This document shows positions 1 through 64,000 of a stretch of DNA of 64,000 bases, piece by piece. Position 1 is the first letter of the stretch, and every line of letters starts with the position of its first letter. A model generated the notes under the pieces. It had not been told where the DNA came from and ran no database searches. It was given only the letters and a program-made list of their open reading frames with translations. Source of the stretch: Heterotrichella gracilis (taxonomy: Eukaryota; Sar; Xanthophyceae; Tribonematales; Xanthonemataceae); NCBI GenBank assembly GCA_032358255.1, contig JAULBX010006553.1:59606-123605 (forward strand), in the 5' to 3' direction. A program made the translations under genes and the position numbers.

Positions 1-1057
1 GGAGTCGACAAAATCCTCCAGCTCGTGCATGAAGATGTGCCCGGCAGTGACCATGGGGGCTGGCAGAGGGATGCCCAGCAACATGCATACCAGCTTGCCT
101 TGGCCGCCCTCGACCACTCTCGCGTTGTACCTGTCAATCAGGGCTGCCTTGAAGCGGCTCTGGCCAGGGCTTGATCGTGAGGTTGAGGGCGGGTTCTTCC
201 CATAGCGGAAACGCAGCACGCTAGCTATCACAGTCGCGTGAAGTGCCTCCAGAGCGCGTGAAATGCTTCCTGCACAACAACGCGGGTGCTTTCTTGCCTG
301 TACTGCCTGTGCGGATTGGTGTGTAGGCATGCCTTGCAGTACATACTGCTGCCATACTTCTGTGCATGGAAGGCTCCGCAGCTACCTGAAGCAGCTACTA
401 CAGCAATGAACCGCTGTGTATATACGGAAACATGCACCAGCATTGCAAGAAATACATTTCATTACACAGGAGCAGTTGCAGCACTTTGGACTGCGAACAT
501 AGCTGGTGAGTATACCACGCATCCGCAGACAGAAAACCCTAAACCCTAAAAATGCATTACAACAGGTAGGTACTCGTGCTCCAAACTGTACCTTCAACGT
601 CTTCTTGTATCATGTTCGTGGCGTTCTTTGCTGCACGCAAGATGATCCTAGCTGGCGCGCAAGGGATCCCCAAAGCGGTCAATTCCTCCTCCTTAGCGAC
701 AGACAGGTCTGTGACCGCGCCTTTGTGCAGCGCGTCAGCATAAACCTCGTATCCTGGCTTCACGCCATGAAGCCAGTTCCGCAGCTCCTCTGGCGCCTTG
801 CTTGGTGGGAGCGGCTGCTTGCAAGTGTCACTCAGCACTCCACATGGCAGCACTCCTGGAGCAGTTGGGGGTACGGGTGGGGATGGGGGTGCGGGTGCCG
901 CCTCACGCACCTCCCCACCAGCCCCCTCCGGTGCTGTGGCACCCCTCTCCCCCCCTGCATTGGACGCTTGTTCAGGGGTGGCAATGACCTGCGGGAAGGC
1001 CACTGCATGGGTAGGGGCTCGCAGGTGGAGGCTGTGGCAGGCGCAGCACCATGCCAC
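1..1057 (-). CDS. Partial gene: SAM-like domain protein with possible HNH-type nuclease domain
   Basis: Two coding blocks are visible. The upstream block (about 592-1057) is Pro/Ala-rich and then carries a helical stretch containing LRNWLHGVKPGYEVYADAL and ALGIPCAPARIILRAA, which looks like a sterile alpha motif (SAM) interaction domain. It ends at a plausible donor (GAAG|GTACAG, near 592). The downstream block (1 to about 225) reads RFKAALIDRYNARVVEGG, then LVCMLLGIPLPAPMVTAGHIF, and leaves the window open. The AGHIF segment resembles the His-containing core of HNH-type nuclease domains, but the rest of the motif lies outside the window. Linking the two blocks into one gene is inference from strand, spacing and splice signals. 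The start codon is unsure: an acceptor-like CCACAG near 1033 suggests that the upstream block may itself be an internal exon. The substrate is unknown. Confidence 0.45.
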
Positions 1058-2594
1058 CCTAAACCCTAAGACACAAACCCTAAGTCTGGTGCATTTGTCA
1101 TTATGCGCCGCTGTTGGCCACTGCTCTAATGACAGCTAAGCTCTCATTTCCTGTATGGCATGGAAAGAAGTGGCGCAGATCAGGCGGCCTGGGTACCACA
1201 TGGCGTGCACGCTGCCTACCAGCGCCACCAAGCACCCAACCAACCAGTACGCCGTTGACCAGAATGCAAGCACCTTATCCCCTTGCCGATTCACAATGGG
1301 CATATCCGCAAATCTTGGCAAGGGCGTGATTGTAAGCGGGCATGCGCGAGCCGCAGCATGCACAGCATCACCACTATGGGCGCCCGTCCCTGCACCCCTC
1401 TCCCTCCCCACCCCCACACCCCACCCTCACACCCCACCTTGTGAGATTATTGAGAGCTAGACCCTGGTGATGGCTGCGGCTTGGCCCCCCCATCCCCCCC
1501 CAAACTGGCTGCCAGGCGTTGGGCAAGGGTGGGGCCGCCGCCCCCCCAAGCCCCAAGGGCCCGAGGTGCGTGGGGGGTGGGGGCGGGTGGTGGTGCTGCT
1601 GGTCCTTGCCCCTACGCGTGGGTGGGGGGGGGTAGGAGCTCGTGTTGAGCACAAGATGAATACTGTTTAATCGTACGCGCAAGAACCGAGCCGTTTCACT
1701 CGTTGCTGCACTACCATGTATACCGTGCGCACTTGCATGCATGCACCTGGCCAGCCCCTCACCAGCCCCTCACATAAAACTCTAAATTTTATGACCGCGA
1801 ATACAAAAGCCACCGTGCGGCGAGTGGGTCCAATCGACGTGACAGCAAACGCGTACCTTTCTTGACCCGTATGGTATACAACTCGACTATGTGGAATCAC
1901 TGGGTGGGAATTTCATACCTGCCGACTATACCCTCCTCTTCGGTGGCCACGGGGGGGTCTATCCGCCATAGAAAATCTGGCTTTTTTCTACGTATGCTTC
2001 TCGAATCAAATGAGGCTGGGTCCAACCCGGGTAGACCTGGAGTGGTTCTGAGTGTGAGCTTCGTTTTGCTGCATTTTATGCATGCATGGTATGCGGCGGG
2101 GATGGGGTCGGGCACCGGGGATTCGACATCGGCCGGGATTGAAGAAATTATTATTCTTATTCTTTCGAAGAAATTGGCAACAGGAATTGATGCTCGGGTG
2201 GAGTGCACTGGCTGGGGAGAATAAAGGCCATGCTGTTCGCACGCATACATTTTTTAAAGACTTCCTTGGGCAATATTTGCAACCAAAATATCCATGTCTG
2301 GACCTGTACCTACGATCACCACAGACCTACAGAAAAAATCAGGTGCAGCAAAGTATATGGGCCGATAAATGTGAAGTGCAAATAAAATTGTACTACATTG
2401 GAACGTGGACAGGTGGCAACATGCAAATTGCCATGCAATTGGCATGCCTGTTGAATAGGAAACGGGATACAAGCAGCATGCGTTGGAAGAATGGCCTACA
2501 TTGCACAAAGCATAACACAAATTGCAAGCAGCATTGCAGCTAATAAATCGTTTAATATAGAACCCCCTTCCTGTCATCTCAATGGCATGTCGGA
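1058..2594. other. Intergenic DNA, no supported gene
   Basis: Between the SAM-like gene and the polymerase gene I see only short open frames without recognisable domains. A telomere-like CCCTAAG/CCCTAA pair lies at 1060-1083, and G-rich or C-rich runs lie at 1390-1440 and 1480-1635. A minus-strand open stretch at about 1160-1330 and another at 1897-2250 could be exons, but neither has a family signature I can name. Confidence 0.5.
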
Positions 2595-5500
2595 CTAGCT
2601 GTCCCCCACCCGCCTGCGCCGCAGCATGTCCACCACACTCACACCACCACCACCACCAGTGCCCACGCCACCATCCCGACGCCGCTTACCACCCCGCCCT
2701 GTGTGCGCCTCCGTCACATGCCCCCGCCCCGCGGCCCGCTGCGCCGCAGCCATATTTTGCATCCCCACGCCCCGCTCTTCCTCCCCCTGCAGCCTCACAG
2801 CCAGGTGGTAGTCGCGGTGCTCCGCCATGAGGCCAGCACCAACCGCTGCGCCGCATTCAGGGCAAATCCCAGGAACAGTTGTCACACCCAGTCCACCCCC
2901 AAAGTCTGCATCCCCGTCCCCAGACTCCCGGCCCCTTGGCTTGCCGTGAATGGCGCCAGCGAGCGCACAACAGGGTGCGGGGTGCGGGTCTTGCAGGGCC
3001 AGTGAGTTGGAACAGGGTGCTGTGGTATCTCTGATGGATGCTTGTCCTCCACCGCTGGTGCTCGGCTGGTTGGCATGACCATCCCGGGACTGCGCGGCGG
3101 GAAACTCAAATCGCCGGTCCACATCCGTTTTCATCCCAGGGAGGCACTGTGCGGGTGTGGGGGCAGCGGCGGGTGGCAGGCAGCGCAGGAAGCTGCGTAT
3201 GGATGGCTGCTGGTGGGCGGTGGTGGTGGAGTGGTTTGGGCGCAGCGGGTATGTGTCACAGATCTCGCAGGCCGTGGCGGAGGCTGGGTTGTAGGCAAAG
3301 GTGCACACCCGGCAGGTCCAGTGCTCGCTCCCCTCTGAAGCCCCAGAGGTGGTTGCCCTGCCCACACATTCACACTGGTCAGTAGAGACAGATTAAATAT
3401 ACATTTGGTCTTTGGCCTTTGGGGATCATAACCAAAACACATGGTACAGCCAGGTTGCATCAGCACATTTGCATGCATGGCCTCCCTGCATTATCCACAT
3501 GGTCCTGTAGTCCTGTTTTGGCAGATGTGCATGCGCCCAGCCTTCACAGCCAGGGAGTAAAGCCACAACCCCAAACCCTAAAACCCTAGACTCTAAAGCC
3601 GCCCAGCCTTCACAGCAAAGGATTCCAGACTCCCGCAAGTCCCCAGCCTCGCTCACCCACAAGCATCGCGCTCCCCTTCAGCATCCCCACCTCCCTCCCC
3701 CTCCGGTCCCGCATCCCCATCCACCCACTGCCTCAGGCTGGCCTCAATGTCACTCTGCGTCTGCGCCTGCGTCTGGGACCGAGCCCAGTCCCTGAGGCTG
3801 AGATCCGCCTCACATGGCTCACATGGCTCTGCATGCGTGGGGGGTGATTGTTGTAAAAATGCAGCTATAGGCAATGTTGACGGTTGCAATTAAAGGGGTC
3901 TGACTGGACAATGACGAAATGGGCTTGCAAGTAAGACATGTACTGGCATAGACAACGGTCCTCCCTTGCGTTGCCAGTGCCGCCAGCTGTGCACACTGTG
4001 CAACCCCTTATGTACCGTAAACTATCAGCAACGTCAAAGCAAACCACCTTCCCACTCACCTGCCTCCCCACTCGCCGCCTCCCCATCCCCACCACCCTCC
4101 TCCCCGCCCCCCACTGGTCGCCGGAGAAAGCCTGCAATGCCCCGCTGCCCCTTGGGAGGGGTGCGCATCTGCACAAAATTCGACACCCTGATGCCCATCA
4201 GCCGGATTTCCAGCGGCATTTCAGCACGCAGCAGGCGCAGCGCCACGGGGAGGATGTCGCCCGCCGTGGCGGCGGGGTGGGGCAGGCTGGTGGCGCGCGT
4301 GCGCACCTGCGCGGCGGAGGGTGGGGTAGGGTGGGTGGTGGTGGTGGTGGATGGGTGAGGCAGGCTGATAGTTGCATGCACACTTTGCAACGCACAGATG
4401 GGGTGGAGCAGTCCTTGAAATTTGCCTTATTCAAATAGTTTCTTGGGTATAATTACAAACATTAAGGCAGCAATATGTGGGACTGCTAACCTTGCATCAG
4501 CAGTATCGCCCTGTTACCCACCGCAACCGTACACCATACATCCTGGATGGGGTTTTGTGCAGCTTGAACATCATGGAGTGTGCAAGGGTGCTGCTACTTT
4601 GGCTGAGCCTGGACGACCTTCTATCTTTGACCAAAAAGAATGCAAATTCATACTGGTACTCCCCATGCCAACACGCACACCCACCTCAAAGTTGGTTTCC
4701 TTGAGCTTGAGGGTAAGAGTGCGCCCCCGCAGCCCCTCCGCCTCCATATCCTCGCCCAGGTGAGTCGCCAGCTCAGCGCACTGCGTGGCCATTGAATGCG
4801 GCATTTACCATAGGATATCGAGTACGTCAACTAGCAGAAGAACACATGGCATTCAGCAGGAGAAAGTGGCATGATCAAGGGCAAACCTAAACCCTAGACC
4901 CTCAACCAAGGCATGAGTAGTCGTGCAGGGACGGGTATGCAAGGCCACCATTGCGCCTTCTCACCACAAAATACAACAACCCTCACCTGGCCCACCATGT
5001 TCTTGTGAGGATTAGGGTTTATTTATTTGGGGTTTAATAAAAACCCTACCTTGGCCTCCAGGTCAGCCCTGGCGCTCATGGGCCGAAAGGTCCTCTCGCA
5101 GCTGATGCCCTTGCGCCCCACCTCACCCTCGCGCGGCGCCTGGCCGTGGCGCGTGTCCCCCAGGCCCAGCCCCGAGGTGAGGAAGAACTCGACTGCAACG
5201 GGGGAGAACAGGGCTGCCAGCAGCGCCCTGCGGTGCAGCAGGTGGGCGCACTGGTGGACGTCGAAGGAGCGCAGGATGCCCTCCATGACCTACAAAATGT
5301 ATTGACAGCTCCTGATTTTGGTGTGTGCTTGTGACCATGGAAAAGAGTTTGTAACCTTGCCAAACACCCTATTGACACCATATAGACATTGCAAATGTCA
5401 CAAACCAATGCCCATGCAATGCAAGCGTTGGTATGGTCAAAAGCATTGTCGTGGACACTGCATCCTCAGCCACACACCTTTCCCACCCTCCGGACCTTGC

Positions 5501-7603
5501 GGATGGGCAGCACAAACCCTACCCTTAATCCTAAATCCTAAATAGCCGCGCACCTTCCCCACCCCTGGGACCTTGCGGATGGGCACTATAACCCTAATCC
5601 TAAACCCTAAATAGCTGCGCACCTTCCCCACCCCCGGGACCTTGCGGATGGGCAGCGTCTCCACAAAGCGCATGACCGCCTCGCGTTGGGGCGCCAGCAC
5701 GTACTGCCCATTGGGTTTGTTAATATCTGAGCAGACCTTGGCTAGGGTTTTGTTGGGCGCCACGCCCACGCTGCATGTGAGGCGGGTCTCGCGCAGCACG
5801 CGGGTGCGGATGGTGGCTGCCACCTCCTCGCCTGAGAGGGTGCGCATGGGGGGGTGTGAGGATTTATGCAGTGTGTTTTGTATGTGGGTGATGCGAGTGG
5901 TAATGTTGGGGTCGGTGGTTGTATGTGGCTTGTTTGGCGCCGCGCTTCAAATGGAAACAAGGAACTTAAAGATGGAAATTCCCAGTCAAGGAGGACTACC
6001 TTGCCTGACCAAATGCACCGACAGCATCCATGTCTTGGGCCTGTACAGTGTACAACAATTAGGCAGCGGCTGTCCTGGCCGCACCTGTTACCCCATGCTG
6101 CTGGCAGTAATCCGTGACATCAAGGTAGGCTTCGTCCAAGGAGCCCGCCTCAAAATCTGGGTCGTAATCCCGGAAAATCGCCCTGGTGGCCTGAAATAAA
6201 TAAGGCAAAATACTGAGAGCAGGCTTCAGTTACATGTATATGACTTGAACATGTGCGGGCAAGTGACGGGGGTGTGGGATGCAATGTGCGTGGACCTTAG
6301 GCCCTGCTATAAATAAAATGATGTACGGTAATCAGTGTCAGAATACAACCTCCTGGAGTCAGTTGGCCTGCATATGCAGTAATAGTTGCAAATTTGGCTG
6401 CATCATTAGACTGCATGAAACCAACCCAAATAGCCATTGTGCACAGTGGTAGGGCTGCGGTACTTGCCTGGCTGGCTCGCGTGTATTTTGTGAAATCCGG
6501 CTTGATGAAAGTCAGCTCGGGGCACAACTTGAGGGCGATGAAGCCCGGCATGGCGCTGCGCACGCCGTACCTCCTGGCAGCGTAGTTGGCGGTGCAGATC
6601 ATGCCCATGCCGCCAACTGCCATAGGCGTGTCCTTCTGCACAACATACATAAAATCCATAGTGATCTTAAAGGAATTGATGATGACCACTGATGTACGTA
6701 CATGGTCAAATAATGGAAATATTTGCCATTATCTGAAAACAACTTTCATACAGTCCTCAATATCCAGGGCAGGAGCGAGGAACCCTTGCGCTTTCTCACC
6801 ACCGCGGGGTTGTCCAGCTCTTCAACGGCAGCATAGAATGCATCCATGTCCACGTGGCACCACGTCCTGGTCAGGTCCCGGCTGGCTTCCAGCTGCGCTA
6901 CCTTGGCATCCAAGGTCCTGGGGAGCGCCGCGTTGGGATTGGGATAAGGTGCAGCGGGAGGGGTAATGAGCAAGACTGGCATACACGTAGACCCTAATGG
7001 GCTCAAGGGTGCACAAATGGGGGTACCCAATGATCCTAATGGGCTCAAGGGTATTAAAGGAGGAATACCCAAATGACCCTAACGGGCTCGAGGGTCTTCA
7101 ATGGGGGGTATTAAAAGAGGAATATTGTTCGGTACCCACATGACCCAATTGCAGTGACCCCACTGAATGAGCACACTGGCCAAGGGATTGCGCCCGCGGG
7201 GAGAAGGGAGGAGAGAAAGTAGTGCCCAATGTCAAGGAGGAAGTGGAGCGTACTTGGTGTTTGCAGCTAGCTCGGCTTCTGAGAGCTTCTTGGCTTTGCC
7301 ATGCAGGTTGGCGATCCTCTGGTCAACCTGGACCTGTTTCCGCTGCTCGTTCTTGAAGTGGGCAGAGTCCTGAGGGTAAACACAACCCCGTAACACGCCA
7401 GGTCAGCAACTAGTGCCCCTACAAGGCCCAACATGGCCCACAATGTGCAAGCAGCAGGAAGACCACTTTAACCATCTCACCTTGCTCATTTCGAACACGA
7501 TTTTCTTGACTTTGTCCTTGTCCACTGCATCCATGCCTGCTTTCCCGTTGGTGAACACCGACTCATAGTCTTGCCACTCGCAAGCTTTCTTCCCTCCGTC
7601 CAT
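2595..7603 (-). CDS. POLK: DNA polymerase kappa (Y-family translesion polymerase), 11 exons, 785 aa
   Basis: Translesion DNA polymerase of the DinB/kappa branch, acting in the nucleus to extend past damaged bases. Exons, 5' to 3': 7603-7481, 7369-7254, 6917-6800, 6635-6468, 6190-6085, 5831-5623, 5289-5050, 4780-4685, 4306-4060, 3828-3657, 3357-2595. All phases agree, giving 2358 nt. The N-terminal NGKAGM element, typical of kappa, is near residue 25. The palm has Asp103 and Asp105 ([12 protein letters not shown]) and SLDEAY (Asp194, Glu195). The helix-hairpin-helix [11 protein letters not shown] is at 270-280. The little finger ends near LMGIRVSNF (about 436). The tail carries a RanBP2/NZF-type finger (Cys547, 550, 562, 565), a PIP-like QPSIRSFL (582-589) and a C2H2 UBZ finger (from Cys697). 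Intron 4 has a GC donor (AG|GCAAGT at 6467). The start at 7603 gives MDGGKK; an in-frame ATG at 7627 is also possible. Confidence 0.95.
5471..5655 (-). repeat. Three tandem copies of the exon 6 3' edge and splice donor in the polymerase kappa gene
   Basis: The functional end of exon 6 ([10 protein letters not shown] followed by GTGCGC, at about 5611-5655) is repeated at about 5541-5585 and 5471-5510 inside the following intron, with a period near 70 nt. Telomere-like degenerate blocks lie between the copies (CCCTTAATCCTAAATCCTAAA at 5521-5541, ACCCTAATCCTAAACCCTAA at 5591-5610). The nearest intronic copy keeps [10 protein letters not shown] and a GTGCGC donor, so it could act as an alternative 5' splice site. 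The outer copy has drifted out of frame. Confidence 0.9.
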
Positions 7604-9395
7604 GCTGGGACTGTTGCTGGGCCTCAAGAAAAGTCAATCGAAAGCGGTGCAGTGCTCCACTGCACCGTGCCGTGCAAGATAGCCATTGTTGTTGCCATAT
7701 GCAACCAGACCAATCGGGGACAAGCCCAGCAGTGCAACCCGGTAAGACCAAACGTTCCGGCAACACCAGCACAGACTGCCCAGCAATCAGATGCCTGCCC
7801 AAAACCGAGATGGGCGATAAGTGTGGACAAGAGGAAGATTATTTAAACAAACTATCTGCCATAGAAGAGTGAACTTGGTGTATATGCGGGTGGCATCTTT
7901 TTCCATGTGCGTGAAATGCCTGCTCAGCCTCAACACTATGAAACCACGACGATATGTGGAGCACAAGGACAGGGTTCCTTTCAGAGGTCGGTACAAACAG
8001 TACAGCGGGTTGCTGCTTGCTGAAAGCTTAGCCGTTGCTGACGGCTTTGGCATATATGCTTCTTTGCATATGCATGCATTCAACATGTTCGCAACCCTCT
8101 AGGGTTTGCCAAGGAGGGTTGAAAACCTAGAACAAGGTCGTGACGATTTTGTGGAATTATCCCAGATAATTTACGTCAGTATGGTTGTCATGGGACATAT
8201 TAAAACTTCTCTGAAAACCACCGCAATGCTGACCATTATTGCCAATCATGCGTCGTCCAGCTTTTTCTGCAAGCGCCTTCAACAATCTTGTGAGCCGGAT
8301 TGGTTCCTGCTTCGAATGGCGCAAAATATAGACTGTGTATTTTTTAAACAGCAGCCAGCGCTGATGACACAACACTATCACTTACAACACGTTTGGAGCG
8401 AGCTATTTCAAACCCTGCTTCTGAGCCCATAATCAAGTGAGGCGTGCGCACTTCTGCTGGCGTGGGTTCCTAGCTATATATCCTGCCACAAATAGCTCGC
8501 CGAAGGGCAATAGCAAAAGATATGAATGCAGGCCGATAGTGAGAGGCAAATCACATGTATCATGAAATTAGGTTGACTAGCTGGCCCCTCTACTATACTG
8601 GCGCTCTTTCAGCTGGGTGACCACACATAAGAATAATCGTCGAAAGCCGTGGTGCATACAAGTCTGAAGAACATTATCGTTGCACAAACTGGGATGCTCA
8701 GGTCCACCGGCAATAAAATAAAGGCGAATGGCATGCTCACATTGTTCCTCAAGTGGGTAGCCATGGTTGGGTGGGTTTGTTAATCAGCAGCTATTATACT
8801 TCACAAAGAGTATTCAGCCTGATCAGCAGCGGGGTAATTCAGAATTCCTCGTCATTGAAATTCTGACAAACATCTCATAATGATTGTGTGTTGAGGTGAC
8901 GACCCTGTTCTGTCCAAAATGCGTAGTACACAACAGCGATCCACAGTTTGTCGCCACATTTCATCTGAAAGGCTCATAATCTCAAAATAAAGTCTGCAAT
9001 AAGATCCTTGGGAGGGATTCCAGCTCCAAGATCACCTCGTGGCAGCCTGCCAGCATTGCACGTGTGGAGTCGGTCAGCAGCAGGGGTCCAAGCCAGGGCA
9101 GGGATGGAGCGTGCCAAAGCATGTGGGGCGCCTCTCCACACCTGCAGGATAAAAATCAGCCATTAGTGAGCCAGATCCACCAGATCAGCAAGGGGTAATT
9201 GCTCATCTAGCAGTACCGCTGTAACCCGTGCAATCCATATCACCCAGTGCGTTTTCTATACGCGCACCATTATAATGCGTGATGTTATTTAGGTATCTCA
9301 AGCGCAGTGATTGGATGTATATAAGTCCGGGTCCAATGGCGATTGGCAGACAGACACCTAACATGACATATGAAGGGAGGGAGCCCCCCTTGACA
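7604..9395. other. Polymerase kappa upstream region and F-box gene A 3' region
   Basis: No domain-bearing reading frame was found. The first few hundred bases are the presumed polymerase kappa promoter. The block at about 9000-9145 resembles segments downstream of the other F-box genes (near 11660-11800, 14340-14475 and 17480-17625). In minus orientation each begins with an acceptor-like TGCAG followed by GTG. It is probably the spliced terminal 3'-UTR exon of F-box gene A. Confidence 0.4.
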
Positions 9396-9396
9396 T

Positions 9397-9402
9397 ACCT
9401 GC
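9397..9402 (-). other. 3'-UTR splice donor of F-box gene A
   Basis: In minus orientation the sequence after the stop codon reads CATGCAG|GTATGT, with the exon ending at 9399. Equivalent donors follow B (exon end 12099), C (15074) and E (63809) at 41-47 nt after the stop, so the site is conserved. The acceptor is probably near 9145 (TGCAG|GTG). Confidence 0.55.
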
Positions 9403-9440
9403 ATGCTTGAGCAGAGCTGGCACTTATACTCCAAGCCGCG

Positions 9441-10754
9441 TCAGAGATTTGGCACCTTCCACCATTTGCTCCCCTCCTTTGCATTTGTCTCCACACTGCA
9501 GCTGCCACCAGCCTGGCCTGACCAGCGGCAAATGGCCAGTCCCTCTATCTGGCGCATGGTGATGGTGCTGGAGGGCGTGGTATGGATAATCAAGTCAGGT
9601 GCGCAAGCATCGTCTTCTATATCGTCGTCGTTACGGTCACAATACACCTGCCGCAAGCTGGGAACCCAAGGCACCTTTATGGTATGGAACTCATCAAAGT
9701 TGTAGGCAGAGATGTACAACTCCTCCAGGCATGGAAGGCTGGGGAGGGAGGCAAATGCACGCCATCCAAGTGAGCCTGTGTTAGCAGCCACTGTCACCTC
9801 CAAACCCAATTGCCTGAGGTTAGCTCCACAGCTGTCAACAAGCCATAGAGCTGGATCACGCATCCCTGTGAGATGGACCTGTGCCAGCAAGCACAAATGC
9901 TGCAAGGAAGCTGGCAGAGCGTTGTTTGTCATGTGAACCTGCTCCCCCACTACATACAGCGCCTCCAGTCCCACTGGCAATACGTTGTCGCCCAGAGTTA
10001 GCTGAGGGACACAAATAACTCTGATGCTGCGCTTGGCACAGAACAGGTTGGATATCCCTCGAAGCTTACATCCGCCAGCGTCGATTGTGAGCGAGGACAG
10101 CTGAGGTAGGTGCTGCTGACCCCATGCCTCATCAAGGCCCCTCCCCTTGTTCACCCATATCACAGATAGATCTGACAGCAACGCTGGCAGCAGCGGCATG
10201 CAGTCCACTTGCAAGCCAAACTTCAGCCTTGTGAGGGAAGTCAAGCTGCTCAGAGAGTTTACGGGAGATACAACACTGGAGAGTCTGTCGACCAGTGTGA
10301 GGTTCTTCAAGTTGACAAAGCCGCTCAGGCTATGAAGCTCAAGGGAGGTCCAAAGAAGACATGACGTTGCTTCGTAGTACAAGTACTGCTGAAAAGCAAA
10401 TTGCTGGAGCTGCCGTCGTGGCAGTGCAGCAAGCAACCACAGCCAAGTTTTGCTGAGGTGTGGGATCTTTGCTGCTGACGTTGCATCGTACCCAATATCT
10501 ATATCCACACTGCTTGTCGCCTGAAGCTTGGGTCTCAACCACTGCAGGAACTGGTACCACTTCTTTTCTGGTTGGCACCACATTGTACCTCCCAGCTGCC
10601 CCAGCTGCAGGTGCTGCCATGCCACACTGGGGCCGTCGAGGGCTGCCTTCCATGCCTTGCACACTGCCTGGGACCTCACTTTGCTCGTCAGGTCCAGACT
10701 GGAGAAGACCTGCTGCAGCAACTCGGCTGGGAAGTGGGCTAAGCTGGGTGTCAT
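9441..10754 (-). CDS. F-box/leucine-rich family protein, paralogue A (437 aa)
   Basis: Likely substrate-recognition subunit of an SCF-type ubiquitin ligase, acting in cytosol or nucleus; this role is inferred from the F-box. Residues 6-50 (FPAELLQQVFSSLDL, AVCKAWKAAL) form the F-box. Irregular leucine-rich segments follow (LSSLTSLTRLKFGL, LPQLSSLTIDAGG, LPASLQHLCLLAQ). The C-terminal block is shared by the family: DLIIHTTPSSTITMRQ, then EGLAICRWSGQAGG. I chose the ATG at 10754 because MTPSLAHFPAE is shared with paralogues B and D; the frame is open 30 codons further up. The coding part is intronless. A splice donor (GCAG|GTATGT) follows 42 nt after the stop. First of four tandem copies; the substrate is unknown. 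Confidence 0.8.
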   Translation of the reverse strand: MTPSLAHFPAELLQQVFSSLDLTSKVRSQAVCKAWKAALDGPSVAWQHLQLGQLGGTMWCQPEKKWYQFLQWLRPKLQATSSVDIDIGYDATSAAKIPHLSKTWLWLLAALPRRQLQQFAFQQYLYYEATSCLLWTSLELHSLSGFVNLKNLTLVDRLSSVVSPVNSLSSLTSLTRLKFGLQVDCMPLLPALLSDLSVIWVNKGRGLDEAWGQQHLPQLSSLTIDAGGCKLRGISNLFCAKRSIRVICVPQLTLGDNVLPVGLEALYVVGEQVHMTNNALPASLQHLCLLAQVHLTGMRDPALWLVDSCGANLRQLGLEVTVAANTGSLGWRAFASLPSLPCLEELYISAYNFDEFHTIKVPWVPSLRQVYCDRNDDDIEDDACAPDLIIHTTPSSTITMRQIEGLAICRWSGQAGGSCSVETNAKEGSKWWKVPNL

Positions 10755-10904
10755 TATATCCGGATATGCAACGCTGGCACGAGAATACAATCCAGGAGCC
10801 CTCAAAGCAAAGTGCAAGGTGCTCACACCCTGCGCACGGTACATATAACAGTAAATTAGCGTGGAAAAAGGTTAACCAGTAACTAACCATAACATTGGTT
10901 ATGG

Positions 10905-11042
10905 TTCCGTATGCATATGCATGCATGCATATGTCTCGACAATACAGTGCTTACAAAGCGGAGCAGGTGGCACTGCGAGAGGCTGAGGGGTACATGTTGC
11001 GGTTGGTTTGCGTACCACTGGACTCTGGACAGATCCCTGCGT
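10905..11042 (-). promoter_or_regulatory. Conserved upstream module of F-box gene A
   Basis: Two blocks recur in the same order upstream of all five F-box paralogues. The distal block is a run centred on GTGGTACGC (here 11009-11042, TCCAGAGTCCAGTGGTACGC in coding orientation, identical in gene E). The proximal block is a GAGACA-like run followed by an alternating CATGCATGCA tract (here about 10911-10937), about 160-175 nt before the ATG. CATGCA matches the plant RY element bound by B3-domain factors; whether it is used that way here is unknown. Confidence 0.6.
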
Positions 11043-11159
11043 TGGTGCTGTTTACTGCTTTGGTGCCAATTTGATGGTGTCGACAAGCTGCTGACAAAGG
11101 CTGCGAGGTTATGGGGGACTGTGACCGAACACGTATGCCAAGAGCTGATCTAAAGTGTT

Positions 11160-12090
11160 ATGGTAGTTTATAAGCTGATAGAATCGCCCACAAATCGTCT
11201 AGTTTGAACTTCATGATGTGCCCAAACTTAATTGAATTTGTTGTTACATTTATTCTCATTTAACGAGTAATACTTTTTTTTCAAGGAAATAAAGCCACTA
11301 TTGAAAGTCATCCTGAAAAGTACGTTTGGGTTGCAGAACAACTTCACATCATGTGTTCAGCAACGCAGATAAAGTCACTTGAAAGTAGTTCACAGCCTGT
11401 CGGGTGGCCGGACAAGAACTGGGAACGCTACCAAAAATATATCAAGCAACAAGCCACAACACAAGGGAAGCCAGGGTAAACCCATGGTGAAAAGCAGGCA
11501 GAAGCAGGTCTTTTTTCAATCTATTTATCAAGAGAGAAATAGAGTAGGAGCAACTGTGACACCAGTGGAGTGGTTCTATGCCAGGACCACGTCCATATGA
11601 GCACGTCAGCGGCTTGTATGGCATACTGTGGATTACAATAAGTATTGAACAAGTGAGGGAGACGATTGACTGCAGTGGGAGGAATCCCAGTTCAGGAAAC
11701 AGGGTTCCAGCCAGCAATGTAACAAGCGGTTGTGGTCAGCTGAGGGGTGGCACGCCATGGCAGGGGCTGGGGGCTGGTCAAAGTGCACTCCACACCTGCA
11801 CGGCAAGCAGCACGGCAAGCACCACTCGTCAGGTATGAAAATGAAGATTAACATGGTGCAAAAGGAGCCACCACGGTGGATATGGTGGCAAGATGTGCAA
11901 ATGAAGGGTTTTGATGGAAAAACGGGATGTAGGGCACAACAACAGGGTGGCACATACTGCGCATGGGTAACTGCTCGTGAGTGGTACCGCGCGAATGCCA
12001 AGTAACTAGTGAACTAACTACGCACACCGGCATACCTCCCAGTCACTACGTGAGCCGGCACAACAAGCAACTCTAGCAAATGGGCAACAT
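11160..12090. other. Intergenic DNA between F-box genes A and B
   Basis: No supported gene. The part near 11660-11800 resembles the downstream flanks of the other paralogues and probably contains the terminal 3'-UTR exon of gene B (acceptor-like TGCAG|GTGTGGAG near 11796 in minus orientation). Confidence 0.4.
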
Positions 12091-12141
12091 GCACATACCT
12101 GGATGCGTGAGCAAGGCTGGCGCTTGCTGAGCCACGCCATG

Positions 12142-13449
12142 TCAGGGATCCGGCATCGCCCACCATGGGCTCCTCTCCTGTGCTTTTGCCTCCACGCTGT
12201 AGCTGCCGCCAGCCTGGCCTGACCAGCGGCAGATGACCAGCCCCTCTACCTCCCGCATGGTGATGGTGCTGGAGGGCGAGGTGTGGATCACCAAGTCGGG
12301 TGTCTCGTCTTCTTCATCTTGGTCATCGGCAAGCTTGATTGACACCTGCCGTAGGCTGGCAACCCAAGGCACCTCTACAGGTGGTGGCTCATAGTAAGTC
12401 AAGGCGCAAATGTGCAACTCCTCCAAGCGTGGAAGGCTGGGGAGGGAGGCAAGCCAGGCAGGCGCCCCAAGTTGATCCGACACTGTCGCAGACAACCCCA
12501 GTCGCTTGAGGTTGGCTCCACAAGGTGACCATGGGGCTAACGCGACAGCCTCCTCTGGATGTGTGGTAGCCATCAAGCACAGCTGCTCCAAGGAAACTGG
12601 CAGGGCGTTGTCTGACAGGTGAAGCTCCTCTGCTCCCACATGCAGCTCCTCCAGCTCCACAGGCAACGTGTTGTCATAGAGGTGCAGGTGGCCGAGGTTG
12701 AACAGCCTGATGCTGCGCTTGGCACACAACAAGGCCGGTGTTCCGTGAATGTCACCATCACCAGCATCAACTGTGAGTGAGGACAGGTGGGGTAGGTGTT
12801 GCTGACCCCATGCTTCGTCGAGTCTGCTCTCATCCGACCATACCACGTGCACATCTAAGAGCGAGGCTGGGAGATGCGGCATGTGGTCCACTGGCAAGCC
12901 AAACTTGAGCATTGTGAGGGAAGTCAAGCTGCTCAACGCGTGCAATGGGGCTGAAATCTTGGAGCTTTTGTCGACCAGTGTGAGGTCCGTCAAGTTGACA
13001 AAGCCAGCCAGGCGATTAACCTCCAGGGAAGTCAAGAAGAAGCCTGCTGCAATTTCGCCGACCTCCTGCTGGTGAAAAGCAAACTGCTGCAGCTGGCGTG
13101 GGAGTGCGGCAAGCAACCACAGCCACGACTTGGCGAGGTGTGGAGGTCTTGTGAACAGCACCGTACGGTCTGCAATGTGTATATCCACGCTGGCTGTTGC
13201 TTCAAGCTTGGGTCCCAGCCAATGCAGGAACTTGTGCCAGTTGTTTTCTGTCTGGCGCCACAGTGGGTTTTGGAGGTTTAAGTCTACAGGCTGCCCCAAC
13301 TGCAGACGTTGCCAGGCTGCGCTGGGCCCATCAAGGGCTGCCTTCCATGCCTTGCACACTGCCTGGGACCTGACTTTGCTCTTCAGGTCCAAAGTGGAGA
13401 AGACCTGCTGCAGCAACTCGGCTGGGAAGTGGGCCAAGCTGGGTGTCAT
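12142..13449 (-). CDS. F-box/leucine-rich family protein, paralogue B (435 aa)
   Basis: Same family as A. The F-box is at residues 6-50 (FPAELLQQVFSTLDLKSK, AVCKAWKAALDG). Leucine-rich segments run through the middle, for example LSSLTSLTMLKFGLP, LPHLSSLTVDAGD and LPVSLEQLCLMAT. The family C-terminal block is present (PDLVIHTSPSSTITMRE, EGLVICRWSGQAGGSYS). The ATG at 13449 (MTPSLAH) matches A and D; ATG codons at 13452 and 13479 are in frame upstream. There is no coding intron. A conserved 3'-UTR donor follows 43 nt after the stop. The frame is intact, so the gene is probably functional. Substrate unknown. Confidence 0.8.
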   Translation of the reverse strand: MTPSLAHFPAELLQQVFSTLDLKSKVRSQAVCKAWKAALDGPSAAWQRLQLGQPVDLNLQNPLWRQTENNWHKFLHWLGPKLEATASVDIHIADRTVLFTRPPHLAKSWLWLLAALPRQLQQFAFHQQEVGEIAAGFFLTSLEVNRLAGFVNLTDLTLVDKSSKISAPLHALSSLTSLTMLKFGLPVDHMPHLPASLLDVHVVWSDESRLDEAWGQQHLPHLSSLTVDAGDGDIHGTPALLCAKRSIRLFNLGHLHLYDNTLPVELEELHVGAEELHLSDNALPVSLEQLCLMATTHPEEAVALAPWSPCGANLKRLGLSATVSDQLGAPAWLASLPSLPRLEELHICALTYYEPPPVEVPWVASLRQVSIKLADDQDEEDETPDLVIHTSPSSTITMREVEGLVICRWSGQAGGSYSVEAKAQERSPWWAMPDP

Positions 13450-13599
13450 CATGCCCTCACACCGCTGGCACCAGTTCACAACTTCAAACCTCAGACGTAC
13501 TCACACCCTGCACAAGGTACACAGAACAGCGGTTGACCACTGGAATCATACTAGCTGCCTGACAGTGAGGGCTGGGTGTCGTTAAGTGTGTGTGATGTA

Positions 13600-13735
13600 G
13601 TGTCATTTGCATGCATGCATGTGTCTCAGCTATAAAGCACTGCCCGTGAACCCCAAAAATTATGATGTGTGACACTGCAGCAGGTAAAGGGGTATATGTA
13701 GCACATATTACGTACCACTGAACTGTGTACAAGTT
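13600..13735 (-). promoter_or_regulatory. Conserved upstream module of F-box gene B
   Basis: It contains the CATGCATGCA tract (about 13606-13622) next to a TGAGACAC run, and the distal block around CAGTGGTACG (13710-13733), in the same order and spacing as in paralogues A, C, D and E. Confidence 0.55.
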
Positions 13736-15060
13736 CCTGATTTGGTTCTGCCACTTGGTGGTGATGTCGCTAGCGGGGGATGTTCAAGGGAACTGCGTTC
13801 GATCACTGGCAACAAGAGCTGATCTAAACTCCTGGTTACGCGTGTTACTTGTTAGTAACATCACAATTGCATAAGCAAAAGGTTTCTCTTCTCCTTTATT
13901 CGTGCGAATCCTGTAAAAAGTCGGATATTACCGTTTAAATAATCCTCATTCTTTTCCAGACAAAGTTGTCTCTTGCACAAACGTGTCAGGGCACATACCA
14001 GGGCCAATAAAACTGCTATTAGAGCCTGTCAATAGCAATGCTGCACAATCAATCCGATTACTTGCTGGCATACACAAGAATCCCAACCCAAACACACACA
14101 ACCACCAGGGACAAAGTAGTACACAACACAAGCTAGCGTCAAGTGTTTGTCGCAAATCCTGTCAAGGGGAACAGACTATTAGCAAGGGTGACAACCTGGC
14201 CATCGTCTTTTGCCAGTTTCCGACCCAAGATACCGCTGGGTCAATGCCATGTGGTGCACCGGGTTAAATAGAGTTGCAATTGCATACTGTACAGCATATG
14301 GAAGTGTAAGATGGCCATCCTAAGTGTAAGATCGCGTTGAGGGATTCCAATTCAGGCGTCTAGGGTGTTCAATCACCATTGTCCCAAGAAGTGGCAGTGG
14401 TCAGTTGCACGGGGGCGGTGGGGCCGCAACGGCAGTTGGGGGTTGTTCAAAGAGCCTTCACACTGTGGCACCTGCACGGCACGGTAAGGAACAAGCGCTG
14501 GTCAGCCCCGAAAGTGAAATTGGACGGCGGTGCTGGTAGGAAAGGAGGAAAGAAAACAGCGCCAAAACACAAGGCCGCAGCCACAAAACCATCAAGTTGA
14601 GAAATGCAGACAGGAAGGGCAGTATATTAGTAAGCAGGGGGACATGGCGAGGGTAACAATGGTGTAACAGAGAAGCACGGCCTCCTTCCTTGTGCATCAG
14701 TGTGAAGGGATTCCCACATATTTGCTGGGTACAAAAGGTGACAGGAAACATCCAAAATTTGGGTATCACGTTTTGAGTACCGTCCTGAAGGCTTCGAGTG
14801 TGATGTCCCCTGGGGTCACCCACTCCAATAGCAGATGTTTAATGTTCAAGTACAAAGAAATCTGTGGAAGGTCCATGAAGGGAGACAAGGCTCCGCTGGC
14901 GATGACATTTAAAACGCATGGGTGACAGGTCAGGCATGGCATGCACGGTATCTGACGACATGCAGGTGAACATGCAATGGCACTAGGCAGTGGCGCTTGA
15001 ACTGGATCTGACCTCAGAGATGTAGAATTGTGAAGGTTTCAGGGTTAAGGGTTTAGATGT
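13736..15060. other. Intergenic DNA between F-box genes B and C
   Basis: No recognisable coding region. The part at about 14340-14475 is similar to the downstream flanks of the other paralogues (GGAATCCCT near 14340, an acceptor-like TGCAG|GTGCCAC near 14473 in minus orientation) and probably holds the terminal 3'-UTR exon of gene C. A telomere-like GGGTTAAGGGTTTAG is near 15042-15056. Confidence 0.4.
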
Positions 15061-15114
15061 GGCCTCCACATACCTGCATGATCAAGCCGAGGAGCTTTCC
15101 TGGACCAAGCCATG

Positions 15115-16406
15115 TCAAAGGTCTGGCACATCCCACCATTGCCCCCCCTTCTCTGCCTTTGTCTCCACGCTGTAGCTGCCACCAGCCTGGCCCGGCCAGC
15201 TGCACATGACCAGCCCCTCTATCCGGCGCACGGTGATGGTGCTGGAGGGCCAGGTGTGGATCACCAAATTGCTTTCACGCTCAGAGTCTTCGCAGCATTC
15301 AAACCACATCTGGCGCAGGCTGGGAACCCAGGGCACATCAATGGTGTGCGGCTCGTGAAAAAATGATGCCCTTCCAAGTGTGGAAGGCTGGGGAGGGTGG
15401 CAAGCCAGGCTGGTGACCTGGATTTAGCGTACAACGCTGCATACAAGCCCAGTCTCTTGAGGTTGGCTCCACAGGGCAACCACGGAGCTAGTTTACGGAC
15501 CTCCACGGGTTGAATAATAGACATCAAGCACAGCTGCTCCAAGGAAGCTGGCAGAGCGTTGTCTGACAGGTGCACAATCTCTGCGTCTACATGCAGCTCT
15601 TCCAGTCCCACTGGCAAAATATTGTCGCCCAGAACCAGCGGAGAGGCACAGACGATTCTGATGCTCTGCTTGGCGCAGAATAGGTCTGGTGTGCCTACAA
15701 CGTGTGTGCCTCCCGCGTCAACTGTGAGTGAGGACAGCTGGGGTAGGTGCTGCTGACCCCATGCTTGGTCAAGCCTGCTGCCGCCACCCCACCATAATAC
15801 CTCCAGGTTTGAAAGTGAGGCTTGCAGTGGCGGTATGCGGTCCACTGACAAGCCAAACTTTAGCCTTGTGAGGGAAGTCAAGCTGTTCAGTGCATTCAAG
15901 TTGCCTGCAATCCTGGAGCTTCTGTCGACCAGAGTGAGGTCTGTCAAGCCGACAAAGAAGCTCAGGCTATGGAGCTCCATTGAGGTCAAGGAAAGGCCTG
16001 CTGCATATCCGCAAAGCTCTGCTTGGTGAAACGCAAGCTGCTGCAGCTGCCCACGAGGGAGCGCGGCAAGCAACCACAGCCAAGTTTTGCTGAGGTGTGG
16101 GAACCTTGTTCCTGCCATCAATTTGTCTGCGATGTGTATATCCACGCTGCTTGTCGCCTGGAGCTTTGGTCCCAACCACTGCAGGAACTGGCACCACTTC
16201 GTTTCTGCTTGGCGCCACAGTGGGTGCTCAGCTGCATCTGCAGGCAGCTCCAGCTGCAGGTGCTGCCAGGCTGCACTGGGGCCATCAAGCGCCGCCTTCC
16301 ATGCCTTGCACACTGCCTGGGACCTGACTTTGCTCTTTATGTCCAAACTGGAGAAGACCTGCTGCAGCAACTGGGCTGGGAAGTGGGCTGCATTGTTGGG
16401 TGCCAT
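15115..16406 (-). pseudogene. F-box/leucine-rich family, paralogue C, frameshifted near its 3' end
   Basis: The reading frame starts with a normal F-box (FPAQLLQQVFSSLDIKSK, AVCKAWKAAL) and leucine-rich segments, but runs out of homology after SLPHLEG and stops at 15261. The family C-terminal block continues in another frame at 15336-15115 (WVPSLRQMWFECCE, LVIHTWPSSTITVRR, MCSWPGQAGGSYS, then the ancestral stop). Compared with paralogue B, about 13 nt are missing around 15355-15378, which explains the shift. The truncated 381-aa product would keep the F-box and most leucine-rich segments, so residual function cannot be excluded. The 3'-UTR donor is still present 41 nt after the ancestral stop. 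Confidence 0.75.
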
Positions 16407-16534
16407 CACGGTGTCAGCTGGGGTGTCCTTTCAATGCAGCCTGCCAGTCGCTCATACACTGCACACGGTACAAACAACGGCGTTTGACCACTTATGGATG
16501 ACCAGCGGAAACCATAGCAGCTATACCAGTACGC

Positions 16535-16672
16535 GCGCCATATGCATGCATGCATGTGCTTAACTATTAAAGCAGATTACCCTAGGATCAAAAGCAACAT
16601 GGGTGACACTGTGAGAGAAATAGGCACAAAGGTGCAGCTATCTCGTACCACAGAACTCTTAACAAATCCACA
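16535..16672 (-). promoter_or_regulatory. Conserved upstream module of F-box gene C
   Basis: A CATGCATGCATG tract (about 16542-16557) lies 140-150 nt before the ATG, and the distal block with GTGGTACGAG lies at about 16642-16670. It is the same arrangement as in the other paralogues, though the GAGACA part is degraded. Confidence 0.5.
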
Positions 16673-17725
16673 CTATCGCCAAGTTCACTGCTTGGCTTCT
16701 GCCTCTCGGTGTTGGTGTCAACAAGATGGTGACACGTTGAGGATGTATAGTCGCTGTGAACGATCAAGTATGCACACAAGGCTGAGGTGGAGTGTTCTGG
16801 TTCGCATCTAACACCGTCGCCCACAAACTTGATGCAGAAGAATAAGTTGCAAATAAAAAAGAATTTACAGGATAAATCCAAGGCAAAAACAATAAATATT
16901 ATTTTCCAGACATAGTCCAGGCAAGAACAAGCCGTGTCATAAAAAAGATGATGGCAATTTACGTAGATAGCGGCAGGTACCCGTAAAATATGCACTGTGG
17001 AAGATCTCAAAGAGACCCCATACTGACAGGAAAAAAGGGAACAGTGGTGGGTGCAGTGGTGGGTGAAAAAGTTGTCATGTCTAATGATACCCATTGTCGT
17101 GCAGGTAGCTTCGCATTGCCTCTTCAGAATGCAGACACAGAATTTCAAGAGCCTATCGATAATCAGACACAAGGCCACACTATCAAGTTGGTTCAAATAA
17201 TTGCTGTAAAGAAGTAAAGAAACAGTAAAGAAACGACCAGCGAGAACACTGAAACACTAATAACCACCAAGCACAAACCATCACTTGGAAAACAAGAAAG
17301 GAAACGCCCACAAGTGGGTATCAATTAGTATAGTGTCAAGTTTTTGTGAAAGGAACAGACTAGGAGCGAATGTAACAACGGTAGTTCGAGGCTGGCTGGC
17401 TGATTGGCAACGCCCTTCCTGGTAAATGCGCTGTGGCGCAGAGTGGAACCCCGCGCTGTTGAATCAACTCAGCATGATGATCACGGTGCGGGTGGGTACA
17501 TTGGGGGAGGAACCTTGGCTCCAAAGCAGAGCGTCCAGGCAGATTGCAGCAAGTGGCATCTGTTAGCTGTTGGGACATGCATTGGGGCTGTCAAAAGCGC
17601 CATCAATCCTCACCTGCAGGCGCAAGATACAAGCATGGTCAGGTCATGCATGCGTGGATGGGATGAATGCTGGGTGCAAAAGGTGACACGGGAGCATACT
17701 TCACGTGGGGAAGCACCATTCTACA
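16673..17725. other. Intergenic DNA between F-box genes C and D
   Basis: No supported gene. Sequence near 17480-17625 resembles the conserved downstream flank of the family (an acceptor-like CCTGCAG|GTGAGG at about 17622 in minus orientation). Confidence 0.4.
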
Positions 17726-17728
17726 CCT

Positions 17729-19201
17729 TCAACACATCAGGAGTGGTACAAGGCTTCCAAAGATTGAGCGGCAAGCTCCAAGTGGGTGACGCCGCGCTTT
17801 GCAACTGTGCAAGAGTCTTGACATTGTGTGCGAGTGCAGTGCCCCCCATCTGTCCGTACCGCAGTCGCGCATGGGCTCTGCAGACCTCCACCATGGGTTT
17901 GCCTCCTTTGCATTTGTCTCAACGACGAAACCGCCGCCAGGCTGGCCCGACCATCGGCAGATGGCCAGCCCCTCCGCCTGGCGCATGATGGCGGTGCTGG
18001 ATGGCGAGGTGTGGATCACCAAGTCGGGTGCGCAGTCCCCGTCGCCCTCGTCAGGGTTGCAGAAAAACGCCACCTGGCGCAGGCTGGGAAGCCAAGGCAC
18101 TTCAAACGTTGGAGGCTCATCAAGGATGACGACGGATTGATAGAAGTGCTCCAAGCGTGGGAGGCTGGCAAGGGAGGCAAGCCAGGGAAGCGACTCTTCC
18201 GCAGTCACCAGTGCATGGAGGCCCAGTCGCTTGAGGTTGGCTCCACAGGGCAGCCACGGTGCTATGTTGCGCGTCTCCTTTGGGTGGACCTCAGCCAGCA
18301 AGCAGAGATGCTGCAAGGAGACTGGCAGGGCCTTGTCCATCAGGTGCACCTCCGCTGCCTCCACATGCAGCTCCTCGAGCCCCTCCGGTAGGGTTTCATC
18401 GACCAGGTACAGGTGGTGGAGCTTGAAAATCCTGATGCTGCGCTTGGCACAGAACAGGTCCCTTGTCCCAAGGATGCAGAAGCCTTCAGCGATGACTGTG
18501 AGTGAGGACAGGTGGGGGAGGTCCTGTTCACCCCACGCCTGGTCAAGCCTGCTATCCAAATCCTCATGCAGCCACGTCACCTCAAGGTCTGTAAGCGAGA
18601 CTGGCAGCTGCGGCATGTTCTCCACTCGCAGTCCAAACTTGAGCCTTGTGAGGGAAGTCAAGCTGCTGAGCGCGCTCAAGGGGGCGGCAGCTCTGAAGCT
18701 TCTATCCACCAGTGTGAGGTCTGTCAGGTTGACCAAACTGCTTAGGCTGTGGACCTCTAGGGAGGTCAGGAAAAACCCTGTTGCATGCCCGTCGATGTCT
18801 TCGTCGATATCCAGGTGTTGGTGAAAAGTCAGCTGCTGCAGGTGCTGCCGTGGGAGGGATGCGATCAACCACGACCAGGTCTTGGCGAGGTGTGTGGGTC
18901 TTGTCACCAGCATCGACGTGTCTGCAATGTGTATGTCCATACTGGTTGTTGCTTGGAGCTTGGGTCCCAGCCACTGCAGAAACTTGTACCAGCTGTCTTC
19001 TGCATGGCACCACATGGGGTCCTCTTCGTCTTCATCTCCAGGCTGGCCCAGCTGTATGTGCTGCCATGCCACGCTAGGGCAATTAAGGGCTGCCTTCCAT
19101 GCCTTGCACACCACCTGGGACCTGGCTTTGCTCGTCAGGTCCAGACTGGAGAAGACCTGCTGCAGCAACTCGGCTGGGAAGTGGGCCAAGCTGGGAGTCA
19201 T
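17729..19201 (-). CDS. F-box/leucine-rich family protein, paralogue D, with extended C-terminus (490 aa)
   Basis: The F-box is at residues 5-49 (FPAELLQQVFSSLDLTSK, VVCKAWKAAL). Leucine-rich segments follow, then the family block (PDLVIHTSPSSTAIMRQ, GLAICRWSGQPGGG). The paralogues stop a few codons after a WW pair. D instead reads on from NPWWRSAEPMRDC for about 50 unrelated residues to a stop at 17729, so the ancestral stop has been lost. A GTACGG that could serve as a donor near 17862 may make the true C-terminus shorter if it is spliced. The start is MTPSLAH, as in A and B. It shares the conserved upstream module. Confidence 0.75.
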   Translation of the reverse strand: MTPSLAHFPAELLQQVFSSLDLTSKARSQVVCKAWKAALNCPSVAWQHIQLGQPGDEDEEDPMWCHAEDSWYKFLQWLGPKLQATTSMDIHIADTSMLVTRPTHLAKTWSWLIASLPRQHLQQLTFHQHLDIDEDIDGHATGFFLTSLEVHSLSSLVNLTDLTLVDRSFRAAAPLSALSSLTSLTRLKFGLRVENMPQLPVSLTDLEVTWLHEDLDSRLDQAWGEQDLPHLSSLTVIAEGFCILGTRDLFCAKRSIRIFKLHHLYLVDETLPEGLEELHVEAAEVHLMDKALPVSLQHLCLLAEVHPKETRNIAPWLPCGANLKRLGLHALVTAEESLPWLASLASLPRLEHFYQSVVILDEPPTFEVPWLPSLRQVAFFCNPDEGDGDCAPDLVIHTSPSSTAIMRQAEGLAICRWSGQPGGGFVVETNAKEANPWWRSAEPMRDCGTDRWGALHSHTMSRLLHSCKARRHPLGACRSIFGSLVPLLMC

Positions 19202-19369
19202 TCTGCACTCGCCTCAAGCTGGGTCGCAGGCAGCAGCTTCACACAACCCAGGAAACTTCAAGGCATGCTGCCAGGTGCCCACAGCCTGCATAAGTTACAC
19301 AGATCAGTAGCTGAATACTTGAAAGCAGTACTGGCCTGGCGTGCTAGGTGCAGACAGCCTGGGTTACAG

Positions 19370-19478
19370 ATGCATGCAGGTATGCATGCATATGGTATGT
19401 GTCTCGACAAACGCCAGTGGAACGGGTGACATTGCGCGTGTGTTACTGTTGTTTTCGTACCAGTGAAATATAACCAGG
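19370..19478 (-). promoter_or_regulatory. Conserved upstream module of F-box gene D
   Basis: A CATATGCATGCATACCTGCA run (about 19372-19392) lies beside GTCGAGACACA (about 19396-19407), and the distal block with TGGTACGAAA lies at 19453-19475. Order and spacing match the other four copies. Confidence 0.5.
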
Positions 19479-19514
19479 CGCTGCGTCGTTTCTGCCACTG
19501 ATTAACTTCCCGCA

Positions 19515-20641
19515 AGTCTGCTCGACGGGTGTGTGGGTGTCAGCAACCTGCAAAAGGTAGTCGACGTCGGTGTGAAACCATAAAAGGGAATACCAGCTGA
19601 GCTGCGGTTCTGATGGCGTGTCGACTCACAGTTAACAACATCATCGACTTTGGCCTGACTTTGACGGGACTCGCCCACTCTGGACCTGGGCATGTCCTGG
19701 GGTTTGGGGTTCTTCTAGGGTTTGGGGTTGCACTGCGGTAGGCCCAAGCCTTGGGCCCAAACTTGTCCGACTGGAGACGTCAGTGACACGATATATTGGC
19801 TGCAGCAGAATGCAGAATGCACGCCTTCCGTAGGAAATTGCGAGGACTCTTGGTGGGCGCCTTCCCTCGACATATGAACGGGTTTCCACTTCAGTTTGTG
19901 AAGCCACATGCTCAACACTGGCTCCCCCAGGGTACATTCATAGCAAACACAAACAAGTGGGGACAGAGGATATAACAGAGCTTAGTACCGCGCTTTGCAG
20001 AATCACACACGCACGCGGGACTGAGCTCCTGCACATCCTGGGTTAGGGTTTAAGATTAATGCGCCTGTACATGCTGGGGTTCAGCACAAGCATTGCATCG
20101 ACTTCGATATATCTTGGCCTGGGCCAATGATGGATCTTCCTCAGAGTAAAACCTTAATCAATGGAACAGAAATCCTAATCATGTTGGAACCTAAACCACA
20201 ATCACCTGGATTTACCAATTGGATAAACATGTGTTGCCAGCAAACCACTAGAGATATTGTTTCTTAAAATTCAATTACCACCGCGCTGATAAGCAAGTTG
20301 ACAGACCCATGCATTCCCCTGGAGGATTATAAATCAATGGTCTTCCTTGGGTGGGTGTGGTCGCTGACTCAGTACTTGACAATGTCCCCAAGGGCCTTGC
20401 ACCTGAACGAGGAGCTGAAAAAGCTCTGCATGTACCCTTTGCCCTAATAGCAACGCTGCTTGTTTTGCCTGCATCATTGAGGCACCACCATATGATTGCA
20501 TTCAATGTGATGTCATAGTCCTTCAACCTTAAAGGACACATCTGAGTCACAGCGCGCTCCTGCTTCCCAGGTGTTATCACTGTGCCACAGAAATTTACGC
20601 CAAGCGCACAGGAGTCTAGTCCCAGCCAGCTTCCTGCTGGC
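19515..20641. other. Intergenic DNA between F-box gene D and the MYND gene
   Basis: No gene supported. Telomere-like GGGTTTGGGGTT and TAGGGTTTGGGGTT runs lie at about 19700-19730, and GGGTTAGGGTTTAAG at 20041-20055. Confidence 0.4.
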
Positions 20642-23600
20642 TCATTGGGCGGGTAGCTTTGGTGATACTTTGCCGCACACCTTCTTGTGCACTTTCCAGT
20701 GCGCCATCTGGCAGTCGCGGCTGCAGTAGCGGCGCTGGTGGCACCCTGTGAAAAACCGCACAAATTTCATTGCAGTGGATTTGCACATTTAATGCATATA
20801 TTATATGATGCACTGGCACATGTTTCCGGCACGCTATGCATTGAATGTTGTGCAATGCCCCTGGTGTAGGCACTCTGAAACATGGCGCTTTAATTACAAG
20901 GCTTCTTCTAAAATTTAGTAAGATTGCCTTGCAGGGATGGATTTTGATTCCAAGAAATATGGTACAGTTACATGTAGTTCCTGCAGGTAAACCTATTCAT
21001 TATGGATAGGTTGAATATGAATACCTGCAGGAACTAAATTTTAATGCATAGGCACATCAGTAAACCTCCACTGCATATGTTTCAATCCCCTGCAAGGTGC
21101 ACGTAATGCCGATACATGCAGCAAGCAGTGGCCTTCTTCACCTTTGCATAGCTTCAAGTCCAGCTCCTGTGCCGAATGAGCAGCCAGGAAGTGGTTGTGG
21201 CGGCCGCAGTGGTCACACATCCTCAGATCCTGCAGGTCGCTGAACGCCTCCCAGTGACTGTCATAAGGAGGCGCATCCGGCAGATCTCTCAGCATCGTTG
21301 CAGAAAGAGGCACTCTGCCTGATGGGTCCAGCAACCGAGCAGCAATGCATGCCTGGGACAACATTGGAGGTTCAAGTTTTGGGATTGAGGCTGTAACAGA
21401 CCATGGGACCATTTTACCGCATGTAATGCAATTGAGTGCATGCATGCAGTGTATGTGCATGCAGTGTATTATCCATTGTTTCTTAGTTATAACTTTATTT
21501 ATTTGTTTTCCATGCCCATGAGTAAATTTGATTTCATCCTTTTGGATGCCTCATGCACGTGAGTGTGCGTACCCATTTTTAGGAGTGCTATAGTATTGCT
21601 AGGCGCAAACATAAACTTAGCATGCAGATTGGACATGCTGCCCTGCAAAAGCACCGTGGCATTTTGCCACAAACCCCACTGCAATCCCGGTTGCTGTGAG
21701 GCACTCCAAACGCCGTACTTGAAAGCGGATTGAAGCTGAGTCACTGAGTGCTTGACAGAATCCATCTCCACACAGCCAACCCCATACAACCCTGAGTACT
21801 TGGCCTGAACTGGGTGTCAAAAACAATGTACACGCAGCCCTGCCTCACAAAATACCCACCTTGAACGGATACCTCGTAAAAAGGTAAATGTAGTCACTGA
21901 ACTTGTCACATGATCCTTGCAAAAGACAACCAAGCAACTTCAGGCTGCCAAGGGTGTCTGTGAGCACATTCCTGCTGGGGTGTAGGAAGTATCGTCGCAA
22001 GCGCGGGATAAGCTCCTCGCGCAGCGTTGCAATAGTGTCCTCCTGCATGCAAATATCAACACAGTTCCTCAGGATCAAGTTGATTGATGAACGCACCAAC
22101 GTCATTTGTTTACTTGAATAGAGAGGGAAGTAACACCGTTTGAATGATCGATGCAAGGATCCTGTCAGGGACAGTGCATGCATGTGAGCACATATATGAA
22201 CTCCAATGGCATGCAAGCTGTTGACTCAATGTGACATTTCTGCATACTAGCTCAATCAGTTGACAAATCTGGGGATGCTTGGGCTCAGCGGTGGTGCAAC
22301 ATGACAACCGTGCACGTGACTCATGCCAAACTATCCACCACTTACAAAATAATGGTTTTTTGGGTGCCATATAATCTTACAATGCCAGTGTCGGCAGGAG
22401 CTGCAGCTGTGCCCTGACAGGACTGTTGTTGTGCAATGGAACCAAAGGCTCAGAGACTGTGGAAATGGTCTTACAGCCAAATACCCTGTTTAATTAATCC
22501 TGTCAGACATGCATGATCAACGCCTGTGGTAGGCTCACCTGGAGTGTGGCTTGTGGTGGCAGTGCCGTCAGCCTGCTGAGCGTGTGGTATACAATTTGGG
22601 CTGCAAAACTCACAGGGCTTGGACTTTCTGCAGGGCTAGACCCATTACCGTACATCCCAGTGTTTTCGGCATCCCCGTACTTGTTTGCAGTGCGCAGGGC
22701 AATTGGGAGAGCTCCAGCAGAGACCATTGCTGTGGGAGAACAAATACATTGTAACTGTAAAGGTGTCGCCGGTTGCAACGCCTGCAACTGCCTGCTTGTG
22801 CAAGGCAACTTTATGTGATAATAATGCAGCAGGACATATTCATCCATTCAAATGTGATGCATGCTAAGGACATTTATAAATAATCTCGATCACTCATCTT
22901 CAGAAGACATGTAATTCAATTCAGATTTGCCTGGGCTGGGCAGCTCAGTTGCGCATATCGCACGTACAAACTGTGAGCCACTTTGGCTTGCCATAGGCCA
23001 TTGCGGCAGCAATTAAAGTGCAATTATTGCTTATGTAAAAAGTAGCAGTAGACCTAAAAACCGGGCCAAAGGTTGGTAGGGTACTAGCAGTGCAGCCAAC
23101 GAGTCTTAAAACCTACCAGCCAACCAACTGGCAATCCCATTAAGGTGTCCTAAAGGTTGACCTTACCCAGTGCACAGGGTCGCTGGGCCACCAAGAAGGA
23201 CAATGTTCCAAGCACCTGCTCTGGGATCATATCATCTTTACTGAGCGTTTCAACCCTTGCATGTAAGATGGCAACCAGATCAGATATGGAGGCCGTCCAC
23301 TCTTCGTTGTCTCCTGCATTTTTATGCCAGGCATATGAGCATCCATTAACTCGTAAACTGTTGCACAATTTTCCCGCCTGGTCTTGGTACTCCAGAGAAC
23401 CCTTACGCAGGACTGGTTTGATTACTATTGTTGGAAAATGCATGCATTTCAATTATTTGAGTCAATGCGTTGTTTGGCGCATTGCATGCATTGCATGGCT
23501 ATTTAGGCTTTGTGCTGCAGTGCATATGTGCTGCCCAGCCCCCCTTTGTTATGTCCCTGCCTCCACACGTGTCCCAGTGCCTCACCTAAACCAAAAACGC

Positions 23601-26600
23601 CAGGTGCACTCCTTGCTGGCCCACAGCCTGGGGTCCTGCCACGTGTCACCTTCTCATTGCGCAACACCTCATCAGGAAAATACCTGGACATTTGGTGCAG
23701 GCAGCCAACTGCAAAGTACGCCACCATGCCATTTTTTCAGGTGGTCAGCTCCTTGATGCGTCTGGTGATGCCTGCACATGTGGCAGTTCTTAATTAGTTA
23801 CACGCATTCCAGCAATACAGCCAAATTGCATGTGCGCATGTGGCAGTTCAACTTAAGGCTTAGACCATACATATCACTGATAATCGAGAAGAGTTTACAA
23901 GATTTAAAACATGGCCCTGTTGATTCTCCTGCAATGGCTTCATTGCAAGCAAGGGTAATAAAATGATGAAAGTCCTATTATTATCTTATACCCTTGTTTG
24001 CAACCCACTTGCATTGCGCACGCACGCAGGCATTACTTACGATCATAAAGAGTAGCAAGTGCAACACCATTGGTCTTTGCAAGCTAGGGGTCAATAATGC
24101 CTCATGTGACTCAAGTTTGTGCAATGCATCATGCCATGAGAGTCTCGTCCTTTTGTGTTTTAAAATTGGCAAGGATCCTGCACATCAGCAGTGTACCAAA
24201 AATGCCAATGCCATCCAATGCACATCAGCACACAAAGAGTCTTTGTGTGCTGAATGAAAAGTCTGTAGTGACATTTGTGCTGTAGTGGCATCTGTGAATC
24301 ACAAAGAGAATTGGTATGCACATTGCCTGGAGGTATGCACAGCCCGACGCACATGGATGCATACGCCCAATACCGGACGGTGACTATGACGCACTGAAAA
24401 TGAGCCAGAGGTAGCCCTATATCTAGATTCGAGCTTCAGTCGAACTGGCACTACTAGGGCATTGAGGAGCAATTTGTACCTGACTTGATCAACTTGATCT
24501 GCACATCGAGGGGAATTTTTCTGTCGAGTGCGAGGAGTACACCGAGCAGGCCCTTCCGGCAGCAGGAGCCCTTCTTTTCTGGGTCATCTGGGGAAAGGCT
24601 GAAAGGGTTGGTGTGTATAAAGATGACGATGTCTTCAATGATCATATCGTAGATCTGCATCATGTACATCCCACAGGCTGTTAAGAACACATATCTGAAA
24701 CCTGAAAGTGTGGAGCTCTGCACAACCGTTTGGCATTGTGGTTGCAATTGCCTTCTTGCCAACCATTATGGGGCACAACTGGCATCACGTCCCAAATAAG
24801 AAAGTATTTAAATAAGTACGCTCCTCATTTATCCACATGGCATCACGTCCCAAGAGACTTCCTCGCTAGCCCATGCAGTATAATGGGGATTCCATCTCAC
24901 TTTAAAAGCATACCACCACGCGGTTTCCCAATCACAGGAGAAATTGCAGTTTGCTCACTATGAAGAAAAAGAAAATTCCTGTGCAACAGCAGGCAATCCC
25001 AAGGCTGATGGCTGCCGCAACCTACAGCCCCTGGGGGCGGGTGGGCCACCCGCGCACCTGGGGGCAGTTTGGCACCTGGATTGCATCCTCCAGCACCAAG
25101 CACGTGAGCATCATGAAGCAGCACTGCCAGTACTCAGACTCCTCCTCAGATTCCGGGTCTGATTTCCCCCTGACAGCCAGGTAGTCGTCCCGCAGCTGCC
25201 CATGCATCAACAGAAAACACACACCAACTGGTTACTGGTGACTTACACTGCAAGGTAATGCATGGGACTTGCCTGGCCTGGCATCTGATTCAATTACCTA
25301 TTATTTCCTTAGTTGCAAGCTTGCACCCATCGAGTACGGGTTGTTCACCGCAAGGGCCAACATGGCAGTTCTAGATTCTCAACTGGTTACTGGTGACTTA
25401 TACTGCAAGGTAATGCATGGGACTTGAATCGTTTGCATGGCATCCACAAGTGGACAGGTACATACTATGTATTAGGGTTTAGGGTTTAGATCTAATGGTA
25501 TCGTACTGAACAGGCCCGTAAGGGCTTGTACGATCTCTAGCAAAAATAGCATGATATGTCAATGTCACTGCTGCCCCTGATGATAAGAAAACAACAGTAT
25601 TTAAACTGTAATAAGTGGTGGTGCTACCTTGCTTAATATCAGCACCTCAGGCTCACGAAGTGGCCTGGTTCAAACTGGAACAGGGTATGATGCAGCTGGA
25701 TCCATTATCCCGCCTGCGCAAATGCAACTTGGGAAATATCCAACCAGGTGAGAGGGCATTGCTGACGCTTCGGTAAATACCATCTTCACACAGCACATGT
25801 GCTATCTAGCGGCTGTGAACTCCCGTACCTTACTCAAAAACCCTGGTGCTGCAACCATTGCAACCTTCCTGGTTGATGGGCTGAGCATCAGGACCCTCAG
25901 CATGTACAGGGCGCTGTCCCGCACGCGTGGGAGTAGATGCAAGATCGCTGTCATGTCAGTTGGATGCCAATAGCTGACAATGCTGGGCACTGAGCATGCG
26001 CAACAGGTAACTGGTCAGCAGTCAGCAGGATAGGTGGGCCTAGGAGTCATGATGGTTGTCTTGCAACATTAGTGCCATAGCATGATCCTTCCTCAAGAAT
26101 AGCCGGCGGCGTAAGATTAGAAATGCACCCTGATCTGTTGCGTCTATCACGATTGCAACATGTGTGCAAGACGGTGATGCTGCCTGAACAATCTCAAGCC
26201 TGTGATAAAACTTTGAAAGCAGCGCAATGCACCGTCTTAACACACCTTCTGTGTATATCCTGGCGATATGTGGCATTGCTGCCTGGAATGTCGCCTGGTG
26301 GCGATTGTCGCAAATTGCAGGAGAGACAGCCAGTCCTAGCATTACTTTCAACCTGTTGTTGCATCTCTCAAGCTCCTGCCAGCAGCAGCAAAGTTGCCGA
26401 TCATTGCTTTCACAATACTGACATGACATGACATTGCTTTCACAATACTGACATGGCATTGTACACAGTGTCATGCAATGAAGTGCACGGCATCATTAAG
26501 CTTCACTGTATCATGTAGTACAATGCTTGCTGCTGGGTTTGGATCCAGTGGAAACCATGCTCTGCAGACCATGGTCGATTATGGCCCGATCGACGGTCTA

Positions 26601-28256
26601 CTACACCGGGCTCTTGGTGACTGATCCTGCATGGCACTGACCACTGAATGCAATCCTACACACTGTGAATGAGTCACGATTGGCCGCCAAAATGGAGAAC
26701 TGCTTCAAGGGCCTTGTCTGTGTGTTACTGCTGCTGCACAATATGCACCTGGGTTACTGCAAACAACACTGCTGCTACCAGCCACGTACCCTTGGGGTTG
26801 ATGGCATCTCCTGGATCCCATCAAGGAGGAACGTGACCACACTTGCGCAGGACACTAGATCACAGAGAAGGCTAGCATCATTAAGCATTCTCATCTGGTC
26901 GATCCAATCCATGAGCAACAAGTCAGCAGTGATGCGCTTGGACCCCTGCGCATGGAACTCCCCTGTGAGGTGCTCTTCATAGCATTTGTCTCCGGTCAAT
27001 TGGGCGTGCTGCGCATGATCTGTGTGCCACTCGGTGTCAGTCTATTGACCTAGGATTAGCATGCAATGTTTCTGATCTACTGCAAGCCCCTCCCAACCCA
27101 CATGGAGGCGCCTATCACCAAACCAGTGCTGGTCCGCCCATGATGGTGGCACCATAGTACATCACTGAAGTATTACATACTGTGGTATACTGTGCCCACC
27201 ATGTATCTTGCCACGTTCATGCTGGGCAAGAAGAACTGTTCGAGAGGAGTTTGCAATCAACAACAGGACTCATGCAAGATAGGGTAAATTTTGAAAGTGT
27301 CACGCCTTATCCCATTGCCAGCTGGTGCAGAACGTCTTATGAGACATGCACTTATGTGTTTGGCCTGGTAGCCTTTCTTGAACATGGGCATTAAAAAATG
27401 GTACATTAGTAATAAATTCATCAACCCACCGTAAGCTGCATGGCTGCTTCAACGGCCTCCTCAAGATCAGACAGCGTGGCGCCCTTCGGTGGCACCTTGA
27501 TGAGGCGCAGCTCGTGCCTTGTCATGCCACGTGGGAGAGGCAGCGCCCTGGTGCCCTTGCTTATTGGACTGCGCTTGGGCTTGGCATGGCTTTTCTGCAC
27601 GCTGCCGCTGCTGGATGACTGCACACAGGGAAACGGGGCTTTTCAATAACACTGCTGCATCATGGATCCTTTCTGATGCAACCAGCCACAACGTGCAGCA
27701 CACCCACCAAGATACGGTGTATTGCCATGCACTGATAACGTGGCAATACAACCTGTGCTCGCAATGCAACCTGAGGTGTGGACCACGTGGGATCCTGCAG
27801 GGTCTGGGACCTTATGAGCAGCTCCATGCTGCATGCCTATCAGCACACCCTGTTGTTCCTAAGCCTGCAAGGCTTGCAGGCTTGCCTCCCTAATAGGGTT
27901 TAGTAAACCCTAAACGGAGGGTTCTGTCCCCTCAGTGTAGAACGTGTAGTACTGGCATGCATGCACAAACGCAACCTGACACCTGATCCCGCAGTTGCTA
28001 GGACCTTGAATGCGCGCAATGCGCCACTTTCAGTGGGCCATACAGGCTTGCCTTCCCATCCCCGGGTAGGGTCTCCTCCCCTCACCTGCGGTGCCTCCAA
28101 CTGCATCTGCTCCACCCTGGTGCACAGCGCCACCAGGTCCCCCTTCTCCAGGCACCCGCTGGAGTGGTCAGCACCGGCATCACGCAGGTAGGCATTGAGT
28201 GCAGACACAGGCTTCTGGGACCAGTCAGTGGCGCCTCCATCAGCACCAGGCGGCAT
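20642..28256 (-). CDS. MYND zinc-finger protein with N-terminal SAP-like segment, left tandem copy
   Basis: Multi-exon gene. Exon 1 (28256-28086) has KPVSALNAYLRD then GCLEKGDLVALC, like the SAP-type domain of RNF34/rififylin proteins. Exon 2 (27618-27430) has MTRHELRLIKVPPKGATL. Further coding blocks lie at about 26990-26785, 26382-26100, 25960-25830, 25200-25060, 24705-24475, 23770-23590, 23310-23165, 22735-22540, 22043-21862, 21810-21580 and 21355-21143. The last exon runs from about 20750 to the stop at 20642. The last two join to give a MYND finger: CDHCGRHNH, LKLC, then CHQRRYCSRDCQMAHWKVHK. MYND fingers bind proline-rich peptides. The middle is probably helical (LREELIPRLRRYF) with no family I can name. 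One in-frame TGA (23739-23737) stands where the right copy has a Cys TGC, so this copy may be a recent pseudogene. Some internal splice junctions are unresolved. Confidence 0.6.
20975..21036. repeat. Perfect inverted repeat (hairpin) in the last intron of the MYND gene
   Basis: TAGTTCCTGCAGGTA at 20975-20989 is the exact reverse complement of 21022-21036, and inside it AACCTAT pairs with ATAGGTT. The structure lies in the intron before the final MYND exon. It could be a small palindromic element or an RNA hairpin. Confidence 0.8.
25223..25430. repeat. 45-bp direct repeat, two copies
   Basis: A run beginning TGGTTACTGGTGACTTA and ending GCATGGGACTTG occurs at about 25228-25272 and again at about 25383-25427, with one or two differences. 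It lies in an intron of the left MYND gene. Confidence 0.75.
26402..26458. repeat. Two tandem copies of a 30-bp unit
   Basis: The unit contains CATTGCTTTCACAATACTGA and repeats with a 30-bp period. It lies in an intron of the left MYND gene, just upstream of a coding block in the gene's orientation. Confidence 0.75.
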
Positions 28257-29957
28257 GGCTGCTCTGTGGCTGGGGCACGCAGGTGGCCTGTCAGTGCATG
28301 GATAGGAGGCAGTTTTTGCTGTCCAGTCAGTCAGCTCAAGGTCTGGAAAAGTGGGTTGCGTTCAACTGGTTGCTGGTGGGCACAAAACTTTGCTTCCACA
28401 CCAAGTGTGAAACTTGCCCTTGGGTAAGCTTTCAGATTGTGCGAGTTCACCACAGCGCTGCCACAGCAGCGTACATTGGCACTGCGCAACTGACAGTGTG
28501 ACAAAGCCCTTGCACGGCTAGAAAAGGTCAAGCTGGGGACACAGGGTGCAGCTGCTTGGATGGAACGGGCCGTCCCGCTGTGGGTTCAACAGTGTTTGGC
28601 CTATACATAGTCGCCATCCACGAGCAGTGCTGAGTGGCAATGAACAGCTGGTGGGTGCTCCGTAGGGTTATCGTACTGGCCATGAGAGTGCATATCCTGT
28701 ACCACATGGGTCCTACTTGTTATTCCTGTTGCTGGAGGCCTGGTGGGTGGGTGCTTCTGACTGTGGCCCTCCGAGATATTGGTTTTGCCCACCTCGCCAA
28801 GCAGCCTAGGAGTGCTTCCAGAACACCGATACAATTGGTACAATTGGCAATGGAACCTTAGATACTAGTTGTAATGCGCGGGAGTACTTATGTCCTTGTT
28901 GAGATATTGATCGACGTTTTTCCCTGTCACAGTCGGACTGCATGCATTGTTCAAAAATTACTCCTATTTATCAGTAATACATTGTAAACCCTCCGCTAGG
29001 GTAATCGCTTGCAGTTCTCACAGAGCTCCAGCCTATAGTCTAGGGCACAAAGGTGCCACGGGGCCTGCACCAAAGCCAACATATACCTGTGTGCTCACCT
29101 GAGGTTGCAGCGCAAACACAACTGCGCAAGATATAGAGTATTACAGGCCATGTGAAACCCAACACAAATCGCATGAATCCAAGCCTCTTCTAAATAATGT
29201 AGGGTCTGGACAATCAGTAAGGGGACCCATGAAACGAATCCGAATTAATTCCCCAAAAATTGAACATCAATGCGTCAGATTTTGAAGCACAACGCGTACC
29301 AACCATGCATTTGTGTGTTGTCAGCCAGCCACAGCATAATGTGTTGCAAGGGTTCCATGCCCAAGCCAGGAGATCACCAACGGTTGTTTGGTTGTTTACA
29401 GTCATAATGATTGCCGCAACAAGGGCAGTCGATAACTTGCTGTAGGATAGTGCCAGGTGTCCTGGGACCTACACTCGCACCAGGGCACCACAGGAAAGAA
29501 CACTGCAACAGTATCACTGCTGCTACAACTTCTACAATGAACATTGAAGAAGTGGGTGCTTGACCTGGATGCCGTTTCTAACCGTGTTACTAACTGCCCC
29601 TCATGCCAAACAAATACCCACGACTTACCTTGCATGGGTCTTGCCATGCGATGCAAATGCCATAAGCACTGCCTGAGATATCTCTTTGATGCAACATCCT
29701 TTCACTAGTATATATATGCAGGGTGTACATGCCACTAGCAAGGTAACCATATTCCTCTAGGGAGGGTTGCATGTGAACAATATCCTTCCTGGACCCTCAT
29801 GCCCAGAGCCACAGGCCCATTGACAGGCAAAGGCACCAATGCACACAGTGGAGTCAAGAGCCTGGAAGAATCACAAGTCTCCGTTTCCCAAAGAGCGCTA
29901 CAACGGTACCACAGCACATGTTGGTACCGTTGAAAAGGGACCAGATGGGCCCACCAG
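28257..29957. other. Spacer between the two MYND gene copies
   Basis: No gene supported. The stretch at about 29310-29450 is recognisably similar to 36985-37110, which lies about 1 kb upstream of the right copy. The duplication therefore included roughly 1 kb of 5' flank. A hairpin (GGTACC-containing arms at 29901-29910 and 29923-29932) lies just beyond the 3' end of the right copy. Confidence 0.5.
29901..29932. repeat. Inverted repeat after the stop of the right MYND copy
   Basis: CAACGGTACC at 29901-29910 is the exact reverse complement of 29923-29932, with a 12-nt loop. It begins about 25 nt past the stop codon, where it could form a hairpin in the 3'-UTR. Confidence 0.65.
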
Positions 29958-32900
29958 CTAGCTGCTCACCCCTTCTGACGGTGGATGTGGGGGTGCCTTC
30001 TTGCAAAACCTGTTGTGCGCCACCTGGCAGTCGCGGCTGCAGTAGCGGCGCTGATTGCACCCTGTGACACAAGAGCACATATCACTATACAGGGGTTGTT
30101 GCAGCAGCCGGCCGGATGCTTCATGTGCATGACCTATGCGATCGCAACCTACAACAGTGGTCTGCAGTGCCAGATCCATAGTACAGGTCCCATAACAATG
30201 AAACTTTGATAATGAGCGCACTGATCGCTAGATTTTTGACCACTGTGGCCTGACTAAACACAGCAGCTAGTTTTCCAATCATCCCTGCACTGGCACTCAT
30301 AAACTCAACCATTTGATACCTCTACACCCCTCCAGTGTTTGCGCAAATGCCATGTGGTGCAGTGCAACCACCGTCCTTACTTGAGCAAAGCTTCAGCTTT
30401 ATTCTCTGCGCATGGGTTGTAGCCCGAAAGTGATTATGGCGCCCGCAGTTGTCACATATCCTCAGATCGTGCAGATCGCTGTAAACCTCCCAATGCATGT
30501 CAAAAGGAGGCTCATTCGGCAGGTCCTTCAGCATTGTTGGAGTAAGAACAACGCTGCCTGTTGGGTCCAACAAGCGAGCTGCAATGTACGCCTGGGACAG
30601 CAAAAACAAAAGTGGGTGGAAACAACAGGCCACATGACCGCATCATATGCAATTTTCTGCATGGACTACATGCTAATGCGCTTACGGATGGATTATAAAC
30701 TGCTTCATTTCTGGTTGTCACACTGAGACGGGTGTCAGGGTCAATGAGCCACTAGTAGCATGATGGTGGCTGAAACAACATGAACTGCATTTGCTGTTTA
30801 CTTGCATGTACTATCCAACATAAATTGCAATATTGTACCAGCAAATTCCCAATCTGTGCTCAATGGCAGCGTAAATCAGCAGCTTCATTTCATCGCATAG
30901 CTCACCTTGATAGGTTTCTCCTCAAACATGGAGATGTACTCTGGGGCATTGTAATCATGATACTCCAACAGGGATTGTTCTGTTGTCATGCATTCGAGGG
31001 TCACCAGGCTTCCAAGTGTGAGCGAGAGAACAATCTTGTCTGGGTGCAGGAGGTACTTGCGCAGGCGTGGGACAAGCTGCTCTCGCAGTGTTGCGATAGT
31101 CCTTCTGCACACAAACATTGGTACATCTATTTAGAGCTGGCTGTAACAATAGGTCCTATTATTATCTTATTACCCTTGCTGTATACCGATGAGGGTCAAA
31201 CTCCAATATCATTACCATACAGAAATCCATTGTTACTGACCATTCAGCGGCTTACCTGTAGTGAGAGCATTGCGTCTCGTGCGTTCTCAGCAAAGTGTGA
31301 AGTGTGCCATATGTGGCATCAGCTACAGCCAAATAGGCAGTTGGAGCACTGCCTAAATCTGTAACCCACACTGTTTCGTCCCCACCATCTCCAATCTTGT
31401 CCGCGGCACGTAGCATGACTGGGAGAGCTCCATCAGCAACCATTGCTGTAGGGGCGGGCACCACCTCTCAGCATACAAAATCATGAGAAATTTGCAGTTG
31501 TCAAACAGTTCTGCTGATCCACTTTTGTAATTTAATTTAATGTGACGCAGATACAGCAGGCCCTGTGCTCACACAGAATGATCCATTACAATGTAATGTA
31601 ATATTTATTGCAATTGGCCTGTCAAGGCAGCATCACTTCCTGACATCACAGAGCCCAAGTTCCCAATACTATACAGGACATAGCACAGCTCCACAGCTCA
31701 AGACAGTCATGCCATGCTCTACCAGCTGTCCACCAGTCTACCGGGCGCCTCATTGCAAAACCCTTGCCAGGTGAACAGCTGGGCAGACCATATGCCAAGG
31801 AAGACAAAATCCCCATAGCTTGCATTTCTTTCGAGGGCATAAACTCCGACTGCGCACCAAACGATTCACTGCTCGTGTCCAAAAAGGCCAGCAGGTCAGA
31901 TATGGAGGCCACCCACTCTTTGTTGACTCCTGCATCCAATAGCCAAAGCCCATGTGAGAAGTTGTCCATGCAGTTGCAATGTATTGCATGTGGCACCAAG
32001 CCATGGCCAGCGGATTGTTCTTACGTGGCAGCTCCTTGGCCCTTGCTTGTGTGCCGTTGGGATCGTTTTCAAACTCACTTTACTCCTGTTCAGATTACAG
32101 TAACATCGTGCCTCAGATGAAATTACCCATACACAGTGGCCTCCACACGCTATGCAGCCTTATCCTGCACAAGCCGCTGCAACTGTACCAGTAAACCTCT
32201 GTCAACAACGTCCCCGATGCCCGTATGAGTATGCCATTTAGCACCAGGGACCCCACACTAGCTACCAGTCCCTAGTGGAGGATAAGCAGTGCAGACCATC
32301 TACCCTAACCCCCCGTGTACATTTCTAACTGCTATATAATATAAAAAACGTCTCAGCCCTCTGTCCATGTCCCACTCCTTCAGAGCTGTCACTCTCAGGT
32401 ACTCACCTGGACCATCCAAGGCACACGCACTCTCCACCGACCCACTGCCTGAAGTCCTGCCACTCGCCACCTTATCATTGCGCAGCACCTCTTCAGGAGC
32501 AACGTTGGTCAGGTGCTGCAGGCAGCAGCATGCGTGATGGGCCACCTCAGCCACTGTGCAGGTGGTCAGCTCCTTGATGCGCGTGGAGATGCCTGCACTT
32601 GGGCAGCGCAATCCTTTGGCATTTTGCTTTGACGCGAGATTAGGCCTACAAACCACTCATTACGCATGTTCGTTTGCAATGCATCATTATCCATATGGGT
32701 AGACCCATTTTGATGCGCACCCAAAAACCAGCCGCTTCACGATGTGCACATACCCAAACATGACCACTTATCATTGAAGTTTTTATAATAAGAAAATGAC
32801 AAGAAATAACGAAAAGTGGTACTGTTTGGGTGTGTGTGCCTAGTGCAGCATAAACCTCCTTGCACAGTGTATTATGTACAGCACATACACCTTCATAGGG

Positions 32901-35900
32901 TGCTGTCGTCACCCTATGAACAGTATGGCTGCAACCGCGAATTGCATTGCCGCATTCAGTGCCTGGTCTTATCGTTTGCAAGCAATACCCCACTGATGAG
33001 CAGAACTTGGAAAGGATTCAGGTAACATGCGTCATTTTGTATGCCTCAGCTGCTGCAATGGCAATCAGCCAGCAGCACTTCTCACCAGATTGAATCAACC
33101 TCCTCTGTAGATCAGGGAAACGTGATCCAACCCCTCTGCCGAGTATCACCAGCGCAACATACAAGCCCAATCGGCAGCAGTCACCCTATTCCTCCGGGTC
33201 ATCTTCCGAAGGCATGTGTGGGTCTTTGTGCATGCAGGCGATGGTGTCATGTATAAACGCATCCTGAACCTGTACAAGAATCCACCAAAGCTGTAAGTCA
33301 ACGATGTACCTGGAACTTTCAGTGGGAGTGTGCACATGCAATTTACGTACTGCTGGCAGTGCTCAAAGTAGCTGTTCTTATTCCAATGTGTAGTCCTTGC
33401 AACACCAGGAAACAGTTTCAAAAGATTCAACCTAGATTGCAATAAGGTACAGTAGCATACATTAGTAGGCATTGTCCAACAAAGCAGACAGGTCTGAATT
33501 GGCCTGTGTCAAATCAGGCTATGTGAATGGTTTTCACATCTTGCAATCACCAAAATTCTCACACCTGCGCCCATTTTGACACCTTCACTGCGTCATTCAG
33601 GAGGCTTTCAGCCAGCATGTGGAAGCAGCACTGCCAGTACTCGATGCCCAAGGCCTTGTCGCTCCGGAGCGCCCAGGTACTCATTCCTCAGCTGGACATG
33701 CACCAGCAGGAAACAGACTCTTAAACACTTATAAGGGGGAAAACAACAGCTTATGTGACGTGCCATGGGATTTACCGTAATGATTTGTGAATGCACCTGG
33801 CACCCCCTGTTTGGTTACTGTCCCCTTAACATGGCAATGCTTTGTAGCACAACTCGCGTACATGATTCCACACATGCGCCGCATATTGACAACTACACAT
33901 GTTTCCCTGTAATCACGAATCTCAAATGTACTGGACCTTCTCTAAAACACATGCGTTTGTGAAACACCCATACCTCATTCATAAATTCAGGTGCTGCGTC
34001 CAATACCATCTTCCTGCTACACGGAGTGTGTGCCAGTACTCTCACCAGGTGCAGGGCGTTGTCGCGCACAAGGGCCATTAAGTCCATAAACCTCCCAACA
34101 TCTGCTGGTGTTGATGGGTGCCAACGGAGGATAATTCCGGACACTGAGCATGCACCACAGACAAGGGGTCAGCAGGGTGGATGGGCCTCGAGCCAGCCTT
34201 GTACAGTTGTGCACGGCCCTGGATGATAGTTTTGCAAGATTTCGAACCAAACTTGCAGCCCCTTCACACACCTTCTGTGAACACCCTGGCGACATGTGGG
34301 AGTGCCGGGTAGAACTGGTTTCAGTACCGTTTATCAGGCACCACAGGAGAATGGGCCAGCCTGAGGATGACCTCCAACCTGGTGGAGCAGCTCGTCAGCT
34401 CCTGCCAAGGGCAGCAATTAGGTCAACGTGTATTAAGTAACTCACAGGCTCCACATGTTTGCACTGACCAAACCAGAGTGTATCAAACCCTATCATGTGA
34501 CACAGAGCTCTGAGACACAGAGCTCACAGTTTCATATATGCCAAGGGCACGCAATCAGAGTGCTGAATCCTCACTGCTCTGTAATTACCTACACACTTTG
34601 GACCCCAGTTGATACATGCAGTGTCAGTGCTGCCAAACATCTCATTTCCTGGCTGTCAAATCAAACAAAGCTTCCCTGTGCTGTGCAGGCAATCTAAGAT
34701 TTTACAGTAACTGTTCACCTTGCATCAGGGTTTTGGCTTGCGTTGAGAGACACCTACCTTGAAGGTTGCTGGCATCGTCTGGATACCATCAAGTAGGTAT
34801 ACGTATGAGGCCAGAGTTGCACAGGACATCAGATCGTCAACCAGGCTGCGGTCAGGAATTGATCCCAGCTGGTATATCCACTTCATCAGCAGCGTGTCAA
34901 CTGAGAGACGCTCTGACCCATGTGCATGAAAGGGACAACCCATGGATATTCCTCATACGGTCTTGCCAAACCGTTTTTACGTTTTCTGACACGGATGCTT
35001 GACGGCTTGAAAGCAATTGAGCCAAGTTAATCATATGGCTCATGCATGTTCTGCCATCTACCCAGCATTCAAGACTCTAGCCGATGCTCACCTGCCTTGA
35101 AAAAAGCTAGTTCAAAGCGCGACTATGGCAAGGCCCACATGCCGCCTTTTCACGGGAGCATCATCCATTACTGAGGGACAATTGCATCTCTGGGCGCATA
35201 TGCAGACGTTGCAAAAATCCACAAATTGGGAAACACATGCTGATTGTGATTCCATGCGCACAAGTTTGTGTTGTTTTACAACTTCTTTACTTAACCTATA
35301 CCCAATACCGCACCGTGAGCTTCATTGCTGCCTCAATGGACTTCTCAAGGGTGGACAGCGTGGCTCCACTTGGCGGCACCTTGATGAGGCGCAGCTCTTG
35401 GCTTGTCATGCCACGCGGGGAGGGCAGCGGCCTGCCGCTTGGACTGCGCGAGGTACTGGCATTGCCCTTCTTGCTGTCCCTCTTGGTGGTGCCTTTGCTG
35501 GATGACTGCACACAGCAGACAGGGGCTTGAAGAGCACAGTGTGCTCAGCACACTCAGACCCTGGGATCTGGAAAAGATGGCTTGCCGCATTTTGGGATAC
35601 ACCCACAAGCTCTGTGCACTGCCTTGCGCCTGGTTGCTCGCGTGAGCGCTCAACGCAACCTGGTCAGCCGGGGGCAAGAAATCGCCCGTTTGGGCATTGG
35701 GTTCTGAACCCCGCGTGACCTAGGTGGCGCAAGTATGAGGTACTGCTGTGAGGTTCATTGTCGCATGCTGGGCTGACATAGGGCCGCGGCAGCGCACGCC
35801 ACACCCAGTTGCCCCCTGGCAGGCTTGCATACCTCACCCCTAGGAAGGGTTCTGGCCCACTCACCATTGGTACCTCTGTTGCCCCTGCTCCACCCTGTGC

Positions 35901-36050
35901 ACAGGCAGCGCCACCAGGTCCTCCTTCTCCAGGCACCTGCTGGAGTCAGCACCAAGAGCCAGCAGGTAGGCCTTGAGTGCAGACACAGGCTTCTGGGACC
36001 AGTCTGTAACGCCTCCACCAGCGCTAGGCGGAATGGCTCCTGTGCAGCAG
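29958..36050 (-). pseudogene. Decayed right tandem copy of the SAP-like/MYND gene
   Basis: Blocks match the left copy in the same order. SAP-like: 36037-35870, KPVSALKAYLLALGA. Then MTSQELRLIKVPPSGATL (about 35509-35310), about 34940-34756, 34400-34230, 34140-33970, 33690-33565, 33270-33110, 32590-32400, 31935-31770, 31445-31255, 31105-30905 and 30592-30380, and the MYND exon (about 30062-29958, CNQRRYCSRDCQVAH). Lesions: the start ATG of the left copy is ATT here (36032-36034). In-frame stops lie at 34321-34323, 34264-34266 and 33186-33188 (TAG where the left copy has Lys). The YWQCCF block carries a frameshift. Some exons and the MYND junction (LKLCS-R-CNQRR) remain intact, so decay is recent or a 3' part is still expressed. 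Confidence 0.75.
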
Positions 36051-37650
36051 GTGCGTGCAGACTGTGTGTGTGACAGGGCTAGGTGTGTACAGAAAGTTGG
36101 GTCAGGGATAAGACAATGTTACACCGGTGATTGGGCACCAAGCCCATCAAGGTCTCATTGGCTGCAAGTGCTGTGACGACGTGGGAGTCCACCTGCACAG
36201 CTTATCAGCTTGCAATTGTGGTGCCACATCAAGCAAAAGCCTGGTAGCAACAAGGCCTGTACCTATGTAGGGGCACTGATCTGACAGCTAGCTTGATATA
36301 AAACACAAGGTATGAGTGACTGAGCGTCCCGGAAACTTGGCGTACCGGGATAGGGTGACGACTAATGTGGAACTGCATGGTTGCACAGACCAGAGTACAG
36401 GTCGTGAACTGCACAGCTATGGGGGTTTGGGACTCAGTGACCATTGTGTCATCCAGGTATGGGGGTTTGGGGGCGAAGTCAGGCCATGCAACGCCTGGGC
36501 TTACGCCAATAACGCTTGGCCAGCCTTGGTCAAGTCAAAAGGGGCTCCTCACCTCACTCTGCGCTGTTCTGAAAGCTGCGACGGAACAACACTGTGCGCT
36601 CACAGCGGCGGCTTCGCAAGGCCTAGGGCTTGGCTCCCCAAGGACTACACACAACCCAATCGGTGTACTCCAAGATATCTGCAAGGCCTGCAGTGGCAGG
36701 TTCGCAAGATGTACAGTCTTAGGACAGCAGAACGTGGCCACGGGAACGGAGATGGTTTGAGCATATATGCGAGCGCTTGAACTGGTGTTGCTGCTCCGGA
36801 AGTGGCCGGTCTGCTGTTGTGTTCAGTGCAGTCAAGAATTTATCCTGAACTCCATGCGATCGTCCAAACCCTTATGTAGGGTCTGATTCTAATTAAAAAT
36901 ATATTCAATAGTATTCCCAAAAAAGTGGGATATTATCCCTCAAGCCCTTTGCTGCACTTCCACCAATACTTTGTGGGTTGTCAGTCAGCCGGCTAGCCAC
37001 CAAGCCCCGTGTTGCAACTGTTCCATGCCCAAAGCCAGGTGGTTGTCTAGTCATTACAGTCATTGCAAGCAGGGCAGTCGATACTTTGCTGCGGGCTAGC
37101 CGGCAGCAAAGTGCCGCTGTACTGATTGCCAATGCATGTGCAACTAGCCAGTGTATGCATCCTGTGACATTAGACGTTGCTGCAGCATCTACACACGTGC
37201 CAACAACATGTGCCATCAGGACTACCGTGTAGGGAAACTGTGCCTTAATGACTGCCTACTGGTCTTAGGAGATCATGTTGGTATGCTATGTCAGCTGGAA
37301 AACATGCGGCTCTCTTAAGCCAAAGGACCACAATGGTTGAATGTCAAGAAGCAAGCCAATTGCAGTCAAACTGAATATTTTCAGTTGCGTGGGTGGTCAA
37401 TGGGGAGTACTGTACGTAAGGAGCAAGCAAATAAGCTCGGGGAGTCACTAATTCTACCAGATATCGCCTCAACCAATACATGCAACTTCTTTCATAAGCA
37501 CCTCTCTAGGTGCTACCAGATAACGCCCTGACCACAGTATCCTCAACGACCCTCAGGACCAATTTTCCTATAATAGCTACTTTTCCGTGATTCCCACTCC
37601 CTACCAGTCCGCACTGGAAAGCCGCCATGGCGCCTTGCCCTGAATGTGAC
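36051..37650. other. Intergenic DNA between the MYND pseudogene and the armadillo gene
   Basis: No coding region supported. It holds the duplicated flank at 36985-37110 (compare 29310-29450). Confidence 0.45.
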
Positions 37651-37663
37651 ATCAAGGCTTGGG

Positions 37664-37785
37664 GCTCCTCCAGCCCCGCTGCTCCCAGGGTTTAGAGTAT
37701 CCCCCTCACTCCTCCAGCCCCGCTGCACACAGGATTTAAAGTCTCCCCCCTCATTCCTCCAGCCCCGCTGCATACCCTAGCACCT
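37664..37785 (-). repeat. Three tandem copies of the armadillo gene stop-codon region
   Basis: The last codons (GCAGCGGGGCTGGAGGAATGA in gene orientation, about 37751-37772) recur at about 37706-37727 and 37664-37682. GGGTTTAGAG-like and GGATTTAAAG-like spacers at 37689 and 37732 resemble degenerate telomere motifs. Period about 45 nt. Confidence 0.85.
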
Positions 37786-40700
37786 TGAGCGCGTACGCTG
37801 CGTAGGCCTTGCAGGCCTTGTCCTTTGACGCCATCATGTTGGCCAGCAGCTGGGCACCTCCCCTGGCCTCAACCATCTCGCGCACCTGGGCAGACACATG
37901 GTGGTAGGTCAGGCAGGAAGAACATGAGGCGGCGATGCCACAAAGGCCTGCATCCACACCAACAATTCCCACCTCGCCACCAACTGGCGCACCACCCCCG
38001 CCAACCCACACACACACGCAAGAGGGGCTTATGAGTGTAAACAGAGCACCTCCCCTCCCTCCTACCTTGTCGTTTTTGTGTGCCACCTTCCCCAGGGCAG
38101 CTGCGCAGTAGGCCTTGACGGTGTCGCTCTTGGACTTGAGCAGCAGCACCAGCAGGTCGATGCCGCCCGAGGAGGCAATCTTGGCCTGGTTGCCTGGGGT
38201 GGTGGGGGTGGGGTAGGTTAGGAGGGGTGGTGCTGGCGATGGCGGATGCTGAGATGTTGATTGCACAATGACAGGAAAGGAGCCAAACACCAAGCATGCG
38301 CCATATGTTAATGGTATTGATGGAGGTGACGCCCCTGCAGTTTCATCATGCTGAAATCAACCATCACCGAGCCCCCTGCCCCTGCCCCTGCCCCTGCCAC
38401 CCCCTCTCTCTCTCCCTCCCCACTGAGGTTGGAACTCACTCTTGTTATCCGTGGCCAGGTTGCCCAGCGCCAGCGCGGCATACATCTGGCAGCTCTGCAC
38501 GGGGGTCTGCAGGGTGGCGATGAGCGCGGGAATGCCCCCTGCCTTGGCTATCAGCTGCTGGTGCGTGACCGAGGACCCGGCCAGCTTGCCCAGGCCACAG
38601 GCCGCGTACGCCTGGCAGGACTCGTTTTGTGAGGAGAGGAGCTGCACCAGGAGGGGGATGGCGCCCGCGCGCACCACCTGCGGGGGGTGAGAGGCGCAGG
38701 GTTTGATGCATGACTCCAGGGCATCAAGGGGGTTTGTGCATGTATCCCTTCTGTCATTGCTCCAAATTTCTCCAATGTTTTATTTTTAATGTGATTTTCG
38801 CGTAATCATAACATGGCCATGCAATGCCAATGCCATGCTGCCCCCGACCCCTCCACCCCTTTTACCACCTCCACCACGCCCACATGGAACTGATAGCTCC
38901 CACCACCACCACGCCCACATGGAACTGATAGCTCCCACCACCACTCCTACCCCTCCATCCGCCCCCCCTTCCACCACCGCCCCACCACCACCCACCTGCG
39001 ACTGGTGGTTCCCGTCCGCCGACTGCACCGCCTGCGCCGCGCTGGCCCCCGACCCCCGCAGCCAGCGCGCCTTGAGCAGCGAGGTGGCCCGGTCAAGCGC
39101 AGCCGCCTCGCCCTTGTCCTTGCCCCCACCGCTGCCCCCGCTATTGTGGCTCAGGTTGGCCAGGGCCAGGGCTGCGTACTCCTGGATGCTGTCGTCGTCT
39201 GATTGGAGCAGGCGCACCAGGGGCTGCACGCCCTCCGCCTGGACGATGAGCTGGCGGACCTGTGGGGTGGGGCGGGGGTTGAGCAGGGTTTTTATTTGCA
39301 CTTTTGTGGGATGGAGGTGCATGGGGGATGATGTTGGTTTTCTATACCTCAGGATTTCTTTGGCTTGCAGTGTGTGTAGAGTAGGCCCACTACTGGCCTG
39401 GCAAGACGTGTTAATGAACCAGCACCATCATGAACCCCACCCGTGCACCATCCAACCGCCACCGCCACCGCCACCGCCACCGCCACCACCGCCACCTACC
39501 TCTGCCGACGTCGCCAAATTGCCAATGGCGATGGCCGCATACTCCTGGCACGATTCGTTCCTGGACCCCAGCAGGCGCACCAGCACGGGAATGGCCCCCG
39601 CCTTGACCATGTGCTGCTGGCTGGCCTCGCCGCTGGCCACAAACCCTAGGGTGTAGGCTGCATTCTCCACGGTGTTGTCGTTGGATGAGGAGAGCAGGCG
39701 CACCAGGGGGCCGATGCCGCCGATCTGAGGAGGGGTTGGGGTTAGGGATGGTGAGAAGAGGAGGGGAGCGGTATGAGGGCAAGGAATGAAGGTTTATGTG
39801 TAAAAACGGAAAATCCCATGGTCAAAACCCCAAATTAAACCCATGCAAATTTCCTGTTGCGCTACCCCACCACATAAAACCCCCTCCGTTCACCCCACCT
39901 GTATCATGTGGTCCGGGAACATGCAGTCATGCGCCAGGCGCGACAGCATGAGCATGGCGTACTCGGCGCATGTGGCGTTGGGCGAGGACAGCAGCGGTAC
40001 CAGCGCCTCCACACCGCTGGCGTGCACCAGGCGCGACTTGGCCTTGTCTGTGGTGGTGAGGTTGGCCAGGGCGTAGGCGGCGTTCTCCTGCGGGTGGGGA
40101 GGGGTGGGGTGTGTGCTTCAAGTGCGCCTGTGTTTGTAGCATTGGCACCGCATGACGGCATTTCTAGATGAAGAAAGTGGCAAAGTGCCGTATTCCCATG
40201 CATTGAGCTACTTTTCTTCACTGCTACTTTCCCAACAGAACTTAAATGTGATTTAGTGTCCACAAGCTGCACTTCCCATTACATAAACGGCTCTGCCTGA
40301 CTTCTTTCTCAAATGAAGAAAGACTCTCTTGTGGGCTCCCTAACGCCCTACTTGCATCGCCGCCAGCAGTCTGCCCAGCGGCTGGACAACATGAAGCCCC
40401 CCCTCCCTCATCACCGCCACCATTTGCCGCCTCCCCTGCTCAACGCTGCCCCACCTCCCTATCCTACTCGCACATGTTACACCCACCTGCACCGCCTCCT
40501 GCTGCGCCGCCAGCAGCTTGATGAGTGGCTTTACCGGCTTGGCCTTGAGCACCGCCTTCTCCAGCCCATCATCAAGCGCAAGGTTGCCTAGCGCATGCGC
40601 GGAGTACTGCTGGCAGGCTGCGGGGACAAAAGAAATGCTGCTTGAGAGGAAGCGCAAATTTTGTTTTGGACACAGCATATTTTGAACAGTTATTTCACCA

Positions 40701-43700
40701 TGTAGCAAACATGGCAAAATTCATGGTTTTCTTTTATTCTTAAATTTCGTTCAGTAATTAATGTTTCAATAAAATAAATTACTGATTTCAACATAATATG
40801 GATTGTTTAAAATTTATTGAGATATATTACATTATCCACCCGCGCCCTCACCAGGGTTCTCGCTCTTGAGCGCCTCGATGAGCGCCGCGATTGCCCCCGA
40901 CTCAACAAACGCCTTCCCCGTGTCATCCACCCAGTCAGACAGCGTGCGCAGCGCAAACGCAGCAGAAGCCTGGCAGCTGGGCGCTCCCGTCTTGGCCAAC
41001 AGGGGCAGTAGGGCGGGCACCGCCCCCGCCCCCACCACTGCTATGGCTGAAGGAGAGCTGTTTGCCAGGTAGCCCAGGGCCAGGGCGGCGTCTATCTGGC
41101 ACGACTCTTGCTTGGATCCCAGCAGCTTGACCAGGATGGGCAGGGCTTTGGCCTGTGGAAGAAAATGAGGGAGGGTTTAAGGTTTTAAGTTTAGGGTTTT
41201 GAAGTGAGCAGCTTGTGCACCCTCCTCTCCCCCTCCTCCAGCACAAATCCCAAGTTCCGCAGCTGTGTAAGTATCAACTCCCCCCCCACCCCCCCCACCC
41301 CCCCCACCCACACACCAAGCTACACAACAGAACTCCCCTCCCCTCCACCTCACCTTGAATATGGCGCCCGATGTGGCCGGCGAGGTGGCCATCGACCGCA
41401 GCAGGAACGCCCCGTATTTCTGGCACACCTCGCTCTTGGACTGCAGCAGGCGCAGCAGCGTGGGCACCAGCTTGTCGTCTGTGGTCACCGCAGCCAGACC
41501 CCCAGGGCCGCTTGCCTTGGCCAGGTTGCCCAGGGCCATGGCGGCGCTCTCCTGCAGGGCCACGTCCTGCGGGGGGGATGAGGTAGGGTATTAAGGTTTG
41601 AGATGGGGTTGTATTCAGGATTGCCCAGGGCCATGACGGCGCTGGCGCTGCGCTCCTGCAGGGCCACGTCCTGCGGAGGTAGGGTATGGGTTAGGATTTT
41701 CCAGCGCTGTGGCGGCACTCTCAAGGGTTTTACTAAGGGTTTTGGCCAGGTTGCTCAGGGCCCAGGGCAACATCCTATGGGGAGAGGCGGGAGGTTGCCA
41801 GGGTTTTGGTAGGGGTTTTCTTGAGACTCTTGTTGGGGTTTTGCTCGGGTATCTCAGGTCGATCCTCAGCACCAAAACTACCTTTCTTGAACTGAAAAGC
41901 GCCGCATTACATCAGCCCACACCTTGGATTTGAGCAGCGCCACCAGCGCCGCCGGCGCGCCCGGCTGGCCCACCACGTGCGCCTGCGTGCTCTGCTCCGA
42001 CAGCAGGAACGCAAACAGCATGCTGGCGTACTTGCGCACGCCCTCGTCGGGGCTCTGCACCAGCCCGATCAGCGGCAGCGCGGCGCCGTGCTTGGTGATG
42101 TGCGATGGCACGCCCTCCTGCTGCGCCAGGCCCGCCATGAGGACCAGCGAGTGGCGTTGGAGGTCGGTGGAGGAGGAGGACATGCAGCGCACCAGCTGGG
42201 GCAGCACGCCGCCGCGCACCATGGCGGGGTGCGAGGCGGGGTCCTCGGCGATGGACTGGAGCATGAGCAGCGCGTCTCTGCGGGGTGGGTGGGTGGGGTG
42301 TAAGGGTGGAGGTGGGGACCCAGGCGGGGGGTGCGGAATTGTTTCGTGAATTGTGTCAGCTATTTTAGTGAGACTATCTAGCATGCCATGTGTGAGCATG
42401 GTTGTGGGGTCATGTCCTGAAGAGTGTCAGCGACATGTGGGATCCAATACCAGATGCTCATTTTTCTGGTGTTTGTGATGTCCCAAACACTGCGGCTTGC
42501 CAAAGTGTCTGCTGACAATGCACATCTGCAGAAGCTCATGACAAGCCTCCACACAGCCTCCCTCCCAACCCCAATACCACCCACGTACATTTGCCGCTCT
42601 GGCCTGGCGTTGTTCATTGCCCCCAGCAGCGCAGCAACCACCTTAGGGTCCAGCCCCCTCCCGCTGGCCCCAGCCCCACGCAGCAGGGTTGTGAGCGACT
42701 CGATGCCCGCCTCCCGCACGCCCTCTGAGGGCGAGTCGAGCGCCTGTACCAGTGCTTTGAAGCCACCCGCTGCCACCAGGCGGTCAGTGACGGCGGGGTC
42801 GGTGGAGGCGGCCATGCGGGCCTGTGGGGGATGGGTTAAGGGTGAGCTGGGTGGTGGGGGTGGAGGGGAATGCATTGCAGAATGAGTACCATCCCACTTG
42901 CACCAAAACTCTACCCAACCCCACCAACACCCAACACACACTCTGTCATAACCCCAGCCCCATCTCCCATCCCCACCAAACACCACCACTCCAGCGCATG
43001 CACCGCCGCCCCAACACCTGGTTTTGCAACTGCGCCTCCATGTGCGGCCTGATGGCAAACCAGGAGCTTCTCACAAAACATCCCCATCCACGCACTAGCG
43101 CACCCCCCAGTCGCCGCTGACACAGGTCCCCACCCCATACACCCCTTCAAACCCCCCACCACCCCGGCGCACGCACCACCGCCCCCGACGCTTGGTCCTG
43201 CAGGTGCGCCTCCCCGTGCAGCATGATGTCCAGCAGCGGGCCAGCCGCCCCCGCCGCCGTCACAGGGCCGATCAGTACAGGGTCCTGTGTCATGCGCGAC
43301 AGGGTGGCCACTGCCATGTCCTGGCAGCTAGGGTCCGGGACCTGCCCAGAGAGGGGTGTTTGTTAGGGTTTTGTAAGGAGAGGAGGTTGGCAGGGTTTTA
43401 GGTTGGGTTAGGGGAACTGTATGCGGCCAGGTAATTTTCCTTTGACAGAGAGATGTCTTTTACACTTGCCGTGGACCTAAAGTGGGGCCTTTGCTTGCAT
43501 GCCACAATGGTGCCTGCACACACATGCAGACCCCCCCCCTGTTCCCCACCGGCCACCTCCCAACCCGATCCCCACCTCCATCATGTGCACCAGCGCGGGG
43601 ATTTGCCCCTGGTCCCCCATTGTCTTCTGGATCTCCTCATTGCGCATGAGGTTGCCCAGGCACACAGCCGCATGCTGCTGCATCACCGGGTCCCTCCCCG

Positions 43701-45856
43701 CGGCCAGCTCCACCAGCACTGGTATGGCCCCCTGATCGGCCATCATGTGCTGCACCTTGGGGTTGCGCGAGGAGTTGGCGGCGGCCCGCGCCACGTGGGC
43801 GGCGCACGCTGCGTCGTCCCACCGGGGGCAGTCGCACAGCAGCTGCACGAGGCCCTGCGGTGGATGGTTGTGATGGGGTTTTAAGTGGTGTGGGGGGATC
43901 GTGGAAGGGGCGGCGGTGGCCGAGAGGACAGAGTTGTACCAAGCAATTTAATATCGCACGTAGTTAGTTGGTTAGTTGGTTCATGCATTCCAGCAATACA
44001 GCCAAATTAGCAGTCAGTCTTGCTCATGCGGCGCCACAGTATACGCACACCCTAAAAATTTTCCCAATGTGCACATAGGCGTCCCTCGCCCCATGTTGAA
44101 AGTTCAGAGTAAGGGTGTAGCACGGAGGCTTTGTGCTCTGTGCACAAAGGAGCACAAACCCTTGCACCCACCTGCTCCGCCAGGAAGTTCTGCACATACT
44201 CATTACTCGACAGGTTGACCAGCGCCTGCCCCGCCGACGCCCGCCGGTCCGCATCCCTGCTCCTCACGCTCTGCACCAGCAGCGGGATGGCGCCCTGCTC
44301 CGCCAGCTGCGCCTGGGTGGGCGTGGCTAGTGTGAATGCAGACAGCATGGCTGCTGCGTGCTTGCGGCAGGACTCATCGGGGGACTGGAGCAGGGCCAGC
44401 ACACAGGGGATGGCGCCTGGGGGGAGGGAGGGGGAGGGGGTGTAATGTTTTGGTTGCAAGGGGGTGAAATCCACAGAATGGGATGTGGTTTTATGAAAGT
44501 GGTACCCTGTCAGTGAAAATACCCTGGGTACATTAGTGCGCAGGCGATGGCGCCTGGGGGAGGGAGGGGCGAGGAGCATGCGTTACATGCGTGCCTGGTT
44601 AGGATGCATCCACCAACATTTGCCACATGCCATGCATTCCCACTGGCCTTCTCACGACTTTTTGAGATGCAATAGTGCTTACCTGCCGTGATGAGCTGGT
44701 GCGTCGCCTGTACATTGTCCTCCAGCGCTGCGCATATGAATGCCGCGTTCTCCTGTGCGTCCACGTCGTCATTGCCCAGCACCTTGACCAGGCCAGACAT
44801 TGAGTTGCGCGCCTGGGTCACCTGGATGCGTAGTAGTGAGAGTGCTCTGAGCTGGGGGCTGGGAGTGCTGTAGACCCAGCCATGACTGGCATGTCATTTC
44901 CCATTCCACCTCTTATGCCAGGGTGGATGGCATGCCATAACAGGCATATAACACCATGCCCTTACATGCCATGCCAGATGCCATGCTTGCCAGATGCCAT
45001 GGCGTGATGCTGAGAAATGGCTGAAGGTCCAGAATGGATTACAAGCATGGCAGGACCCACAAACCCTTTTAATGGCCCATACCCAATCCTTACACCCCTG
45101 CCGCCACTGGTTCATGCTGTTTTCTGCCGCGCTACTTACCAAAATCCCCTTGCACAGGTACACCCTTCAACCCTAACAAAACCCTAGGCCAAACCCCACC
45201 TGCTGCAGCCGGTCCATGCTCTTGTCCACCATGATGGCCAGCAGGTTGACCGCCGTGCCCTGGGTGACGGGGTCGGCATGCAGCAGCTGCACCAGCGCGG
45301 GGATGAGCCCCGCATCCGCAAATATGCGCTTCATGCCCTCGTTGTTGATGTCCACCACGGAGATGAGCGTGCACCCCAGCATGGGGTGCTTGGTGTTTGA
45401 CGAGTGCAGGAGCGAGACTAACTGCTCCACCGCGGGCGCGTTCTCGGGGTCCTCAGGCATCGGGGTGGTCATGAGCTGCATGAAGGCCTCGATGGCATGG
45501 GTCAGGGTGGCAGTGGAGTTGGTGCCAGTCAGGCGCCGGAGGGCGTACCCCGCATTGCTGCGCAGCACGGGGTCTGGCGAGCACAGGAACTTGACCAAAG
45601 GCACCACAATGTACTTTGTGTAGACCGACTTTTCGTTCAGCTCTGCGTTGTTGGCCGCCAGCCCGCTGACTATCTCAGGCAGCTTGCCGATGGTGTGCTC
45701 CAGCAGGCCCCGGTCGTCTGCCAGGAGCACGTCCTCCAGCATGTTGGCTGTCTTGTCATAGGAGGGGGGCTGGGGGGAGGCGGGACCCTGCTCGTTCACC
45801 CTCCTGGCTGCGTAGGCCAGGTCCTCCGTCTGGAGGGTGTAAGAGGTGGAGGCCAT
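37751..45856 (-). CDS. Armadillo-repeat protein, 16 exons, 1298 aa
   Basis: Long solenoid of armadillo repeats, a fold that binds other proteins; the partner is unknown. Exons: 45856-45200, 44821-44683, 44416-44172, 43854-43576, 43341-43177, 42821-42589, 42277-41923, 41566-41354, 41152-40852, 40617-40487, 40087-39899, 39724-39500, 39259-38996, 38677-38440, 38193-38066, 37885-37751. All phases agree (3897 nt). From about residue 180 on it carries back-to-back repeats of the form GAIPxLVxLLxSxxxxCQxxAAxALGNLA, for example GAIPVLVRLLGSRNESCQ. The N-terminus (MASTSYTLQTEDLAYAARR) has no targeting signal I recognise. Sequence style recalls Vac8 and plant ARM proteins, but the length is much greater than Vac8. 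There is no F-box, U-box or kinase part. Start: first ATG of the open exon; upstream sequence is GC-rich without coding signal. Confidence 0.92.
38875..38945. repeat. Two tandem copies of a 35-bp unit
   Basis: CACGCCCACATGGAACTGAT and the bases after it repeat with a 35-bp period (starts 38875 and 38910) in the armadillo gene intron between exons 13 and 14. Confidence 0.8.
41610..41780 (-). repeat. Partial duplicates of the exon 8 5' edge in the armadillo gene
   Basis: The start of the exon at 41566 (DVALQES, AAMALGNLA) is repeated upstream. About 41615-41672 reads DVALQERSAS then AVMALGN with the acceptor-side CGCAG preserved. About 41700-41780 holds further fragments (ALSNLAKTL, LESAATAL). 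Between them are TTAGGATTTT and AGGGTTTT runs. These copies sit in the preceding intron and may be alternative 3' splice sites or non-functional remnants. Confidence 0.75.
44395..44570 (-). repeat. Duplicate of an exon 3 5' edge in the armadillo gene
   Basis: The acceptor region and first codons of the exon ending at 44416 (CCCCCAG|GCGCCATC) are repeated at about 44540-44565 in the intron (CCCCCAG|GCGCCATCGCC, reading GAIACALM). The copy keeps the acceptor but loses the repeat frame. Confidence 0.65.
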
Positions 45857-47250
45857 GGGGTAGGGTTTGGATAGGGTTTGGCGCGGGGGCTGCCTATGCC
45901 GCTGCTGTCAAACAGTGGTCCAAGGCATTTGCAGCGCCCACAGCAGCTTGGGCTGGGGTTGTGGCGCTGGGGCAACCTGTGCCTCCTGGCTTCACAAGGT
46001 CAGGTCTACTGGTGGTGGCTGGGTGTGGCTAGGGGTGGTGCGGTCTAAGGGAGTGCGTTCGGTGGAGCGGGCTCATCTTGCCCTGAAAGAAGGTGGGAAG
46101 GTTGGGAGGGGCTCAGAGGTGGGTTGTGTGAGGCGGCAGTGGCGAGGGAGGTGTGCAAGGGGGTTCCGGCCCTGGAGTGTGTGGTACACGCATGGTGGGC
46201 TATGGTGGGGCAAGGGGAGGAGTGTGTAGGCCGGACTGGAGGAGGACTCGAGCGCAACACATTAAGTGTGAAAATTTGGTGGACTAACTCAGCAAACGCT
46301 GGAAAGACGCTGCTTTGCTGCACGTATGAACTGGTTGGTTGGAAACTTGGTGGGTGGTTAGGAAACATACACCTGTACAGCAAGCTGCCGACATGCATGA
46401 CACTACCTTTCCGTGCAGTGCATAAATACTCGGTGCAAATACCTAGCTGGCCGAGGAGAGGAGAAGTGGCAGCAGATCTGCCCTTTCACCAGTTGAGTAA
46501 CTGGCAACTGGCCAACAATGAAAGATAGGAAAAAGCCGTCAAGGATAGCCTGGAACCCATAACTGTCGTTTCACTCCTAGCCTACTGGCTTGCTGTACAA
46601 CTGTGTCAAGTATGGGTGGGTGGGAGGGCGTGTGAACAGGTGGTTAGGCACCGCCAGGAGGTGGTTTGAATACGAAGCATGCCAGTTGAGGCAAATTTAG
46701 GGCTTTGGTACTCAGATCATAGCCGATTGTCAACGTTCACAACTACTGTAACCAACTACACGCGTGTTTGAGGGTAGCAGTCACCCACTCAAAACTGCAA
46801 AAACGTAGTTCCACACCCACTGCCTATGACATGACACACCGACCGACAGCCGACTGCAGCGACCTTTCCAGACGATCGAAACCTTTCAGCTGTGGTCTAC
46901 ACCTTAGGAAGTAGACAGATTATCTGTAACGTGCACACTCGTTCGCTAGTGCACGCAGAGGTAGGTGGTGCTTGCACAACTTGCAGGTTCGTACCTGCTG
47001 ACCAGTGAAGGGGGCGAGGTACGATAGCTGTGCTGTAGCACAACCTTGCAGAACACGCAATACAGCTGCCAACAGTACAATTGAGTTCAGTACTTGAATT
47101 GGGCCAGACTGCTTTGTCCTTGTTGCCGTCCAACCGACCCATTTAACAACGTGCCTTGAAGCCAGGTGGAAAATACCAGCAATTTAATAAATTGTCCAAG
47201 AATATAAACTAAAAACGTTCAACATTTCCAATACACCTTTAGCAACCGAC
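45857..47250. other. Intergenic region between the armadillo gene and the F-box/LRR gene
   Basis: Divergent spacing: minus-strand gene on the left, plus-strand gene on the right, so it probably holds both promoters. I see no coding region. A TAGGGTTTGG pair lies at 45861-45880. Confidence 0.4.
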
Positions 47251-47346
47251 CCTTTGTCTGGGCGGATTTGGTCACACATCAAAGCATTGTGCCCTTTGAA
47301 AACTGTGGCAGTGGTGATACCCACCGTAGAGACGCTGTGCATCGCC

Positions 47347-49380
47347 ATGGCAGACTGCCCAGCTGCTGGTGACGAGGGGGGCTGGGCCTTTCTGCCAGCG
47401 GAATTGCTGGAGCAGATCCTGCCGCATGTCTCCGCAACCGACCTGTGAGTATGGCTTTACAGTTAACATGGCGTTGGCTTGGGGGAGGAGCGCTACCTAA
47501 GCCGCTGCAGATGTTGATGCATGCACACATGCATGCATATTGGTGCCAACCAGTGCCTAGAACAGCGTAGCCCATTCACGGGGCACGTTTACCAAGTACA
47601 TTTTGACTTCTTCTCCAATTCACAACATTTCCTTGGCCAATATAAATTCATAGGTACTTTGATTTACTGAACATATTAACCTTGAACATTCCTTACGGAG
47701 TTAGTAAACGTTGTTCACTTGCCTCCACATTGCTTTGCGCTGGTTTGCCGCCCCTGGAAGCACGCGGTGTACCACCTCTGCTTTGACTTCGACTCCACCA
47801 CCGCGTGCCACCCGCTTCCCCCAAACCCCGCCTGCACCCTGCCATCCCAAGATGACCCCGAATGGGTGCTCTCCCCATGGACCTTGGGGCCCCCACGGAC
47901 CACCGTATATCAAGACCAACCACCTGGGCCATCCCTTGGGACTCTGGATCAACCTGAGGCTCCATCCATCACACTGTTCGAGCACTATGCACGGCTGGAG
48001 CCGCGTCCACTGCCTCATGACAGCTGCTTGCCGGTGCGCCTGGCCCCTCACATCAGCCGCTGGTGGTGCGGCAACTACGTGGGGTGGGTGCCACTACACC
48101 CCCAGCCGCCTCGCGACACCTGGTTCGCCGAGGAGTGACTGGTCTTGGCGCGCCAACCCGACCCCGAGGGTCACACGGTGAGGCGCGCGCAGCTGCTCAC
48201 CCTCTCCACCACCGGCACCAGCCTGCCTATCAACATCCAGGCGCTCCTGTCCAGCCCCCAAGCACCTGCATGGCTGGCGCTGGCGGGCCGGGGCCCGGGG
48301 TGGGGTAGGCTCTGCAGCATGGATTGCATTACCAGCTCCCCACCCCTCACCAGGCTCGTGCACCTGGAGGTGATGCAGGCGCAGCTGACAGCAGTTGCCC
48401 TGGGGGGAGGAGCGCTTCCAAGGCTCGAGCACCTTGTGCTGGAGAGATGCGAGCTGGAGGAGCTGCCCACTGGGTTGGACCAGTTGAAGGAGCTGACCTA
48501 CTTGTCGCTGCGTGGCAACTGGCTGCGCTCCGCCTCCTTCCCCGCCACAGCCCCGCTGCCCAAGCTGCGCCACCTAGACCTGTCACACAACAGCCTGGCC
48601 GTGCCCTCCTTGGAACGCAGCGCACTCCCATCCCTCAACGCGCTCATCCTCGACAGCAACAACCTGACGGAGCTTCCTGCGCAGCTGGATTGGCGCCGCC
48701 TCATACGTCTGTCTGTGGCCCACAACCGGCTGCGAGACGTGCCCTTCCTTGCTCCCTGGCCCCACCTCACCTCCCTCTCCCTGGCGCACAGCCAGCTGGA
48801 GCAGATGCCCTCGCAGCTGCTCCACCCCAGCATCACCACCCTTGCAAGCCTGCACCTGGAGGGGAACCGCTACAACTCGCGCTGGCGCACCAGGCTGCAG
48901 GGGCTGGCAACGGCGGGGCTGTGGGCAGCGTGCTGCGGCTGTGTGTGGGTGTGCACGACCCCATTTTCGCCGGGTGGGCCGTATGTGGTGAGTGGGATCT
49001 GTTGCGCAGTTCCGGTCAGCAGCCGGAGGGGTACGAGGCTGGCCAGCGCAGTGGTATGCTAACCACGGCGGCCATAATAAGTTATGCACTGGACGCTGCG
49101 AGGGGCCACCGTGTTCCGTCCAGTCTGGTGTTTCGGCATTTGGGGGCGATGTTTCGGATCATTATCTTATGTTGGTTCAGGGAGGCCATGGGCGATAGGG
49201 CCCCAATCCCCCAACAGCCAGGCAGCAGTGGATCACTCCATTGCACCCAAGGCACACCACCCAGACAACCGGCGGCGCAGACGGGGATGGAGGTGGTTCC
49301 AGATTGGGATGGTGGCAGGCATTGTTCCTGCGCTCTGCAGGACCCTGCAAATCAAGCGTTGGTCGCAGCTGGTATGTTGA
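47347..49380 (+). pseudogene. F-box/LRR gene with in-frame TGA, probably broken
   Basis: Exon 1 (47347-47444) begins MADCPAAGDEGG and carries half an F-box (LPAELLEQILPHV), ending at donor CT|GTGAGT. Exon 2 starts near 47701-47705 and completes the F-box (FALVCRPWKHAVYHL). It then runs through regular leucine-rich repeats at 48340-48880: LPRLEHLVLERCELEELP, LKELTYLSLRGNWL, LPKLRHLDLSHNSL, LPSLNALILDSNNL, LRLEG-like NRYN. A TGA at 48136-48138 interrupts the frame in mid-domain (FAEE, stop, LVLARQPD); both sides are in the same frame. The exon 1/2 junction does not restore frame with the visible acceptors. After the repeats, coding-like sequence shifts frame near 48920. The likely last exon ends at 49380 (HHPDNRRRRRGW, then a hydrophobic GMVAGIVPALCRTL). 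F-box/LRR proteins are SCF ubiquitin-ligase adaptors. It is unrelated to paralogues A-E beyond the F-box. Confidence 0.65.
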
Positions 49381-50100
49381 TGCAGCAGCGGGCTGGCTCC
49401 AGGAGTTTACCAGCAGTGGAATGTCGGTGTAAAAAGGGAGCTGTGTTTTTGTTGAGAGCCATGAGGGTTCTGGCGTATCTCCAGTCATACCTGATGCTAC
49501 TGCTATTGCCTGTTTTTCCTTCCCTGAATTTGAAGAGATTTTATTTTTATTCTAAGTGGACTTCTTTGGGGCTTAGGTAGCTACTTGTTTCCCGTTTGTT
49601 GTGTTCCAAGTTGAAGTTTCCCTTCTTTTGCATACAGCATAGTGCCTAGACCAGTGTTGGTTGTGCCTGGTGTTGCCAGAACACTGCACTGCGTGTCAGG
49701 CACCACGCCTCCGTGTCCTATGCAGGCCTAAAGGATATCTCTTGAACTCACCCTTGCAATTGCCTCGGATAGTGACCGCCATTTACAACTCGTCCAGTGC
49801 TTTTGCAAGAACTCTTATACTGGCACCTGGGAACCCATACTCCTTTGGCTGGCAATCCTTCCAAACACTGTCTGTTCCTTTGCCAATGCTAGTGGCTTGG
49901 CATTAATGCTTTACTTTTACTTTCGGTATCTGGTTTATTTTTGATTTTTTCCCTTCTGATGGCGAACAATTTTAATACAATCTCAATCCTCTCGAGCTAT
50001 GTAGTCTTTGGTTTTAGCCAATATCCTGTGTACTAGCTATCTATGTGATGTCGACCATATCAAGCAAGGCTGTGGTGAACCAATAGTAGCAATTACCCTA
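49381..50100. other. 3' flank of the F-box/LRR gene
   Basis: T-rich sequence with short non-coding frames; no gene supported. Confidence 0.4.
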
Positions 50101-50106
50101 GTTGCA

Positions 50107-50327
50107 ATGGCGCACTGCCCAGGCTGTTGGCGGAGGCGATGGTGGAGGTGACCTCGCCTTTTCCTCGACCTGTGGGAGGGGGTTTGCTCCCCATATCCCA
50201 GCATCTGGCTCACCACCCAGATATGCAGCGGCGCAGGCACGGGTGGGGGTGGTTCATGGCAGGGATGGTGGTGGGGATCGTCCCGGCGCTCTGCAGGACC
50301 CTGCTGGGCAAATTTGGGCGGCGTTGA
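50107..50327 (+). pseudogene. Deletion derivative: F-box/LRR exon 1 start fused to its last exon
   Basis: The first bases (TTGCAATGGCGCACTGCCCAGG, split here at position 50107 by the ATG) resemble exon 1 of the F-box/LRR family (compare 50974 and 47347). About 100 nt later the tail exon appears: HHPDMQRRRHGWGWF, then GMVVGIVPALCRTLLG, as at 49250-49360. Everything between, including all leucine-rich repeats, is missing. The two parts are not in one open frame, so this is a remnant. Confidence 0.65.
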
Positions 50328-50973
50328 TGCCTTAGCAGCTTCAAGCAGCGTGGGAGTACAACATGGGGGGCAGGTACTTGGTAGGCAGCCTTATGATGGT
50401 ACAGTGGGTATGACCATACCCTGGCACCATTGCTACTGCTTAGTGGTTTCCTCCCTCCTAATCATAATTATCTTCCTATTGTAAGAATGTGCTGTGCTTT
50501 ATTTTTCTGGCTTGCCTTTCCAGCTGCGTTGGCGTCAACCCACGGTTGAGTAATAATTTGCCGTTTTGCTACCGTGTTGCAAGGCTACGTACACTTAGGG
50601 CATTCATGTTGCCAAGCAGGGTCAACTTTGCAAGTTCTATATTACAGGTTTGTGAGAGGGTGACTACATGTGCACTGCAACGTCCCTTTCTTTAGGGGTT
50701 GAGTCCTTGCAAAGGTGTATCTGTCATAATTCAGTTGGGAGTCCACTGAAGGATGTGGGTCTGTCAAAAAGTAAAAACAATAAACAAGTCCAAAAAAGCT
50801 GTTTATTTTCCCTTCATCTCTGGGGTTAGGAGCTACAACTTGCAGTACAAGACCTGTCACGACGTGATATCCGTGGTGTATCGACACCAAGCTAAATGCG
50901 GCACACTGGTGGTATCAATAAGAGGTGGTGACAACCGTTTAGCAACCATTTCCGGGGCCCACTTGCAATTGCA

Positions 50974-51071
50974 ATGGCAGACTGCCCAGGTGCTTGTGAC
51001 GAAGGGGGCTGGGCCTCTCTGCCAACGTTACTGCTAGAGCAGATCCTGCTGCACCTCCCCGGAAAAGACTT
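50974..51071 (+). pseudogene. Isolated copy of F-box/LRR exon 1
   Basis: It has exactly the same 98-nt length and donor as the exon at 47347-47444. It reads MADCPGACDEGGWASLP, then LLLEQILLHLPGKDL, and ends at TT|GTGAGT. No second exon with F-box completion or leucine-rich repeats follows before the neighbouring gene on the other strand, so it is a truncated duplicate. The intron after it is rich in ATGCATGCATG tracts. Confidence 0.65.
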
Positions 51072-51701
51072 GTGAGTATGGCTAGAAAGTTGTCACGACC
51101 TTGCCGCGGTGGTAGTCCACACTTTGCTGATGCTTGCATCCCGTACAATGCATGCATGCATATTGCCCTATCAAAACAGCAGTACAGACCTTCTCATTTG
51201 TATTCTGGTCGCATATTTTCTGTCTACCCTTGCTTGGTTCTCACTTGCCTTGACCAACAACAAGCTCATAGCCACTTTTAAACACCACGTTGCCACCAGT
51301 GCATGCATCCGTGCCACACTTCGCTGATGCATGCATATTGCACCGTCACACAGTGTGCAGAAAGAGATAGCTCCTTTATTACACCTGACTTACCTTAGCA
51401 ATTCCCACTTTGGCTTGGCCAATTGCATAGCCTATACGTCACACATTGCCAGATTTCACCTTGCCAACCCCATGTAGATAATTAATAAGGGGTAGACATT
51501 ATGTATACGCAGTACATGTGTGCATGATTTCGGTTGACACGGGTGTACTCCCGATATGATACCAGGGCCTGTGATTGAATAGCAACCATGCCGTTCAACC
51601 TCGCCACATTGTAGGTAAAGCTGAACTCGAGTCCTATCGTCAAATTTGCATGCATAACATAAACAACGCAACATTGCCTGGCATGTGCCCAGCCTTCAGC
51701 T
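51072..51701. other. Intergenic DNA between the F-box exon copy and the AP endonuclease
   Basis: No gene. CATGCATGCAT tracts lie at 51150-51165 and 51325-51340. Confidence 0.4.
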
Positions 51702-54700
51702 TCACTTTTGCTGTTTGCCGGAAAAGAAGGCAGTGATGTTCCGCTGCTTACCACCTCCTGTGCCACCCCCATCCTTCGACCCAGGTGCGCCCCGCTTGCC
51801 CAATGTCGCTTTATTCCCCTTGTCTCCCCTGCCCCCTGCTCTACCTCCCTTGGCAACTGGCCCCCGTTGGCCCTCATTTGTCCCCCCCCCTTCATTGTCA
51901 TCCCCCCCCCTTGCCTCCACACCAATACGCGTACACCCAGCCTCCAGACCACCCTCCACACTCCCCACCTCCACAGTCACCAGCACACCACTCCCTTCCC
52001 CTTGACACATTGGGTGGGTACTGCCAGAGTGTATGCCGCCAGCGCCTGCCGAACCATTACTTGCCGCACACGCACTCGATGCTGTGTCCACATTAGCAGG
52101 AAGTGCCAGGGATGCAAGTGCTGCTGCGGCTCCTGGGGGGGCCAGATCATCATCAGGTTGCAAGGGGATGCAAACCAATTTGCCGTGGGGTGCAGCGCCT
52201 GCTTTAGCGCCCTGCTGTACATCCTGGGCCCCCGTGCCTCCTGCTGCATTTCTGGCATTTGCGCTGGCGGGATCTGCAGCATGTGGTGGAAATTCCACAT
52301 TTAGTTCACCGCCGCTGTTGCCCACAGACCTGTCCCCACCACCTGCAGCTGGCTTTGCACCAGCACCAGCACCAGCACCAGCACCAGCACCAGCAGCTGA
52401 CCCCCCGCCAGCAGCCCCACCTCCCAACCCCACCCCAGCAAGTGACGAAGGCTCCTCCCCTGTTCGTTGACCATCGCCACTGGCCTTCCTCCACTGGGCG
52501 CTCTTCCCCCCTGCTTTCCCCCCCTGCTTCCCAAACATGGCTGCGATGCTGCGCTGCGAGGGGTCGTTGAATCTGCGCATTTTGAGGGAGGAAAGGGCGC
52601 AGGGGGGGTGCGGCGGCAATGGGGGGACGTCACATAGGTCCAAGATAATACCAGCATGGTCGCTCCTGCACATCACACAAAGCTAGTCGGTTCATGCATC
52701 CCAGCAGGACACATTCCAAGCAAATTTGTAAGACCTGCCAACACAGACATTGGATGCAGGAGCTATGTAAGGGTGGCAGCTGACTTCGCTGTATTACTGG
52801 AACGCATGCAACTGGTAAACTCTGGCAACCATCACATCATGTCCCATCCTTGGAACAATTGCGCCACCCATCTGGTAGGGTAGGCCAGATCATGATCACC
52901 CTAATGCTGTTGCTATGCAAGGTCTTTTGAAAGTGCCCAACACATGTGAGACACCTGCGCAGGTTTGCGCACCATTTCTGCGGTGTCTCCAGCATGGTGC
53001 ATGCCTGCAGGTGGGGCAGCAGCCCCCGGCTGATCAGGAAGTAATCGATGCGCAGACCCTGCATTTGGGATAAGCAATGAGGCTGTAGGACATGGCCAAA
53101 CGCAGGATGTCCAGCAATGCCCTAAACCCTAAACCCTAAACAGCACTGCTGAGCCCACAGCGGCCAGAATTCAGACACAAGTAGCCCCCAGAAATTAGGC
53201 AAATACCACAGCACTACAGCCCAAAAGAGTAGCTAGATAACCAATCCCCAGTGCCCAAAAGCAAGGTCCCCACACTTGTCCGGTGCAAACCACATCATGC
53301 AAAGTAATCAAACAGGTAGATAATTAAAATAGAATCCACACCCACACACCTGATTGAAGGCGCGTGCACTTGTCTTCTCGTCCCACACGGTGTATGTGCT
53401 CTTGTCCTCAGGGTGCAGGTGGCGCCACACATCAATGTAATCCGATCGTAGGGATGTGATCAGGTCGACCTCGGCTTGGGAATACAATTTGTCGTAGTCG
53501 TAGCATGAATGGACGTCTGACTGGGAGGCTGCAATGTTGAGATCCCCCGTAATGATGACCTGCAATGATTGGCAGGACGAAAAAAAGCCCTGATTGGGAG
53601 AGCATGTGCAGCATTTTGGACATGCTGATTGAGAGATCTGCAGTCACTCAGATCTACACTGCAATAAAGAAGGGCCTTCACAGCTAATGCAAGCCACATG
53701 GGCTGATGACCCCTTGCCACTCCTGTCCCCACTTAGCCACCTCCCTCTCTACCGCCGTCAAACACACCCCTTAACGTCCCCATCACTCTATGGTCCCTCA
53801 CCCCCACCTGCCTCCCCTCTGCCACCACACCATCATGCAACCCCTTGCGCCCTGCCAGAAAACCCTGAACCCCAAACAACCTTCACTCCGCCATGTCATT
53901 GCACCACCCCTTGAGCAATGCCCAGAAACCCAAAACCCTAAGCCCTAAAACCCTTGACATTCCCCACCTGCCTCCCCTGTGCCACCAGACCATCACACCA
54001 CCCCTTGAGCGCTGCCAGGAAGCGCAGCTTGAATTGCAGTCGGGGCCTCTCTCCCCGATCCCCCGCATTGGGCGCGTACACATTGACCAGCACAAATGCG
54101 CCATGGTCAGTCATCACCACCCTGCAGGTGCAGAAAGCAGGGAGGAACTTGTCATATTCTCAGCAGCATTCTGCCCACGGTCCTATCCATATGCCAATCG
54201 GCTTTTCACAGCCGAGCAGTCAGAGGTACTGATTTCTCTTGAGTACCTCTGACTGCGGCAGGTCTATATCAATTTACTGTGGATTTGAGCAGTAACTACA
54301 TCGTTTGGTTTCCCAACATCACATACGTTGCCCATGCAGTTTGCACGCACAGCCTCACCTCCCTTCTCTGTCAATGTCGTCCTCGCCAGACCCCAGAAAG
54401 TCTGCCCTTGCATCCACAGGGGAGTAGGGCTGTCGAACATATGTTACCACCCCTGACAACACATGAGGAAATATATGTCACCACCAACCACCTGGTGGCA
54501 GCACATGTTAGCAGCACCCATTGCAGCACATGACAGCAACGACATAATGCCGTCACGCATCAGCAGCAGGTGAACTTCTCGCAGCGTGCATGTCAGCAGC
54601 AGCCAAAGAATGGCAGTGTCCATGCAGTCAGGAACCACCTCACCGCCAACACACATGCATATATAACTTATATAATATAAGCGTTGACCAAGGGTATGCA

Positions 54701-56491
54701 GGAAAAGGGTGGACTGGGAAGCAAGACACTTCACCCTCAATTATACCCCCTAGCGGCAAAACCCTAGACTTGTCTTCCTTAGCCAGCTAGGGTTCCCGGG
54801 TCACCCACCGCTGTAGCCTTTCCTCTCCCGGCAGATCGCCCAGAAGCTCTGCGATCAAACCAAATTGATCAGCTATATATATATCCTGGGTTATAAAGCT
54901 GCAAGTGTCATCTGGATTACTTGGATAGCTACGGCAGCCTTCAATCATGCACCGCAGCTGTGTATGTAGTGTTTGCCACAGGTACAGCGATCAATCATCT
55001 GTTCACGGGAGGGCCCCCAGTACCATGTTATCATGCGGCACCACCATGAGATGCTTGCCAGGAGCATGCCGGGGCACTCTGTTCAGGCACACTGAGCTGC
55101 AGCCACCCGACATGCGGAACCCCATGTGAACCCCATGTGAAACCCCCTGCACCACAGCCACAGCTGTAGCCACAACATGAGCAAGCCACGTGGCACGCAG
55201 CCGCTGCATGGTGGAGTGCCCATGTGGTGGCCGCGGCTGTGGCTGTGGTGCACGGGGTTGCAGCGGGGTATCGCAACATTATGAGCAATGTCGGGGCAGG
55301 GTGTCGCAAGCTTGTGCAAGGCAGAATGCTGATCTGCCATTCTTGTCGAAATGAAGTAATAATAATAGTGATAATACGGTAGTAATAGCAAATAAACCCA
55401 AATACCATGACCCCCTATCTCCCACCACCCCTGCCACCCACCCACCTCGTATCCCTCCACACACACCAGGTCCCGGGTCAGCTTGTCCTCAGGGACCTTG
55501 GCCTCCTGCAAGGGGTGGATTGCGCATTTAAGACCAAACCTGGCATGGTGTGCAGCCAGTAGGCACACACCCCATCATGGCATGCACACCAGAGTCCTTG
55601 CTGATGAGCCCTAAACCTTGACCTTAAAACCCTAAACCCAACTCCTTGCCCTTCTTGTAGACTTTGCATGTTGAGTGACCTTGCAAAGTGGTGAGCCGCC
55701 ACCCACTGGGGTGCAAGCACGGTTTGTCAGGGTAGAGTGTAGGGTTTCTGTAGTGAGGTGTTGGTTGTAGGGTGTAGGGTTTCTGTCGTGGGCTTCGGGC
55801 AAAGGATATAAGGTACTTTCGCATGTGGGTCTCCTTGACCAGGGGTTGCGACAGCTGATGCTGTTGCGGCCACTGACTAGGGTTTTTTGTAGGGATTGTA
55901 AGGTGTTATAGTCGGCTTACCTGGAAGCAGAATACGTCGGCGCCTGTGTGCTCCAAAAACCCTTGTAGGGATCCATGGGACAGCACGAAGTTCCTTACAG
56001 TGGGTACCTGAGTAGAGTAACGGGAGGGAGTTGGGGGCTTTTAACAAGGGGGTTGGTATGGGGAGGGTGCGGCTTTTATGACTGGCCTGGTGTGCAGACG
56101 GCAGTGGAAGGGTGAGGGTTGAAGATTGCGGGAGCATGCATTGTGGACCAAGGCCCTTGGCAAGGAACACTCCCCTGTACTAAGACCCAGGATACCCAGC
56201 AGAGGAGAGGAGTGGGGCCTGACCAGCTGCTGTATGAGGGTGGCAGGGTGACTGGTGATAGGGTGACCGAAATACCACACAACTGAATATGTGGTAGCCA
56301 AGGCATCGCCTGAGCTCCTAGATGGGTTTCGCCCAGGTACGATGGGCGATGTCAACAACTGCCACTATTATGAAGACTTCCTTGTATTTGTTTGTTTGGT
56401 TGTGTACACAAGTCCACCAAACAGCCTATAAATATTGCCAGGGGCAGTTGTCCCGTACCAGCGCATTGACATTCCAGGTGACAATACGCAT
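51702..56491 (-). CDS. APEX2: AP endonuclease 2 (APE2/Apn2 type), 9 exons, 581 aa
   Basis: Cuts DNA at abasic sites and trims 3' ends in base-excision repair; exonuclease III (EEP) family. Exons: 56491-56459, 56007-55921, 55505-55446, 54848-54809, 54452-54359, 54121-53968, 53559-53350, 53058-52955, 52665-51702. Phases agree (1746 nt). Motifs: MRIVTWNVNAL start, catalytic Glu41 (FQEAK), KGYSG (70-74), NVYAPNA with Tyr120, GDLN with Asp162 and Asn164, Asp231 (LRIDYFL), and SDH at 262-264. After the nuclease core a low-complexity Gly/Ala tail includes an (AG)n run encoded by AGCACC repeats (52356-52397). Two PCNA-binding-type boxes flank it: QRSIAAMF (298-305) and QRNITAFF (568-575), the latter seven residues from the end. 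No zf-GRF finger, usual at the C-terminus of animal and plant APE2, is visible. The start gives the canonical short N-terminus. Confidence 0.93.
53122..53143. repeat. Interstitial telomere-like array (CCCTAAA)3
   Basis: Three perfect CCCTAAA units lie in an intron of the AP endonuclease gene. It is the longest perfect run in the window and supports the plant-type TTTAGGG repeat for this genome. Confidence 0.9.
53801..54025 (-). repeat. Three copies of an exon 3' edge in the AP endonuclease gene
   Basis: The functional end of exon 6 (ALKGWCDGLVAQGRQ, donor GTGGGG, about 53963-54025) is echoed at about 53890-53940 (LLKGWCNDMA) and at 53801-53866, which keeps CACCTGCCTCCCC and CTGCCAG. CCCTAAGCCCTAAAACCC and AAACCCTGAACCCC spacers separate them. 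The outermost copy keeps a GTGGGG donor. Confidence 0.85.
54216..54256. repeat. Perfect 14-bp-arm hairpin in an AP endonuclease intron
   Basis: GCAGTCAGAGGTAC (54216-54229) pairs exactly with 54243-54256 across a 13-nt loop; the GCC/GGC outer bases extend the stem. It lies in the intron between exons 5 and 6. Confidence 0.8.
55142..55260. repeat. Long imperfect inverted repeat in an AP endonuclease intron
   Basis: About 39-nt arms (55142-55180 and 55221-55259) match with roughly five differences, several of them G-U compatible, around a 40-nt loop. The arms contain CCACAGCCACAG and CTGTGGCTGTGG. The shape resembles a microRNA precursor or a small palindromic element. Confidence 0.65.
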
Positions 56492-56963
56492 TGCTGCGCT
56501 ATACGTGCTGCCCCAACCCGTCGGCTACAACTCGTAGTGGAAGTAAGTGGAGGTCCACTTGCGACCCACTTGGGATATCACCGCTCCTGTTCTCTACCAA
56601 GTGGGGTGGCCGTGGGGTGCAGATGCATGCATGCATGCATGGCGTGAGAATTCTCGTATGTCCAGACGCGGGCTGAGACTAGTCACGTTGTTATATGTGC
56701 AATAGGACAAGTAGGGGCGTGGCGTGCTCTATGAACAACTGCAGCCATACCACAAAAACAGAGTTTCAAACGAAAATATATTACATAAGAAAAGAAAGAA
56801 AACAGTATTGAAATACCAGAAACACAACGCCCCCACACCCTGGGTTGGAGCAATAGCTACCCTGCAAACATACAAGCCCTGCTGTTGAAGCTGTGGGCAG
56901 GTGGCTAGTAAGGCCGCCATGGTATACTGCGACCCAGACTTTCAACCTGCCTCGACAGAAGTT

Positions 56964-57284
56964 TTACAAGTCTTTTAATGCGTTTTGGCTCTGCTGGGTC
57001 CCATGGGTGCTCCCTCGCTGCTGCGCAGCTGTGGGCGCTTTCTTTCTTTCTTCTAACAGATCCTCATTAGTGATACGCATACCCGTCAGGAGCCGCAGCA
57101 ACAGGTGGACAGCATTAAAATCCTGACCATGTACTGCCTGATTCTGGTTGCCGCCACCCAAATTCTTAGGAGTAGTCTGATTGGCTGACAGACCCACGCA
57201 ATTGGCCAACATGGCCCCCTCACGCTCAAATCCTGCAGCAGCATTGCTTGCCAGAAGAGGAAGCCAACACACCAACCGGCGCAT
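56964..57284 (-). CDS. Small hypothetical open reading frame (106 aa)
   Basis: Open frame between the AP endonuclease start and the pseudouridine synthase end. Its middle (FNAVHLLLRLLTGMRITNEDLLEERKKA) looks protein-like and helical, but I recognise no family. It could be one exon of an unplaced gene, or chance. Confidence 0.2.
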   Translation of the reverse strand: MRRLVCWLPLLASNAAAGFEREGAMLANCVGLSANQTTPKNLGGGNQNQAVHGQDFNAVHLLLRLLTGMRITNEDLLEERKKAPTAAQQRGSTHGTQQSQNALKDL

Positions 57285-57574
57285 GTCCCTGTCTTGTCAT
57301 TAACTTTGGGCAAACACTGCCGATGGCCAGCGCCCTGCACCCCCACCCACCCCACACCCCACCGCTCCCGCTGCAGCACACTGCGTACAACGTCGCTCGG
57401 GCCATTTGTCTCCTCCCCATTCTACTCCGCCTTGAACCATGTCCCCTGGCAATTGGTTAGGGTTTAGGGTTCGTCCCCAACAACCACACTGCGCTATGCC
57501 CCCCCCTTGCTGTTCTCCTCAATCGCTGCACGCTGCATTTCACCTCGATGCATGGCTGTTTCTTCCCAAGATTT

Positions 57575-60500
57575 TTACACATTGTACTGCGCCCCCTTGT
57601 CCAGCACCCGCCGCATCTCCCAGGGCTTGACCTCCCTGCAAGCAAAGTGGGAACAGGGTTTAGAATAAAATTCTCGGCTCCAGCTTAAGGTTTAAGTTTA
57701 GGTTTGATTCCTGCGTGTCCCCATGTGCTTTGCCTCCCACCCAGCGGCCAAGAAATAATGATGGGTTCAGGTTTACGGTCTGTATTTAGGGTTTTGGAAT
57801 GAACCCCTGCCACGTGTCCTGCTTGACATGCATGCGCCAAAGGGCAACAAAGGCGAGCCAATGAGCAGGCGCCATGCACCCTCTGGCGTGATTCAGAGAA
57901 GACCAAACCTATCCTTAACCAAACCCTAGGGACTGAAGGCGCTGCAGTGGTCAAACCTTGACATGACCCACGGTTATAGCTCCATATCCCTTATTACCAC
58001 CAGCGCACCTGAACTGGCCGATGTTGAGGTTGCGCGGCATGCGGTAACCCCCTATGCGCACCCTCTTTAGGGCCTTCACCTCAAGACCCACATTGGCCAT
58101 CAGTTGACGCACCTGGGGCAAGGGGGGCCGGGAAGGATTCAGGGGAGGTGCATTGCAAGGCAAGCCTTATGCCGACATAGATTTTTAACATTGTATAAAC
58201 TCCTAATCCTAAACATTGGTCACTTTGCACTCTGAAATCTGGAGAGGTGAAGAGGTGAGGGAGGTGGCCGCCATCCCCCACCCTCCATTTCCAACAACAC
58301 ATGGGCTGATCTGACCCATCCCCACCCCTGCTCCTCACCTCCCTGTTCCTCCCCTCCGCCAGCACCACCCGCACCCGCGTCTTCACCATTGGATCACTGT
58401 CATCCACCACCACAGCCACAGGCGTCACGTAGGCACCATCCACCACACACCCACCCGCCACCCCCTGCAGCTGCGTGCGGGATGGCTCTGTGGCTGTGGT
58501 CACCACATACTCCTTGGTCAGGCCAGAGGAAGGGTGCTGCACCTGCTGGGCCCAGGCGCCTGGGGGGGGTGAGATGTGTGGGGGTAAGTTTTCTTGCTTA
58601 GGGATTAGTGTGTATATAGCATGGTCTAATGGTGAGTCTAGTGTGTGCGCATGGTCTAATGGTGAGTCTAGTGTGTGCGCATTGTGTGTTCAGTGGCTGT
58701 GGTCACAACATACTCCTTGGTCAGGCCAGAGGAGGGGTGCTGCACCTGCTGGGCCCAGGCGCCTGAAGGGAAGTGCAGAAGGGGTCTTATACACATTTAT
58801 GCAACAAGCGGCACGCCACAAAACCTACCAGGATCATAATTTGTCTGAGGCATTCCGGGTCGCATAACCCCGTATGGGCGTGCAAAAGGGCGTGCACCAC
58901 CGATGCAATGCAACGGCACCAGCATGCACCTGGTGTGCATACCAGGGGTGCATACCATCCTTGGCAAAGAATCAGGAGAAATCGCCATGCAATGGTGATG
59001 GGCACCCAACCCAGGACCGTGCACCATCACTGGCGGTAAAACATAGACAATGATGCTGATACGTGCCAGTGGTGCGTACCATCATTAGTTACAAAGATGA
59101 GCCCTGTGGATGCCACATCCAGGCGACCTACTGTGAATAGACGAGGGGGAAGTGCAGACTGCAGGAGGAAGGGGAGGAATGATATGTTAGCAGGGCTGCA
59201 AGTAGCAAGGCGCATGACACAATCAATGATTGAATCAGGGATTTGGCGGGGCACCGGTGTGTGGCGTCCTGTAATCTGGAAGTGGAATTTTGCGCTGGAG
59301 TGGTGGTCTGCATGTACAATTTTTGTGCAGGAATGTACACAATCACGAGTTGTCTACCATGCGTGAATGGAAAGCAAATTAACACCGGCCTGTCTCCAAG
59401 CATTAATCTCAATCAGGGCAGTGACATGAAATTCGCATGAGGAGTGTACTCTAGCCACTTGTATTGCTTGCGCACATGGGGAAGACATGCCATCGCCTAG
59501 CACGACTGGCGCACACCATGGTGCCCAACACACGCCCAGCAACACAACCCCCTCCACCACAGCTGACCCCCCTTCCCCCCCATCCCCCCACCCCCCACCT
59601 TTGGCCTTCCATATTTATACTCCAGCACCCAGTCATGAAAACAGGTCCACCACCATCTTGGTCTTGGACCCTCATTCCCATGTTTCGCCCCAACCAACCC
59701 CCCCCCCCACCCAAGTCCCCAACACCCCCCCCCCCCCCCCCCCCACCAACACCGCCATCACCACCCCACATCCCCCAGCCCCCACCTTTGGCCTGGTCTT
59801 CTTCCACTCCAGCACCCAGTCATGGAACAGGTCCACCACCAGCTTGGCCCCTGGGCCCTCATCCCCGGGCTTGTTGGTGCACAGGAACCCCTTGGGCTTG
59901 TTCAGGGCAAAGTAGTACAGCTGCGTCAGCTGCTGCCGGATCTCCTTGCCATCCACAGCAATCTGGCGGGGGAGGAGGGGGCTTTGGTGAGATGCGTATG
60001 CTACAACCAGTTGGCTACGCCTTGGTGCTTATGCATGAACAATGTCAGCACTGCATGCAATACCCTGACCAGTGCTGCACCAATGTGAGCGCGACGTTGT
60101 ACCCATTGGTGCACCGCACGACCATGGCGTGGGCTACATGTAACATCCTATTGTGCGCTCCCCCCCCCTTATCCTTGGCAGCGTCTACCCAAGCGCACCG
60201 CCCCAACCAGTGTGCATCACCTGACAACAATATTCATTGCACCGCTTGACTACCATACCTTCACCAGTAGCCCCCAGCAATGAGCCCAAGCCCTAGCTAA
60301 TGATGCATCGCATGGCCATGATATCCCATCGCCATATGTTGTCCCAAACCTTATCCTTGGCTGCGTCTACCCCATGTTGAGCCCACTGCCCTAACCAGTG
60401 GTGCACCCCCTGACTACAATACCCTAACCAGTATGTGCACCGTGAGTGCATGTCATACCCTAACCAGTGGCCCCCAGCTATCAACCCAAGACCCTAACCA

Positions 60501-61643
60501 GTGGTGCACCGCATGGCCATGGGCCACACATGATATCCATCCTATAGTGTTGCCACCCACCTTGTCCTTGGCTGCATCCACACATTGTTGGGGCTGCCCT
60601 GCCCTAACCAGTGGTGCACCCTCTGAATACAATACCCTAATCATAAGGCCCCAGCTACCAGCCCATTACCCTAAGCAGTGGTGCATTGCATGGCCACCCT
60701 GGTGTGTGTCACCCACCGTATCCTTGACTGCATCCACTCGTTGTTGGGGCTGCTCTGCCTTGACCCCGTTCACCGTCACCCGCCCCTCAAAAATGATCTC
60801 TTCTGCCGCCCGCCTGGAGGCCACTCCAGCGCCTGCCAGCACCTGGGGATGGTGGTAAATGGACGTCAAGATGTGAACTGATGGCCCTCTGCCAGGGAGA
60901 ATTGGTGTAAAAATGCATGGAGGGAGGGGGTTGGGGACGGGTTGCGGGGACTCGAGGGCGACCGGATTTGCCAGCAGACTACCCCACCAGCCCCCCTTCT
61001 ATGTTTATGGAATAGAATGGGTTAATCATGGAAATATCTACAACAGGTGGGCTGTGCACGGTGTGTGCCGTTGGGCTCTGTTGTGCTCTGGCAAGGGAGG
61101 TGGGTTGGTGGGGTTGTGTGGCAGGGGACGGGTTTTTGAAGGAGTTGTGGGAAGCATATGTGTCACACCACCAGGTCATACCTGCAGTGGAGGCCATGAG
61201 TGCACGTACGCGGTGTATATCTGACACATGTGTATGCCACAATGCATGCATATCGGTGTCAAACTGGCGGGAAAAAAGCTGCCGTCACACAGATGCCCTC
61301 CGTGATACAACCATGGCTCCTTTCACGACCTGCATGCTTTGCTGATTGTTTGTATCACCTTGCTGAGCCGCTGTGGCTCGTTGGAAAGCTCCTTCTTGCT
61401 GCCTTGCACGGGCTGCTGCCCTGGCGGGTTGTGTGGCGGTCGAGCTGTGCCCCCGCCCCTGCTGCTGCCTCCACCCCTGCTCTGCCCGCCACCCCCGCCG
61501 CCCGACGGTCTTCTGAACGTCTGTTGGGAAGCGGTGGTCACCACCCGGCGCTGCACCAGGCAGGCCCTCCTGGTGGGTGGCGGTGGGTTGAGCCAGTGGG
61601 TGCAGGGGCTGGACAGGTGTGCGGGGGAGTGCACTAACACCAT
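57575..61643 (-). CDS. Plastid-type RNA pseudouridine synthase (RsuA/RluB family), 7 exons, 350 aa
   Basis: Converts uridine to pseudouridine in ribosomal RNA. The Arabidopsis relative SVR1 works in the chloroplast, and the Arg/Ser-rich first 80 residues here (RRACLVQRRVVTTASQQ) fit a transit peptide; location is inferred. Exons: 61643-61359, 60842-60717, 59962-59786, 59158-59080, 58559-58339, 58112-58009, 57635-57575. Phases agree (1053 nt). The S4 RNA-binding domain starts at RLSKVLAGAGVASRR (92-106) and includes EGRVTVNG. The catalytic core has YYFALNKPKGFL and GRLD with catalytic Asp210, then STGLIFVTNDG and HPSSGLTKEYVV. The end reads ALKRVRIGGYRMPRNL, then WEMRRVLDKG. Length is near that of bacterial RluB plus a leader. 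The stop codon is part of a TGTAA, the polyadenylation signal of many green algae. Confidence 0.92.
58484..58764 (-). repeat. Duplicate of the exon 5 5' edge, with a 30-bp tandem repeat, in the pseudouridine synthase gene
   Basis: About 73 nt covering the acceptor and first codons of exon 5 (AWAQQVQHPSSGLTKEYVV) occur twice: the exon itself (58559 downward) and a copy at 58764-58692 with its own TTCAG acceptor. The copy runs out after TTAT. Between them lies an exact two-copy 30-bp tandem repeat (58621-58650, 58651-58680). Confidence 0.85.
59730..59752. repeat. Poly-C tract
   Basis: A run of about 18-20 C lies in the intron after exon 3 of the pseudouridine synthase gene. Length is likely variable or affected by sequencing error. 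Confidence 0.7.
60165..60765 (-). repeat. Four copies of the exon 2 3' edge in the pseudouridine synthase gene
   Basis: The real end of exon 2 (QPQQRVDAVKDT, about 60717-60765) is repeated in the intron at about 60557-60605 (QPQQCVDAAKDK), 60348-60395 (HGVDAAKDK) and 60170-60215 (WVDAAKDK). The unit is 160-210 nt and includes intronic CCCTAACCAGTGGTGCACC runs, so exon edge, donor and intron start were copied together. The nearest copy keeps a GTGGGT-like donor. Confidence 0.85.
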
Positions 61644-62445
61644 GGCGGTGGTGTAGGCGTGCTGTGATAACAGGCTCAGAACCAGTTCGTATCACGCAAA
61701 AGATAGGTGAGGTTCCGCTCTCATCCGAGTATCGTGTGATGTGCTGCCGTTGTTGCAAAGACCAGTGGCGGCTTCAAAGGCATGTGGTCCAACGGTGTCA
61801 GACTTTCGGTGTCACAAGTATCAGAAGGGCAACGACTTGAGCAACAGGCAAGACTGTGGGTTGCTGATACGCTGCCAGCACACAGGGCGTGCCACACGAA
61901 ACAAAATACAAATTCTAGGGTTGACGAGCCTCTGGCCGGCCCTAGATTAGGGTTCTGAACATATTATTAAAGGCAAAAATGATTTCAATTCTGGCATTGT
62001 CACTTGTGCCCACATGCAAGTTGTGGGCGACAGCTTTTGTGATAACAGCAACTAGGCGTATCGAACCACTTCATATCATCTCAGGTGCATAAGGGATTGA
62101 TCACAGCTGTCGTCCACTTTCATGACTAGCAGCTCAACTTTGGTGTTACAGCCCCACCACGATGTGTGAAGACCAACGCAGAACTCTATCCAGAGTCCAG
62201 TGGTACGCATCCAATGCAGCATATACCTTTCAACTCTCTCACTGCGAGTTGCAGCGTCACCTCGTCCATTTTGGGTTCCACCGGCTGTTTGAGGCACATG
62301 CATGCTTGCATATGACACTTCAACCTGACAAAGTAGTACGGTTTCCAGTGATCAAGCGCTGTTCTGTGATCCTTATGCAGGTTGGAAGCACCTTACAAGG
62401 AGTGTTGAAAGATTTCCTGGGTTTGGGAAGCTGTTGCCAGCCGTC
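61644..62445. promoter_or_regulatory. Divergent promoter region between the pseudouridine synthase and F-box gene E
   Basis: About 800 nt separate the two divergent starts. The right part holds the F-box family upstream module: TCCAGAGTCCAGTGGTACGC (62190-62209, identical to gene A) and a GAGGCACATGCATGCTTGCA run (62291-62311), about 135-155 nt before the ATG. A TAGGGTTGACG and TTAGGGTT pair lies at 61917-61955. Confidence 0.6.
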
Positions 62446-63762
62446 ATGGCACCCAGCCTAGACCAGTTCCCAGCCGAGTTGCTGCAGCAGGTTTTCTCCA
62501 CTTTGGACCTGAAGAGCAAAGTCGCGTCCCACGCAGTCTGCAAGGCGTGGAAAGTTGCTCTTGATGGCCCCAGCGTGGCATGGCAGCACCTGCAGCTGGG
62601 GCAGTTCAAAGATGCAGACAGCGATGACAAGTTGTGGCAACAATATGAGGAAAGCTGGTACCAATTTTTGCACTGGCTGAGGCCCAAGCTTCAAGCAACT
62701 ACCAGCGTGACTATCCAGATTGGAGATAGAAAGAAGGTGTCAAGAAGGCTATCACACCTAGCCAAAACTTGGGTGTGGTTGCTGGCATCACTCCCACAAC
62801 AGCAGCTGCAGCAGTTCACCTTTCACCACAACTTTTACCGAGAAGAGGTTGCAGCAGGCTTTTCGTTGACCTCCCTGGAGGTCCACTGCCTGAGCAACTT
62901 TGTCAGCCTGACAGACCTCACAGTGGTGGACAGAAGCGCTATAATTGCAGCCCCCTTGGACGTCCTGAGCAGCTTGACTTCCCTCACAAGGCTCAAGTTT
63001 GGCTTGCCAGTGGAGCGCATGCCACCGCTGCCAGCCTCGCTGTCAGACCTGGAGGTGATATGGCTGCATGATTGGGACACCCTTGACGAGGGTTGGAGTC
63101 AGCAGCACCTACCCCAGCTGTCCTCTCTCACCATTGATGGTCATGGTCTACGCCTTCTGGGAGACCCAGCCCTCTTCTGTGCCAAGCGCAGCATCAAGGT
63201 CTTCAACGTCAGGCTGCTGGTTATCTACGAAAACACCTTGCCCACGACGCTGGAGGAGCTGCATGTGGAAGCACAGCTGGTCAACCTGTTAGATGACGCT
63301 CTGCCTGTTTCTTTGCAGCAGCTGTGCGTGCTGGCTTCCATCGTTGGAGAGGAGATCCCTGAGCCAGCCCCGTGGCTGCCCTGTGGAGCCAACCTCAAGC
63401 GGCTGGGTCTGCATGCCAAAGGGACAGCTCTACATGGGGCACCAGCCTGGCTTGCTTCTCTTGCCAGCCTTCCACGCTTGGAGGAGTTGTATCTTTTGGC
63501 CATTGCTTGTGCTGAACCACCAGCTATAGAGGTGCCTTTAGTCCCCAGTCTACGGCAGGTGTCCTTCCAGTGTAGCGACATCCTCACTGACAATGAAGGC
63601 GCACCCGACTTGGTGATACACACCTCAGCCTCCGGCACCATCAGCGTGCGTGAGGCGGAGGAGCTGTTCATCTGCCACTGGTCAGGACAGGCTGGTAGCA
63701 GGTATAGCATGGAGGCAAAGGCGAAGGAGGGGGGGCAATGGTGGACGAGGGTGAAAGCCTGA
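62446..63762 (+). CDS. F-box/leucine-rich family protein, paralogue E (438 aa), opposite strand
   Basis: Fifth member of the A-D family, 43 kb away and inverted. F-box at residues 5-50 (FPAELLQQVFSTLDLKSK, AVCKAWKVALDG), leucine-rich middle (LSSLTSLTRLKFGLP, LPQLSSLTIDGHG, LPVSLQQLCVLAS), and family C-terminal block (PDLVIHTSASGTISVRE, ELFICHWSGQAGSRYS). I chose the ATG at 62446 (MAPSLDQFP) by analogy with MTPSLAHFP; an ATG at 62434 is in frame. There is no coding intron, and a 3'-UTR donor (TTGCAG|GTACAT) follows 47 nt after the stop. The copy looks intact. It is probably an SCF adaptor with unknown substrate. Confidence 0.8.
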   Translation: MAPSLDQFPAELLQQVFSTLDLKSKVASHAVCKAWKVALDGPSVAWQHLQLGQFKDADSDDKLWQQYEESWYQFLHWLRPKLQATTSVTIQIGDRKKVSRRLSHLAKTWVWLLASLPQQQLQQFTFHHNFYREEVAAGFSLTSLEVHCLSNFVSLTDLTVVDRSAIIAAPLDVLSSLTSLTRLKFGLPVERMPPLPASLSDLEVIWLHDWDTLDEGWSQQHLPQLSSLTIDGHGLRLLGDPALFCAKRSIKVFNVRLLVIYENTLPTTLEELHVEAQLVNLLDDALPVSLQQLCVLASIVGEEIPEPAPWLPCGANLKRLGLHAKGTALHGAPAWLASLASLPRLEELYLLAIACAEPPAIEVPLVPSLRQVSFQCSDILTDNEGAPDLVIHTSASGTISVREAEELFICHWSGQAGSRYSMEAKAKEGGQWWTRVKA

Positions 63763-64000
63763 CATGGCTTTGCTCACCAAACGCCAGCCCTGCTTGAGCA
63801 TGCTTGCAGGTACATGTGTCACGATAGATGAGGTGACTGCCAGATCAGGTGATCACACCGTGCTCTATGCGCACACTGAAACTTCACCACCACAGGTGCC
63901 GGCATCATGCAAGATACCGGATGTGGAATCACAGTGTATACAAGCCGCGCCATGGTCGCACTACCAATCTACGGAAGTCCTTCTGGCCTGGGCAATAGAC
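63763..64000 (+). other. 3'-UTR, intron and possible terminal exon of F-box gene E
   Basis: The exon ends at 63809 (GCAG|GTACAT). A possible acceptor is CCACCACAG|GTGCC, with the exon resuming near 63896. The window ends before this can be followed. Confidence 0.45.

Follow-up and report, generated by a model that had tools for sequence, protein, structure and literature searches.

Copies of exon edges, some with telomere-like filler, in introns of Heterotrichella gracilis hint at intron growth through a repair process

Results

Exon edges are copied into adjacent introns

The window, a stretch of 64,000 nucleotides of the xanthophyte Heterotrichella gracilis (assembly GCA_032358255.1, contig JAULBX010006553.1, positions 59,606 to 123,605), holds four genes that we modelled by hand: Pol kappa, an armadillo gene, APE2 and a pseudouridine synthase (PUS). 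The models comprise 34 introns and 68 edges and have no internal stops when translated in the chosen frame. Three of the four were checked against Pfam, which returned IMS for Pol kappa, Exo_endo_phos for APE2 and PseudoU_synth_2 for PUS; the gene to which the first modelled PUS exon belongs carries S4 in addition. For each edge, an exon-only query was compared with the adjacent intron and with 200 dinucleotide shuffles, and a copy was called significant when 0/200 shuffles reached its score. Such a copy was found in the adjacent intron at 7 of the 68 edges, in addition to one array at a stop codon. The features are as follows, all on the minus strand.

5623..5831, minus strand: Pol kappa exon 6 (gene model; IMS domain), donor edge as source; edge score 59, 0/200 shuffles
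5444..5585, minus strand: two more copies of this edge in the intron (spacing 69 and 76 bp), separated by TTTAGGG-like filler
37665..37772, minus strand: armadillo stop-codon edge array, period 44-45 bp, CTAAACCCT-like filler
41354..41566, minus strand: armadillo exon 8 (gene model), acceptor edge as source; edge score 57, 0/200 shuffles
41621..41679, minus strand: copy of this edge in intron 7, 104 bp upstream
43177..43341, minus strand: armadillo exon 5 (gene model), donor edge as source, absent from the original prediction; edge score 41, 0/200 shuffles
42983..43054, minus strand: copy of this edge in intron 5, offset 173, 78% identity
44541..44574, minus strand: armadillo exon 3 acceptor edge, weak copy of 34 bp, 91%, offset 137
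53968..54121, minus strand: APE2 exon 6 (gene model; Exo_endo_phos), donor edge as source; edge score 68, 0/200 shuffles
53802..53932, minus strand: two intronic copies of this edge, with TTTAGGG-like filler
60717..60842, minus strand: first modelled PUS exon (gene model), donor edge (60717) as source; edge score 60, 0/200 shuffles
60155..60609, minus strand: decayed copies of this edge in a 754-bp intron, with repeated GGTTAGGG blocks
59786..59962, minus strand: second modelled PUS exon (gene model), donor edge (59786) as source, absent from the original prediction; edge score 76, 0/200 shuffles
59576..59679, minus strand: copy of this edge in the intron, offset 188, 82% identity
58339..58559, minus strand: fourth modelled PUS exon (gene model), acceptor edge (58559) as source; edge score 131, 0/200 shuffles
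58690..58765, minus strand: copy of this edge, 203 bp upstream, 96% identity

The original prediction held that pieces spanning exon edges are repeated beside the original. This duplication into adjacent introns is real, and the 330-kb sample described below shows that it reaches beyond the window. Among the listed cases, Pol kappa exon 6, armadillo exon 8 and its stop codon, APE2 exon 6 and two PUS edges were recovered. Armadillo exon 3 turned out to be weak: its exon part of 13 bp was matched by 6% of shuffles, and the pair including intron bases passes the threshold for a duplication pair. The outermost copy of the Pol kappa donor edge runs into the intron without TTTAGGG-like filler. In the PUS copy at 58690..58765, all three exon-part differences are synonymous, and this locus matched only itself when used as a genome-wide query.

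The window also contains intron-only repeats (6990-7095, 38865-38944 and 58619-58682) and 21 matches to telomere-like sequence against 0.25 expected. Seven of its nine duplications lie at edges, where 3.7 were expected (P 0.027; P 0.19 if edge cases survive two-fold better). By itself, the window does not establish edge enrichment, and it is the wider sample that carries the proof.

Duplications concentrate at exon edges in a 330-kb sample

The wider sample consisted of 330 kb of the same genome, with exons called by a self-trained, home-made gene finder that placed 27 of 38 curated exons exactly and that, in 24 of 81 clusters, treated both members of at least one pair as exonic. These 81 local duplication clusters comprised 60 at exon edges, 15 confined to introns, 4 between exons and 2 others. 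Under a null in which duplication events are placed at random, 30.9 of the 75 genic clusters were expected at edges, compared to the 60 observed; at ≥88% identity, the count was 20/25 against 8.7. The preference of duplications for exon edges, put forward in the original prediction, is supported in this sample. With an alternative null, in which whole footprints were slid along the annotation, the expectation rose to 41.1 of 75, with a maximum of 54 in 400 runs; the event-based null fits such events better.

Copies span all ages, from 67.8 to 97.9% identity. Copying also recurred among diverged paralogues: L031 carries two additional copies of the exon 3 donor, L033 has one of its own type, and none was detected in L017. 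In the sample including L031-L033, offsets of 96-110 were observed 19 times (9.5 expected), those of 202-216 14 times (6.5 expected) and those of 150-164 5 times (7.0 expected), in windows picked after viewing the data. The intron part of acceptor copies at ≥88% identity measured 1-12 bases in 10 of 14, which is partly an artefact of requiring at least 12 exon bases.

Telomeric tracts lie close to exons and between copies

Perfect 21-mers of the telomeric repeat numbered 834 genome-wide, compared to 0 for the reversed control. TTTAGGG, the terminal repeat of plants and green algae, is presumably the terminal repeat here too; the near-terminal telomere-like tract that we inspected was interstitial. 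Among 109 tracts of at least 12 bp, 105 were intronic and 1 was exonic. They were densest within 40 bases of exons, and most pointed outward. In the two 20-base bins nearest the exon, G-sense density on the donor side was 0.95 and 0.80 per kb and C-sense density on the acceptor side was 0.71 and 0.81 per kb, against 0.06-0.30 deeper in the intron in both cases. C-sense tracts were dense within 20 bases of donors too (8 tracts, 0.63 per kb). Of the tracts near plain exons, 40 pointed outward and 8 inward.

Direct copies flanked 39 of the 105 intronic tracts, with a reversed-flank control of 0/105. This flank duplication was seen at 29/60 tracts within 60 bases of exons, at 7/23 at 61-130 bases and at 3/22 beyond. 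By orientation, it was present at 20/47 outward and 9/13 inward tracts (15/40 and 4/8 after exclusion of doubtful exons), and 5 of the 13 inward tracts adjoin exons that may be outer copies.

The telomere-like blocks reported between copies were likewise confirmed, being enriched over expectation in both donor and acceptor spacers at a telomeric score of ≥20. Of 19 donor spacers, 7 carried TTTAGGG sense (0.4 expected) and 2 CCCTAAA sense (0.3 expected); of 29 acceptor spacers, 7 carried CCCTAAA sense (0.4 expected) and 4 TTTAGGG sense (0.7 expected). Outward TTTAGGG was present in 12 edge fillers and inward TTTAGGG in 3, a modest polarity (P 0.035), and in 8 of the 12 the tract stops within 6 bases of the outer copy. 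Genome-wide, a donor-like word was followed by TTTAGGG 429 times versus 278 times by CCCTAAA, and an acceptor-like word was preceded by CCCTAAA 731 times versus 521 times by TTTAGGG. Since TTTAGGG contains AG, it would be disfavoured before acceptors anyway, and part of the polarity may therefore be due to selection.

Intronic copies decay neutrally

Synonymous and nonsynonymous differences in intronic copies numbered 13:12 at ≥90% identity, 51:68 at 80-90% and 58:94 below 80%, close to the share of roughly 41% synonymous differences that, by our own estimate, an unconstrained copy beside a conserved exon should show. These counts argue that the extra intronic copies evolve neutrally. Selection for decoy splice sites, the other explanation offered in the original prediction, is thus not supported, and neither is a selected alternative exon, for which coding constraint would be expected; the edge preference and the telomeric spacers are supported, and break repair with telomere addition and local copying is the origin favoured below. 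Where both copies of a pair were called as exon, synonymous and nonsynonymous differences numbered 21:8 at ≥90% identity and 6:7 at 80-90%, and a few of these copies could be used.

Alternative origins of the copies

The edge excess might arise if tandem duplications occurred everywhere, those inside exons were purged and those at edges were kept, one sound edge being left; such pairs would be recognisable for longer owing to the conserved exon copy, and the telomere-like motifs would be common intron sequence caught up in the duplication. We consider this somewhat unlikely as the main origin, in spite of the neutral decay that it shares with our data. True head-to-tail arrays do exist (L017 exon 16 at 104 bp, L032 at 95-96 bp, L031 at 217 and 205 bp, and a triple of 53 bp in L001), and the armadillo stop-codon array indicates that splice sites are not required. 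However, the repeated piece covers a median of 0.41 of the offset in young edge pairs and reaches ≥0.9 in 1 of 20, so that most are not head-to-tail. The outcome further depends on how strongly edge cases are favoured. With a two-fold bias the excess persists (P 0.00001 for all clusters, 0.002 at ≥88% identity), as it does with a three-fold bias (P 0.005 and 0.03), and with a four-fold bias it is no longer significant (P 0.067 and 0.11); we reason that one protected copy raises survival at most about two-fold. Moreover, 15 of 50 edge fillers were telomeric, compared to 5 of 50 equal stretches past the outer copy, a modest difference (P 0.023).

The telomere-like motifs might instead be splicing signals, namely, G runs near donors and a branch point with a C-rich tract near acceptors, whose fragility or repetitiveness duplicates the edges nearby. 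Their distribution suits such a role, with 306, 145, 126, 118 and 22 TTTAGGG-rotation 7-mers in successive fifths of the intron and 155, 96, 105, 148 and 235 for CCCTAAA. However, the intron totals are lower for control words, by a factor of 6 to 8.5 for reversed and 4 to 6 for shuffled ones, and splicing signals do not predict the direct copies flanking 29/60 near-exon tracts, which makes this origin improbable.

Two alleles stitched in tandem during assembly are a very improbable source. The material was not a pure culture, as a bacterial contig shows, some young copies differ at synonymous sites only, and the L017 exon 16 array adjoins a run of N. Nevertheless, the similarity does not extend into the flanking introns in the majority of 16 high-identity pairs inspected by eye, copies are of all ages, nonsynonymous differences are common, and arrays of 3-4 copies occur. 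Least probable of all is a mobile element (introner-like or MITE) that targets exon edges and duplicates an exceptionally long stretch of target, which would account for the copy-insert-copy layout and the offset peaks near 104 and 205 but is largely refuted in the sample by the lack of a shared insert, since two loci used as whole-genome queries matched only themselves (in a search that skips very common words) and 44 fillers with telomeric words masked gave no filler-filler match at E < 1e-4.

Discussion

For the layout, statistical polarity, edge excess, neutral decay and recurrence that we observed, we favour an origin in break repair, at a confidence just short of even: the edge copies would be scars of breaks repaired near exon edges, with telomeric addition and local recopying. 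What we infer concerns telomerase, the type of break, the order of events and the cause of the edge preference. A break would fall at, or just outside, an exon edge, and the end of the exon-bearing fragment would gain filler, either telomeric G-strand repeats, for which telomerase is the simplest source, or another sequence. It would then be rejoined to DNA restarting some tens of bases back within the exon, either because the added 3' end re-anneals inside the exon and the edge is recopied or because the two sides of a long staggered break are filled in and joined via the filler. Read outward, the typical product would be edge, filler, TTTAGGG repeats, second edge copy and old intron. The gene would survive because one intact edge remains beside the exon; the outer copy would decay as intron, and the intron would lengthen, a gain of about 100 or 200 bases being the commonest. 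Arrays could later expand by ordinary unequal exchange. Against this repair scheme, only 15/50 edge fillers are telomeric, flank duplication is not confined to outward tracts, and the Pol kappa and armadillo-stop units (44-76 bp) fall outside the mode at about 104 bp.

The process is related to the known insertion of interstitial telomeric repeats. Short interstitial telomeric sequences (short ITS) are inserted during double-strand break repair in horse and human, with primates and rodents cited, and direct target duplication is described at 3/66 horse loci and deletion, addition and duplication at 2 more (PMC7215372). Internal telomeric repeats above chance and repair-type direct target duplication were found here too, and a role of telomerase is proposed there as well. 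In contrast to the mammalian loci, where insertion looks random, no human case falls in an exon and the intronic share of 31% agrees with chance, the tracts here hug exon edges and mostly point outward, and 39/105 intronic tracts have direct copies on both sides. A tandem duplication over an intron-exon boundary, comparable to ours in spanning an existing splice boundary, is known from potato RdRp (PMC4974935); that is a single case in which a new intron was made, with telomeric filler unmentioned in the abstract. The earlier statement that no named process matches was thus too strong.

In Drosophila, intron sliding and tandem duplication of proto-splice sites are described, in which, as here, an exonic piece is duplicated and one copy intronized (PMC2891723); there, new intron positions are created, whereas the edges and introns involved in our recopying were already in place. 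Direct repeats near intron/exon borders have likewise been linked to break repair; they measure 4-30 bp and come from comparing the two borders of an intron (PMC11782384), whereas the copies found here are longer, derive from a single edge and in part carry telomeric filler. In intron gain by AGGT tandem duplication, the donor would come from the first copy and the acceptor from the matching point of the second; in the aligned cases here, an edge that already existed was copied within an intron that already existed. Neither exon-edge copying with telomeric filler nor the concentration at exon edges with outward polarity was found in the mostly open-access literature searched.

A bolder reading, which we consider doubtful, is that exons behave as ends to be capped: adjacent breaks would be healed with telomeric repeats in the orientation of a chromosome end and re-fused by recopying of the exon edge, with about 104 bases often added at a time. 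Telomerase-driven recopying would then be a main force behind the growth and turnover of introns in the genome and would also supply new splice sites. Intron growth and the origin of intron sequence are poorly known, and here young events are visible in ordinary genes, many of them tied to break repair by their telomeric signature. If breaks truly favour exon edges, the lineage would naturally record the places and manner in which coding DNA breaks and would offer a direct test of the role of telomerase away from chromosome ends.

As a separate observation on base composition, CpG observed/expected was 0.60 in exons and 0.49 in introns, a possible clue to methylation-linked nicking.

Copied exon edges in the window

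Four genes of the window, which lies in an assembly of 68.5 Mb and 903 contigs, were modeled by hand: Pol kappa, an armadillo gene, APE2 and a pseudouridine synthase, with 38 exons and 34 introns. The reading frame used is open along all four models, with Pol kappa modeled to a point short of its 3' end and the synthase without its 5' end, and Pfam supported all three models submitted. At 7 of 68 exon edges (donor or acceptor), we observed a copy in the adjacent intron with a score unmatched by any of 200 shuffles. Most of the edge copies named in the original prediction are among these seven, and its armadillo stop-codon repeat is a clear array; its copy at armadillo exon 3 proved weak, and two significant copies lie beyond its list. 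The Pol kappa alignment contains three copies with TTTAGGG-like fillers between them and no such filler beyond the last copy. Intron-only duplications outside edge arrays were found in armadillo intron 13 and synthase intron 3 (score of 41 used), and the tandem finder returned a further intron-only repeat at 6990-7095.

The end of Pol kappa exon 4 is modeled with a GC donor (CAG/GCAAGT, window 6466-6467); by reasoning, the single GT alternative considered would break the frame. Five large ORFs at 9441-19213 and 62329-63762 have a common FPA(E/Q)LLQQVFS-type start and, judged from their translations alone, look like an F-box/LRR family.

Excess of duplications at exon edges

The analysis was extended to a 330-kb sample composed of 26 usable stretches out of 28 chosen by place, two 3-kb loci and the window. 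All sample counts use one annotation, that of an HMM gene finder trained on the sample itself. The finder recovered 27 of the 38 curated exons without any difference; the 11 others include 3 last exons, where a mismatch is inevitable since its exons exclude the stop codon. Among its predicted proteins are PCNA, TspO, a DEAD-box helicase and a class 3 lipase, and of eight proteins submitted to Pfam, three of which belong to the window, seven gave a match at 1e-5. CpG is depleted in the sample (observed/expected, 0.60 in exons and 0.49 in introns), a hint of DNA methylation. One stretch, L003 (G000:C1:10001-20000; GC, 36.6%), belongs to an 894-kb contig with long bacterial ORFs that look Bacteroidota-like from their translations; the assembly therefore includes a bacterium.

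Self-matches no more than 800 bases apart gave 133 pairs, of which 118 passed filters for short offsets, N and low complexity, forming 81 clusters: 60 at exon edges, 15 intron-only, 4 exon-exon and 2 other. The expectation that repeats coincide with exon edges more often than by chance was borne out, with 60 of 75 clusters at edges versus 30.9 expected when identical block sizes were put uniformly into 623 introns. At ≥88% identity, the values were 20 of 25 versus 8.7. This excess persisted when survival or detection of edge cases was assumed to be two-fold better (P = 0.00001 for all clusters, 0.002 at ≥88%) or three-fold better (0.005 and 0.03) and was lost under a four-fold bias (0.067 and 0.11). 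In the window by itself, the excess was not significant once a two-fold bias was assumed. Clusters are unevenly spread, with 14 in the lipase gene locus L017 and none in 9 of 28 loci; the pattern stays when L017, L011 and L013 are omitted (37 of 45 versus 17.7 expected).

Telomere-like tracts and fillers

Telomere-like tracts of at least 12 bp numbered 109 in the sample: 105 within the 210 kb of introns, 1 within the 100 kb of exons and 3 within the 19 kb called intergenic. Gene-sense TTTAGGG tracts peak in the first 40 intron bases on the donor side and CCCTAAA tracts in the final 40 upstream of acceptors, an orientation resembling two capped chromosome ends. As an exception, CCCTAAA is also dense within 20 bases past donors (8 tracts). 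Among the 60 tracts no more than 60 bases from an exon, TTTAGGG runs away from the exon in 47 and toward it in 13 (40 and 8 when possible outer-copy exons are excluded). Directly copied flanks on both tract sides were found at 29 of these 60, at 7 of 23 tracts lying 61-130 bases away and at 3 of 22 deeper ones, and a reversed-flank control detected copied flanks at 0 of 105 tracts. Inward tracts also have copied flanks (9 of 13 overall, 4 of 8 at plain exons); thus, the orientation of a tract and the duplication of its flanks do not always go together.

Telomeric sequence is likewise far commoner between edge copies than in length-matched random intron pieces, and some of it has the opposite sense (Table).

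Table. Spacers with telomeric sequence, observed (expected)
Donor spacers (19): TTTAGGG sense, 7 (0.4); CCCTAAA sense, 2 (0.3)
Acceptor spacers (29): CCCTAAA sense, 7 (0.4); TTTAGGG sense, 4 (0.7)

Read outward from the exon, 12 of 50 fillers contain TTTAGGG and 3 contain CCCTAAA, the other 35 being non-telomeric; length-matched stretches past the outer copy are telomeric in 5 of 50. In 8 of the 12 TTTAGGG fillers, no more than 6 bases separate the end of the tract from the outer copy; in 3 of the 12, its start lies equally close to the inner copy. Genome-wide pattern counts ran in the same direction as the sample, both after a donor-like word (TTTAGGG, 429, versus CCCTAAA, 278) and before an acceptor-like word (CCCTAAA, 731, versus TTTAGGG, 521), with ratios diluted because short words also match by chance.

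Shape, age and spacing of the copies

Young edge pairs mostly consist of copy, filler and copy: the median ratio of repeated length to offset was 0.41, and only 1 of 20 reached 0.9. In intron-located copies, synonymous versus nonsynonymous differences numbered 13 versus 12 at ≥90% identity, 51 versus 68 at 80-90% and 58 versus 94 below 80%, by our estimate about what is expected when a copy free of constraint lies next to an exon that is conserved. Where both copies were called exon, the counts were 21 versus 8 at ≥90% and 6 versus 7 at 80-90%, and some outer copies may therefore be in use.

Repeat offsets peak around 104 and 205 bases in L017 and other loci. Neighbors no more than 300 bases apart were also sought genome-wide, by eye, in the first 100 places for each of four donor- or acceptor-telomere patterns; among the matches listed there were at least 14, with 10 lying 94-115 bases apart and the rest 44, 63, 80 and 206.

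Proposed mechanism and known relatives

The layout of the copies fits a break near an exon edge, after which the exon-bearing end would gain telomeric or other filler and be rejoined to DNA restarting within the exon. The edge might be recopied after re-annealing, or a long staggered break might be filled in from two sides; the two variants give an identical product and are indistinguishable here. Edge duplications would be readily tolerated because one intact edge stays. Exon-centered breakage, with purging of wholly exonic products, would account for the fewer events in intron interiors, and is also favored by the stop-codon array, since no splice site is involved there.

Related events are known. 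PMC7215372 describes short interstitial telomeric sequences inserted during break repair, with random-looking placement and direct target duplications at 3 of 66 horse loci. Other reports describe a potato duplication spanning a splice boundary (PMC4974935), a Drosophila exonic tandem duplication with intronization (PMC2891723) and widely reported short direct repeats by splice sites (PMC11782384). What is new here is therefore the surplus of duplications at edges, the tendency of the repeats to be oriented as if capping exons, and the step of ~104 bases.

Recurrence among probable paralogues

The lipase gene of L017 has at least three matching places elsewhere, with 40 of 185 candidates scored, and these look like paralogues. 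At the exon 3 donor, the comparison revealed two extra copies in L031 (spacings of 217 and 205 bases), one in L033 with L033-specific bases in common and none in L017. At exon 22, it detected no extra copy in L033 and one each in L017 and L032, probably inherited from a common ancestor; L032 has an additional copy with a 95-96-base spacing and GGGTTTAGGGTTTGGG-like filler. These differences argue for independent events at the same edge and later array expansion.

ARAGORN returned no tRNA in L017. A dispersed element of ~73 bp at L017:7555-7628 matches at least 34 further genomic sites with 84-97% identity, counted with 40 of 185 candidates scored.
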